Shown piece after piece: positions 1 through 64,000 of a stretch of 64,000 nt of DNA. Made by a program: the position numbers and the translations under genes. Position 1 is the first letter of the stretch. Each line of letters starts with the position of its first letter. Under the pieces are notes generated by a model. It was not told the origin of the DNA. It saw only the letters and a list, made by a program, of their open reading frames with translations, and ran no database searches. The DNA comes from Sipunculus nudus (taxonomy: Eukaryota; Annelida; Sipuncula; Golfingiida; Sipunculidae). The stretch lies in the NCBI GenBank assembly GCA_026874595.1, contig CM049316.1, positions 63,965,176 through 64,029,175 on the forward strand, written 5' to 3'.

Positions 1-714
1 CATTCGAACTCGGATGGTTAGGCCTCCACTTCATCACTAGAAGACCTGCAACTTGCGACGATGATATCCTTCTCCTTGCTAGCTAGGGCTGTATCAATAT
101 ATCGATATATCGATGCGAATCGATACACGACTTCGATACGATAATCGAAATGCGTTGCATGCCGTATTGGTCGTATCAATTGATTGCTAATGCATAGGGA
201 TATAACTCTAACTTTAAATATAACCATGACGATTTATAAATTTAAATGCACTGTATATTTGTTGCTTTGGCTTTTAAGACTTGTTAATAAATGTATATAT
301 GCATGCACATCAGTACTTTCATGACAAGCAGGCACATGTGAGCGATAACTGACAATTCGATATAATACAAATATTTTATTTTATGTCGGTTTTTACAAAC
401 AAAGACAACATTAACCATAGGCTATTATGACCGACCACACTCTTATCATACATAAATTAAAATTAAATAATTAAAAATATTTTTAAAAAATAATAAAAAT
501 ACATTAACTAACATAAAAATAAGTATCACAAGTCTGATCAATTTAAGGATCAAAGTTAAGCATAAAGTTGTATAATGCGAATAACATTTGATTTATAGTC
601 CTTATAAATAACAGTGACCAATTCATATTGAAAAAAAAATCACAATAAGGCATGAAGTGACAAAACAAATTGGAAATGGCATACGGCCCAAAGAGAATGT
701 CATTTTTTACAAAG

Positions 715-965
715 TGATATTAAGTATTACACAGAAAACAACCGCAGGATGCCCCTTTACAGTACGATAACTTTATTATGAATGCTCTAAAGGACTCTGC
801 ATTTTTATAGTCTATCAGAAGAGAATTCCATAGCATAGTACCAAAATGTTTTAGCGAGAGGGTTCCATACGTAACACTATTTGTTACCAGCACTGCCTGT
901 CCATAGCAAGCTAGTCTGGTGACACGGCCAGAAAAAGGTGTAGTGAAGTACTATTTAAGATACAC
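715..965 (-). pseudogene. LINE reverse-transcriptase ORF, C-terminal fragment
   Basis: Translating the minus strand gives a stretch with the end-of-ORF pattern common to CR1/L2/jockey-like LINEs: TRLACYGQ, then KHFGTMLWNSL (LWNS codons near 821-834), then a short Lys/Ala/Phe-rich helix. Downstream on the minus strand (360-690) is AT-rich sequence without a frame, as expected for a LINE 3' tail. The fragment lies inside the hAT element at 84-1544, so it was either carried by that element or inserted into it. No catalytic region is present. Confidence 0.5.
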
Positions 966-1206
966 TGGACTTAGATTATGAATTACTTTGAAAATCTTCA
1001 CGCAGCAAGTCATAGGTTACTCTGAACTCCCGCGTTGGACATCAGATGTCAAATAAATAGTTAAAGCCTGGGGACAAATCCTGTACAAACAGGAGAGTGA
1101 CTAATGGGATTCATATTCACAGAAATATACAAAACTGTAATTACATGACATAAAAACACAGCCTATGATCTTCCCCACCAAACGCAATAAAAAAGTGTTC
1201 GTGCAC

Positions 1207-1229
1207 GGGGGGGGGGGGGGGGGGGGGGG
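1207..1229. repeat. poly-G tract
   Basis: An uninterrupted run of about 23 G inside the hAT element. It is a likely site of sequencing or assembly length error. Confidence 0.9.
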
Positions 1230-1375
1230 AGCTAAAGGCACAAAGAAGATCCGGATTTTGGTAGTCTTGATTAGATAGATTTTGATAATTAGAATCAACT
1301 GGTCTGATTATCTATATAATATCAAGCTGAAGCTGCTTAAGTGCATGGCATAGTAAATTTGTTGTATGTTAAAAT

Positions 1376-1380
<5 letters not shown>

Positions 1381-1412
<32 letters not shown>
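1381..1412. repeat. (TA)n microsatellite
   Basis: A pure TA dinucleotide run near the right end of the hAT element. The open frames through it on both strands are only the repeat read in frame. Confidence 0.95.
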
Positions 1413-1418
<6 letters not shown>

Positions 1419-1552
1419 CAAGAAACAAAGCCTTTATTTAGAAATGGAAAGAAAAATTTACGTATCGTCAATACGTATCGGTATCGAATTAACTGTATCG
1501 CAATACGTATTGTATCGGAAGAGGCGGACCGATACCCAGCCCTATTGCTAGC

Positions 1553-2605
1553 CATGACATCATGATAATCAGGCCTTCGGAAATAAACTGATAGGGCCAT
1601 CGTCTTCAGTTCAGCAAAAATCGACGTTTGGGGTGACAGGCTGTCGCTATCTCCTAGCTGGCTTGTGGCACAAGGAACATTCAAACGCTTTGAAGACTAC
1701 TTAAAAGCATCCTGGGTACCTGTGGCATACCTGTCAGTGTGTGAGAGGCCCATACGACATACCAGAATGGGTGGCTGTCCACATAAGAGACCAATCGTTT
1801 GAGGAAAAGCGGTGGCAGGATCTTGACAAAAAGCGCCCAGGCCGGAAGGAGAGGAGACACGTGCCCAGGTGTGGTCCCAGAGTGTGGTCACATTTGTGCT
1901 TCCACCTTCGGGTTACAGTTCCACTTTCTGAGTCGGTCGACGATATGTCATAGCACTCTTCCGCCAGAGGTCTACAATTACAAGTAACCTCTTCTGTTTG
2001 GGCACTGTCGGATGACCGGGACTGTCAAACTTCAAAATAAAAATTTATTACATTTCAAGGAAACACCTCTTTACTTTTCACATGTGTTTGTTTACAAAAT
2101 AGTACATATTCCGCAAAGTCCTTACCACAAAACATCCATGTTCATGTAATATGTCTTTGGGAAAAAAATCTTACCCAACAAGATACAGGCAAGATTTCTT
2201 GATTTAAATTACTTCAGCAACTGACGTCCCAGACGTGGGCTGCGGGGCCCACGTCTCCATGGAGCTTTTAGGCACCAGTGAACAAGGGAAGGGCCCTCTG
2301 CCTTTACCAAAGGGGAAGCCTATTAATGGGTCAGTCCACTTATAGATAAGAGGGGTAGTAGGTTAGGTTTGATATCATAAAGATTGACATTTTGTACATT
2401 TCCCTGTGGTGAAAATGGTCATTGATCATGTGTCACTTTTTTTATCAGTTCACAGGCACTTACTATTCTTTGGGCTATACGGCTACAGCACACGCTTCGT
2501 ATCTCATGAGATGGTGATATATTCTGAATAGTAATGTAAATCCACAAGTATAAACACATTTGATATATCTCATGTTATCTTGGTAGATAAGCAAACTGTA
2601 TTATT
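1553..2605. other. Noncoding stretch with part of a dispersed repeat
   Basis: No gene recognised. The first ~110 bp (CATGACATCATGATAATC onward) resembles 44610-44680 in inverted context, so the hAT element landed in an older repeat. The rest is unique-looking noncoding sequence. Confidence 0.5.
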
Positions 2606-2609
2606 TTTT

Positions 2610-2830
2610 AGCCCAGCTGACTATAAGTCAACTGAGGTATAGGTATGGCGCTTTGTCTGGCCGTCCGGTCGTCCGTTAGCAGGGCACAAATCGTAACCGC
2701 TGACCCTAGAAGCCTATAACTAAAAATCTAGGGAGATCCATAAAAAATCTCCTTGGAAACCTGAAAATAGGTCACTGTGACCTATATCCTCCGTTAAGAC
2801 TAATAACTAGTAATCTGCATCTCAATGAAT
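2610..2830 (+). repeat. Dispersed repeat D1, copy 1
   Basis: It shares an ordered set of motifs with 63578-63800: an AGCCCAGCTGA/AGCTCAGC start, CCGTCCG..CGTCCGTTA, GGCACAAATCGTAA, AAATCTCCTTGGAAACCTGA and CCTATATCCTCC. Both copies are on the + strand. No coding frame. Confidence 0.7.
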
Positions 2831-2919
2831 ACATGCCTCTGCCATTGGAGCACATGTTTAAAAAACACTCTGCGAATAATGTGAACACCGCCACTCCAAA
2901 GTGCTGGGCATGTTTCCGG

Positions 2920-3186
2920 GCCGCTATGATGAGACGGGTCCTTCTGTGAATTCACTTTTTATACCCATATTCCAAGTTCGTTCGTGCCTAGGTGACGGTA
3001 CATTTGTGAATATTCCTTGGTGACGCTCAAGATTCCGGAGAAGATACTGGATGATCACTAAAATCTAATCGATTCTTCCTTGGCCCATTCCCAAAATGCC
3101 CTGAAAATTTCATAGTTCCGCTCAAGACGGTTGTGAACTTACACACACACACGAACGGGAATTTTCGCATACTCTCCTGGCGGAGG
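2920..3186 (+). repeat. CCTCCGCCA-family dispersed repeat, copy a (5' end diverged)
   Basis: It shares with 21726-22117 and 35456-35777 the ordered motifs TTCGTGC, GACGGTACATTTGTGAATATTCCTTG, CCGCTCA..TTGTGA, a CACA-rich tract and the terminal CTCCTGGCGGAGG. The left terminus is too diverged to place exactly. Confidence 0.65.
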
Positions 3187-3189
3187 AAA

Positions 3190-5160
3190 AAAGCGTATAC
3201 GTGTATCTGCCCCTTGGATAAGATACCAGTTTGCTGAAAGTGATGCTAAAAACCTAGAACTCGTAAAAGTTCATATAACAAGTTAGATCGGCCATTAACT
3301 GGTCCAATTTCCCTTATATTTTGGTCGTTTCCACCAAAAAGTCCAATTAGGTAAACTTTGTGAAAATCGACAAAATGAGCATAGAAAACTCTTGCATTCA
3401 GAAAATGGATAAAACCACTCACACAGGCCACTTGAGAAGGGCCAAAGTACCCTGACAGTATAATCAATACCACGCAGACAAAGCCTAAGCGATAAAATAT
3501 AAACGTGGTCTTTTAAAGATGTTTTCAGCCGCCATTAGCACTGGTGTACTATGGCCGCCTATATTGATCCCTGTGGAGTAGTATCCGCGGTCTAGAACCA
3601 TGACAGAAGAATATTTAGTAAAACAAAGTAACAGAGTGCAGATGTGAAAAAAAAAATCAGAACAAAGGGGCGGATTCAGAATTTTAGAAATAAAGAGGGA
3701 GGGGATGGGCTCAAATGAGGAAGTATAATGTCCTCGCCTTCGGAAAAAGTAAGCGGTTATACACTGCAGTCGTCCTATATATCCTTTCATGTAACCGCTG
3801 CTTTTATGGCAAGATTCTCTGGGTAGGAACACCATGGTGCGCACAGAGCAAAGAATTGCAATATGACCACTGATATTGCATTGTTTCAGCCAAAATTCCA
3901 AACACGCGACACCCGCTCTCGTTGGTCTATTAACACCCTTTCTGGCGAAGGGTAAAGTATCAGACCAATGGGAGCCTATATCCTGGTGTAATCAAATCAC
4001 GACAGCGTACGGAAAGAGGACAGATACCAGGTCTTAAAATTGAATTGAAACCTTTAAAAATAAGGCCTAATGCGAACCTGTGCAATGGTATAACACCAGG
4101 TATAATGCTTCAATGCTAGACCATTACTTTTCAAGAACACGTGTAACATGTATATGAACAATGCAAGCACTAAACACTTTGAACAATAAACAATTACACA
4201 AACATCACTGCTGAAATTCTGGCATGGGTGCACACAACACAAAAATGATTGTAACTGGCACCACCAGTCTTTTATACAACGCTCAGACAGGTCAAAATAT
4301 CAGGCCAACACATCTAACTACCCTTGAGTTTGATGAATTGGGCTGACCAGGCTTAGGTGAGTAAGGCAGTTGCCCGGAATGAACCGTGACAAATTGCTTG
4401 CTCAATCTACTACACTTAGTGACTCTTGACCTGTTGCATAATCTGACACAGATGGCAGTCTGCCAAAGCTATAAATAGATCCAGACTGAATTTTTGATGC
4501 ATTGGGTAGTCTGCAAAAGCTATAAATAGAATTCAGCTACTGCACTGAGTGATCTCTTGACCTATACCTGGCTGCACTTCTTCAAATCCTGGCACTGTGC
4601 AAAAACTTTTTATAGAGCTGACATCATCTTGGCTAATGGCCAACATCAAGGCACTGGCAATCTGCCAATGGTAAACCAAGTGCTTCCATCTGAACACACT
4701 AGTGGTCGCTTCTTGAGATAACTTTGAAATAAATTTTCCCAGTACAAAATGCTTTTCAGCTAACATTTTGTAAAAAAAAATAATAAATCAGGAAAAAATG
4801 CAAAAATATTACAGATGCATACTGAATGCAAAATTATAATACAGATACATTTCATTGATGGCAAATTCTTGAATTGAGTATGGATACCAATCATTTATAA
4901 TCCATGTACAGCCGTCTTTATATAGCCACAGAGAGCTGAATATCCACGATTGTAACATTGCCTGGTATGATGAATAATTTAAATAATAAATCTATTTTTT
5001 TAAAGCTTTTAAAAACATTCTTTTCAATATTTACCGCAGATAACCTGAAATCTAAATGTCTAGTGGCATGATGTTATAGATGCTGATAAACTGGTGCCAG
5101 GCTAGATGTAACAGCATCACACAGCAAACATATATGGTAAAATGACTCGATTCAATTTCA
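3190..5160. other. No gene recognised
   Basis: AT-rich sequence with scattered stops in all frames. The 138-codon minus frame at 3485-3901 has no recognisable domain. Around 4400-4580 a short motif (tctgccaaagctataaatag) is repeated twice. A partial foldback (TGGTCTATTAACACCC against GGGTAAAGTATCAGACCA) lies at 3921-3966. Confidence 0.5.
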
Positions 5161-5169
5161 ATAATTCAG

Positions 5170-6185
5170 CCAAAATCATTCATGTGGAACCATTAAAAAA
5201 AATTATTATAAGAATTATGGTGGGGAATTCTTGTAAAATATTAAACAAATTGGCTTCAGTGGCGTAAGTCGAAAAACGTTTTGCAGGTCTATAACTCATA
5301 TAGGAAGATACCGCAAACTGGCCAAGTTCAGCTTCCCGTAATTCAGCCAAGAAGCACTGAACCAAAACCATGTGAACAAACCTGATTTATCAACATCTGA
5401 AGATAATTAATGTGTGAAATTTAAGAATTTGGCCCAGTGGTTTTTGAGAAGAAGATCTTTGTAGCCACTGAGCTAAAATGGGCTGTTAAGACATATGACT
5501 AAATTCAGCTTCCCATAACTCAGCCAAAATCACTGAACAGAGACCATTTGAATAAACTTCAGAAAGCACTACCCTAGGATCATTTCTGTGCGATATTAAA
5601 CAATTTGGCTATATGATTTCAGAGAAGAAGCTTTTTGTAGCCCTCAGTGTGTTTCAGGCACTGAATACCCCGTACAAAAAAAGGCCGATGCAGGTGGGGC
5701 CACCAATACCTCAATTTCAGATATGACTTATGTGACCACCATTGGCATAAAATTTTGTGTTGATAGCTCTAGCCGTTTCTTAGATTGAAATTTTAATATG
5801 CTTTCTTGAACAGATGATTGAGTTCAACTTCCTGTAACTCGGCCAAAAATCACCGAACTGGAAGCGTTTGAACAAACTTGAGAGTGATTGTTCCAGGGAT
5901 CCTTTCTGTGAAATATTGGACAATTTTAGGCTGGAAGGTTTTGGAGAAGAAGATTTTTAAACGGTTTTAAACATTTTCCCTATAAAATCTAAGTAAATGC
6001 AGATAGCCAAAAAATTAACAAAATCCGACAGAGTTTTTAGATGATTGATTTTTTGCATAAAGTTTGGTGATGCTAGCTCCTACCGTTTTCGAGATAGTAT
6101 GGGTTAACGTACAGACGACGCACTGACGCACGACGGACGACGTCGCACCATCGCATAAGCTCACGTACAGGTTCGCTAAAAATTG
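5170..6185 (-). repeat. Large dispersed repeat D2, inverted relative to 25605-26500
   Basis: The reverse complement of this block matches 25605-26500 over nearly its whole length. Shared landmarks are the ACGACGG-rich stretch with CATCGCATAAGCTCACG, repeated phrases around AATATTGGACAATTTGGCTGG, and the AACTTCC/AGCTTCCCGTAA-CTCAGCCAA motif, which recurs several times within each copy. It looks like an old internally repetitive element. No coding frame survives. Confidence 0.75.
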
Positions 6186-6511
6186 CAGCGGCTTAAAACG
6201 GGGTTGGTACAGTCCTGGATTCACTATTGATGTAGGACTATTATGTGTATTGGAATGGATTTTTTACATCAGCGATACGACATCCATTCCCTACAAGGCT
6301 GGAGGCCTGTGTCATGGTGTAAAAATTCGGTGACCAGGATTTAAGGGATTTCGTTTCAGTGTGACTCGCAAGGGTTATATGCTCATAATATTCCCCTGGT
6401 AAATTCGGAAAGTTAAAGAATAATATTGATCTTCTAGGATGAATCTTGATGGAGATTGTACTAACACTTATGTATGCTTTTTTATCGTGTTTTCTGTCTT
6501 ATGTAAAACTA

Positions 6512-6828
6512 CAGTGGGTAACGCTTGACCATGGTTGGTATGCATAGCGCTACGGGGCATTCCATTGAGAGTTTACCCCATGGATCGGCATGGAGCATCG
6601 ACATGTTTTTCTGCACTTGTTGTGGGGTAGAAAGTCATTTAATTAATGAAATATAGAAATTAACCTTACTTTGTATCACGCTGCATCAATATATCGCGTA
6701 AATGTGCGTCTATGAAAGTGTTTTCATCCTGTTTGTCCTTCCGGAATTCAACCGACGGATAGCCAAACCTCTCAGTTGCGTACCGTGTAGCGTTATCCAT
6801 GCCAACCATGGTCAAGCGGTTCATACTG
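6512..6828. mobile_element. Tc1/mariner-type MITE with ~50-bp inverted ends
   Basis: The left end CAGTGGGTAACGCTTGACC and the reverse complement of the right end CAGTATGAACCGCTTGACC match and stay similar for about 50 bp (ATGGTTGGYATG, then GCTAC). Both ends abut TA (6510-6511 and 6829-6830), the target duplication expected for Tc1/mariner elements. It is 317 bp long with no frame, so it is a miniature element. Confidence 0.75.
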
Positions 6829-7639
6829 TAGGTATTTAACGTATTGAATCAAATATCCCCTTATGGCCAACGCCATATATATTTTAGCTGATCTGTTTGA
6901 GTTTGTACATCTAAAAGCTATCAGTGCACTGCTACTAGAGATGACCCGTGGTATAAGAATGGTGTACCTGATATTGAAGCTGTTGTTTCATGCAGGGTGG
7001 TGAAATATGGTTTCGGTTGAGGTGTGCGCTTCTAAAATGTTAATTACAAACTTTAAGAAACGACAATTGACGAACTGATTTTCAAATAAGCCCAGTTTTG
7101 TTACCACCTATGAGGTATACATGTAATGCAGTGTTTTTTTTTCTGGGAATATAATGTTTTTTGCCAAAATTTCTTTCCGAAATCACTGCCTTACGTCCAT
7201 ACACAGTAAAAATCAATTTCCATCCGGAAATCATCCATGCAATCAGTACTTCGAAACATTACATAAACATAGACCCCTGTGCTACGATCATACATCAAGT
7301 AGGCAATCGACAAGTAATTCTTCAAAAGTAAAAATTTTTTTCCTGAATGTAGGCTTTCGCTCATGCACAATCACGAGCTTTCTGTCAGGCGCCCCTTGTT
7401 ATAGTAAACGGACACGTGAATTTTATTCATCGTCACATAATAAAGACCATATGTAAACCGGGTGAAACCGAGACACAGAGCAAAGAAGCGTTGCTAGTTT
7501 TGCTAGGAAACGTTTGCTTTCAGCCAAAATGGACTGAGAGCAGTAGATTAAACACTTTGTGGCAAATAAGTTTATACTTCAAAAAGAGAAATGGTATTAA
7601 GAATGTGTTAACCGTAACCATGTGAGTACCTATAGGCTT

Positions 7640-7890
7640 GACCGCCCGATCCATTTTTAGCATCTTAATTCCAGGCACGGCGTGTCGTCAGTTCTCCCAT
7701 TGAACCGTCTGATGGTTATTGATGCTGACCTTCATTTTTAAATAAATCCACGTCACATATCACATCCCAACAGGCCCTGTTTCTGGCCACGTGCTTCTAC
7801 ACGTCTGAAGTGTTTTGTTTATACTATACTCCATGCACCTGATGATCGCATAACCACACGATTTCCGGTTCCCGTCTCACACCGGATGGA
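7640..7890 (+). repeat. Segmental duplication block X, copy A
   Basis: It matches 14850-15165 in the same orientation: AATAAATCCACGTCA, GGCCCTGTTTCTGGCCACGTGCTTCTA and CTGAAGTGTTTTGTTTA. It is the outermost visible part of the block that travels with the Galpha first exons. No coding frame is conserved between the copies. Confidence 0.75.
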
Positions 7891-8086
7891 AGTGACTGAA
7901 AAGTAAGGTCAGAGAAAAAGAACAAGATCAGCCATAAGATGGACCTTTGATGATAGACTTTGTGCTATTTTGGTGTCATATTATATGGGCCAAGGTATAG
8001 CTGCTGATACTTAAAGGGGACTATACACATACCAGGCATGTTAAATATGTATCACGTTTACCGTATCTGTCAATATTTCGTTCTTA

Positions 8087-8088
<2 letters not shown>

Positions 8089-8126
<38 letters not shown>
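8089..8126. repeat. (ATT)n microsatellite, probable LINE 3' tail
   Basis: A pure trinucleotide run exactly where the minus-strand LINE 8127-10440 should end. Several CR1/L2-type LINEs end in short tandem tails, so it probably marks the LINE 3' end. Confidence 0.8.
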
Positions 8127-10440
8127 TTATTTCAGACAATCATATATTACATAATAATCATGTCCATAGTTATATTAAAACAAATAAAACTATAATATAC
8201 TGATAAAATAAAAAAAACTATAATGCTCATAAGCTTATATCACACATATATATGACACCTCTGTAATAAAACAGAATAATTATAAAAACATCACTGTTTA
8301 TCAAAGCACCAACAAGAGAATTGTTACACATCTGTCATCTACTTTGCAAACTATAAACATGTTTTCTTACCCTGGTCTCACATGGCTGTAGATCTACTGT
8401 GGCAAACATTTTACTGGCACTATACAGTGTCTGGGCAATTTATGTAGGATTCGAAAAGCATTGTTATATACTACTATACATTTCTGATACACACTTATAT
8501 TAAATCTAACCCAAAGGGCACACAGATACAAACTACTACAGTGAGCCTGGAACAATTTGCTCTTCACTGCAGATGAACAAAAATAAAAGACTTTCACAAG
8601 CGTTTTACTTTTTACAAAAAGGCTCTTAGTTTGGCCAACATATCATCATCATCTGTGAGTGTTATTTATAATATGCCCAAGGTACTTAAATGATAGTTAC
8701 AGTTAGCACCTGACCATCTCACTTAATGTCACTTCTATAGCCCCTGTTCTTGGAGTCAATAAACATGACTTGTGATTTCCTTTCATTGAATGTAATGTCA
8801 TTTTCTTTACGATACGCAGTACATACATCAATCAAGGTTTGTATCCCTTTAGCAGATGGGGCAAATATACAAGATCATCTGCATACATTAAATGGTTCAC
8901 AATAGAGTCTTTGCAACATCACCCACTTTGTAACTTATTGAGATGAGCACTTAGATCATTCATATACACCTTTTCGCCCCCAATTGTTTACATAAAAAAA
9001 GTCAGACAGTATTGTTCTCCATCTAACATAACTGTTGGTTGCAATACTAAAAGCAAAACACTCTGCACAAATAGACTGGAATGTTTAGATTAAGCAATTT
9101 ACTCATTAATTAACTATGATTCACCTTGCTGAAAGCTTTGAAGCGTCCAGGAACACAACATACATATCAGAACCAAATTTCATATAATAACGAAGTAATT
9201 CTTTCAACATCAGTACACACATTTCAGTACCATGCTTATTGTTGAAGCCAAACTGGATATCAGTAGCAGAAAGAAACTGGTTCCTTCGAGGTAATAATAT
9301 ATATTCAAGAACTTTACATAACACATTGGATAAACATATTGGTCTATAAGAACTCACTTATTTTTATATTTAATGATGGGCACAATTACAGATTTCAACA
9401 TTTGAACTGGAACATACCCATGTACTAATGTAGCTGACATCAAACAGCTCAGGGCTACTTTTAGTTCCTCACAAGAAAGCTTAAGGTGCTCAGCTTCAAT
9501 GCATTAAGTCAAGGCGCTTTATTTGATTTTAACTCATAGATATTGTTACTTATTTCATTTAAATCTACAATTATTTGTTCCTCGAATTTGATGTCCTTTT
9601 CTCCAAGAACTTGTACATTTGAGAACAATTACTGTTATTGACAGATTTAAATTAAGTTCATGATTGGCCTTCCAAATTGCTGCTATATTATCAGGTTCAG
9701 AGACAGAATCATTTGAAGTAGGTAATTTAGTCTAAATGTTTAACATCCTATTTATGTCTTTCCAAAAAGCTCTATCAGACTTATTACCAATGTTGTCTGC
9801 TACTTTATCAGCCACTGTAGTTCTATAAGTTTGCTTATATTTCCGACTGGCATACTTAAATCTGGCCCTTGCTGTCTTTATTACTCTACACACTTCCCCT
9901 TGTTTGGGTTTACCACAATTACACTACATAAAACATGCCCCACGAGCAGCCTTATAATAGTAATTCACATTCTCATTCCAACCAGGCACATTATACTTAT
10001 GTTGACTGGCATTCTGCTGTGAGTTGAAGACTTTATCTATTCTATTTAATAAATCATTAATAGTGTTGTACAAATCATCAATATATCTCAAGTGTCTGGA
10101 ATCTTGTGAATCTTGAAGGTATACTGCTAAAGGTTTCAGGGTTATCATGGGCTGCCACAGGAGAATTCTGAGATGAATTTTGAGAATCTCTAGAAGGACC
10201 AGACATGTTGGCAGTTTAAGGTTGGACCTTTCGAGGCTGAACAACAGTTTCCAGTTCACTTGTTTAGGTCTGTTCATTTGTAATTGCTGGCCATTCTTTT
10301 TGTGACATATAGAAGAGTGATGACTGCAGTATGCGTGTTTATGAACGGCAGTCTTTCGATGTGGAATGTGGCTGTGATTATGCACAACATCTATCCCTCC
10401 TGGTGCAAAAAAATAAATCCAGATTTCTCTAATGGCCAAA
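8127..10440 (-). mobile_element. Degenerate non-LTR retrotransposon (CR1/jockey-like) with reverse transcriptase
   Basis: Minus-strand translation gives LINE parts in order. The linker between endonuclease and RT (VPGWNENV, then CGKPKQG and RARFKYASRKYK) lies at about 9740-9990. RT block YRPICLSNVLCKVLEYIL and FGFNNKHGTEM leads to the FLDASK box near 9141-9156. The catalytic YADD box is at 8874-8885 (IVNHLMYADDLVYL), followed by FKYLGHI. The C-terminal part (LFQAHCSSLYLCALW, YNNAFRILHKLPR) is at 8394-8597. Many stops and frame changes break the frame. For example, the residue pair expected after DASK is disrupted by a small deletion. No endonuclease domain is seen. The copy is dead, 5'-truncated, and inserted between duplication blocks X and Y. 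Confidence 0.85.
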
Positions 10441-11278
10441 TTAATTGCACATGTAAGGAATAAAGAAAAACTTTAATGTTAACTCTTTCTTTGGGTAATG
10501 TCAACTGTTATAACAAGTGTAGGTACTTTACATCAAGTCCTTTTGTAAGTTAGTAATTTTTGGCCAAGCATTTCTGCAGCTGCTCCCGGCATTCGCATTC
10601 TGTCAAAATTTATGCTAACGCCAGCATATCGAGGACTTACAAGTGTTGGGATCTGTTCATTTAATCACGCGGTTTTCGCCTCATTTTCTCAAATAAGATA
10701 GGCTGAGTATGATGTTACATTATGCATTATGTACTGAGAGATATGGTAAATTTTTTTGGCGGGAGCATCCATGGTTTGAGTAGACACTTATGAAAATCCG
10801 TTTCTCTATAAAGATTTAGCTAAGTCCCAGACGGAGTCAAGTAGTGCAATGGACAATGCATTGCTTTGAGTACGTTCACCGAGAGGCCTCCATCTTTAAA
10901 AAATGTATTTGATGGTTTTGCACTGTGGGGAAACCATGCACGAAAGTCTATTGGAGGAGGATTAAATATTAGTTCACCTGCGTTGAGTGTTAATCAATTA
11001 TTTCCGGGATATCGTACCACAAAGGGTTTAGCGACGGATGTAAAACCGCTATGAACAAATGGTCTGTGCGCATCTGTTTTACTTTGTGTTCTATGTGAAT
11101 TAACATTGTGTATTTTTATTTGCTAGCTTATCATACATGTTCATTACTTTACACTTGAATACCAGTTTCATCCTAAATAAGACAGATACGGTTTGTCCTG
11201 CTGAGGTCGAAAAAAAATTGTCGCAATTAACACAAATTGGTCGGAACGGGGGCAGAGGGCCTCAGACCTTGATTCAAG
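10441..11278. other. No gene recognised
   Basis: Noncoding sequence between the LINE and block Y. No motif or repeat was identified. Confidence 0.4.
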
Positions 11279-12240
11279 TCAAGCAAACGTATTCCAACAC
11301 ACTTGTTTATAAAAAGAATATTAAAACAGATTTTACATAAACTGAACCCAATTTCTGGAGGGAAAATATTTTATTTTTCCACAAAAATAACATTAGGTTA
11401 TGCGATTTTTTCAAAAGCTATTGGCATGTCTATGAACACTGTCAACTCGGCAGTTACGTAAGCGCAAGTTCGGCCCTCTGACGTTGGAGATTCCAAGGCC
11501 AAAGTACTGGCTGTCAGAGCCATTGCATCCTATAGCGAGGATTGCACTTTAAGTCTCTATGAGGATGCAACCATTTGCGTCATTTCTGACAACGATTCAT
11601 GGCCTACAAGTGCGCTATCTTTAGACATAAACCAGACCGATCTTTAGCTTTTTGGCATACGTTTTAACAACACTTAACATGACCGAGATAATTCCGTTTA
11701 AACTCAGCATACTGGTAAATATCTCCTCATGTTTGTTGGATATCTGACCGCATAAACAAATGCATGGCTCGCACGGGTTACAGACCGCAGCCAACTTGTT
11801 CGCGATACAGGTAATGACTCGTTGCCATAGGGTTTCAGTTATGGTTGTGAGTTCACATGGATTCTTTTGTTTTAATTCATCATTCGCAGCCTAATGTTAA
11901 GATTATGGATCGTTTACCACGATATGGATGCAACATGCTGGAAGATCACTGCGATGAATTCCTCGATATGGCTTGTTTCACGACTCAAGTTAGGCTTACC
12001 AGCCTACTGAGGCGTGTTGTTAACGGCTACCGTGACGTCACCAACAGGGAAAACCCCTGTGACTTGAAATTCTAGATCTTATCAAACGCTTAAACCCCGT
12101 CAGTCCCAAATATTCAGAATAAAAACAACATGTTTTGCTAATTGAAGTAATTTCTAAATTTTGTCTGTGACGTCAAACTTTGCACCAGCCAATCACATCA
12201 GGGCCCAGTCTCTGTTCTGGATGAAACCCTACACATAACA
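11279..12240 (+). repeat. Segmental duplication block Y, copy A
   Basis: The left part (CAAGCAAACGTATTCCAA, AATTTCTGGAGG, AGCTATTGGCATGTCTATGA, GCACTGTCAACTYGGCAGT-like) matches 15993-16170. The right part (GGGAAAACCCCTGTGACT, AAATTCTAGATCT, CCAATCACATCAGGGC) matches 16180-16390. Between them this copy carries about 570 bp (11455-12025) absent from copy B, either an insertion here or a deletion there. No clean transposon ends were found for that segment. Confidence 0.7.
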
Positions 12241-12549
12241 CGACGACCACGTGCTTACCTGACCTTCAGAGTAACAAACTGCCTTTATACACAATACTTA
12301 CTGACAGGTGGCGCTGCGTAAGCCTCTCCGTAAAAAATAATTGGATATATCTCTTGATTTATGAAGAAATATGAAAAATTACCCCCGTAGGACACACTTT
12401 GCATCAATCCCGACTGTTCGAGACCAAAAACGTGCATATCCGATTATTTTGGCCACAGAGTAGTTCTTTGACAAAAGTCCAGAGCGACCATCGTAAATAT
12501 AGATTGTTATATATATTATAATATACTATTATAATATAGATTTCGAGAT

Positions 12550-13048
12550 TTCATATCTTTGATATTATTGATTGTATATGTTTTAAACCCAGTCTCGACT
12601 TATTATTTATCCCGTCATGCCTTGAGAAGCTACAGTTTCCGGCATGTCCTCCATCCATTGTTTGTGAACCTTTTTTCAATCCATTCGTTGTTTGTGAAGT
12701 ATCAAGTAGGCACTCCGGACTAAAAGCAGTACTGAGTACTAAACAGACAATTTTTATGGCTTGCAAGTAGTCACCCTGTGGAGAAGACGAAAACCACTTG
12801 ATAAAAAGCTTATTATAACTTGGATGGTAAACTAGGGGTATAGTCGCACAGGGCAGGCGGAGGTCAGAAAGTTATGTTAAAAACGTTCCTTAGCTAATTT
12901 TTTCCCTTATGATTTATGAGTCTTTGTTTGACCTGAGATTTGTGGAAAATTTTTTCATGATTTTTTTAAAATTTAAGTCGATTAAATAAATCGATTGTAA
13001 TACAAGAGTGGATCATACATACGAGTGTGTACAGCTGAGCTATTCAAG
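12550..13048 (+). promoter_or_regulatory. Block U upstream of Galpha exon copy 1
   Basis: It shares with the region before exon copy 4 (39440-39820) the motifs CCCGTCATGCCTT, CCATCCATTG/TATCCATTGATTG, GGCACTCCGG/GCGCTCCGG, ACTAAACA, GGTAAACT, CACAGGG-AGGCGGAGGTC and CATACGNGTGTGT. Its constant position before the start codons suggests promoter and 5' UTR that was duplicated with the exon. No TATA box can be assigned with confidence. Confidence 0.5.
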
Positions 13049-13187
13049 ATGGGATGTTTCGATGAAGAAAAAAATTTGGAAGATAAGGCATTACAAGAAC
13101 GCCATAAAGCTATAGAGAAAGAGCTAAAGAAAGAAAAAGGGCAATACAAGAAAGAGTCCAAAATAACACGTCGGCTCCTAATGCTAG
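13049..13187 (+). CDS. Galpha (s-like) first exon, copy 1
   Basis: It encodes the N-terminus of a heterotrimeric G-protein alpha subunit, which couples receptors to effectors at the plasma membrane. The peptide starts MGCFDEEKNLEDK, with a Gly2/Cys3 acylation-type start. It continues with a highly charged alpha-N helix ([13 protein letters not shown]) and ends with the beta-1 strand TRRLLMLG. The last Gly codon is split after its first base at donor GTAAGT (13188). This phase-1 boundary before the P-loop is the one used by Galpha genes. Length is 139 nt, equal to copy 4. The ATG at 13049 was chosen because it aligns with all four copies. No frame break is visible. SKITRR differs from the canonical ATHR before the strand. 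The P-loop exon was not found. An alternative is a dead partial duplicate. Confidence 0.75.
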
Positions 13188-13215
13188 GTAAGTTTACGTT
13201 TATGTTTATATATAG

Positions 13216-13445
13216 CAGTGATGTAGTCGAGTCCACACAAAACGTGTCCGAGTGTAAGTTGGAGTCCCAGCTACACGAGCCCAAAGGCTATGAAACGAAA
13301 GGAAAGTCTGAGTCCTTTAAGTTTGATAAAATAGAAATTTACCAAGTGTATTAGAAGCGAATTCCAGACTTGTTGGGGATTGCAAACGGAACAAAATCCG
13401 AGTCCTTTAGGTTTGAGTCCAGGTCTTATACAAATCTCCCTATTA
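13216..13445 (+). repeat. GAGTCC-rich dispersed repeat, copy 1
   Basis: It starts CAGTGATGTAGTCGAGT, as at 53778, and continues with spaced GAGTCC/GTCCGAG hexamers. It begins 28 bp after the splice donor of Galpha exon copy 1, so it inserted in the intron. Related reverse copy at 14640-14793. The CAG start is hAT-like, but no matching right end or target duplication could be fixed. Confidence 0.55.
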
Positions 13446-13589
13446 AAAGAAGTTAAAATGGAAATTTGAGACTTGAGTTCTCACTTGAATGTTTAATTAG
13501 GCTACATTTAGCTCCCGATGCATGAGCTTAAGCTTGGTATATGGAGATCTGTTTAATTATCTGTCAGTAGTTTGCATATATAGTTCAAA

Positions 13590-14280
13590 CTAAATAATAA
13601 TAATAAAAATTATATTAATAATAATAACATTAAGTTTTTATAATAATAGAAAGACCATTCTACGATGGTCGGACTCGCAGCACAATTCACACAAACACTA
13701 ATACAAACTTAAAATTTCATGGAACCCTACTCCCTGTGCCTTTCCCTATCCAGCTTTCCTTCTCATCTTTTCTCGCGTGTTTATCCATTGAGACTAACTA
13801 AAGAAAAACATATGATACATATTAATGACCAAAACCTTGCCGAAAGAGATATGTTTTAAGTTGGTGTTAAATAATTTACGATTTTCTAAGTGTATTGGGA
13901 AGCAGAATCAAGACTTTTGGGGTTTTGGAACTTACGGAACGTTCATCGTCTTTTATATTACACTTTGGTACTTTCAGAAGATTTCCGCCAGCCGAACGCA
14001 GCGTACGCAAAGGCCGATATAGGTTATTAATTTTTTAGACAAATATGATGGAAGTGAGCCATCGAAGTGGCGATTAACAAAAAAGGTAATTTTGTATTAT
14101 ATGCATTACTTGAAGGGAAGCCATTGGAGCTGTTTCAGCAGCTGGGTGACATGGTCAGACTTACGCTTCTTATTAATGAGACGCGCAGCATTATTCTGAA
14201 CCGTCTGCAGCCGAGAGACTTGCTCTGCAGGTAACATAGCAAGAACTGAATTACTGTATTCCAGGCGAGATAATTATGTG
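13590..14280 (-). mobile_element. LINE 3' fragment (RT C-terminal region plus AT-rich tail)
   Basis: The minus strand encodes the conserved C-terminal region of CR1/L2-like LINE ORFs: SRLEYSNSVLAMLP, RLQTVQNNAARLI, DHVTQLLKQLQWLPF, then DGSLPSYLSKKLI and finally HQLKTYLFRQGFGH with a stop at 13822-13824. Stops and frame changes interrupt it. An AATAAT-rich tail lies at 13590-13640. The 5' end breaks off near 14280. It belongs to a different LINE lineage from the 8-10 kb element, judging from its C-terminal sequence. Confidence 0.75.
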
Positions 14281-14639
14281 GCGAAAATGTGCCGACAGCA
14301 CGAATTAGTAGGGAGGAAAAGCCGGATGAAGCTCGAGAAAGGCCTCACGTCATATACTACTGATATAATCATACATGGAAAGATTTTAATCAATCTTTAC
14401 ACCGAGATCATTCACGGAAGTTCCGAAAAGGAACAGTGCTGCCACCAACGCTTATGGACTCACTGTCAATCATCCGCAGACGGGGCCTAGATCCAGCATG
14501 CAGGCATAACTTGTCGGTATCAATTTCAGTTTATTGCTAGTCATGCATCCATGATAGTACATCCACAATACAACCCTGTATGCTAATATTAAGTAAAAAG
14601 CACGTGTAAACCAACATTAGTTTTTTTACTACGGAGATT

Positions 14640-14793
14640 TGTACTGGACTAGGACTTGGACTCCGGTTCCAAATGACTCAGACCCGGAGATGCTGGAATC
14701 GAAATTCAAGGACTCGGACCTGGCCTTGGACTCGAATGGCTCGATTCGGACTTGCACCCAGACTCGGATGAGGCTTACTCCACTACATCCCTG
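14640..14793 (-). repeat. GAGTCC-rich dispersed repeat, reverse copy
   Basis: The reverse complement begins CAGGGATGTAGTGGAGTAAGCC and carries spaced GAGTC motifs, matching the start of the copies at 13216 and 53778. Confidence 0.55.
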
Positions 14794-14849
14794 ATCGCGA
14801 TTTATGCTAAACATCTTGAATCCTGACACGACCTTTGTCGTCAGTCGTC

Positions 14850-15165
14850 CCCTTAAGGGAGGAATATCAAAAAGGGAAGCCGTGTGTTATCCTATCCCAT
14901 AGGTAAGGATCTGAAATGGTTTCTCGATTCATTCTGGATATCTCCATTCCAGGCCCGGCTTTTGTCTACAGTTCTCATCTTGAAACGTTTGATCGTTGAT
15001 GATAAACTTCACCTTTTAAATAAATCCACGTCATATATCCCGTCCCTGCTGGCCCTGTTTCTGGCCACGTGCTTCTATAGATCTGAAGTGTTTTGTTTAT
15101 TCTTTACTTCACCTGGTGATCCTGTAACCGCAGTATTTCCGGTTCCTGGACTTGACCCTGGTTGG
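14850..15165 (+). repeat. Segmental duplication block X, copy B
   Basis: It is the partner of 7640-7890, with the same motif order and orientation (AATAAATCCACGTCA, GGCCCTGTTTCTGGCCACGTG). It lies 3.2-3.5 kb upstream of exon copy 2. Confidence 0.75.
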
Positions 15166-15627
15166 CGGCGAGTGAGAGATTGGTCTGTCTCGTGAAGGAC
15201 TTCAGAAAATGGTCTTTTGTATCATTTCTTGGTCATATCATATATTTCCACCGATTATTTTATAATTTTAGATCAGTTGTTAGCTTGCGTTGCCCCTTTC
15301 CAGTGAATGAATGGTTTGCGTCAATATTATATCTCTGGATGAATGCATTTATGGATAATAATTTTTATGTTGTAGTTCTTTATTACAAAGGGCAACGCAA
15401 TGAAGCGGTAAACTGAATCTTCAATGCAATTTAAAAGGGACCACCCATTAAAATCATGAACTTAAATTAACCGGACTGTAGGAGACCTACTTCCTAAAAC
15501 ATTCACTCTTGCAACAAGCTACCCACGAAACCACCCCTTGTTTCCCTCAAATTCGTTATAATCACATTTCAAGCTATTATTGATGGGTACTATCTTGAGT
15601 CCTCTTAGTAAAAAAAGTTTAAAATAT

Positions 15628-15950
15628 CCCTTTGCCTTTTCTGAGTTCAAAGGAGAAAGGATGCCTAGAGCTCACTAATTTAAATAATTTCATTTCCTTC
15701 ATGTAAGTTGTCATGTAAATGAGGGGAGGCATTTGGCATGAGGCATTTATATTAATATTCCTTGTTGTATAATTCAAGAATTCGTAATTAAACGCGGTAA
15801 GCTAATTGATTTTAAAACTAAATATCATTGTCTTTTCTGAGACGCTGCGACTAACAAACCATCTGGAAAATAATCTGGAAACAATTTATCATATATTCCA
15901 AATAAAGAAGGCATGCAATCTATATTATAGTTGACGATGGTCGCACTGGA
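15628..15950 (+). repeat. Segmental duplication block Z, copy B
   Basis: It is near-identical in long stretches to 19499-19810: CTAATTTAAATAATTTC, AAACGCGGT-AGCTAATTGAT and TTTTCTGAGACGCTGCGACTA. It ends with GACGATGGTCGCACTGGA. This end is the uninterrupted form of the site that holds the hAT MITE in the other copy. Confidence 0.85.
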
Positions 15951-15992
15951 CCTTTGAAACGGAATTCCTCTGTGGCCACGCCTTGCTGGTCC

Positions 15993-16400
15993 AGCAAACG
16001 TATTCCAAATCTCATTATGTTATTAAATATTATATTTAGATTTTACATAAAAAGAGCCCAATTCCTGGAGGAAAACATTTTTTCTATCTTTTTTTTCTAT
16101 AAAAACATGAGGTTGTGTAATATGTTCAAAAACTATTGGCACATCTTTGAGCACTGTCAACTTGGCAGTGACTTCACACACTGGGAAATCCCCTGTGACT
16201 AAAAATTCTAGATCTCAGTAAAAACACAGTATTTCTGCCACTGTCAGTCCCAAATTATCAGGAGAGAATAAAAACAGCAGGAAGTAACGTTACTAGATCT
16301 TAGTTGTTGATAAAATTCGGTCCATGATGTCACATGCGTAAGAACCGATCAAATCAGGGCAAAGTCTGGGATCTCAATGAAATCCTTCGTTCACACAAAA
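15993..16400 (+). repeat. Segmental duplication block Y, copy B
   Basis: It is the shorter partner of 11279-12240 and lacks that copy's ~570-bp middle segment. It follows block Z directly. Confidence 0.7.
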
Positions 16401-17479
16401 AACGCACATGGAATATGATAACTTAACCTTCATATGTACGTTTATGGACTTGAACTTTGGGGGAAAATGTAATTGTGGCATACGGGGGGGAAGGGTTATT
16501 TTCCTTATTTCTCCATAAATCCAGAGATGTTTCAAATAATTTTCGAAAGTGCTATTACAGCGCCATCTGTCGGTAATCACGATTGTGTATCACGAGAGAA
16601 AACAGTTTTTTTACTGAGAATAAAGGGCCTCGACCCACACAGCGGAGACTCGGACTCACAAGAGTACGACTCTGCTGTTCAGCAATTGTTGGAGTCAAAA
16701 CCGGACCCCCACAATGCACCGGGGCTCCTTAATACACCAGCGGCGTACGTAGGTACAAATGTAATGAAGAGTACAATGAAGTCCGTTCAAGCGTGTTGGT
16801 TAAGATTTTTTTCCCAAGCAAATTACATAAACATTTATGGAAAAAGTAATATTTTATAAGCACGCGTATGTGAAATTAAAACCGAAGGTTTTTTAGTTTG
16901 AATTTTGTCAGAGGATACAAGTGTTCTCGGCCGTCCGACAGAACCTAATCAGAAGAGATTCGTTTTGAGTAAATAAAAAATACCTTGACCAGCATGTGAT
17001 GCTGCTATTTTGTTCCGTAGCTAGCAGTGCAAGAAGAAGACATACAGTTCCAAATGAGGGTTTAAATTCCTTGAAAGTTGAGTTAAGATAACGCAAATTT
17101 CTCATAACAATATATGTGCACCATTGCACCCATCACGTATTTGCTGCATATTTAGTAGCCACAAGTGGGGCTAGCCTGTTGGCCTACCATGCAACCGGTG
17201 ACGGGCATTCAGCATGTTGAGAGACAGGGGCGGACGATAATGGATAATCGGTTGCACATTACCTTGGAAATAAGGTCAAGGTCAAAAATAAATATCAGGT
17301 GCAGTTCTGTGACCAATGCCTAATATTGTGCCCAAAAGGCAGCTTTGAAAATCAGCCATATTTGTTTTCCATCTGCGTAAAATGGTGAACAAATTATTGA
17401 TATAGAAATAAACTCATCATGATCAGCCTCCTATTAGTCGCCCCTTCCCACCATACGGAAGGAGGCTTAATCACTTGAG

Positions 17480-17705
17480 AGTCATTGGGGATTGAACAGA
17501 CGAGGAATAACATGCTCGGCTCCCTCCGCTGGCGACCCGGGTTCGATCCCCGGCGTGGCTATAAGAATGGTTTGTACAGTGGCCCGTCCAAAACCGATGG
17601 TTTTCTCCGTGTTCTCCGGTCTCCTCCAACTCCAAAGACTACCGAACGCCACCATCTGGGCCATAGAGAGCGCATGGTATTAGTTATAATAATTAGTACA
17701 ATACA
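17480..17705 (+). mobile_element. tRNA-derived SINE
   Basis: A Pol III box B (GGTTCGATCCC, 17540-17550) follows a weakly preserved tRNA-like head (ACATGCTCGGCTCC). It is followed by the SINE body: GTCCAAAACCGATGGTTTTCTCCG, CTCCGGTCTCCTCC and a CGCCACCATCTGGGCC tail with ATAATAATTAGTA. Related degenerate pieces lie at 25245-25372 and, in reverse, at 30625-30800. No cloverleaf can be drawn, so it is not a tRNA gene. Confidence 0.75.
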
Positions 17706-17744
17706 TGGAAAATAAAAAAAATTTATTATTACATAGAGCAAACA

Positions 17745-18405
17745 ACTTCAAAAAGCACCAAGCGTGCATTTAGTAGCATAACTATTTATAGATCTGACTG
17801 TATTTATAGTGAGTCCTTGGCAGTATGAAACTGTGATATACATAGTCGTAAAAACATGATACGCGTGAAAGATAGCGGTTATATAGAATTCACAGTTTGT
17901 TTGTCAACTGTTGTCAGTTGCTAGGGATTATGTATATAGGTACTCTGTGCTTTAGAAAAAAAAACCTGAACGTGCTATAGAAAAAAAATTGCTGAGTAAG
18001 AGGGTCGTTTCACGTGTGGTAAACTCTAATCCGTCCCGCGGGACGTGCCAAAAGTAAAAAGTTCCAGTCGAGTTTTTTGCCCCAGATTTATAATGCCCCC
18101 CCCCCCCCACCCAAAAAAAAACCTGAACGTGCTATAGAAAAAAAGTTGCTTAGTAAGAGGGTCGTTTCATGTGTGGTAAATGCTAATCCGTCCCGCGGGA
18201 CCTGAGTGCCAAGAGTGAAATGTTCCAGTCGATTTTTTTTTTGCCCCAGATTTATAATGCCCCATGATCCACCCGTGACCGGTAAATACAAGAATTCCAT
18301 AGTTTGAGGTGAGCGATTGTGAACGATCCGCCGTAGGAGAGAGTATGTCGTTCGTCATATTAGACCGGTAGTAACATATTTGGGTGTCCAACAAACCCAT
18401 TAATA
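17745..18405 (+). promoter_or_regulatory. Block U upstream of Galpha exon copy 2, with internal duplication
   Basis: It matches 20297-20783 upstream of copy 3 almost throughout: AACATGATACGCGTGAAAG, GTTTGTTTGTCAACTGTTGTCAGTTGCTA, AATCCGTCCCGCGGGAC, and GAGGTGAGCGATTGTGAACG with CATATTAGACCGGTAGTAAC just before the ATG. A ~157-bp part (17964-18119) is repeated in tandem at 18121-18262. The palindromic TCCCGCGGGA is present in both. It is likely a duplicated promoter and 5' UTR. Confidence 0.55.
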
Positions 18406-18535
18406 ATGGGATGTTCCGGTGGTGAGACAACTTTGGAACAAAAGGAAGCCAAGAAACGTCATAAACGTATAGAAAAAGAACTGAAGAGAGATAAAAAGAA
18501 AAACAAAGAACTAGTATATCGGGTCCTCTTGGTCG
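18406..18535 (+). CDS. Galpha-like first exon, copy 2
   Basis: It is a 130-nt exon starting MGCSGGETTLEQKEAKK, with the charged alpha-N helix RHKRIEKELKRDKKKNK and beta-1 strand YRVLLVG. It stops after the first base of the Gly codon at donor GTAAGT (18536), the Galpha phase. It is three codons shorter than copies 1 and 4. It is closest to copy 3, with nine base differences by eye, five of them changing a residue. Its pre-P-loop strand departs from the canonical HRLLLLG, so subfamily assignment is less sure: it could be a divergent Galpha-s relative or resemble q-type N-termini. Frame and splice donor are intact. Confidence 0.7.
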
Positions 18536-18780
18536 GTAAGTTTTCCAGGATTTTTATATTTAGCAACATCTTAATGTACGCCTGATTAATGTGTACAAAT
18601 AACTGAACGATATGTATTTTATTTTAAGATGATCAGACCGAATGCACAGTTCCCTCTTTTTTCCAATATGGCCGACCGAGTTACACGTGCCATATAACGG
18701 TCCACTTCCATACATCCCAAAGCACAAATCTAAGGTTAGTCGCAAAATTTCTAAATATGAGGTCCTAGTACAAAAGCGGA

Positions 18781-18797
18781 ACCCCCCCCCCCCCCCT
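18781..18797. repeat. poly-C tract
   Basis: A run of about 15 C in the intron 250 bp after exon copy 2. Confidence 0.9.
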
Positions 18798-19064
18798 CCA
18801 TCGACTGTTTTATTCATATCCGATGCTAACCCAACAATTAAATCCAAATCCGATTATACCTATTTTGAGTAAAATTGCTACACACTATCCCTTTGAATAA
18901 TAAATGAACCAACGGATCTAAAATCATATTTATTGCAAACAAGGGCAATGTTGATCTGTGAAACAGATCTTGCATGTCCCCCGCCTGATGTGTGATTTTT
19001 TAGAAAAAAGTTGTGAATACCTGTATGAAATGGGTCAGTATCACACAGCCAGATTACCTCTGCA

Positions 19065-19490
19065 ACCTTGAAAACTGCATGAAGGTCATCCATTTTTTTT
19101 TAACCAAACCTGGCCCTTCATGAGGTTCGTCAATGCTGAAAGTTTACCTCAAATTCTTTCCGAGTTTTTACGGTAACATCATTTTAGCATTAACGCCGCT
19201 GTTACCTTGAAAAATGTGTAAAGGTCATCCACGTTCGAATTTGACCTAGCCCTGGATAAGGTGCATTAATGCTGCAAGCTTGGTGACTGTACCTCAAATT
19301 CTTTTAGAGTTATTGCGTTAACATCATTTTAGCATTATTGCCGCTGGACCTTGAATTGTGTCAAGATCATCCATATTCGAACTTGGCCTAGCACTTGATG
19401 TTGTTCATCAATGCTGTAAGTTTGTTGACTGTATCTCAAATACTTTTCGAGTTATTGCGTTGGCAAATGTTGGACGGACGGACGGCACGA
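19065..19490 (+). repeat. Tandem repeat, ~3 units of ~135 bp
   Basis: Three consecutive units carry CCTTGAA, AAGGTCATCCA, TTCGAAYTTGRCCTAGC, CATCAATGCTG-AAG, CCTCAAATTCTTTYCGAG and TTATTGCGTTAACATCATTTTAGCATT in order. The array ends at GGACGGACGGACGG. This is a noncoding minisatellite-like dispersed element. Confidence 0.75.
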
Positions 19491-19498
19491 CGGAAAGA

Positions 19499-19802
19499 CG
19501 AACTTTTCTGAGTTCAAAAGAAAAGGATTTTTAGAGCTCACTAATTTAAATAATTTCTTTTCCTTAATGTAAGTTGTCATGTAATTGAGGGAGGATTTTT
19601 GGCATGAGGCTTTATATATATATATTCCTTGTTGTATAATTTAGGCATTCATAATTAAACGCGGTGAGCTAATTGATTTTAAAATTAAATATCATCGTCT
19701 TTTCTGAGACGCTGCGACTAATTAACCATCTGGGAAAAATAATCAGGAAACAAGTTATAATATATTCTCAATATAAATGGCGTGTTCTCTATATCAATGT
19801 TG
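19499..19802 (+). repeat. Segmental duplication block Z, copy C
   Basis: It is the partner of 15628-15950 in the same orientation. Its right end, at the GACGGTGGT site, is interrupted by the hAT MITE. Confidence 0.85.
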
Positions 19803-19810
19803 ACGGTGGT

Positions 19811-20084
19811 CAGGGGCGTCAATTAAGGGGGGATGGGGGGTATATATACCTCCACTTTTTGGCAAGGGGGGGGATTGCCAATGTAATCACCCCCCCCCCC
19901 CCCACTTTTCAGAGAATAATATCATAATATTGCAAATGAAATATATAAATAAATACATTAAAAGACATTGGATCCATTTACTTAAAAAATGTTATATCTT
20001 AACCTTGCTTTGTATCACAAAAAAAAAAAACTTATTTTCTATTACAATTTTATAATTATTTGAAATATGATTAACATTGGTATG

Positions 20085-20138
<54 letters not shown>

Positions 20139-20283
20139 CACATATATGTAAATATATATATATATATATATATAGTTTAATATGTCACTCAGAGACGCTG
20201 AAAAGTCATATGTGTGTGTGTGTATAAAAATATACAAAGTCATCCCCCCCCCCCCCACCCTGGAAGAAAAATTGACGCCACTG
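19811..20283. mobile_element. hAT MITE, copy 1
   Basis: It begins CAGGGGCGTCAAT and ends ATTGACGCCACTG (inverted: CAGTGGCGTCAAT). It is flanked by a perfect 8-bp direct repeat ACGGTGGT (19803-19810 and 20284-20291). The homologous uninterrupted site occurs in block Z copy B (15934-15950). The 473-bp body has G-rich then C-rich tracts near the ends and long TA runs inside. It has no transposase. The family repeats at 28810-29260. Confidence 0.9.
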
Positions 20284-20296
20284 ACGGTGGTCGCAC

Positions 20297-20783
20297 TGGA
20301 CTAAACAACTTTAAAAAATGCACCCAGCATACATTCAGTAGCATGACTGTATATAGATCTGACTATTTGTAGTGAGTCCTTGACAGTATGTAAGTGTACT
20401 TTACATAATCGTATAAACATGATACGCGTGAAAGTTTGTTTGTCAACTGTTGTCAGTTGCTATAGGGATTATATATTTAAGTACACTGTGGAATAGAAAA
20501 ACGCTGCACCTGCTATAGAAAAAAGCTGCTTAGTATACAAATCGTTACTTGTGTGGTACATGCTAATCCGTCCCGCGGGACCGGAGTGCCAAGAGTAAAA
20601 ATGTCACAGTCGATTTTTTTGGCCCAGTTTTATAAAGCCCCATGATCCACCCGTGAACGGCGATTATGAGAATTCCATAGTTTGAGGTGAGCGATTGTGA
20701 ACGATCCGCCGTAGGACAGAGTATGTGGTTCGTCATATTAGACCGGTAGTAACATATGTGGGTGTCCGACAAACCCATTAATA
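20297..20783 (+). promoter_or_regulatory. Block U upstream of Galpha exon copy 3
   Basis: It is the partner of 17745-18405 and lacks the 157-bp internal duplication. It includes AATCCGTCCCGCGGGAC and the AATCCATAGTTTGAGGTGAGCG-like stretch 100 bp before the ATG. It is presumed promoter and 5' UTR, because it travels with the exon. Confidence 0.55.
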
Positions 20784-20913
20784 ATGGGATGTTTCGGTGG
20801 CGAGACAGCTGTGGAAGAAAAGGAAGCCAAGAAACGTCATAAACGTATAGAGAAAGAACTGAAGCGAGATAAAAAGAAAAACAAAGAACTATTATATCGG
20901 GTCCTCTTGGTAG
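20784..20913 (+). CDS. Galpha-like first exon, copy 3
   Basis: It is a 130-nt exon starting MGCFGGETAVEEKEAKK, with the same alpha-N helix as copy 2 (RHKRIEKELKRDKKKNK) and beta-1 strand LLYRVLLVG. The Gly codon is split at donor GTAAGT (20914). Gly2 and Cys3 suit N-terminal acylation. The first ~30 intron bases (GTAAGTTTGCCAGG, TTTATATTTAGC) are also shared with copies 2 and 4. Only about 2.2 kb separates it from copy 2, too little for a full intervening Galpha gene, and none is seen there. It is thus an alternative first exon or a partial duplicate. Confidence 0.7.
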
Positions 20914-21079
20914 GTAAGTTTGCCAGGATTTTTATATTTAGCCTGATCGATGTCTATAAACAATAGAAGGAGAGTTACTTTATTTTAAGATGATCAGATC
21001 AGTTTCCCCGTATCTGAATATGGCCGACCGAGTTGCACTTGCCATTTCACAGCCCATTTTCACTCATCCCATCATAAAC

Positions 21080-21725
21080 AATGGAAGAATAAATTACAGA
21101 CCGGTTTCCTGTGTCATGTAAAATATTACCGAAAAAAAGTTATTCATAAAATAATGTATCAATGCATAAATTACATCTAGTGTAAAAGTGTTCAATAAAT
21201 GATTATGAAAAAGCATTGATCAAGACCATATGTATTAATGCATACAGGAAACCTACTGTAAAAGCTTTCAACTTGGCTTTAGAAACTCTTTTTTTTCCTG
21301 CAAACACTTGTTTAATGTTTCTGACAGATTACATAAGATAAGACATCGATAATAACATACGCTCTTTACACAGCGCTTTACCTATAGGCCTACTACCTAT
21401 ATCGTAGGCGCAAGATTTCCGCTGCCTCGGGAGCGTAATAAAAACAATGAAGGCAATTTTGTGGAATGGTCATATTGACTTATAAGAGTTGATTCATAAT
21501 TATTATATAACTAATACTATAAAAGCCTTCAACTTGGCTTGAGAAACTCCTTCTCTGCAAACAATTGTTAATTGTTTCTGACAGATTACATAAGATAAGA
21601 CATCGATTATAATAATGATGAAGGCAATTTGTGGAATGGTCATATTGACTTATAAGAGGCGTTCGACACGGCAAATTATAGAATTTTATTGTATATACCA
21701 GAAATGTGCATTGTCAGGAAATAGA
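21080..21725. other. Noncoding repeats
   Basis: A ~110-bp phrase is repeated in tandem here: TACTGTAAAAGCTTTCAACTTGGCTT, CTGCAAACA, TGTTTCTGACAGATTACATAAGATAAGACATCGAT at 21255-21355, and again at 21515-21612. The piece 21360-21445 is an inverted match to 56783-56815 plus 57440-57472. No gene recognised. Confidence 0.6.
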
Positions 21726-22117
21726 CCTCCGCCATGTGGGTGGTCCTTTATGTGGATTACTCCCCTACCTGTGTTTTTATTCACTTGTTGACAAATATTT
21801 TCCCAGGTTCATTGGTGCATAAGCTCCCTAACAAGTGTTTGCGTTCACTTATTGGACCAACATTATCATGTTCAATCGTGCGTATGTGACGGCACATTTG
21901 TGAATATTCCTTGAAGTCCTTCCCGGATGGAGATCATGAGCCGGACTCAAACCAAAAACGAATCTATTCTTTATTGCCCAATTTCCGAGGTGCAATAAAA
22001 ATTCCCTGAGATTCCGCTCATGATTGTGTGAGTTATATTGTGAACAAACACACACACAAATACACACACACGGATACAAACATGAACGGGAATGAACGCA
22101 TACACTCCTGGCGGAGG
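21726..22117 (+). repeat. CCTCCGCCA-family repeat, copy b
   Basis: It starts CCTCCGCCATGTGGG and ends CTCCTGGCGGAGG, so the ends are inverted CCTCCGCCA/TGGCGGAGG. Internal landmarks are GGTTCATTSGTGCATAA, CACATTTGTGAATATTCCTTG, TTCCGCTCATGATTGTGTGAGTTATATTGTGAACAAA and a CACA run. It is probably a nonautonomous DNA element. Confidence 0.75.
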
Positions 22118-22119
22118 CG

Positions 22120-23170
22120 ATAACAGTCTTTGAATTTCTATAATACACTTTTCCTCGCATGATTTCGTACTTCGCGTATAATTGTCTTCTGTTTTATATA
22201 CATAGAGGATTAATCTACGTAAGTCAACAAAAAATCACTGCAGGCGTCCATTCCAAATATTACCAAATTAAAGTATTTAATCATTAAGCATATTTTTATT
22301 TATTTTACTGCACTTTTTTTACTGAACTATTTAGGGGTGTAATTTGATGAAGTGGCATTTAAAAAAAATAAAATGCAAATGTATGGAGTGGTAGTGATAG
22401 GGTCAATTTAACATTAGCCATTAACCTGTATGAACGTTCGGAGGGGGGGGGGTTCTTGGTCAGTATAGCATGCCGATATAAAAAGGGAGGGTCTAGGGAT
22501 GGAGGTCACATGCTGATGACAGTGTCTGGCAATGAAAATAGGTCAGAGTCTTTGACAAGGTCTTGTCAAACACGAAGCTGAAATCCGTCAACTTCATCAA
22601 AAGCCTTTCATATGTCAGATTTGATCTTGGCCGTACGAGGATTTGGGCCTTCTGCTGTGTTCGGTGTTAGTCAATGGCAACAGATGTCGCTGTTGAAATA
22701 GAAATATACAGAAATACATGATACAGAAATATCATGGTGATGTGACACGGAGAAGTGTACACCGAGAACGCCATTTTTATAGTTGAGGACATGTCAAATT
22801 ACAGTAATAGCACATGTCTAAGCTTAGATGGTTAAGGGCCGTAATGACAATGAGATATTTAAAAAAAGGAATTAAACAATGTTAGTGTTTACAAGACAGA
22901 CTGCGGACCCTCGCCCTTTTGATGGATAAAGTTCCTTGTCACTGTTTATGATGCCATCTACCGAGGTAAGACTGAACTGCATTTTAATATTGTTCACCTG
23001 TTAATTCTAAAATAAGCATTCTTTATCCTGATTTCCTTTGAAGCCTGGGTCGGCTTTTTCCCCTCTTTCCGACCTAAACAGTCTTGTAAATAAAACAGGC
23101 TAAAAGTGATTTTTTTTATATTGGAAAAGTTGAATGTAATCATTAATCTCCAGAAATAAAAAAGGACAGC
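22120..23170. other. No gene recognised
   Basis: AT-rich sequence with a short G run at 22442-22451. No motif recognised. Confidence 0.4.
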
Positions 23171-23174
23171 TACT

Positions 23175-23640
23175 GTAAAAGTTGCCCATTCACCTACCTT
23201 TAAAAAAAATCATAAGATTTCTGGCTTCTTCTGTGTATATATTAATGATCTAAGGTTACTTTTGCTGTGAAAAGTTCTTATAAAGCCTTCGTTAAGGATG
23301 TGTGAACCTGTTTATCAACAACATATTTGTAAACACAGCAATGTTGACAAAGGGAAAAAAACATGTAGCCTAAGGTGTTAGGTTGCATATATGCAGAGGT
23401 AGAAAGGTAACTTGATGCAAAACGCTTTGCAAAGCCCTGACTTATTTGACTAACTGCCAGATGCCCCTGTTGAATTTTTTTTATTATTTTGGCGGGCCCC
23501 AACATATTATAAATACGTTGATAAAAATAAACAGCCTGTGTGCGGTGATATCCATGTTTTCTGGCATTTTTCTATAAAAGTTCCAGGGGATTACCTTCAG
23601 TTAATAAAGGTCAGATAGATGATTGGGCCCCCTTGAAGTA
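23175..23640 (+). repeat. Dispersed repeat R2, copy 1
   Basis: Landmarks are ATTTCTGGCTTCTTCTGTGTA, GTTTATCAACAACATATTTGTAAACACAGC, GATGCAAAACGC, CTGCCAGATGCCCCTGTTGAA and TTTTGGCGGGCCCCAACATATTATAAA. The same order appears at 25375, 33285, 34555, 36455, 38170 and 45080, all on the + strand. Confidence 0.75.
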
Positions 23641-23644
23641 TTAA

Positions 23645-25240
23645 TTGATATGAAAGTTTATTCCTCAAAAATATGCTAGAACATCAAAATGCATTTTTGT
23701 TTATTAACAAATTAACTCGCTGTATTTTAAATATGTACACTTCAATATTTGTAACTGACATAGCCAACTCTGTAAATTTCTCATATTTTATTTTTGTCAC
23801 TATCAATTACCATTGATATGTATAACACATGTACACACGCAAACATAAATATATTCATATATCAATTAAAACCGCAATGACTTTTTTATGTTGCCCTAAA
23901 TGACCAAACAACCTGACTTCACATGGATTTATAAGGTGTTCTCGAATATTATTTATGAAATGTGTGCATTTGTGTGACGTTATCATTTAATGGAATGCTA
24001 TAAATGAACCAACCGGTTTATGTTTAACATATCTTTACGGATTAACAGCAAGAATCCCAGAATCATACAAAGGTTTAAACAGCAAACAACAATAGAAACA
24101 TAGCCTAGGAGTGAGCACAAATTAAAACTACAATCATTTAACATGAACAAGTACCTTCCAGTTCTCACCTGTTGAAGTTCACCTGCCAGTTCTCACCTCT
24201 GGAAGTTCACCTGCCTGTTCTCACCTGCCAGTTCTCCTTGTTTCCTAAGTACTGAGAGCGCCATCTGTATCGAGAAATCGCATCGCTCGTTAGTATCTTT
24301 CTTTGACTCACGGTGGCGCTACTTATTAAACCGTGGCAGTACCCTCAGTGACAAGCTATTGCCGTGAAACGCCGTTAATATCATGGGTGTATATTACCAT
24401 ACACATCTAATGGCTGACCAGGTGAAATTACATGATTATCTTTCCATGCAATTTCAGTCACACAAGATACACTCTGTGTAGACAGCGGATAAAATTAGTT
24501 AATCCTATCGTCTCTGTTGTTGGATAAATCAAGGATAATGATATACTTACTACCTGCAATATTGGGTAGTATACATTTTCCAGTTACATGACATTAAAAG
24601 TTGGTCATCTCAGTGTTAACATTATTAGTCATCTAAAGTGCATTGCATATGCACTATGACTATGTTTTCTGGGTCGGGAAATTCATTTATAAGGGTTTTA
24701 AATCTGTATGATGACTCTGTGAACGAATTCTGATTTTGTTGGTACTGGAATTGTGCTAAATATGCCTTTGTTTACTAATATATTGAACAGCAACCATTAT
24801 TAACAGAGTTCTGCATAGCAGTCGCATACTTTGTGATTGTAATCAAATGAAAGTGTCCTTTGACGGGATAGGTTTGTCTGTTAGTCATGCCTTTTAATTG
24901 TTGAATAGTAGAACAGTTTTCCTTTAAATATTTTATATTTCTTTCTTTGAGTTTCTCTCTATCTGCATGCTAACACATTTGCTTTGAAGAGATAAGAGAT
25001 GCAAGGAACTTGTCTTGAAAAATCTGGGGGAAAATAAGAACTTGATTTGTCCGTAAACACTAATCATTAGGATACTTAAAACCTACATACATGTCACGGT
25101 AATTAGATTTTATGATAAACTTGCCCTTTATGTAAACCTCTGTTAGTGCAATTAGGAAAATGCATAGATCAAACTGCGTTAATATTAAATATACATGTTA
25201 ATTTTAAGTACTTGAGCCCTATGTCTTTTCCGTGTAATGA
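23645..25240. other. No gene recognised
   Basis: Long AT-rich noncoding stretch. At 24158-24240 there is a short direct repeat of GTTCTCACCTG and GAAGTTCACCTGCC phrases (about three imperfect units). Confidence 0.5.
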
Positions 25241-25244
25241 AATA

Positions 25245-25372
25245 GACAGTCGAGTGATAAAACGCTCGGCTATCTCCCTAGATTTGATTATCATTATTCT
25301 TAATTAGTAGAGTCGATTGTAGTAGACCGCCAAAGGTCGGTGGTTTTCTCCGTGTCCTCCTATTTATGGGTT
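25245..25372 (+). mobile_element. SINE fragment
   Basis: A box-A-like head (GTCGAGTGATAAAACGCTCGGCT) followed after an interruption by the SINE body GACCGCCAAAGGTCGGTGGTTTTCTCCGTGTCCTCC, as in the SINE at 17480. The box B region is lost. Confidence 0.6.
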
Positions 25373-25374
25373 GT

Positions 25375-25600
25375 GAAAAATTCTTATAAGGCCTGTGTGT
25401 AAGGATGTGTGTACTTGTTTTTCAACAGCATGTTTGTAAACACAGCACCGTTGACAAACGGGGAAAAAAACATGTAAAGTAATGTAAAGTAAGGTGGTAA
25501 GTGGCATATATGCCGAGGTAGAAAGGTCACTTGTTGCAAAACGATATTTTGCAAAGCTCTGGCTTATCTAACTTTCTGCCAGATGACCTTGTTGAATTTG
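25375..25600 (+). repeat. Dispersed repeat R2, copy 2
   Basis: AAAAATTCTTATAAGGCCTGTG, GCATGTTTGTAAACACAGCACCGTTGACAAA, TTGTTGCAAAACG and CTGCCAGATGACCTTGTTGAATTTG follow the R2 order. Confidence 0.7.
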
Positions 25601-25604
25601 TTAG

Positions 25605-26500
25605 CGAACCTGTGAGCTTATGCGATGGTGCGGCGTCGTCCGTCGTGCGTCGTATGTCGTGCGTCGTGCGTCGTACGTCGTGCGTCGTCTGTGCGTTAAC
25701 CATAGCTATCTCAAAAACGGCAGGAGCTAGCATCACCAATTTTTTTGCAAATAATCAGTCATCCAAACAACTATATCGGATTTTGTTTATTTTTTTCTAA
25801 CTGCATTTTCTTAGATTTTACAGGGAAAAAGCTAAAAAAGCTTTAAAAATCTTCTTCTCCGAAACTGTCCAGCCAAATTGTCCAATATTTCACAGAAATG
25901 ATCCCTGGAACAATCTTTCTCAAATTTGTTCGAATGGTTCCAGTTCGGAGATTTTTGGCCGAGTTACAGGAGGTTGAACTTTGTTAACTGTGCAAAAAAG
26001 CATATTAAAATTTAAATCTCAGAAACGGCTGGAGCTATCATCACCAAATTTTATGCCAATGATGGTCACATAGGTCATATCTGAAATTGAGGTATTGGTG
26101 GCGCCACCTGCATCGGCCTTTTTTGCACGGGGTCATCAGTGCCTGTATCACACTGAGAGCTACAAAAAACTTCTTCTCTGAAACCATACGGCCAAAATTT
26201 TTAATATCGCACAGGAATGATCCTAGAGTAGTGCTTTCTGAAGTTTGTTCAAATGGTCTCTTTTCAGTGACTTTTGGCCAAGTTATGGGAAGCTGAATTT
26301 AGTCATATGCCATAACAGCCCATTTTAGCTCAGTGGCTACAAAGATCTTATTTTCAAAAACCACTGGGCCAAATTCTTAAATCTCACACGTTAATTATCC
26401 TCAGATGTTGATAATTTAAGTTTGTTCAAATGGTTTTGGTTAAGTGCTTTTTGGCTGAGTAACGGGAAGCTGAACTTAGCCAGTTTGCTGTATCATCCTA
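25605..26500 (+). repeat. Large dispersed repeat D2, second copy
   Basis: It is the inverted partner of 5170-6185 and begins GCGAACCTGTGAGCTTATGCGATGG with a CGTCGTGCGTCG-type run (25636-25688). It contains internal recurrences of TTGTTCAAATGGTYYC and GGGAAGCTGAA. Open frames here are not conserved between the copies. Confidence 0.75.
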
Positions 26501-26509
26501 TACATGTGA

Positions 26510-27375
26510 ACTGCTGCGCCCTCACTTTTTGTTGACCTCTGACCTTTCCTCTCTGCCCAGCGTCCATTTGTGCGTCTGTTTCCACACATAAACCCACATA
26601 TCTCGGGAACTGTTTGACCGATCGGGCTAAAAATTTTGCACAAATGAAGCCCTTTGAAATCTGTATAACATACACTAAAATGGTGGCGCCACCTGCAACC
26701 ATTTTTGCACAGCGTCCATCTGTTCATCTGCCTTGGGATAAAATCACTCATATCTCAGCAGTGGTTTGACTTTTCCACCTAAAATTTTGCAGGTTTATAC
26801 ATCCTGGACAGCTTTCTCGATTTTATGAAGGTGGCGCCACCTACATTCACGTTTACTCTGCAGACATCCAAGCTCATATCTAGGGAACCATTTGACCGAT
26901 CGAGCCAAAATTTTGCATGTGTATAGATCTCACATAGCTCTTTATTATAGGCAAAACTGGTGGCGCCACCTGCAACCATTTATGCACAGTGTCCATCTGT
27001 TCATCTGCCTTGGGATAAAATCACTTATTTCTCAGCAGCGGTTTGACTTTTCCACCTGACATTTTGCAGGTTTATACATCCTGGACAGCTTTCTCGATTT
27101 TATGACAGGTGGCACCACCTACAATCACGTTTACTCTGCAGACATCCAAGCTCATATCTCGGGAACCGTTTGACCGATTGGGCCAAAATTTTGCTTGTGT
27201 ATAGATCTCACATAGCTCTTCATCATAGGCAAAACTGGTGGCGCCACCTGCAACCACTCAATCCATGCTCATATGCAACACACCTCACTCTTTTCCCCTT
27301 GCCACTTAATCCATTCCTCACTTCACCCGTCCCACTCTGATTTCTGCGGATACACATAGTCGCTTGTTGACTACC
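26510..27375 (+). repeat. Palindrome-bearing tandem repeat block D3, copy 1
   Basis: It contains the 12-bp perfect palindrome GGTGGCGCCACC at 26682, 26830, 26959 and 27237, and a one-base variant at 27108. Spacing alternates about 148 and 129 bp, so the real unit is a ~277-bp dimer. It is matched in inverted orientation by 45655-46980, including the flank GGGACGGGTGAAG-like and the GCGACTA end. Several short frames recur only because the repeat recurs. Confidence 0.8.
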
Positions 27376-27899
27376 AATATTCTAGTTTCAAAATGTCCCA
27401 GTCTGAAACTTGCAGGTCCGAAACATCCATTTTGCTGAAATCATAATGACTAAGGTAGATATGCAGGACTTAAGAGGATCAATATTAAATTTAAAAAATA
27501 AACCTCCATTCATACTCCCAATCTTTGCACAGGTTCGCATTAGGCCTGTAGGCCTTGTTTTATTTTGTTTTGGCGGACCCCACATATTATCAACATTTTA
27601 GAATCAAATTAGGAGCTTTTTTATATAAGTGAAGAATAGTTAGGATTTTTAAAAATCTCCAAACATGATAATGAATTATTCATTATAACCAACTTAACGC
27701 TCATGTAACCTTTGTAAATGCAATGGGGAAATATCAAATAATTGTGCTGAAATTAATATGCATGTACTATAGTCCGTTTCATCCCCTCATGTCCACCTGC
27801 TTTTTGCTATGAAAATTTTTATTAGGTACATTTCAAGGGAAACAATTATAGTGCAGAGGAGAGGATTACAGAACCTAATTTTCAACTAGGTAACTAAAT

Positions 27900-28075
27900 T
27901 CCTACCTTATGCCATATTTGAGTATTTTCTGAAAATATGAGAAATCAGTCTACATTTTACAACATATCAGACCCACTTATGGCGGTCAAGGTCATTGGTC
28001 ACATGCAAAAACAGCCTCAACTGACAGCTGCTGATTGGATGATCTCATGTAAAAACTCTAAAAAAATATAACCAG
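27900..28075 (+). repeat. Dispersed repeat pair member (with 56060-56240)
   Basis: Shared phrases are ATATGAGAAA-CAGTCTA, TTTACAACATMTCA, CAAGGTCAYTGGYCACAT and GCTRCTGATTGGWTG, in the same orientation. No coding frame. Confidence 0.6.
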
Positions 28076-28809
28076 CTAAAACAAAGATGGCTACTTATGG
28101 AGGGACACACAATATCTGCCAGATCATGATAAAGAGACTAAAATGTTGTGAAACATGAACGGGGGATTTATTGTAAAATTTTTAACTGCCATATTAGGTT
28201 GTCACTTCCATATGTTGTTTACTTGGAAAATATTGAAAAATATAAACTTTTAAGTAAATCATCTACAGAAAACAGGTGGACAGCAGGTAGAGAAATGGAC
28301 TATAGTTGCATGTATTTTAACACCATTTCTGTTTCAATGGAAAGATTTGTATTAATAATTTATTTAGACTACATGAGTGCATGAAAGGATACGCACATGT
28401 GCAGAAGCTCAAACTTGTTTGCTGTAAAGCAGCTTTCAGACTGTATGCTGGCATTAAGACAGAATCAGCCCACATTAAGAGGAGCACAACATGTTGCTGT
28501 AGGCTACCTCTGTACTATGGTGATGAATGCATGACTTAATCAACACACATGTAGAGATACCTTGTGCAGATTGCTAATTTTTGTTGTGGTAATGATGCAG
28601 GCTTCAGACTGTATGCTCGCATGAAAGAATCAACAGGTGTCAGTAAAATATGAGTAAATACCTTACCAACGAGTTGGCATTCGCTTTGCTATTCTTTTTA
28701 AAAAATAGATCGAAGTTTGCTTCCTCTGCATTCCTGTTTCCTGGACGTGACTAGTCGATAAGAGTATCACTTTGCATAATATGTTGCTCTCAACAAACTA
28801 CTTTTATTT

Positions 28810-29260
28810 CAGGGGCGTCAATATGGGGGGTGGGGGTGGGGGGATATATGACCCCCCCCCCCCAATTTATTGCAAGATGGGGATGATCAATGTTATAATC
28901 CCCCCACTATTGTAAATGAACTATAGATTTGAATAGAATAAAGACAGGCTCCATTTATGAGTTAACTGTGAAATATTATATTGAAATATATTTGAAATGT
29001 GATTAAGTATATATATATTTGAAATTTGTCATACAGGCGCCAAAAAGGTATATATATATAGATATATATATAATCCATATACTACATTAAGGTTCAATAC
29101 ATCACAGTGAAATTGCTCTACCGTACGAGGAGCATTAATAATATTATACAATGTGTATAGTTAGCTTGATTCCATGATGAAATAACTTATATAAATTATA
29201 TTAATGTTTGTGTGTGTCGGCAAGTCATCCCCCACCCTGGAAGAAAAATTGACGCCACTG
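28810..29260. mobile_element. hAT MITE, copy 2
   Basis: It has the same ends as 19811-20283 (CAGGGGCGTCAAT and ATTGACGCCACTG), the same G/C-rich tracts inside the ends and a TA-rich core, 451 bp. The flanking 8-mers TTTTATTT (28802-28809) and ATTTATTT (29261-29268) differ by one base, consistent with an 8-bp target duplication that has since decayed. Confidence 0.85.
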
Positions 29261-29348
29261 ATTTATTTGCTAACGTTATGCAGGTTTTTAGACAAATGTA
29301 GTTTGTACATGTATTATTAGAATATTTACCACATTTATCAAACTTCAG

Positions 29349-29419
29349 GAGTCGGTGCTGTCAGTGTCAAGCTTGCTGGTCTTTCCTGGATGTATGCTAA
29401 GAGAATTGAAGAGCAAAGC
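29349..29419 (+). other. Candidate internal exon, unidentified
   Basis: The acceptor TTTATCAAACTTCAG is followed by 71 nt that stay open in one frame (VGAVSVKLAGLSWMYAKRI..) and end at a strong donor GC/GTGAGT. The peptide matches no family I know. It could be a chance arrangement. It enters with two bases of a split codon and leaves in phase 0. Confidence 0.25.
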
Positions 29420-30164
29420 GTGAGTTAGAAAGTCGATTTTACACCACAAAGTTCAAAATATAATATATTCTTTCTTCCTCATCATGATTACATCAGTACA
29501 AATTCGTACAATCAGTACAATTTCATTGACTTGTTTGTTGATTGTAATGCATCTGTGCTTTCAGCTTCTGTGCACTGATAGCCTTTGTACAGTTAAGTTT
29601 TATCTTTATGTCAGCTTTATGCCTGAATGCAGAATGCTTATGAAACTTGTATTTCATATTACTCGCTTCATCAGCAGTTACATTAATGGGAATAAACTAT
29701 TTCTGAATATTATTACTGACTATTATCATGATTACTGAGTAAAATAGTTTATTGTATCAGTTTTTTGCAATATTGCTAGCAACTGTTTTATTACCTAGGT
29801 CTGAATTTTTTCTTTTAGATCTGGCAGGACAAAAGCGTTTCACTTTTGGTAAAACACAATTCCAAATTACCCACCATCGGTTCTTTATATCTTATGTGCA
29901 AGGCTCAGTGCGATCACAATTTTGTATCTTGTTCATACAGTGATAAATTATTTCAAATAAATAACTATAAAAACTATAAAATGTGTGCATCATGTAAGCA
30001 AATGAAGTATTTTAAGACAACAACGGAGAATGCATAATCAAGGTCAGCTTAGGGTCATCTACCATATTACCAATGTAGCAGGTAAACTGCAAACCCCACA
30101 ACTATCTACAAGTGCATGTGCTGATTCTGTTATGCAACATCAGAACGTTGCAAAGATAACATAT

Positions 30165-30232
30165 ACACTGGTCGGTAAGGTGTTGGGTCTCGCAGTTGTA
30201 ATTCCCCGGTTTGAACCCCGTTGATGTTTAAA
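30165..30232 (+). mobile_element. tRNA-like SINE head
   Basis: GGTCGGTAAGGTGTTGGGTCTCG is followed by a clear box B GGTTTGAACCC (30209-30219). No acceptor stem pairs, so it is a SINE remnant rather than a tRNA gene. Confidence 0.45.
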
Positions 30233-30624
30233 CGCATAATGGTTAAATCTCACCAGAAACCAAGACATTCACTCTAATTAATTAAAGTTTATGACTTCCT
30301 TTCTGATAGCATACCATCTTTATCGTATGGATAACCTCATTCTCATTCAATAGAAAGTGATGCCAGAAATCATAAACCTAACCTTTACAAAGAAAGCGTA
30401 GCGTACAGTACAGTGTTGTGAGCCTTCAAATATGAACTACTGCTGTCTAAATGCAAGCAAAGAGTTTGAAAGCTGCACCATCACCTTATGGCCATAGAAT
30501 TTTTGAATCTATACACCTGACAGATGAGGGCCTCTACACGGGTGTGTATCCTGCCATGCACGCATTCAGTCTGAACAAATATAAACAAATATAATTTGTT
30601 TTACATGGATTGTGCAGCTGGTTA

Positions 30625-30800
30625 TAATAACTAATACAAGGCACTCTCAATGGCTCGGATGGCGGCGTTCGACAGGGGTGGGTGGAATCAGAGGACGACA
30701 TAGAAAACTACTGACCCTGAGCGGGCAACTACAACCCACTCTCACAGCAACACTTGGGAAAGAACCTTGGTCGCCAGTGGAGATAGATGGGCGTTTTGCC
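30625..30800 (-). mobile_element. Degenerate SINE, reverse orientation
   Basis: The reverse complement follows the body of the SINE at 17480: CACTGGCGACC, AGTAGTTTTCTATGTCGTCCTC, CGAACGCCGCCATCCGAGCCATTGAGAG and TTGTATTAGTTATTATAA. Box B is eroded. Confidence 0.65.
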
Positions 30801-30989
30801 AATCGATTGTCCTTTTAATTATACTGAAAGAGACATTGTTTTCAAGTACTAGAAATTGACAAATACAGTAAATTTCAGCACAGTATTCAACAAATACGTT
30901 TTACAGTTCGATGAGCTGGTAAAAAACGCAATACAGTTACAATACCAATATAACAAGAATTCATTCACAATTATTATACAGATTGAAAC

Positions 30990-31880
30990 TCTTATGAATG
31001 AATTTCACGACCCCCAAAATAAAACAGAAATAGTGCACTTGCAATGCATTCTGGGGCAAATACAACCGGATCTGATTCTATTTATAAATAAAGCGGCCAT
31101 CTTAGATTTTGACCAAGATATGGCGAGTTCCGTTCGGCAATAAATCTGAATAATGGTCGGGATAATTATTATTCAAATTTTCATTCTTCTTTCATCTGTT
31201 GCGCGATTCTTCTAAATATGTAAATTAACTGCTGGACATACGTGAATATTAAGCAAATCTAGATAAAAAATACGGCTTTTGAGTACCTTGAGGGGTTTTG
31301 AACCACAAAAATTGAATTTTCTCAGGCCAAAAACATAGGAATAGAGTACTTGCAGTGTTTCTATGGAGCAGATAACTCAAGTTTTTTAATTTTTTAATAT
31401 GGCGGTCATCTTGGTCACCATCTTGGCTTTTGACCAAGTTATGGCGAGTTCCGTTTGGTCACAAATCTGAAAATATTGAATATGTTCTGGACAATCAATA
31501 TTCTAAGTTTCATTCTTCTTTCAGCTGTTGCACGATTCTTCTGAATATGCAGATTAACTGCTGGACTTATGGGAACATTAAGGAAATATTGATTTAAAAA
31601 AAGGTAGTGAGTACCTTGAGAGGTTTTTAACCTAAAAAAATTGAATTTCTCAGACTGAAAAAAAGTAGAAATAGAGTTCTTGCAATGCTTTCTAGGGAGA
31701 TTATAACTTAAAATATTGGCATTCTTTAAAAGATGGCCGCCATCTTGGATTTTGGCCAAGATAATCCATTTTCAGCTTGGCCCTATATCTGAAATTCAAC
31801 ATTAAGCTGCAAAGGACACGTCTGCCGAATTTCATGATTCTTTCATTTTTTGCACAATTATTCCAAATATGGGAGCTATA
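30990..31880 (+). repeat. ~315-bp tandem repeat, about 2.5-3 units
   Basis: Units recur near 31120, 31438 and 31755 (partial), with a partial unit before 31120. Each carries TTTTGACCAAGNTATGGCGAGTTCCG, TTTCATTCTTCTTTCA, GTTGCRCGATTCTTC, AACTGCTGGAC, GAGTACCTTGAG and a GATGGCCGCCATCTTGG-like phrase. Open frames through it are not conserved. Confidence 0.75.
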
Positions 31881-32092
31881 TGGAAATCATGCTATCAAGC
31901 AAACATAATATTCATTTATTCAACAAATGCTTAATATACAAGTTTAACCTCGAAACGACCACTGACGGGAACTCGATACAGTGATCGAGTGTTTTTTAGG
32001 TGGTTGTCTAAGCGAGGTCTTATATAAAGAACAAAAAGATCTAGACCATAAACAAGTGCTTGCAATTTTGAGCTGGTCGTTACGCATTGTTT

Positions 32093-32093
<1 letters not shown>

Positions 32094-32178
<85 letters not shown>

Positions 32179-32192
32179 TTATATATATATTC
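32094..32192. repeat. (TA)n microsatellite
   Basis: About 70 bp of nearly pure TA followed by TATTTATA variants. The frames on both strands are artefacts of the repeat. Confidence 0.95.
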
Positions 32193-32689
32193 ATTTGTTT
32201 ATAATATGTTTTTAACTGGTAAATTTCATTCTGTCAGCCTTCTATATGTATAAAAGTACTCTATCCTTTTACGATGATTATTTTAACTACACATAATTAA
32301 ATGGTAATACACGCACCTGCATGTCAAATGCCATTGATGGCATTTTGGGTTAAGTGTACAAGCCTGAAAGGAGTACTCGAGTCCGGGTAATACTTACCCA
32401 GTTCTTGTATATATGTGTAAATGTATATATGTGTACATGTATATCTATATGCTACTCCAAAGCTATACAGACAGTCTACATTTACAGATCGACTTCAAAA
32501 TCTCTTGTCTTCTTCTTTCTTCTGTCATTCTCTGTTTTTACGAGATCTCAAGTATGGCGGATTTCCAAAAGCCAGCCTTTTTGCACAATATTATTCCTAG
32601 GTAACAGATTTGCAATTGATATTTTTTTTCCTTGAAGTTATTTCCAAGGTGTAAAGCGTAATAGAACAAATATAGATTTTTTCTTAGAA

Positions 32690-33800
32690 TATACCGTGAG
32701 TGCTATTGTTTAATCATCACGCCACCTTCATCTACTGATTACGACTCCTACGCCTCTCGCACACGATGAAATTTCCTGGTAATGACTTGACACCATAGCC
32801 TTACAAATCCATTGAGTAGGCGGTATATAGCCCTCAGCCGTCGTTTGCATGCCGTTCTCACGTGTCTTTAGCTTTAAGTTGGTGAAAAGTTAAAATTAAT
32901 ACCGTATGGAGGTAAGATTTTTAGGGTTGATTGGTTCATTACCTTTTTGTCCCCGCCTCCGCGGTTTGTCTGTCCGGCTGTCTGTCTGTCTGTCCGTCCG
33001 GTTTTCGTTTACGTGCGATAACTTTCCTAAATATTATCCGATTTTCTTCAAATTTTGTTTAGTGATTGCTTTCATGCATACCTTGGGTGGGATTGTCTGT
33101 CTGAAAAATTATTATCATCAGCTCCAAAACAAAACCAAAAAAATTCCATTTTGTTCCCCATTCACAACAAAATTGTGACATGTGGAGACATCTTCAGGGG
33201 ACAATGAACACTAAAACAGAGGCACTATGGCACTGCAGTATGGCTAGGGAAGCAATGAATGCTTTATTCAAAATCACGCAACTTCATTAAAGCCGGCTAT
33301 TCACATACTTTTTCTATAGAATTAATGTGATTTCTGGCTTGATGGGAAAGCTCTTAAAACGCCTCTGTGATGGATATGCGGAAGCTGAATGATCACTAGA
33401 TGCAAAACATCTATTGCAAAAGTCTGATAACTCAAACTTGCCCCCAGATGTCCTTGTTGACTGTGTTTGGATTTTTTTTTACCCCTAACATGTTATAAAC
33501 ACGTGGACATAAACAGAATAAACAGCCTGTGTACAGTTGGGTCAGTGTTTTCTGACCTATTTTCCTAAAATTTTCAAGGGATTATCTTTAGTTAATAGAC
33601 GTCAGATATCGGAATAGGCCTCATTAAGATTATCTGCCAAGAAAGGATCAAGACTAAAAGCAGTATTTTTTTTTAAGAAACCATGTCATATGATAAGGTA
33701 ATATGATTCTGAGTATGTTTGCTTTATCTAAATTCAACTCCAGGAGAATCGGCTAGCTACATTTCTTGTATCTGGTTAACCCCTGTCGTTTGACATTAAG
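32690..33800 (+). repeat. Local tandem duplication, left copy
   Basis: It matches 34350-35025. The first part (GCCACCTTCATCTA, ATTACGACTCCTACGCCTCTCGCAC, GTAGGCGGT) is offset by about 1.65 kb. The second part (R2-like sequence, AATAGACGT-AGATATCGGAATAGGCCTCATTAAGATTATCT, CAGTCGTTTGACATTAAGTACA) is offset by about 1.27 kb. The left copy thus has about 390 bp extra (32890-33285), which includes TGTCTGTC-type repeats. Confidence 0.8.
33285..33640 (+). repeat. Dispersed repeat R2, copy 3
   Basis: GTGATTTCTGGCTTG, GATGCAAAACATCTATTGCAAAA, CCCCCAGATGTCCTTGTTGA, CCCCTAACATGTTATAAACACG. It lies inside the left copy of the local duplication. Confidence 0.7.
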
Positions 33801-33811
33801 TACAATTCCAG

Positions 33812-33962
33812 GTTTCCAAGGAGATTTTTTATGGACCTGCCTGGATGTCAAGTTAGAAGATTCAATGTCTGGTGGTTACGATTTGTGCCCTGTGAACGGA
33901 CAGCCAGGCTGCCGAGCGGATGACGGACAAAGAGTGATCGCAATGGTTCAGATGACTTTTCA
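33812..33962 (+). other. Candidate internal exon, unidentified
   Basis: The acceptor ATTAAGTACAATTCCAG is followed by a 151-nt open stretch (encoding among others LWTCLDVKLED and GGYDLCPVNGQPGCR) and a donor TCA/GTGAGC. The frame runs to a TGA only beyond the donor. It has balanced, non-repetitive composition and four cysteines, which looks coding. It ends with two bases of a codon. The candidate at 43988 begins with one, so the phases would fit. I recognise no family. The acceptor lies at the edge of a duplicated repeat, which lowers confidence. Confidence 0.35.
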
Positions 33963-34349
33963 GTGAGCTGAGCTAAAAATGGAAGTTGTAGTTCTGGATT
34001 TTTGCCTTTTCTTTCCCGTCACAGACTGAATGATCACTTTTATGTCCATGTGTAAATAAGTGATATTATCAGTCATTCATATCAAGGCTTTACACCACAA
34101 AATTGACTATGGTAGGAGTTTTTAAACAGTCTACTATATTTCTGTGATAATTTTATGAAATATGTCTTGCTTCTTTTAAAGTTCATAAAGATTATTCATA
34201 TTATATAAATTTGATCAAAGAATCAAAGAAAATATGAGAGAGTATTGACTTGTGTTTAGATTTTTTTATCATAATGAAAGAGTGTACACTTAAGTAAACA
34301 TGCAGTACCATAACCTGTTACATGTATAGAACATATAAAGGCTATTTTC

Positions 34350-35025
34350 TAAGAATATACCGCGAGGGTTAAGGTTTATTTAGTACGCCACCTTCATCTA
34401 TTGATTACGACTCCTACGCCTCTCGCACCCATTGAATTTTCCTGGTAATGATTTGATACCATAGCGTTACATATCTATTGTGTAGGCGGTGTTTATAGTC
34501 CTTAGCCGTTGTCTGCATGCCGTTCTCACATGTCTTTTGTTTATAAGTGCCTCTGTGGCGGATGTATGCGATTGTTTATGTAAAAACCTGTTGACAAACT
34601 GGACAACCATGTAAACTAAGGTCGCTTGATTTTATGCCGAAGCTGAACGGCCAGTAGTTGCAAAACGTCCATTGCAAAACTCTGATACGTCAAACATGCC
34701 ACCAGATGTATTTGTTGACTGTGTTAAGATTTTTCATCGGCCCCCAACATGTTATAAAAACTTGGATATAAACATTTTATAAAAATGTTCAAGGGATTAT
34801 CTTTAGTTAATAGACGTTAGATATCGGAATAGGCCTCATTAAGATTATCTACCAGGAAAGGAGCAAGATTTAAAGCAGTAATGTTTCCATTAGAAGCCGT
34901 GTCATGTAATAAGGTAATATGATTCTGAACACGTTTGCTTGATCTAAATTCAAATCCTGGAGTATCAGGAAGCTACCTTTGCTTATATCTGGTGTGTCCC
35001 AGTCGTTTGACATTAAGTACATGCG
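34350..35025 (+). repeat. Local tandem duplication, right copy
   Basis: It is the partner of 32690-33800 and includes an R2 copy at 34555-34870. Its match ends at GACATTAAGTACA, just before the position where the left copy continues into the candidate exon at 33812. The right copy does not carry that exon. Confidence 0.8.
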
Positions 35026-35455
35026 ATGTTATGTCACTCTGAATCTGAGCGATACATTGTGTATGTTTCAACATATCTAATCCAGAACTGGCTGGCCAAG
35101 GGTGAAACTTTTATCGAACCCCCAAACTGGCACAACGGTAAGGAAGCGAACACCTAGTCAACACCTGGCGAGACTCCTGTCTTTTCATGAGAATTATTTA
35201 ATATCTAATGTATTCTTATCCCTACATTTTCTGTGGCCATTCGGTGCATCTGTATACACAAGTTCAAGAATTGTTCTTATCAGACAGATTGTAAAAGTCA
35301 CATCGTATGATCTATACTAAGATAACAAAATAAGGACATTCAAGGAAAGCTATGCACATAAATCACTATAAGAATATTATACAATGTGTGACTATATAAG
35401 TTTCGGAAAAAAATTACATCCATAAACTAGAAATCTGTATTTTAAGGAATACAAG

Positions 35456-35777
35456 CCTCCGCCATGTGGGAGGTTCCTATTGTGGGATGCTCTCACAATC
35501 GTTTTTACAATTACCCATTCGACCCATATTCCTAGGTTCATTCGTGCATAAGATGCTGTACATTCGTGAATAATCCTTGTTAAGATTTCTGAATCCGGAT
35601 CATGTGTTGGATCAACACACAAACATCTAATAAAGTCTTTATAGGTCAATGCCCGAAATGTACCGAAAATTTCATTAGATTCTGTCCATGATTCCGTGAG
35701 TTATGTTGTGAACAAACAGACAAACACACCCAAACACACACACGAATGGACATGAACGCACACCCTCCTGGCGGAGG
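35456..35777 (+). repeat. CCTCCGCCA-family repeat, copy c
   Basis: It starts CCTCCGCCATGTGGGAGG and ends CTCCTGGCGGAGG, with the family's internal order (GGTTCATTCGTGCATAA, GATTCCGTGAGTTATGTTGTGAACAAAC, CACACACACACG). The ~45 bp upstream (ACTAGAAATCTGTATTTTAAGGAATACAAG) is also shared with copies b and e. Confidence 0.75.
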
Positions 35778-36454
35778 CAAATATCATGAAATACTGTGCA
35801 CGTTACATCCGTTTCACATTTTTCTTGATGACATTTACGGAAATAATGCATTTGCATCTCAGCGCCTTCTAGTATTGGAACATTGGACGTTGAACGATTA
35901 AACATGAAACATTATTTCAGCTTGACGCAATGAAGCCTTATGTATTCTTGTTTGCAATCCACTCAAATTATTAAGAATATACTAAAGAATTATCCAGGTT
36001 AAATGCCTTACTCAATCGTTATGTGTTTCACTAAATGAACACAAGATGGCGCTGATATACAATAGCGGTTTACCGTAATTCATAATAAAGACATATGCTT
36101 AGGTACTCATTATATATAGGTCATTCCTTCAATGGGTGTCCATTGGTCTTTGGTGATAATTATGAAATGTGCATACATTTCTGTCGAAACTGTGACAATG
36201 AATGGTCAGTAATAGGACTCCGGCGATAAAGAATAAACTGTTTTATCCAAATTCATATTTTTTTTTTAACTTTGAGTAATCACTTTGTATTTCTAAAGTA
36301 TACTGATGATGTAGCTAATGATATATATGATACTAAACTGAAGGCAAAAAGAGTCATTTGCTCCTTTGCAAGTGCGGGATAATACAAAAACAAGATGGCG
36401 GTTGTGAGTTCCCACTTGTGTATTTACGAGGGAATTCCATGCTGCTTGTGCCAT

Positions 36455-36620
36455 TTTTTAAGCTGGCTATTTATCTGCTGTATTTGTAGAATCCATGTGA
36501 TTTCTGGCTTACTCTGTGTAATTATTAATGAACTGTCAGTAACTCCTGTTTAGAAAAGTTCTTCTAATATGACCGGATAAATGAGCTTGTTTATCTACAA
36601 GTTGTTAGTAAAGACATTAC
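36455..36620 (+). repeat. Dispersed repeat R2, copy 5 (truncated)
   Basis: ATTTCTGGCTTACTCTGTGTAATTATTAATGA, AAAAGTTCTTCTAATATG and CTTGTTTATC match the R2 5' half. The 3' half is missing. Confidence 0.65.
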
Positions 36621-36884
36621 AGGCGCCCATGCTGAAAAAGAGGAAAACTAGACGACCATAGGTAGAGCGCTTGCCGGAAGTTGATATATAACATACGCAC
36701 GGGGAGACAGGAAGAGAGGGGGACCATGTAAAACAGTAATTTGAATGAGCAATGTTCTGGGAGAAAGGAAACAATAACACGTATGTATTAATGCTGATAT
36801 TGAAAAGTCGCGAACGAACGGACAGACAGACAGTATATATTTCCTGGTTTTATTTTAGCTGTATGCCTTTCCGAAGCATTGCTA

Positions 36885-36950
36885 AACAATAACTCTATAA
36901 TGACTCTATAATGGACTCTATAATGGACTCTATAATGACATGTCAGATCA
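36885..36950 (+). repeat. GACTCTATAATG minisatellite
   Basis: Four tandem copies of (G)GACTCTATAAT. Confidence 0.8.
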
Positions 36951-37069
36951 AAGAACAAGCGGGCAAGAGAAGTTGACATCAACAGACGAACAGACAGACA
37001 TGCTGACAAAACCTTGATGAAAGGTGACCAGACGTCATAATAGGGAATTGTTATGAACAAAATAATATT

Positions 37070-38200
37070 TTAAGGTTTTTCGATGACCTTGACGTTTGAC
37101 CTGTCATAATTAAAAACGAAAGGCTTATTGAAGTTTTATTTTCTATCAACTGTATAATTTTTAAAGCGATTGGCCGCATATTTTGGAATATCTTGAATTT
37201 CCCCATAAAATGCGTAACCATGGTAACAGCAGATTGATGCAGCGAAGGAAGGCCATGGAATGGCGATTAAAATGAATAAGTTTATGCAGCTAAGATAAAT
37301 TTTGATGAAGATATGAAGAAAAAACGATTTTGTGGTTTCTTTTGACCTCCTCTAAAAGACATCAGACTTTATGAAATTCATGTATTCTATCAACACTAAA
37401 ACAATTAGAGGGACTGCTCAAAAAATCTAGCATGTGGAATGCCATATGTCATACGAAACAAGAAACAGGAAGGCGAATTTGATGACATCTGACAAACAGA
37501 CGAAAATACTGACACACTGCCACATCTGAGATAACAAATGTCTAGATATTCTTATGACGATGGTATAGAGGAACAAAATGAGCTATAGTTTATAAGGATA
37601 GGCCTCTTTTTTAAAGAAGATATGACGAAAATTTTATTTTGAAGTTTTTCGATGACCTTGACCTTGAATTTTAATCTATTTTAAAAAAATCAGTAACAGT
37701 TTCAAGAAATCGTTCTGATATACGATATGTATAAGTTACAAAGTGATTTCTGCAAAATTGCGGCCTGTAGAATGTTATAGTTCATAGGCAAGAACCAGCT
37801 TGCAGGCGAAATTGAGGACAACTGACAAACGGACGGATATTCTGACAAAGTGACACAGAGTGGAACACAAGTAGCCAGATCATTTCTAAAGAAGACAAAG
37901 CGGAGAAAAATGAGCCACAGATTATGAAGAAAAGCTCAATATTGACAAAGTTATGAGGAAAATAAGATTTTGACGTGTTATGATCAACTTAACCCTGAAC
38001 TTTGACCTTTTAAAAAATACACATACAGAAAATACACAAGAAATCGTTCCGATATATGACATGTATAAGTTACCAAGCGATTCTTGCAAAACTGTAGCCT
38101 GTAGAATGTTATACGTCAGAGGCATAAACCAGCAAGCAGGCGATATTGAGGACAACTGACAAACAGACAGACATACTGACAAAGTGACACATCGGATATG
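37070..38200 (+). repeat. Tandem repeat, ~365-bp units
   Basis: Two clear units (about 37560-37870 and 37920-38200) and a degenerate one before share GATGACCTTGAC, AAGAAATCGTTCYGATAT, ACATGTATAAGTTAC, GCCTGTAGAATGTTATA, CAGGCGAAATTGAGGACAACTGACAAAC and TGACAAAGTGACAC. Noncoding. Confidence 0.7.
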
Positions 38201-38480
38201 ACAGTTGACTAAACCATCTCATGGAGAAAGCAAAACATAACCTGAGGTGGTTGGTTGCATACGTGTAGAGGTCACTAGTTATAAAATGCAAGGACTTCGG
38301 GCCGATTTGCCGACAGATGGTCTAGCTTAATATGTTTGGATTATTTTGACCTCCACGTGTAATGAACACGCGGATATGATCATAACGAACAGCCTGTGTG
38401 CAATGAATCGGCGTTTTCTGGCCCATTTTAAAAAGGTTCAAGGTTTTATCATCGGTTAATAGACGTCAGATATCGGAATA
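38170..38480 (+). repeat. Dispersed repeat R2, copy 6
   Basis: Diverged: AAAATGCAAGGACT, GCCGACAGATG, TATGTTTGGATTATTTTGACC, AATGAACACGCGGATAT and ATAGACGTCAGATATCGGAATAG keep the R2 order. The last is the extension also seen after copies 3 and 4. Confidence 0.6.
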
Positions 38481-38592
38481 GAACCCTGTAAGCATGACTC
38501 GGTCGATTTACTTCAATCTGTGCATTATGACAGTGATATATCAGGATATGACGCGAATCTCATTTTCTTATATCTATGTTTGCTTATGTTTG

Positions 38593-38873
38593 CCTCCGCC
38601 ATGAGGTTATGCGTTCATCCCCGCTCGTCTATGTGTTTTTTCACAACATAAACTAACGCAATCATGAACGGAATGGAATTTTCAAGGCATTTCGGGAATT
38701 GGCAAATGAAGGATCGATTACATTTTGGTGTCGATTTGGCGCATTATCCGGATCTGGGAATATTCACATATGTATAGACACATGCACGAATGAACTTAGG
38801 AATATGGACCGAATAAGTGAATGCAAACAATGTTTTGGGAACATCCAATAATAGGGACCCAAAATGGCGAAGG
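38593..38873 (-). repeat. CCTCCGCCA-family repeat, reverse copy d
   Basis: It starts CCTCCGCCATGAGG on the + strand and ends CCCAAAATGGCGAAGGCTTG, the reversed family start. The interior is the reverse complement of copies a-c (CACATATG, GCACGAATGAACYTAGGAATAT). Confidence 0.7.
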
Positions 38874-38879
38874 CTTGCA

Positions 38880-39435
38880 CTCATTACAATGCAGATTTTT
38901 AGTTACTTATTCTTTTATTACATGTCAGATTTTTTTAACGGCTTTGTTCACAAACAAGTCTCCTGTTTTCAATTAAACACGTAAAAATCTATTTTATAAA
39001 AGCAAACTGGAATATATAGGTCGTGCAATCAAAACTATCTATACATGTGCAGTATTTGATTAGAATCTGTCTTGCATATGCTAAGTTTGGACGGACGCAC
39101 GCCATGGAACAATATATATAAAGGAGTGCATAACAGGCATCATTTTTATCATGATGATTATCATCACATATATTCAGTAGAGAGTGCTATCTGCAGGCCA
39201 TATGCCAGTCCGTTGACAAGGTAAAAAAATATTTGCGAATGAAAGTGCGAATGAAAAATATGGTAACTGTGACATAACATTTTGGCATAACATTTAGTTG
39301 CTATAATTCTGGCAGAGATTTTCATTGCCGGTTGATTGGTACAACATATGTAGTTTATGTAGCAATTAAAATCACTCGCAAATCAAAGCGGGGAGCTGTC
39401 ACGTGACACACACAACCTCGTTCCTGATCACAGCT
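38880..39435. other. No gene recognised
   Basis: AT-rich noncoding stretch between the last repeat and block U of exon copy 4. Confidence 0.4.
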
Positions 39436-39439
39436 GGGA

Positions 39440-39820
39440 TATCCCGTCATGCCTTTGGAAGCGGCAGGTAAGTCCTAGCAGCTTCTGGCATGCCATCTAT
39501 CCATTGATTGTCAACTGTCAGTTGCTAAGTACGCGCTCCGGGGCTGGATGAAACACTGGATACTAAACAAATCGTTACTGGGCTGGTAAACTCTAGTCGG
39601 TCCCGGAGGACCTCACACAGGGAAGGCGGAGGTCCGAGTGTCCAGTGTTTTGATGCTCTAGGGGAACTTTTTTTGCCCCAGAATTTAGGAAAACCCAATG
39701 TTCGGCCTGTGAGCGGTGACTACGAGATATTCGTAGATTAGAGTGACCGTTTGTATACAACTCGCCCGTGCGTAGCAGAGTGGAATATACATACGTGTGT
39801 GTCCAACCAACCGGTCCACG
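39440..39820 (+). promoter_or_regulatory. Block U upstream of Galpha exon copy 4
   Basis: It shares CCCGTCATGCCTT, CTATCCATTGATTGTCAACTGTCAGTTGCTA, CGCTCCGG, GTCCC(G)GAGGACCT, CGGAGGTC and ATACATACGTGTGTGTCCAACC with the other copies in the same order. Presumed duplicated promoter and 5' UTR. Confidence 0.5.
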
Positions 39821-39959
39821 ATGGGATGTTTCGGTGGCGGAGAAGGGGGCGGGACAAACGTGGAAGATAAGGCATCGAAGGAGCGCCATAAAGCAATAGA
39901 GAAAGAACTAGAGAAAGATAAGCAAAAATACAAGGCCACACATCGGCTCCTCTTGTTAG
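39821..39959 (+). CDS. GNAS: Galpha-s first exon, copy 4 (most canonical)
   Basis: It encodes the N-terminus of the stimulatory G-protein alpha subunit, which at the plasma membrane activates adenylyl cyclase after receptor-driven GTP loading. The sequence is [20 protein letters not shown], then the alpha-N helix ([15 protein letters not shown], the Gbeta-gamma contact) and [10 protein letters not shown], which matches vertebrate Galpha-s ATHRLLLLG. Met1-Gly2-Cys3 fits the palmitoylated Galpha-s start. The Gly codon is split after one base at donor GTAAGT (39960), the exon 1/exon 2 phase of known GNAS genes; the P-loop would come from exon 2. A Gly-rich insert (GGGEGGG) replaces the usual short linker. 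Exon 2 is not seen in the remaining 24 kb. The start codon is fixed by alignment of all four copies. Confidence 0.85.
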
Positions 39960-40629
39960 GTAAGTTTGCTTGGATGTTTATATTTAGCCCCCTGTACACT
40001 GCAAGGTGTCGCTTCCCGGCCCGGTTTTTTAGCATGCTACAAATTATGACCGCTAGCAAGATCTGGTCTGGCTTAGCCTGAACACTCACGTTGGCAAGTC
40101 ACGCTTAAACGCTCTCACCACTTTCACCTAGAAAAACGCCAGCGCACGTTTTATGTAGTGCCATCTATTTATACCTGTAGCACCATGTGAACGTGTGTTG
40201 CTTCTGAGCACTAGGCTTCCGAGGTGTGCTTGTCTGCCAGGTCTATTTCTGTCCCTGCACTTGCGCTGTGCTGCGTCGACAAATAGCTCACTGAACTACA
40301 AATAGATGAATCCCCGCGCCCCGCAGCAAAAACTCCCTCCCCCACTAACCTGTCGGCGCTGTAGCCTCGAAGATGATATTGCACGTATAGTACCTGACCC
40401 TTCTGTAAGAACCGTGCCAACTTTGCAAGTTTTGAACCTTTGTTGTTATGTTTTGTTTCTTTTTATCGCCATCCTAACGTGATGTCTAACCACAGATAAT
40501 ATGGCTGTCCTGTTTTCTTTGTTTACTACGATAGCTTACTCTCGATGTATAATAATATTGATAATTGTTTTCATTGTATTATTGTTAAGCTTAATTCTCA
40601 TATTTTTTATGCTTCCAAACATTGTTATG

Positions 40630-40774
40630 CAGTAAAATCCCATTGTCGTATTAGCGGGCTGGTCGTGCTTTAGCGGTTTTTTTACTATTAACATTAATCA
40701 GGGATCAGAAAAACGTGGTCGTCTTAGCGAAGGTGGTCGTCATAGTGGATTGGTCGTCAGGCGGGATTTCACTG
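40630..40774. mobile_element. Small MITE
   Basis: The ends CAGTAAAATCCC and GGGATTTCACTG are inverted repeats. GTCGTATTAGCGG/GGTCGTCTTAGCG-like phrases recur inside. TA follows the right end only, so the target duplication is not certain. No coding frame. Confidence 0.55.
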
Positions 40775-40784
40775 TATCTGTAAA

Positions 40785-40786
<2 letters not shown>

Positions 40787-40833
<47 letters not shown>
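40787..40833. repeat. (GA)n microsatellite
   Basis: A pure GA run of about 46 bp. Confidence 0.95.
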
Positions 40834-40837
<4 letters not shown>

Positions 40838-41326
40838 ACCAACGGCAATAACCGGAGCAAGGCCAATGTCGTGTAAAAACATATGCGTCTATAGCAAACA
40901 ATTTATCATTCTAATGTATTTTTATTTTTTCCCGCTAATATATGCAAAAATTGCAACCAGGTCATAAACAGTGGGTGCGTTCATGCCGTTGCATGTCAAC
41001 ATAGAAAATACTTTTCCTTGTATATTCAGTGATCATTCAAAAGACCAATTTCTCGTTTATCAAGCTACTCAACCAACTGACAAACATTTTTCGTCCAATT
41101 CTAGATATCACAATATACCTACAGCACGCGACCATTTTCAGATTGTTACATTTGCTTTATGATAAAAGATGTATCGTCTTCTAATTCAGGTTCTACTTTA
41201 TAAATAGAACAATCTGTTGCCAAGAATATAAGATATGTAATTTTATGAAGTTTTGCCGTGGAAAATACTTTTGGATATAATTACTGGATAAAGGTATAGC
41301 TTAAAACACTTAAACCGATAATACGA

Positions 41327-41328
<2 letters not shown>

Positions 41329-41368
<40 letters not shown>
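41329..41368. repeat. (TA)n microsatellite
   Basis: A pure TA run. Confidence 0.95.
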
Positions 41369-41371
<3 letters not shown>

Positions 41372-41606
41372 ACATTACTTTTCATCTAATGAATTTTGGT
41401 GACGTTATATTTAGTGACTCATTTTATTTAAATTTGGAAATACATGTAATTGAACATTGAGACATCTATTGACGTACAAGGACTTGGAAAAGGGAAAAGA
41501 ATGGTCTTAATGATTCAAATCATAAACATGATATATGGAAAATGTGTTTAATCCTCTAATATTAAAAGTATAATAAACACTAGAGATATACGGATAATTT
41601 CGACAT

Positions 41607-41835
41607 GCGACCTGTGACATCCGGATTATAGTGTGTGCGAAAAAATGGCAGCCCGATGGAGCGGTTTCATGAAACTGTGAGGAATAAACCTGTCACTATA
41701 GGTTCAGATAAGAGCACAGGAATACGACGCGAATTTACTCTGAGGACAGGGTTCATCTACGGTGAGAGTTTGCTGACAGGGGAACGTGCATCGGCAAAGC
41801 TAAAAGCGGAATAACACATTTTTTCGACCACGCCC
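41607..41835 (+). repeat. Dispersed repeat pair member (with 50103-50285)
   Basis: Shared order: GACCTGTGACATCCGG, AAAATGGCAGC, GAAACTG, CGAATTTA, GGGAACGTGYATCGGCA, AAAGCGGAATAA and CACGCCC. The other copy has a 35-codon open frame from the shared ATG. Here the frame is stopped early, so it is not treated as coding. Confidence 0.65.
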
Positions 41836-42714
41836 TTATTTTAAAATTTGAGTAGGAAAACACATGGAACCTGTATAGAAGTTTCCTCTCATTAGTCAAT
41901 AAACGGGGTGATTTAAAGAGCGCTACTCCTTGATGAATACGTTACTCCTAAAATACGACATACAAGAAAGGTTCCAAAAGGTCGAAACATACATATTTTC
42001 ATTTATTCTTCATGTCTCCTCGACGGTGCATGTGTACTTCAAAACTGTTTATATTCAGAGGAACAAAACATTTTTTTATTGTTGACAATATAATACGACC
42101 GCATATATTACGTCTCTTTTGGTAAACGTTCTGCAGTCAAACACACGTGTGAGCAATGAAATATGCACAAGATGACAAAGTAATTTGTGAATATGAGGGC
42201 GATAACCTTACAGACAGCATGATATATTTGACAGTTTGTATAACTGAAGTTTATATTTTACGACATTCTGGTACCTTCGTCCTCAGTGAGCTATGCCTCG
42301 TGACGTCATGCATTAGGCATTCACTTGACGCATGTACTATAGTAGGACACTTTTTAGAATATTTATTGCACCCATGAATATCTTTGTAACAAATTGGTAA
42401 TTGCTCTCTTTGTTGCCAAGGTTGTCGTATGGCCGTTTTCGCGACCAAGGTTATCAGATTCTGACGTTTTAAACCCAGCGTTTGTATGAAATTTTGGTCT
42501 CATTTAGGCCAAATTATTTGTTTCACGGTAAATTATTTTCGTGTCGAGCTGAATACCACAGAATTTGATGGACAAGATTTAATTTGACAAAATTTGACAA
42601 AGTGTTGCATGACAATATTTTTTTCTTTATTCTCAATTAATGTCTGTTAAAATTTTAAATTATAAATAGAAATCTACCACTCTATTTATGGATGATGTCA
42701 GTTTGTCGAATTGG

Positions 42715-43017
42715 CTATATATATTGACTTTATATGCAGGTGGATCTGGCTCAGGTATATATATATATATTGACTTTATATGCAGGTGGATCTGACTCAG
42801 GTATATATATATATTGACTTTATATGCAGGTGGATCTGGCTCAGGTATATATATATTTATTGACTTTATATGCAGGTGGATCTGGCTCAGGTATATATAT
42901 ATTGACTTTATATGCAGGTGGATCTGGCTTAGGTATATATATATTGACCTTATATGCAGGTGGATCTGGCTCAGGTATATATATATTGACTTTATATGCA
43001 GGTGGATCTGGCTTAGG
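42715..43017 (+). repeat. Minisatellite, seven ~40-bp units with splice-like motifs
   Basis: Each unit is TATATAT-TTGACTTTATATGCAG followed by GTGGATCTGGCTCAG and GTATATAT. Seven units with slight changes (GACTCAG, GCTTAG, GACCTT). Within every unit the 15-base core sits between an acceptor-like TTTATATGCAG and a donor-like AG/GTATAT. The array is open in more than one frame (one reads AGGSGSG-type peptides), only because the unit length suits it. Confidence 0.9.
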
Positions 43018-43384
43018 TTTAGATTTATGTCGCATCAGCCAAACCTGTTTGTCTTTACTGAGTTCTGAAAATAATAAAATATATTTTTAATGAATAAAAA
43101 TATATATACAGTGATATATTTACCCTGTCAATAAAGCCATACAAAAATGTATTGTTCTACTGGTTCGCTGCCCCTATTTTCCGTGGATCATTTTATTGTT
43201 ATATTTTTTGGCAAAAAGAAGTCCAAGTCCTTGGTAATGTTACTAATTTGTGCTGGGGCTCAGTCCCCCTAAAACATTTCTTGAAGGTGTGGAAATGGAT
43301 GAAATTTCGTGTTGATATATCAGGAGCGTAGCCAGGAATGAGGGAGGGAAGGGGGCCGAAATCTATCTATCTATCTATTAATCT

Positions 43385-43387
<3 letters not shown>

Positions 43388-43439
<52 letters not shown>
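43388..43439. repeat. (TA)n microsatellite with adjacent (CTAT)n
   Basis: CTAT repeats at 43361-43379 precede a long pure TA run. The upstream CAGGAGCGTAGCCAGGAA (43321) resembles a hAT-type element start, but no partner end was found. Confidence 0.9.
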
Positions 43440-43443
<4 letters not shown>

Positions 43444-43987
43444 ACGTTTAAAATCCAATTAGAAATATCATATTTGCAGGATCAAACCATACGAAATGTA
43501 GAATTATCAATATACATTATACATTAATTACTGCGTGTGCAATGCTATATTGAAATAAGTCCCATAGCTGCGGATACCAGTGCCAGGAATTTCATGACTG
43601 TGTTTTAGAAAATTTTATCCATATTAAACTAAGTGAAATTCAGGGAGGACGGGGAGTTCTAGATGCGCCCCCCCCCCCCTACGTCCTAAACATATTATAT
43701 TAAACAGGCTAGTGTTAATTAAGACCTATGCCTCTTTGTTTTACTGTGGCGTGTTTTAAAAAAAAAACGAAAGGTGTGCATTAGAATAAGAAAACTGTGT
43801 GTGTACCATCGGTAAAACAGAGCATCAATTCTTTGGGCAAAAAAAATTCCAAATTGGGCAATATTTGGATACAAAGTATTAGCCTACAGTTCCTGGTATA
43901 ACAGTGACATTATTCAATACTCCAGAAATGTGCGACAGTCTGCCTTAGTTCAACGAAAGATGAAGCTCATTTTATTTATGTCCCTAG

Positions 43988-44156
43988 CAACGGCTCAATG
44001 GATGATGGGGCCAACGCATATATTGATGTCTATCAATGTTTAGCAGAAGACACCAAATATTTGAGCGAGCTCCATCCAGCGTCCTATGTATACATGGGAA
44101 CGCACGCGGAAGCTTGTCACCATGGATACGGACAACTTTACTCTGGTCCGCCATTG
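43988..44156 (+). other. Candidate internal exon, unidentified
   Basis: The acceptor TTTATTTATGTCCCTAG is followed by 169 nt open in one frame (with SMDDGANAYIDVYQCL and ASYVYMGTHAEACHH) and a donor TTG/GTAATA. Composition is non-repetitive and protein-like. It starts with the last base of a split codon, compatible with the end of the candidate at 33812-33962, 10 kb upstream. I recognise no family. A later donor at 44172 is possible. Confidence 0.35.
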
Positions 44157-44459
44157 GTAATACTTAGTTCGGGTCGGTATGATACGTGAAAGCTGGTAAT
44201 TTTATATGTTTGTTTATGTGATTCCTAACTTATAGGTGTAACCGCTAGGCATTTGGTCCATCACAAATATCTGTCGTACGGAGTATCGGTTATTTTATCA
44301 CTTGTAAATGCTGAATACAATAATATCCGGATTACTTGATCGATGATTTACAGAATATACCAACTTTATTCAGCTTCGCCACCTCGTGTCCTGTTTTTTG
44401 GCGAGATTCTTTTAGTTGATATTTTCTGAAACTATGACACTGATCTACATATATATGGG

Positions 44460-44690
44460 AGTGTCAGCCTGTTTGGTATATGAATTATGTAAAAGTTTGA
44501 CTTTTGACGCGTAAAGTGAGACGGTCGGTCCCTGAGTGAGGCTGAAGATAAGGCAACCGGGTCGAAGACTAAAAGGACCGAGACCTCGCAACCATGTTAA
44601 CCAATCATTAGCCATGACAACATGACATTCAGGCCATTTTATAATAAATGATAGGGGCCTGCGAGTCATAATACAAGTCATAATAGAAAA
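44460..44690 (-). repeat. Dispersed repeat related to the flank of the 5' hAT element
   Basis: AATCATTAGCCATGACAACATGACATTCAGGCC resembles the sequence at 1545-1577 without the hAT insert, and is followed by AATAAATGATAGGGGCC as at 1590. It serves as a related empty site. Confidence 0.6.
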
Positions 44691-45079
44691 CCCCTTTCAA
44701 GGGTAGGATCAAATACTTCCTGTGTGGTAGTATTTGATATCAGCGGCTTATATAGTTCTATTTTATTTCTAAATAATAAAAAGAAAATGTTGTTACATAA
44801 AATTTGTGGTTGTTACCCTGGTGGTAAGAACTGAAGTTTGAAGCAGTTTCGGCTACCGCAGTTTCCGCTGTCGAGCAATCAGACAAACATCCCGAGTAAA
44901 ACCAGCCTCGTTATTGAGAACTGCTGTATGAATACGCATCAGTCAAGCAAATGAAAATGAAAGAATACTGTTAGAAATGGCGCATACATCTACTTATACT
45001 AGAATTGATACTTCCCCTATAGCTTGTGCTGCCGCCTCAACGTCTTCAGTTAATTAAGAATTGACTTTTGGGTACGTTA

Positions 45080-45420
45080 AAGGTGCCCATTCATCTACAT
45101 TTTGAAATTTATGTGATTTCTGGCTTCCTCTGTGTACGCCTATTTATTAATGATTTAAGAGTAATACTGGTTATGACAAGTACTTATAAGGTCTCCATGG
45201 ATGTATGGACTTGTTATCAACATCATGTTTGTAAACACAGCAATGCTGAAAAAGGGAAAAAACCTGTAACCTAAGGTGGTAGGTTGCATATATGAGGAGA
45301 TAGAAAGGTCGCTTATTGCAAAACGCCATTTGCACAGCTCTGGCTTATCTGACTTGCCGCCAGATGCACATGCTGAATTTATTTTGATTATTTTGACGGG
45401 CCCCAACATATTATAAACAC
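45080..45420 (+). repeat. Dispersed repeat R2, copy 7
   Basis: GTGATTTCTGGCTTCCTCTGTGTA, CATCATGTTTGTAAACACAGCAATGCTGA, TTATTGCAAAACGCC, GCCGCCAGATGCACATGCTGAA and TTTTGACGGGCCCCAACATATTATAAACAC. This is among the best preserved copies. Confidence 0.75.
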
Positions 45421-45654
45421 ATATTATTAACTTTTATCATAACTTTGTCAAGTGAATGAATATTTAAAAGTGTTGACAACGTTGCAAATATTGTTTGTTT
45501 ACTCCTGTAGTTATATTTACAGCTTTTCTCTTATATTTCAAATATGTTAATATTAGAAAAAAAACTTTCAAATTTGTTAAATTAAAAGAAGTGTTTTTCA
45601 TAATCTTGTATTTCAATTTCAAAGTACTTCTGTTGACTTGAAAATTTAACTAGA

Positions 45655-46980
45655 ATACGAGTAGTCGACAAGCGACTACGTGTATCCGCCTAAATCAGAG
45701 TGGAACGGGTGAAGTGAGGCATGGATTGAGTGGCAAGGGGAAATAGAGTGTTGCATATTAGCATGGATGTCTGCAGCCAAATTGTGTATGTAGTATGCCC
45801 CCCTACCAAAAAATCCAGAAAGCCGTCCAAGTTGTATACATATGCAAAATTTAAGGCAGATAAGTCAAACCACTACATGTATATGAGTGATTTTAGCCCG
45901 TGGCAGACAAACAGATGGACGCTGAGCAAAAATGGTTGCAGGTGACGGCACCAGTTTTGCCTATGATAAAGAGCTATGTGAGAACTATACACATGCAAAA
46001 CTTTGGCCCAATCGGTCAAACGGTCCCAAGATATAAGCTTGGATGTCTGCTGCATAAACTAGAATGCAGGTGGCGCCACCTGTCATCAAATCAAGAGAGC
46101 TGTCGGGGATGTATAAACCTGCAAAATTTTAGGCAGATATGTCAAACCACTGCCGAGATATGAGTGATTTTATCCCATGGCAGACAAACGGACAGGAGCT
46201 GTGCAAAAATGGCTGAAGGTGGCGCCACCAGTTTTGCGTATGATGAAGAGCTATGTGGGATCTATACACATGCAAAATTTTGGCCCAATCAGTCAAACGG
46301 TTCCCGAGATATGAGCTTGGATGTCTGCAACGTAAACGTGAATATAGGTGGCGCCACCTGTCAAAAAATCAGAAAAGCTATCCAGGATGTATACGCATGC
46401 CGAATTTCAGGTGAATTAGTCAAGTCACTGCAGAGATATGAGTGATTTTAACCCAAGGCAGATGAACAGATGGACACTGTGCAAACATGGTTGCAGGAGG
46501 CGCCACCATTTTTGTGAATGTTATAAAGCTCTCCAAGGGCTACATTTGTGCAAAAAAATTTTCCTGATCGGTCAAACGGTTCCCGGACATGAGCTTGGAT
46601 GTCTGCAGCGTAAACGTGAATGTAGGTGGCGCCACCTGTCATAAAATCAGAAAAGCTTTCCAGGATGTTTACGCATGCCGAATTTCAGGTGAATTAGTCT
46701 CGTCACTGCAGAGATATGAGTGATTTTAACCCAAGCCAAACGAACAGATGGACACTGTGCAAACATGGTTGCAGGTGGCGCCACTATTTTTTGTGTATGT
46801 TATAAAGCTCTACAAGGGCTACATTTGTGCAAAAAAATTTCCTGATCGGTCAAACGGTTCCCGAGATATGTGGGTTTATGTGTGGAAACCGACGCACAAA
46901 CGGACGCAGAGTGCAGAGGAAAGGTCAGAGGTCAAAACAAAATCGGGGCGCAGCAGTTCACATGTGACCCGAACATAATC
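45655..46980 (-). repeat. Palindrome-bearing tandem repeat block D3, copy 2 (inverted)
   Basis: GGTGGCGCCACC or close variants lie at 46069, 46218, 46347, 46497, 46625 and 46774, with spacing alternating about 149 and 129 bp. The left flank (GTCGACAAGCGACTACG, CATGGATTGAGTGGCAAGGGG) is the reverse complement of 27263-27375. The right end matches 26520-26590 reversed. It has one more dimer than copy 1. Short frames with recurring peptides come from the repeat. Confidence 0.8.
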
Positions 46981-47036
46981 CCGGGTTTCGTAAAATTCTG
47001 CCCAGCGGTTACGGAGGAGTTCTCCGGACACCTACG

Positions 47037-47057
47037 CGGCGGCGGCGGCGGCGGCGT
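47037..47057. repeat. (CGG)n tract
   Basis: About seven GGC/CGG triplets at the edge of block D3. Confidence 0.85.
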
Positions 47058-47590
47058 GCAGCTGAAAACATAGTATCCGCAAAACTCTGTTTTGGCGGAT
47101 ACAATTACTGTATCACTTAATGTTGCCATTTGATATGAAAGGCTCCATTACCTTTAAAACCCCGGTCAATAGAGTATAAACCAGGGGTGTGTTTGTATGT
47201 GGAACTTTTATGTTGAAACCTACAGCAACTGTTTTTCATAACGGATTGTATTTAGAATGTATCTAAAACATTATTATAACAGGCATCCGTGTACCAAAAT
47301 ACCAACCCTATCACAGGCACACGGTACGCTAGCTGTCTTTGATGTTTATGGTGAATTTACCTCCTCTTAGCTAGGTCTGCTTTGAAGTTCTAAACGGTTT
47401 CAAGTGAATATATGTTAGATGGGATTCGGACGGGCACGGATAAAAAGAAATTTGCCTGGGTAGTATTTCAAGTCCATATACACCTCTCTAACTTGTGATC
47501 GATGAATCTGAAAACAGCATCTTCGGTTTCACTAACATTGCTTTTGCGGTATTCGAAACGCTGCACGCTTTGGTTTCGTCCTTCAGTACA

Positions 47591-47770
47591 TGGTAAGCGC
47601 ACCAAACTGCCAATCAATTCACGGATCTGTGATCCGTAGGAAATACATGCAATCCCGACGGAGAAAATTCCACACTTCAGATGAATACGTGGCAAGCGCG
47701 CCAGACTACCGATCCAATCATGGATCTGTGATCCATAGGAATTGTAATCTCGACAGAGTAAATTCCTTAT
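47591..47770. repeat. Two tandem ~100-bp units
   Basis: AAGCGC(A/G)CCA(A/G)ACTRCC, ATGGATCTGTGATCC(G/A)TAGGAA and AATC(C/T)CGAC(G/A)GAG-AAATTCC occur twice. The 117-codon minus frame (47468-47821) runs through both units and has no recognisable domain. Confidence 0.7.
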
Positions 47771-47829
47771 TTTTGACCCCATGTGATTTTTGACTGATAC
47801 AAACTGTAAAAAGAAAGCCATTAATTAAT

Positions 47830-49360
47830 TTGATTAAAGTTTGAAACTGATCATGAGGTTCTGCTGTAATATATATGTTTTTGAAAGAAAAACATGCAGA
47901 AAAATATAAAGCAAGTATGATAAAAATGTGCGTATAAAACAAGTCAGGTAATAAGTCATAGTTTACGATTCCATATTGTTTAAAGTGTTGAATTTCATTT
48001 TAATTTGAAATTTAAATTAACAAATATAAATTTAAATTATACTTAAAATCGAAACTGAATTTTTAATTGTATACTGTTGTTAAAGGAACAGGGCTAGGAA
48101 TCCTCGGTTAAAGAACATGTACGAGCTTAGTATTTTTTTTTTAATTTTACCAAAGGACATTGGAAAACAACAAAGAATAATACATGATAAATCTAATCAA
48201 TTGTCACCAAAAATATGTGTGTATATGTGTGTATTTTGTTTCTTCTAATAATTGATGTGAACTTTTAGAAACATGAAACTAAAAGTGTAATCTTTACAAA
48301 GATACCATTGAAAGATGTTGAAATCAGAATGTAGGGACGATGAATACTTGAATTAAAAGCATGTAAACGACGATTTTCTAAAGAGATATGATCAGTTTTA
48401 TTTATTCATTTTTATTTTGAATTATACTGACATTCTGTTCTGCGGACGATACGCTGATTGAAGATTTTACTAATCCTCTGGTTGCAAGGACAACCGCTAC
48501 GTGTTGCATAAGATTTTTACTGCTATGTGTAATCCCAAGATATTTCTATGCCTTTCAACCTACACTCAACTCTTAAGTCAACGGCCATTTCTGCGACCAG
48601 AACAGATCATTAGGGCAAACTTATGGACCGATTACAACGCACGCCTGGTATCGATCCGCAGTGACATAGTCAATGCTTTATCGGGCAAGAGTAAAGGCTA
48701 TGCTACCTTTACATCATCGGATGGATCTAATATCAATTAGCATGATGCTAATAGGTCTATTAATATCGCCACTATATGTGACCTGTGCTAATTTTGTATT
48801 GCTGCATCTCTTAATGGACCCATCATTCATTATAATGTTGATAATTTTGTTGTTAAGATTTACTTAGCCTCTGCGGTCAGTAGTAATGAAAATAATATTT
48901 ACAATCATGATAATAATAGTAAAGAAACTTTAGACTAAATAATAACTTAGAAGTTTATAAATAAATCTATATAAACTAAAGAACTGAAACACCATTAAAA
49001 GAAAAATTCCAAAAACAGATAAATAAAACGTTCTAATTAAATAACGCGAAAACACACACAAGCCATCTTATTGCAATTTCATAATGACGGCTACAGCCTT
49101 GTAGCTTAACACCACGTTTATTTGAATAGCTCGCTTAAGTGAATATTATCATCTGACAAATAGATATTCGATTAAGCGGGACCGATGGGATAATGCAAAA
49201 ATGTGCAAAGTGTGCAGTTGAAACTTTTTATGCAAGATGTTATTCGACTGTTTGAATACCTTGTTTCTCTCAAAAGATTATTATCTTGCATCAAAATCAA
49301 TGCTCCCTATATTTAAGTACACATTTAATTAAGTACCCATTACTAATTACACTATGTTGT
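47830..49360. other. No gene recognised
   Basis: AT-rich noncoding sequence. A short SINE-unlike repeat of GCTTAAGTGAATATTATCATCTGACAAATA type occurs near 49133 without a partner. Confidence 0.4.
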
Positions 49361-49362
49361 AT

Positions 49363-49363
49363 G

Positions 49364-49394
<31 letters not shown>

Positions 49395-49470
49395 ATAATA
49401 AAATATAATATATATATAGATACTATATTCTATGATATAAATACTATATTCTATGATATTAAATATATAT
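49363..49470. repeat. (TA)n plus ATACTATATTCTATGATAT direct repeats
   Basis: A TA run to 49391, then two tandem ~23-bp units ATACTATATTCTATGATAT(AA). Confidence 0.85.
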
Positions 49471-50102
49471 ATTATAGTGCATTATGTTATGCAGTTTTGT
49501 TCTCACCTCTTCGCATTATGAGTCTTGCTTTTCCAGCACCTGCTTGGCTCGCATTGGACATAACTCATATTTGCGCCTCGGCTGAACTTGCTGAGTGAGC
49601 ACTTTCACCTTCGCCACCGCTGAGTGGGTGTAAGGTTGAACAAGAGTTCTGGTACATCATGTATATGTTTGTGCATGAAACGGTATCCATCTTGAATGTC
49701 AAATGAGTGATTCGCGATAGAGGAACCATCTCCATACTGTATATATATATATATAAATTTTACCATCGGATGATCGAAAAGTTAACTTTAAAATTACTTG
49801 AAACGGCTGGACTTTCGAATGTGTGTATGGAGAAGAAATACGTGCACACATACATCAAATTTCTTCTCCTTATATGCATATATAACTCCCAGACGAAAAT
49901 AGTAACTGTTGATCTAGCAAATTTATACATCTTATAACCTCTATGATTGCAAATAGTGATAACATCATAATTTAAAAGTAACAACGAATTGACAAAGCTA
50001 AAGACAAATGTATCTTTTAACTAGTCTGAAACGGACTTATTGCCAATGTCGTGTTTGTTAGAAGACGACTTCTTGTATAAAGGTGTACCCATCATTTTAA
50101 CA

Positions 50103-50285
50103 CAGACCTGTGACATCCGGGTTTTTTGTGTGTATGTAAAATGGCAGCACCCATGAGCGTTTCGAGAAACTGGGAGAAATTATCCGGGTACGATACGAAA
50201 GAACTCCCGAGAGAGAATTTAGTCGCAAGGGAACGTGTATCGGCATAATTGAGAGCGGAATAATTTTTTTACCACGCCCAAAACC
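50103..50285 (+). repeat. Dispersed repeat pair member (with 41607-41835)
   Basis: Same motif order as 41607-41835. From ATGGCAGCACCC there are 35 open codons (MAAPMSVSRNWEKL..). They are not conserved in the partner copy. Confidence 0.65.
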
Positions 50286-50639
50286 TCATTACTTTAGGGT
50301 CAAGAGTTTTATTACACTACAGGGTGAATATTAGGTTTCTTTTTCCCTGACTACAGTAATTCATATATATTACTCCTCACGTGTTCTTTTACGTAGTCTC
50401 GATTTTAGCCAGAATTGTAACCCTTCCTTAACTGAGCTAGCTGACACTTTCTATCTCACAGTAATTTTAAACCAATGCTTTGTTTTCTTCCATGGTCATA
50501 ATTTAGTAATTTGCTTCTTTTGGTTCCATCGGATTTTCTGCTAGATGGCGCTGCCAGTTTGAGGTGCCAACAATTAAGTGAGCTCTCCGCTGCTTTGGCG
50601 TTAAAAAGCTCAGTCCTGACAAAATATGTTGATAACAAT

Positions 50640-50660
50640 ATATGAAAAAATAAGATATTT

Positions 50661-50703
<43 letters not shown>

Positions 50704-50773
50704 ATATAGTATTTCATAGTTGACGCAGAATGGAACCAAAGTCTATCATTCTGATTATTAATATATTCCATTT

Positions 50774-50819
<46 letters not shown>

Positions 50820-50900
50820 CTCTGAATGGCAGGGGGATATGATTACATTGACAATACCCCCTCTCCCTTGCTAAAAATTACCCCCACACCTGACCCCACA
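50640..50900 (-). mobile_element. Probable partial hAT MITE, reverse copy
   Basis: The reverse complement of 50815-50900 resembles the left end of the MITE at 19811 (GCAAGGG..GGGATTGTCAATGTAATCA-like, then CAGAGAA). It is followed by TA runs (50666-50700, 50778-50815) as in the MITE core. The terminal CAGGGGCGTC itself is not preserved and no target duplication is seen. Confidence 0.45.
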
Positions 50901-51707
50901 AGTGCATGCAAGAAAATTCACATAAATGTTTCATCGATTCATTTCGGGATGTGCACCTGCTCGGAAAAGTTTATTAAACTATATTATTGATTATACTTAC
51001 ATTGAAAATAACAAACTGTATATATGTATGTTAAATTTGATAATACATAGTATATGAAAGAAACCTTGTCTGGTCGGTAAATAGCAGCCGATAGTTTCCT
51101 TAACGCTTCTGATACCCCTACAAATTTGCATTGAACTTGTATAGTTTGAAATACGACGCCATCATGTCAATGAGTCAATCTATTTAAATGATGGTATCAC
51201 GTGGTATTTAGACTGGCCCCTGCCTTATTTGTTGATTACTCGATACAAACAGCCAATTGGTAAAAGGATGATAATGACAGAGCCCTGAGATGCAGCCAAG
51301 GTAAAGGCTACCTTTGTCTTGTTGCCTAGCAACGGAGGTGTTGTTATCAATGCCGTTTGATGGATGGCATTGGATAACTTGATCATCGACATGACATCGC
51401 CCCGTGACTGATGGCCCCCTCAATATACTACTATATCGCTGTTTATATAACATCGGCAAACATGATGACATTGGTCCTTTACTGTTAATATTTCACCAGT
51501 GTCACGTGTGCGTACATTCTCAATGCCGGAATGCTCAATATACGGTCTCTAATTGACATCGGCTGATATTTGATGTTTATTTGTTGTGTATTATATATTC
51601 CGCCAGTGTCATGGACACTGCACGACTCTTTAATGACAAACGGCATTCTATGATTATTACAAAAGTAAGCATTGACTTAATTAATGTATTTTGTATGATT
51701 ACATATA

Positions 51708-53061
51708 CTGTGGTTGTTTTTGTTCGCGAGGATTTCAAATTCGCGATATTCCTAAGAGGAATTTATCACTAAAATAAACCTTGAATAAGCCGCCACGTCT
51801 GCACAGCTGAACAGTAATTTGTTCTTTAGGTTCAATTGCATCCCACGTATTTTGTACCAATAGCGTCAATTTAAACATACATTTAATGTTAGCCGTAATT
51901 TAAAGATTGGAAATTTAAACAATATCAATTCTATATAATTTTTGTGACTATTGCATGAGAAATTTCCACTTGTTCCCTCAGTTCCTCATGTAATTGTTAA
52001 GATTTTGCGTGCATATTAGGTAATAGATGTAATAATGGTTATGTATATTGTGCAAGTTAATGTATGATAAAAATGAAACATTCGCAAAACACTGAAAATC
52101 GCCAATATTTAACTTTGCGAATATGAAACAAGCAACAGTATGTCACTTTTGCGGACTACGTTAGTACATGACATAATATTGAATGTGCTCTCTCTTCCTT
52201 AAGCAGTGTTGGCAGACCTAAGATTAAAAAATCAATAATTACTAATATATTTTTATTTGCAAGATTTACTCAAGAGTGTACTCACTCTGCAGAATTTGTT
52301 GGTTCCAGAGCAATTTGGCACAAATACCCTGCTAGTTTCTAATAATTATTTTTCTGGGTTTTTTATGACAGCGAAATAGTTGCTTTCAAAGGTTTAAGTT
52401 TGGGCATTCCTAACACTCCTTTCTCAACAGATCGTCCATTCATCTTAATATACATTTTCGCTGCAGAAATGGTATATAGGCATGGTGTATTGTTGCAGAA
52501 TAGTGTTCATTAATTCTATTTATTTGTATATTTTTAACCGTGGCCTTCTTAAACATGAAATTTGCCAAGATCTTGCGTCAGAAATCTTGTCAGTCTACTG
52601 TTGGTTTGACACGAAATGCAAAACGAAATGGAATAAACCAATGAGGTGTTTGAAGATAAGGACGAACATTCAATCCAACGAAATACTGTCTGTTGATTTT
52701 ATATTCGCAGAGTTAAATTTTTGCGATTTTTGATTTTATATATTTTCTTGAGACTCCATTTTTACGATCTCACTATAATGAAGGGTAAAAATGTATATCC
52801 ATCATAATGAATAAGTTATATTAAAGAATCTGCACGTAAATCTTAACGACTGGAAGAGGACTAAATGTAATTCTTCTTCATAATCGTCAGATTATTTGAA
52901 AGAACTGATGTCTTTTATTACGGGCAACATGCAGTCTTTTATCATTTTATATATCATAATTTAATATTACGACTTCCCTTCGACCACGGAGCCTCTTATT
53001 CTGAGTAATTCTCGTGAGTATCGCGAATTTGAAACCTTCGCGAACAAAAAGGCAACTACAG
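51708..53061. mobile_element. TIR transposon, TA-flanked, nonautonomous
   Basis: The left end CTGTGGTTGTTTTTGTTCGCG (continuing AGGATTTCAAATTCGCGA) and the reverse complement of the right end, CTGTAGTTGCCTTTTTGTTCG (continuing CGAAGGTTTCAAATTCGCGA), form ~40-bp inverted repeats. TA stands at both edges (51706-51707, 53062-53063), as in Tc1/mariner-like insertion. Inside, a second pair of TTCGCRAA/TTTGCGAA-containing segments (52079-52145, 52683-52740) suggests a nested relative. No transposase frame. Confidence 0.75.
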
Positions 53062-53777
53062 TATGTAATGTTTGTGAAGATTGTGTAATTCGTCGTTTAA
53101 ATATTCTTGGCTGGGTTGTTTTTCCTTTCCGTGAGTGATATATGTGTCACTGCATTAAATTTAAGATTCTCCGGTTCCAGGATGTCATATAAAAACGAGA
53201 GCCAATTAAAGAAGTCGAAAACGAGCTTCAAGGTTTGTTAGTTATCACCGGGTCACCTCTGCTCAAAAATGTGTACTTTCAATTAGCAGTCCTAACAAAA
53301 TGGTGCAGCCTCTTTGAATTTGCGAGCAATTTATTGAATACCAATAAGTTTGTCAAAAATCTAATCCCGAGGAACTCTTTTTTCCGTCACGGAATATCCA
53401 TTATTATATAAATTAATTATATCAAGTAATCGTAGCAATAAGACGAGGACCCAAGTGAACATCGAACCAGCTGAAACTATTGATCATTTTTTCCAGATAA
53501 TTTGAATGATTTATGATAGCATTATAATTTATGATATTAATCTTAAATCAAAGTGCAATATACGTGATCTGTTATATTTTATAACATCATTATTTATCCT
53601 CTCGACCTGCCTGTGATCTGCATGCGACGACTTAATAAGAAAGTTATATTTTCGCGATAATTTTTCCTCCCGCGAATATCGCGAATGTGAAAACCTAGCG
53701 GGAGTAAAATTTCGAGCATCATAGACGCTTTCCTGAAAGTCCTTGGTTTACACAGTAAAACGCACGGATATAACCGT

Positions 53778-54240
53778 CAGTGATGTAGTCGAGTTCTCTC
53801 CATCCAAGTCCGAGTCCAGGCCATTCGAGTCCAAGTCCACCTCCTACGAGTCCGAGTCATTTGGAACCCACGTCCAAGTCCAAGTCTAATATAATAAAAT
53901 TTGCTTTGCTTTGAAGGCCTTTTACTTATTTAGCCAAAAAAAATTGTTATTATCATGCTTTTCCTTGATCATTTGGTATTTTTATCAAAACACCAAAAAA
54001 GGTTTGCTTATGAGAAACTCCAGATATTATTATTGTATCGCCCGCATTGATTTCTGAAAAAAAAGTGCCTGAGAACCAAACCTTATTTTTTTGCTTAATA
54101 AATGAGATTATTTTTAATGGACTCGAGATGGACTCGGTCTGATTTCTCGAGTCCATACGTCCGAGTACGTGTACATGTCCGAGTCCAAGGCCGAGTTCAG
54201 GTTCCTCGAATCCAAGTCCCTAAAAAAAATAGACTCCAGT
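53778..54240 (+). repeat. GAGTCC-rich dispersed repeat, long copy
   Basis: It starts CAGTGATGTAGTCGAGTTC and has GTCCGAGTCC/GAGTCCAAGTCC arrays at both ends (53800-53890, 54115-54240) around an AT-rich middle. Relatives at 13216 and 14640-14793. Confidence 0.65.
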
Positions 54241-54566
54241 CCGGACTCTGATACGCATATACGTATACGCGTACATATGGATTATAAGATTTATCATACG
54301 GCCACCTTCCTATTCAACACACTTAAACCATATGGAGGCCAGGGACCAAGGTATAAAAAATATGGAATGTCAGGTCAGCACGAGTATCAAAATGGCGCCC
54401 CATGCAAGTGCATGGCCGTCGCCATTTTGAATTCAGCGACCTGAGGAGAATGCTTACGGTGCACTAGTTTTCGGCCTTGTAGTGATTTATCACCTTTCTT
54501 TCGGAGAGCTGCCAGTACTACTTGGAATGCTGAAGCAGCCTTCCCGTGCAGTTTCTAGGTACTGCC

Positions 54567-55155
54567 GGTGTAACGGTTTCAGATTACCCCCGTGTCAGAT
54601 CACCCCCAGAAATTTGAAATTGCATCTAGGTTTCCGGGGGTAAAAGGTAATTAATAGTTTCAGATCAAACGCCCTGGGTAACTAGAAATAGGTATAATCC
54701 TACCCCCATGATTCAGATTTTCCCCGAAAATATTCATTTCTTTATGTTTGTTAACTTGTAGTTTTTTTATTTTCTTTGGATTTCTCTATTAAGTTGATTC
54801 CGCTCATGTATACATCATAAGTTTGTGTTTATATTGTACCATATACTTTGGTTTAGTGTATTACTCAGCATCAATATAATTAATTAACAAAATGAATAAT
54901 TAATTAATATTATGTGGCCTTGTTTTTAAGTTTTCATGTAATAATTTTTGTAATATTCACGTGTTCTTAATGAATTAACATAATTTAAGGCATAAGTATC
55001 TTTTTTTATTTAGCAAAATTGACGGGGGAGTAATCTTAGCAATACTTGGGTAACTTGAAATCAGCTTAAGGTTATCCCCTGGGGTAATTTGAAATATATT
55101 GCAGATTACCCGTGGGGGGGGGGACGTAACGGGGAGAGCCCGAATCCTTTACACC
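54567..55155. mobile_element. Probable TIR element with GGTGTAA-type ends
   Basis: The left GGTGTAACGGTTTC and the reversed right end GGTGTAAAGGATTC match. Inside both ends, CAGATTACCC and GGGGGTAA phrases recur in opposite orientation. No target duplication could be fixed and there is no coding frame. Confidence 0.5.
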
Positions 55156-55463
55156 TATTATGTCTTTTGCTGCGAGCAAGGTCCCGTCAACTAGTCCCTC
55201 ACGTGTTCTCGCCGTGATTTATACGGAGAATGCAGCGATATTTAACAAAACTTGCCCAATCCTTCCCAAGCCTGGCTGCCATGTTATATTTCTGTCTAAG
55301 AGTTTCTCGTCTGTCATCTTACCACCCGTTATAATGATAGACGGCGCTATTAAAGCACTGGCTCACGTTACAAGCCTGCCTAGTATACTTAATGTAAAAG
55401 TCTCTGTTTGTCTATATTCACTCACTAACCCATATGTTGTATGATTTCTCAGAGATGGAAATA

Positions 55464-55880
55464 CTGTGGATTCAGAAATTTTCGTGGGTCTAAAATTTCG
55501 TGGTTTTGACATGAAACACTATTCGTTGGGTTAAAACATTCATGCATTGATCGTTCCTGAATAACTGATCCTCAGGGCAAATCTAAGTCCACGTGCGTAT
55601 AGGTACATGCATACTTTAATAGTAACACTTGCAAGTCCATTCAGTAGATTTATTCAGTAAATTTATTAAAATAAATAGATTATATATCATTTTCTGTACC
55701 TATTTAACCTTACCAATAGGTCATCGCTAATTTGGATGGTAATGAAGCCCCCCCCCCCCCCCCGAAAGACGTAATAAAAATTCTATAATAAATTAAATAA
55801 TCGTGATTTTTAAATTCGTGGGAACAATACCAAAGAATTCCACGAAATCAAAATACCAAGGAACAATTCAGAATCAACAA
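55464..55880. mobile_element. Probable small TA-flanked element
   Basis: It starts CTGTGGATTCAGAAATTTTCGTGGG after TA and ends with AAATTCGTGGGA.., CAATTCAGAATCAACA before TA. The ends are imperfect inverted repeats. A run of about 15 C is at 55749-55763. Confidence 0.5.
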
Positions 55881-56559
55881 TAATATATTTCCACTCTGTA
55901 CGCGTAGAAAAAACATGCACCTGTCATATAGTCTGTTCCAAAGTGGGGAACCCAATGAAATTTGTTTATAGTTTCTTAAATTTCCATGTCAGTCTCAAAT
56001 ACCAAGCTGCAATGAGGAATGAAGCAAAGGCCTAATTAACTATAAGATGAAAAAAAAATACCGTGTAAAAATGTTTTAGTAATTCATTAAAATCTATATA
56101 TGAGAAAACAGTCTATTTTTTTACAACATCTCAACCAAACTGTTGAAGGCCAAGGTCACTGGCCACATTCTCAAATAACTACATTTTAAAAGCTACTGAT
56201 TGGTTGGTAAGTATCATAAATATTCTAGAAAATGTAATTGTAAAAATGTAATTGTAAAAAATACAGGAGAAACAGAAGGTTGCAAATTGTAAATGCTTGT
56301 GTCTGTTATGTAGTTTTACATCTCATATTAAGCCTTTGCTTCCTCTCATCAGCTTAAAAAATTGCGTGATAATATTTAAGTTTAAAGGGACAGTCGCCAA
56401 ATTTCATTCGGCACCCACTGCTGGAACAGACTCTAATGGAGAAAACGGTCTAGCCATCACCTAATTTGGGCATCAACACTTTTTGACTAAAAGTTTACGG
56501 GTATACAAATTCATAATTTTTTAACAAATCCACATTATGCTTTAAGATTTTCTGTTAAA

Positions 56560-56670
56560 GAGTTTAAATTTATAACTAGAAACCTGCATTCAAAGGAATG
56601 CCAGCCTCCGCCATGTTTGTAGGGGTACCAATTATGGCATGCTCCAAAAACTTTGTTTGCATTCATTGAA
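56560..56670 (+). repeat. CCTCCGCCA-family repeat, copy e (5' end only)
   Basis: TAACTAGAAACCTGCATTCAAAGGAATGCCAG followed by CCTCCGCCATG, GGGGTACCAATTATGG and CATTCATTG match copies b and c. The remainder is missing. Confidence 0.6.
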
Positions 56671-57645
56671 ATGGACATAATCACCAACAATATTTTACCT
56701 ATTTTTTCACACTATCAGTTCAGGTTTGCTAAACACAAAGGTTTCCCAGCCAAACTATTCCAGCACACAGTCTCAGTACACTCCCGAGGCAGCGGAAATC
56801 TTGCGCTTCTAAAGAAGCAACTAATTTTCACGCTGCCAGCTTTGTCCGTTTATGATATATTGAGACACCAGATGGCGGTTCGTTGTCCGCTGAAAAAAAC
56901 GTGCGTAAGATGTGACAAGCAGCCAACCAGATGCCAATAAACAAACAACCGACAGGCTTCCTGGCTCCGCCCATAGCTGCGCTTCAAGCGCCGCTTGATG
57001 AGAGTTAACGGTCGAATTTTAATTGCTCCCTCTGTATTCTCGCATCATCGACCGATGTGATTATGACATTATGACTGTGTTAGCGTAGCCATGTATCTGT
57101 TGTCTGCAGAACTGAAACCAGCCAGCGAGGTGTGCACGCAGCCTTTGTTGTTACGTATCGTTTGAATTACAACTCACCGGCCGGGCATCCTATGTGCCCA
57201 AGGCCCCAAGCAAACCACGTCTGGGGCAATTCTCTTTGAGCCTGTGGCCTGTTCAGACGATTACGGGGCGATGAGCTGTCACTAAAAAAGTAATGAACAT
57301 GATTGGCTCCGTGTATTCCTCGCTTGGCCGTGTCTTCCAGCACAAGGTCTCATCTGATTCGACGAAAATACAGTGTTCCCCTCTGGTGTAGCAATTCAGG
57401 ATACGAGTTCATAACAAGCATCGCTTACGATTTTGGGAGTAGGCCTATAGTTAAAGCGCTGTGTAAAGAGCGTAAGTCTCAGTAGCTCGCATACGGCTGT
57501 TTAACACCTTGTTATGGCTCTGCATGTTGGTAAACACAGTCAATGTGTGTCTGTTTACCCTTACAAGGCCGTGTCACCGAAAGTCCGATTGTGAGCCATC
57601 GAGAACACGTAATACATTGTTTTGGCCAATTCAGTTAGTGCATCA

Positions 57646-57860
57646 TCTGATTGACACGTGTTGTGGCTCCGCGATGCACACGGCCCCACGCACTGCGTTT
57701 ATGTTGACACCTGTGATCGCGCCCGATGCACAGATTTAATACTCGTTTACAGGAGTAAGTAAACGGTTTCAAGGCAATATTTTGGCAGGTACAGATTTAT
57801 TTTAAAGGAAAGAAGCTATTTTTCGTGTTAATTCAACACGCTTGATAGGTGATTGGGCCC
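57646..57860 (+). repeat. Duplicated ~215-bp segment, first copy
   Basis: TGATTGACACGTGTTGTGGC, TTTATGTTGACA, GTGATCGCGCCCG, ATATTTTGGCAGGTRCA, GAAGCTATTTNTCG and GGTGATTGGGCCCCTT are repeated at 58178-58393, 530 bp downstream, in the same orientation. Confidence 0.8.
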
Positions 57861-58177
57861 CTTAAACGTCCTTATATAGTGCATATTCCTGTTTTATTTC
57901 TGAAATAAAAATTATATTATGTATGGTTGTCCACCATAAAATGCCTTTAAATATAAAATCAATAATTCTATTGATACACATAATTATTTTCGTTTTGAAT
58001 TCACGGCTATATATGTATGAGAATCCTCATTAGCTCCTACAAATGATTTATAATCAAGAATCAAAAGCGGATCCGGGAGTGCGGTGGGGTTGGGGGTTCC
58101 GGGCCGCCCCTTTATCAGCCTCCGCTACCTTTTGAGTAACGGTTTGAGACCAATTTGTGCGGCCTGGACCCCCCAGG

Positions 58178-58393
58178 ATCTCCTGATTGACACGGGTTGT
58201 GGCCTGGGCGAAGCGCACGCTGTGTTTATGTTGACATGTGTGATCGCGCCCGGTCCACTGTTTTTAACAGTCAGTTACAGGAGTGAGCAAACTGTTTCAG
58301 GGCTATATTTTGGCAGGTGCAATTTTCTTTTAAATGGAAGAAGCTATTTCTCGCGTTACTTCAACTTGCTTTATTGGTGATTGGGCCCCTTTA
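58178..58393 (+). repeat. Duplicated ~215-bp segment, second copy
   Basis: It is the partner of 57646-57860. Frames across the two copies (60-98 codons) are not conserved in sequence, so neither is taken as coding. Confidence 0.8.
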
Positions 58394-58399
58394 ACAAAA

Positions 58400-61300
58400 T
58401 TATTAAGAATTCAGCCCTTCCAGTTTTGTATCCATAATGGGGCGAAGTTTACAAATTAATTTACTGCCTGAAGCTTCTAACAATTCTGTTTGTTGCAAAA
58501 TGAGGACGTTATCGATCAAATCAACACACTAAGCTACATAATATCAATTTAAATGACTGCAGGTAAAATATTCATGCACTAATCATCAGATATCCCTGTA
58601 GGTTTTTCAAAGATTCAAATATCCCAAGATAGTTTAAAAGATCATATATAACTGTATGCAGCCTAAATTGAGAGCGTCGTTAGATAATCCGGAAATGAGC
58701 AGCGCTATATATGGCAGGGCCTCCCGTGGTGGAGAACCTTCCAGCCAGCCAGGAGACTGCCACAGGAGGGTTAATAATTAAAAACTTGGAGGTAGGTCCA
58801 GCCCAGGCTGTAAACGGAAAGACAGGTGGACTTTCTGTTTGGTCCTGACTGTTTGATTAATATGCAAGGACGTTAACAGGGGGCAGTGGTGCTCAGCACG
58901 ACACCCTTTTTCCATCCCGCCAATGCTGTTTCTGTATTTAGTCATTATTTTTGTCTTCAAGGAAACCCAACTGGGTATAGATCTTCCCATGAGCACCCGT
59001 TAGCGCTGTCACCAGCGGATCGCTGTAAGAAGAGTCTTAATTAGGTCCTACCGAGAACCCTGGGACCCTCACGTTTGCTTCCGGTTATAGCTATCCGCTT
59101 TTTCTAAAAATAAAAAAAGAGATGTATCATGGCCTCCAGATGGCGTTGTCTATAGAATGAGGATGATTGCAACAATATGAAAAGAGAGAGACTTTAAAAC
59201 AAATGTTTTCCAAGGAAATATTTAGTTTCATTTCAGCAGTCGTTGGGAGGAGATTTTATCTTTTCGCCTCCTGACACCCCCTTGTGGTAGTAAAGGCAAA
59301 AGCCCCTCTAAAGTTCTTTTATGAACGTCGCCAGTGATGTATAAAATCGGAAATGTTGTTTTGGTGAGGGAGTTTGTCCTGGTTGTCATTTTGGGGGTAG
59401 GGAAGCAGATATTGGGCAATACTGTTTATTTCTGTGGCGAAACGTCCGTCAGTACCTCTTTGGAATGTCCTTCTCGCGTTTTATCAGCAAACAAGACCGA
59501 TGAACCATTGTGAGAGATTTTTAAGGACTGAAAAATTGGAGAGCCTATTGGCTACATATCTTTACACGGACAGAAAAAGCGGAACTTTAATGGGTGTTCT
59601 GACCCTTATATATGATTATTGAAATATCCCTTCATAACATGCCTAGATGCGAGGGTTCCTTTCTGGCATTAAGTGGTGTATATAAAAGACATAAATAACA
59701 TTTTATCAGGTACTCTTTGTAACACATGTAAAAGAAGAATGGAAAACAACATAGGACATCACCCTGCTATTCTCTTTGAAAACTTAGTATATTGTAATCT
59801 GTTTGCGTTTTTACTACATTTCTGACAGTATACAAAAGTACTTCCCGCGGGTAACATGATTGACAGCTAAAGTCATACAAAGCGCAAGAACTGACGACAG
59901 TCACCATGGTGTCGAAACTCGCTGTGGATTTGTTTCAGCATTTATTCTTTTAACTTTGCACTCATATAATTTAATGTTAAGATTTCTTGCTGTATATCAT
60001 TGCAGTGTGGTTTTCTGCACGACAGTTTGCCATATCGGGTTCAATTAAAATGTCTACTGAGTAATGTTTTATTGACTAGTTTTAGAGTAGATATAACAAT
60101 GTTATCTTTTCATGAGAACGTCGGAGGTGAGACAGCTAAAACGAAAGCGACTAAAGGCTGCTCCATTCACTACATATATGGATGAATTCCTATTCATCAA
60201 ACAGGCAGCTCTGCATAAACCATAAAGCCAGCAAAGAACGCTTCCATCAGCCAATATATACTATTGTTCAGAAGCTGTAGCAACAGTATGTAAGGACCTG
60301 TTTGCTAGCGATGGTTGCTATCATAATATATCTCCTACTACTATCAGTTTCGGTTACCGTGCCCGAGGACTTTTTGTCTGCCTTGCGCAGCGCGGTATCG
60401 ATAATCAGGGCTGACAGCCCATCCTCTAAAGATCTTTCATTTGGTAGTCAAACAACTTATTAGCACAGATACAATCTGGCTAAGCGTCCGTACCTTTGAC
60501 TTGTGTGTTTGTGTGTGCTTGCTAATGGGTTAAATGAGGCCGAGCGTAGTGATTCCTCTGTTTGAGTTGCTCGTTTACCACTGGATTTTACATCACATGA
60601 AGGCGCTTTACCCCAGAAAATGTACAGTGACAGGTGTACTAGATGTAGGTATATCAGCCCGGGCTCCAGTGGTGAAAGTACATGCATTTGTATTAGGACT
60701 TATAGGAAATGGCTGTCTTATAGGTTCGGTTTTTATACGATGAATGAACTATGCGTGTTTAAGATTTAGACATGTTTTGGCAATAGCTGTCGATATAACG
60801 TACAATATTAATCATTATACAATACTATACATTATATTATACTATACAGTGTGTTGCCTGACTTTTCTGCTTAGTCATCACAACAATCCAGGTATAGTTT
60901 ATACTGTAATAAGCCATTAAAATAATATGCAATTAATATATCCTGTGTGAAGTTTTGGAGAAAATGCAGGTATATATGCTAAACAATATACACATAGATT
61001 TCATTTTATTGGAGGATTTATTTCCCTTTTATAAATAAATAATTACTAACATAATGTGTTAAAAATTAACTTGAATCAATAGTGTAAACAGGCCTATGAT
61101 TTCGTTAACCTATAAGTTACCCATTTCTTCAAGTCTAACTCTTTGTATTCCTATGTGTATTTAAGTGTATACATTTGTATTTTGTGGGTACATATGTATA
61201 AATATATGCTTTTCACCAAATACGTGTGATTTTTTTAGTTGAAAAAAAAAATGTAAATAAAAGTTTCCGAGCCCGAAGTAAACCCAATGAGGATGCGGCC

Positions 61301-63575
61301 GGGCTTTTACAGGCGGTGATTCGTGGGGTTTTAATTAAGGACATTAAGAATGAATTACGGCTGTTGCAGCACGCGTGACAGCTGCACAGTAACAGGTGTG
61401 CTGTGAAAGCGCAATGCCCCTGTCCCAGCTTTATCCCGACCGAACACCTGAACACATGATATACACCTAGACTGGTATCTTGCTGTATTGATGCCCACTA
61501 TACTCAGCTATAGTCCGTTGCACCAACCGTGACCCCCTGTTTTTTCTTTAATTTGAAAAAAAAAATTACATAATTACAATAAAATAATAGTAGTTCATTT
61601 ACTGAATTACTGTCATTGGTACTCTATGTACGCATGTATAGCCACATTTACATGAATGGCGCCCCTGCTCCCTCCCTGTGATACGTTGTGTCAGGTTCAT
61701 AAAAGTTTAGGAAACCAGACATATTTATTGATTTAAATCAACAATAAAATTATTATATTTCATCCAAGAAAGTGTCGTATTTATTATAAAATTAAAAGAA
61801 CGCTGTTTTTACTGAATGTTTATGTTTGACGTTTGCACATCGCCAAACAGCTAGCTGGATTCTCCCTCATGCAAAATGGAACGCCTCTTGCGACGTCATG
61901 CGCAAGGAAACTTTTGATTCCAGTAAAATTAAATATTGATTGCGAAAGATAATAAACAGTATGGCAAATGAATTAGTACCTTCAAGTTTAAATTTACAAA
62001 CAAACAGGGATTGGTGATATCAATATTCAGGGAAAAGAGCACACGAGATATTGGAGAAATCGCGACTTTGAACCCTTTAAAGTCTGCCTTTTCCGCGGGT
62101 TAACTAGGGTTTGTTAAATAAATATTTTACTTATGGTCTTACAATTAAGGTAAATGCGTCCCATTCAAAGCTGTCTGTAGAAAAATAATAGAAATCGATT
62201 TCCTGTCATTTCTGTTGCCGTGAAAATTGCTATTTATTTTGACCTTGCATTTACCATTTTATTACTACGAGAGACTGATGACGTTTTCAACAATAATTTC
62301 AGCGTGATGTCCTTACATTTGCCTTGAAACAATTCTTATCCAAAACACCTGAACGGACCTCTTCACTACATTTATACATACGCCATTGTTGTATTTAGAA
62401 GCCCAGGTGCATTGTTGGGGTCAGATTGTAACTCCAGCAATCCCTAAACAGCAGAGTCATACATTTGTGAGTCCGAGTCTGTGCATTGTGCTGAGCATAC
62501 GTTACACTCAAAGTATATGCTCTGTGGTTCCTCGACCGCGTTATCGGATCCCCAGTGCCAATGACTGGTGTGGCATTGGTCCCGAAATGAAAAACGTATG
62601 GGTTATGTATACATGTGGGATCAGGTTATGCTTGGTAAAAAATGGTGCAGGCACTATGCAGCTTTACTGGTCACATGCATGGCCGCTGGCGCAACCACCA
62701 AAAAAAAATATACTCCGTTCATACGACCTATGCATGCCCACCTTTATTTCGGTGAATTTTGTTAAACGCTTAAATTTATGTATAATTTTATAGATACTGG
62801 AATTAAATATGGGGTAGACTATAAGAGTGGATTCCAACTGAGCACAAAGTTACGTTTTACTTTATCCCAGACTCTTTCCAATTAATTATCTGACCCAGTC
62901 CCTAGGTAAGTACAATGGTAACTCTCCTCTCCTCTCTCCTCTCCTTTCCTCTCCCCTCTCCTCTCATCTCCTCTCCTCTTTGGCACTTTTTGACAGCTCC
63001 ACGCCTTTCTCCTCCTTATTATTTATGTTGCGGTCATGACCTCCCAATGTGGGAACCTCTGTACGGTGGGTAGTTTGACCCAGTCATAAGGGTATCCACA
63101 TAACAGAGGTGTCACTGTTGTTATCTTTGTTTTACGTGGATGTGTTTTATAGTGTTTAAAAGATAATAATCAGCCGGCAACTGTCAGATATGGCTGTTTA
63201 TATAGCTGTTGCTTCTCTGTAAAAACTGTGGATGTGGGATTGTTTTTATTGCAAATTAGACCTATGCTTCATTTTCCCCCTTGAAACATGTTTTACATGG
63301 TTACTTACAGTCGAAGGGGCACGTAAAAGTGCCATTAGAATTATATTTCCGTTAAACCTTCTGAATTTAAAGTTTTTGATGCACTCGACTTGGAAAAATC
63401 AAAAGATACCTGACGTTGAGGGGAAACTTGACACTGTTTTCTACCAATGAAATATGTTAGATATTTTCCACATGACATCTGCATGGCATACTTTGTTAAA
63501 TTGTGAAATAAAATTAGGGGGTCAAAGTGCTTATTTGTGCAGTATATAAAGTTGAAAATGGACTCTTGTAGTTTT
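58400..63575. other. No gene recognised
   Basis: Noncoding by eye. The longest frame (62386-62793, 135 codons) has no recognisable domain, no convincing splice context and no partner copy. The only simple repeat of note is the CT-rich tract at 62925-62980. Confidence 0.45.
62925..62980. repeat. Polypyrimidine (CTCTC)n tract
   Basis: Imperfect CTCTC/CTCCTCT repeats of about 55 bp, all pyrimidine on the + strand apart from one interruption. Confidence 0.9.
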
Positions 63576-63577
63576 TT

Positions 63578-63800
63578 TAGCTCAGCAGAAGGAAAGTCAT
63601 CTGAGCTATAGCAATCACTCTTTGTCCGTCGTCCGTCTGTCCGTTAACCAGGCACAAATCGTAATTGGACCTGGAATCTTCTTACTTGACATCCAGGGAG
63701 CCTCATAAAAAACCTCCTTGGAAACCTGAAATTAGGTCTCTTTCGTCCATATCCTCCGAGTTATGGGGCTTCTAAGTTCCCCACAGAAGAATTAAAATTT
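63578..63800 (+). repeat. Dispersed repeat D1, copy 2
   Basis: It is the partner of 2610-2830, with the order TTTAGCTCAGC, GTCCGTCTGTCCGTTA, GGCACAAATCGTAA, CCTCCTTGGAAACCTGA and CATATCCTCCG preserved. Confidence 0.7.
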
Positions 63801-64000
63801 TATACAAAAGCTCCAGTATCTGAACAACTTTAGACTAGCCCAGTCGATGCAATAGTAAAAACATAATTTCTTCCACTATCAAACTTACTCCTGCTGTGCC
63901 GCAAAGCTTAGAACAGGTACTACCACCTCGCGGCAAATTACATAACTAAATTGCGGCACTCTGGCCGACTATTTCTTTGACTGTTAACCTCCACCGGTAG

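Follow-up and report, generated by a model that had tools for sequence, protein, structure and literature searches.

The four exons and their upstream DNA

The stretch of DNA analysed here (the window) covers 64 kb of a 1.43-Gb invertebrate assembly, C11:63965176-64029175. A first-pass annotation, made from the letters of the window, had placed four exons at 13049, 18406, 20784 and 39821 on one strand, and all four are present and intact (Table 1, c1 to c4). As that annotation had described, each encodes an MGC start, an alpha-N helix and a beta-1 strand and then breaks off at a split Gly codon followed by a GTAAGT donor. Their coding parts measure 139, 130, 130 and 139 nt for c1, c2, c3 and c4, every length difference being a multiple of three, and the split codon and intron position are identical to those of the canonical Galpha-s exon 1 described below. 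Start contexts are good (A at -3 and G at +4 in 5/5 first exons, the canonical one included), and in c1-c4 an in-frame stop lies 45-51 nt 5' of the ATG with no in-frame ATG in between.

Table 1. Features of the window (positions counted from its first letter).
Feature	Position	Strand	Remarks
c1, candidate first exon, coding part	13049..13187	+	46 protein letters + first base of Gly; donor GTAAGTTT
c2, candidate first exon, coding part	18406..18535	+	MGCSGGETTLEQKEAKKRHKRIEKELKRDKKKNKELVYRVLLV + first base of Gly; donor GTAAGTTT
c3, candidate first exon, coding part	20784..20913	+	MGCFGGETAVEEKEAKKRHKRIEKELKRDKKKNKELLYRVLLV + first base of Gly; donor GTAAGTTT
c4, candidate first exon, coding part	39821..39959	+	46 protein letters + first base of Gly; donor GTAAGTTT
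19-mer CACAGGGNAGGCGGAGGTC	12847..12865	+	starts 202 nt 5' of c1 ATG
19-mer CACAGGGNAGGCGGAGGTC, second occurrence	39616..39634	+	starts 205 nt 5' of c4 ATG
c4 upstream block common to c3	39668..39754	+	local alignment score 51 vs maximum of 30 in 300 shuffles
c3 upstream block common to c4	20614..20698	+	same local alignment
c3 upstream flank	20490..20783	+	genome search: matches itself and the c2 flank only
T-run + CCCAG motif before c2	18237..18249	+	acceptor-like or promoter part
Further T-run + CCCAG motifs	18073, 20615, 39669	+	local repeat before c2 (18073); c3 (20615); c4 (39669)

Searching 264 kb mechanically on both strands for an ATGGGNTGY start, an open frame of 100-199 nt and a phase-1 G|GT donor in one of six allowed forms, we recovered exactly five exons, namely c1-c4 and the canonical exon 1. 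No degraded or broken first-exon relics were seen in these 264 kb. The four exons of the window form a tandem array: they are paralogous, share one orientation and have no shared exons between them. The annotation had seen no second exon in the window, and tblastn of the window likewise gives no exon 2 or later.

The exons also have upstream elements in common. Exact matches to the 19-mer number two in the 1.43-Gb genome, those before c1 and c4, against 0 for a reversed-pattern control, and the alignment of the c1 and c4 upstream DNA around it (22/25 nt) was equalled in 0/300 shuffles. The c3 flank matches the c2 flank at 18117-18405 (88%), with a second, partial match at 17960-18099 (79%); the genome search with this flank (Table 1) rules out, for c3, a dispersed repeat carrying the exons. 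The common upstream elements of c1-c4 would fit promoters.

We looked for other contents of the region as well. Stop-to-stop frames of at least 85 aa, excluding frames across stretch borders, numbered 95 in the window and two further stretches; 73 of them, plus one shorter RT-like frame, were searched against Pfam, the other 22 overlapping exons, AT-repeats or other searched frames. The matches were RVT_1 (E 2e-5), Sigma_M_inh (8e-4) and APOBEC4_like (0.003), with one member each, and no host gene was seen between the copies and exon 2 in this search, which small exons could escape. A non-coding RNA was ruled out (no Rfam match, no tRNA).

A single Galpha-s core downstream

Galpha exons 2 onward, which the first-pass annotation had advised looking for downstream of the window, are indeed found there, together with a canonical exon 1 that it had not seen. 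This fifth first exon, at C11:64048373, lies outside the window, 19 kb past its end, and an intron of 115 nt separates it from exon 2. Exon 2 (C11:64048618, 19.4 kb beyond the window end) begins with the P-loop and opens a complete Galpha-s core of exons 2-11, in order and on the same strand, downstream of c1-c4. The core carries the P-loop, DVGGQ, NKQD and the ...RQYELL end in order on that one strand, which identifies it as a Galpha-s gene. Among its best 120 listed relatives are named Galpha-s proteins, 75-91% identical to it, and a quick tree places it in a group of ten that also has Capitella, Lineus and Lingula (SH-aLRT 96; nearest protein 92%).

The donors of c1-c4 all fit exon 2 in phase, and with the first exons on one strand this is the arrangement expected of alternative first exons. 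Joining c1, c2, c3 or c4 to exons 2-11 by script gives stop-free proteins of 379, 376, 376 and 379 aa. No second Galpha-s core or other exons 2-11 were found in the 264 kb, which are free of gaps. The annotation had proposed that one GTPase core would serve several N-termini, and had named a separate complete core for each copy as the finding that would speak against it; the one same-strand core, with four donors in phase, supports the proposal.

Relatedness, divergence and age of the exon type

Among c1-c4, the closest to Galpha-s is c4. Against solved Galpha-s chains it scored E 1.3e-12; in the same search, which took in c4, c3 and c1, the best values for c3 and c1 were 1e-4 and 1.8e-3, respectively, to Gq-labelled constructs in which the segment occurs twice; Gs chains reached no better than 0.01. 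PF00503 gave E 0.043 for c4, short of its cut-off, and no match for c1-c3. The Galpha-s hinge ATHRLLLL is kept by c4 alone, and the position of His41 holds His in c4, Tyr in c2 and c3, and Arg with an insertion in c1. With c4 as query, tblastn on the 64 kb found c1-c3 at E 1.6e-12 to 5.1e-11. The annotation's term Galpha-s-like thus holds strongly for c4 and weakly, by sequence, for c1-c3, which appear to be tied to Galpha-s chiefly through c4 and their position. Among 5.77 billion proteins, in a set clustered at 90% that can hide such isoforms, a search with the c3 N-terminus had no match at E 10 (3 candidates) and one with the c4 N-terminus had three, none from this genome; the genome's own canonical protein is also absent from the set (best 91%).

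Within c1-c4 the coding DNA diverges by 7-31%, and its divergence from exon 1 of the canonical form is 40-46%; the copies are therefore not haplotype copies of one exon. In six overlapping pairs, with uncorrected p values, pS exceeded pN in c1/c4, c2/c4 and c3/c4, and the excess was not significant in c2/c3 (p 0.10), c1/c2 (p 0.24) and c1/c3 (p 0.43); YN00 ratios were above 1 for c1/c2 and c1/c3. Purifying selection thus seems to act in the pairs with c4; like the lack of broken copies, the start contexts and the common upstream elements, it is a sign of function. In a neutral simulation, four frames stayed intact by chance with a probability of 1e-5 to 0.1, varying with the assumed rates, so that intact frames alone do not decide. 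Since the low c2/c3 divergence spans upstream DNA and exon alike (24/273), exon and promoter may have been converted together.

In the exon-1 tree, c1-c4 cluster together (93/86, not starred) and fall with Lingula X2, Lineus X2, P0025, P0003 and P0001 (86/85). The N-termini of the Lineus and Lingula proteins labelled isoform X2 are c4-like, and the c4 exon type may therefore be old, older than the present lineage. In AU tests, however, a single clade of this genome's five exons fell just short of rejection (p 0.06); uniting c1-c4 with Lingula X2, Lineus X2 and P0025 in one clade was neither shown nor rejected (p 0.27). Tentatively, spiralians might have gained a further kind of Galpha-s first exon early on, which Lineus and Lingula would keep in their X2 isoforms and which here would have multiplied into an array used by choice of promoter. 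From one Galpha-s gene would then come a family of isoforms in which alpha-N charge and the alpha-N/beta-1 hinge tune membrane hold and receptor coupling, first exons doing the work of separate Galpha genes in other lineages.

A candidate array of alternative first exons

The window is probably the 5' part of a single GNAS-type Galpha-s gene of about 159 kb, in which five alternative first exons, arrayed as in UGT1/Pcdh and each encoding a full alpha-N, would be spliced to one exon 2. Each first exon would bring its own start codon and, probably, a promoter to itself, and the phase-1 donors would all join the common exon 2 starting at the P-loop, for c1-c4 over 43-70 kb. If c1-c4 are transcribed, promoter choice would set which alpha-N helix and alpha-N/beta-1 hinge sits on the constant GTPase core. 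The swap of N-termini would vary membrane attachment, Gbeta-gamma binding and receptor contact, leaving the GTPase and effector parts constant, and c1-c4 would differ in function to that extent.

Other readings divide the same evidence differently. Only c4, perhaps with c1, might work, with c2 and c3, or c1-c3, being silent, drifting tandem copies of exon and promoter. The intact hinge and good match to solved chains, confined to c4, agree with this, as do the greater divergence of c1-c3 and the lack of a significant excess of pS over pN among them; we nevertheless consider it unlikely, given that c1-c3 retain start, frame, donor and upstream elements, with no decayed copies seen in 264 kb and length differences all in multiples of three. 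It is rather improbable that c2-c4 are mutually exclusive second exons, to which a putative 5' leader joins at the T-run and CCCAG about 150 nt before the ATG. The form TTTTTTG[CG]CCCAG does precede c2, c3 and c4 and is absent elsewhere on the + strand of the window except in the local repeat before c2 (18073), and the upstream similarity reaches to and past it. However, c2, c3 and c4 stay similar 5' of the motif out to about -250, as promoters would; c1 is without the motif, and in c3 TATAAA adjoins it.

The region also holds tandem duplications and repeats, as might be expected if each exon belonged to its own complete Galpha gene whose other exons were lost or misplaced by assembly. That is very improbable, and with a single core in 264 gap-free kb, and no further exons 2-11, we reject a separate complete gene for each copy. 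Genome searches with c4 and c3 found five first-exon loci only, all here, besides two weak matches at other Galpha genes. The genome's remaining Galpha matches map to different contigs or, on C11, 17 Mb away, and a divergent second Gs-like gene on C12 showed no exon of the c1-c4 type in these searches.

The preferred reading, a single gene with an array of first exons, has known counterparts. UGT1, GCNT2/IGNT and the protocadherins are variable-first-exon arrays, with tandem paralogous first exons before common exons, as here; those encode enzymes and adhesion proteins, whereas here the variable part, read from sequence, is a G-protein alpha-N helix in five exons. For Galpha-s, the alternative first exons so far known belong mostly to the GNAS locus of vertebrates. 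There (Gs-alpha, XL-alpha-s, NESP55, A/B), and at the XL exon of GNAL, upstream first exons are joined onto exon 2 (PMC2671723, PMC9294334, PMC5896119). The present locus likewise has several candidate first exons upstream of a single Galpha-s core and in phase with exon 2, here as seen in the genome. In GNAS, however, XL is one long exon resembling just the 3' part of exon 1, and NESP55 and A/B encode no normal Galpha start, whereas the present locus has four short exons, paralogous to one another, and in each the coding part includes MGC and the complete alpha-N. According to Lokits et al., XL is found in the vertebrates studied and apparently missing from other deuterostomes; they could not confirm whether it existed before the genome duplications of vertebrates. 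Cephalochordate Galpha genes (PMC5896119) have duplicated preGNAI exon 6, preGNAQ exon 5 and preGNAS exons 12-13; there too local exon duplication diversifies a protein-contact region, but the duplicated exons are internal or last, and here it is exon 1. An exon-1 array in a Galpha gene was unreported in the literature we searched, whose coverage left out most subscription papers.

If this reading is true, Galpha-s would have gained N-terminal isoforms through first-exon choice more than once, here in an invertebrate. The locus would then hold a natural series of alpha-N and hinge variants on one constant core, and such a series would make the role of the N-terminus in receptor choice, membrane hold and Gbeta-gamma preference testable.

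Exon structure of the locus

The four upstream exons, c1 to c4, were confirmed as real and intact in the window, which corresponds to C11:63965176-64029175 on the + strand (C11 being contig CM049316.1). With a human Galpha-s probe, we searched the 264 kb around them (C11:63895176-64159175) in an assembly of 1.43 Gb and 153 contigs. Besides c1-c4, this region holds one ordered Galpha-s exon set, all on the + strand, whose own first exon, here called canonical, lies 115 nt from exon 2. The distance to exon 2 is 43.5 kb for c4, 62.5 kb for c3, 64.9 kb for c2, and 70.3 kb for c1. Joined in silico to exons 2-11, c1 and c4 yield 379 aa and c2 and c3 yield 376 aa, with no stops. We propose a single GNAS-like gene whose alternative first exons would be spliced to the shared exon 2.

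Features of the locus, the window and two other Galpha genes
Feature	Position	Strand	Basis or detail
c1	window 13049-13187	+	
c2	window 18406-18535	+	
c3	window 20784-20913	+	
c4	window 39821-39959	+	
Canonical exon 1	C11:64048373	+	human Galpha-s probe match
Exon 2, carries P-loop	C11:64048618	+	human Galpha-s probe match
Core C-terminal end ...RQYELL	about C11:64137276	+	human Galpha-s probe match
Reverse-transcriptase-like frames, probably a LINE remnant	window 9124-10472	-	one matches RVT_1, E 2e-5
Stretch duplicated in tandem before c2	window 17956-18204		157 nt apart, 93%
Tandem repeat, two mutually inverted arrays	window 26604-27256 and 45753-46791		period 277-278 nt, 75-93% complementary
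Minisatellite	window 42670-43067		period 42-46 nt
Second, divergent Galpha gene of Gs-like type (exons)	C12:47339660-47348895		one exon at 55%, human Galpha-s as best label
Internal exon present twice in tandem, Galpha-i/o-like gene	C11:47144739-47144864 and 47146653-47146781		splice-like borders

c1-c4 all carry the donor GTAAGTTT; that of the canonical exon is GTGAGTAC. Around the start codon, A occupies -3 and G occupies +4 in all five exons. In c1-c4 an in-frame stop lies 45-51 nt upstream of the ATG with no in-frame ATG intervening, whereas in the canonical exon an ATG stands in frame 12 nt before the start. Other ATGs, including out-of-frame ones, number one each in c1, c2, and the canonical exon, two in c3, and none in c4 over a distance of 100 nt.

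Scanning both strands of the 264 kb for a first-exon motif returned only c1-c4 and the canonical exon, and tblastn of the four peptides against this region added one chance-like stretch of 18 residues (E 0.044). Genome-wide, the c4 peptide found the five loci and two weak matches at other Galpha genes (E 2.7 and 7.2), and the c3 peptide found the five loci and nothing further. A Pfam search gave 37 matches at E <=0.001 on six contigs, besides three at the present locus. Nine loci were inspected and labeled by human sequences; they comprise Galpha-i/o-like and Galpha-q-like loci, an intron-poor Galpha, and, at 47.34 Mb on C12, a divergent gene of Gs-like type whose first exon was not found. The present locus is therefore the sole canonical Galpha-s seen, not the sole Gs-family gene. 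The tandem internal exons on C11 are a candidate mutually exclusive pair, in a gene that is presumably Galpha-o, going by its C-terminus.

Upstream sequence and divergence

Upstream of c1 and c4 we found 25 nt in common, 22 of them identical, a score reached by 0/300 first-order shuffles. The 19-mer CACAGGGNAGGCGGAGGTC inside this block occurs twice genome-wide, 202 nt before the c1 ATG and 205 nt before the c4 ATG; its reversed pattern, used as a control, has no match genome-wide. c3 and c4 have a block in common that spans roughly -170 to -66 (0/300 shuffles reach its score), and the 294 nt before c3 match, besides themselves, only the c2 flank in a genome search. Upstream comparisons of c1 with c3 (79/300), c4 with canonical (266/300), and c3 with canonical (230/300) did not rise above shuffles. 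Thus, c1-c4 have promoter-side sequence in common pair by pair, separate from the canonical promoter. The tandem duplication before c2 doubles a T-run and CCCAG motif.

We compared the six overlapping pairs of c1-c4 by NG86 counts and a one-sided Fisher test, with p values uncorrected. pS/pN was 0.49/0.17 for c1/c4 (p 0.0027), 0.49/0.22 for c2/c4 (p 0.009), 0.41/0.20 for c3/c4 (p 0.029), 0.14/0.05 for c2/c3 (p 0.10), 0.38/0.29 for c1/c2 (p 0.24), and 0.33/0.30 for c1/c3 (p 0.43). YN00 ratios for four of these pairs were 0.47 (c2/c3), 0.49 (c1/c4), 1.32 (c1/c2), and 2.30 (c1/c3); dS was saturated in comparisons with the canonical exon. Differences between c2 and c3 affect 9/129 exon sites versus 30/155 in the adjoining intron (p 0.0018). 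Upstream they affect 24/273 sites, a divergence low enough that exon and promoter may have been converted together. Neutral simulation with c3 as the starting sequence kept the frame intact with a per-branch probability of 0.06 to 0.56 over six settings, which gives 1e-5 to 0.1 for four independent copies all to stay intact.

Relatives of the c4-type exon

We fetched 123 proteins, three from the c4 search and the best 120 of 7979. E in LEKD and K before x-THR set c4 apart from most canonical exons, and among the 121 of these proteins readable by pattern, both occur in three: P0025, P0030 (Lineus longissimus isoform X2), and P0108 (Lingula anatina isoform X2). That these two records are named "isoform X2" implies that each species has another isoform as well. 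By alignment score, 13/123 were nearer c4 than the canonical exon, or tied; several are arthropod proteins with small or nil margins, so the score by itself is a weak sign. P0003 scored slightly nearer the canonical exon, though it grouped with c1-c4 in a tree of 35 exon-1 peptides (the genome's five plus 30 of the 123, hand-picked and mostly lophotrochozoan). In this tree c1-c4 group together (93/86), and they join Lingula X2, Lineus X2, P0025, P0003, and P0001 (86/85) apart from the rest, including the genome's canonical exon, a grouping weakened by its 44 columns and the long branches among c1-c3. In an AU test, a single clade of the genome's five exons falls just short of rejection (p 0.06).

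Known counterparts and predicted products

Variable-first-exon arrays occur in UGT1, GCNT2, and the protocadherins. No report of a first-exon array for a Galpha gene turned up in the literature listings consulted. For GNAS, PMC2671723 describes first exons NESP55, XL-alpha-s, and A/B spliced onto exons 2-13. Lokits et al. 2018 (PMC5896119) report the XL exon in every vertebrate genome they examined, describe it as apparently absent from other deuterostomes while leaving its age unsettled, and note duplicated Galpha exons in cephalochordates, either internal or last.

Net charge after MGC is +3 in c1, +7 in c2, +6 in c3, +2 in c4, and +4 in the canonical exon. XL-alpha-s is described as having a longer, basic, palmitoylated N-terminus and remaining at the plasma membrane, and PLC-beta-4 as being activated by membrane-targeted Galpha-s, as by XL-alpha-s (PMC9294334). 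Galpha-s His41, at the hinge, forms part of the receptor ICL2 pocket, and the contact of this pocket with ICL2 is described as the critical step for GDP release (PMC7308389). ATHR is retained in c4; in our alignment the His41 position holds Tyr in c2 and c3, which have one extra residue, and Arg in c1, which has four extra residues. Because the hinge is altered in c1-c3 and ATHR is kept in c4, the predictions differ: the c4 product would act as a Galpha-s with a different membrane end, and the c1-c3 products would couple to receptors differently.
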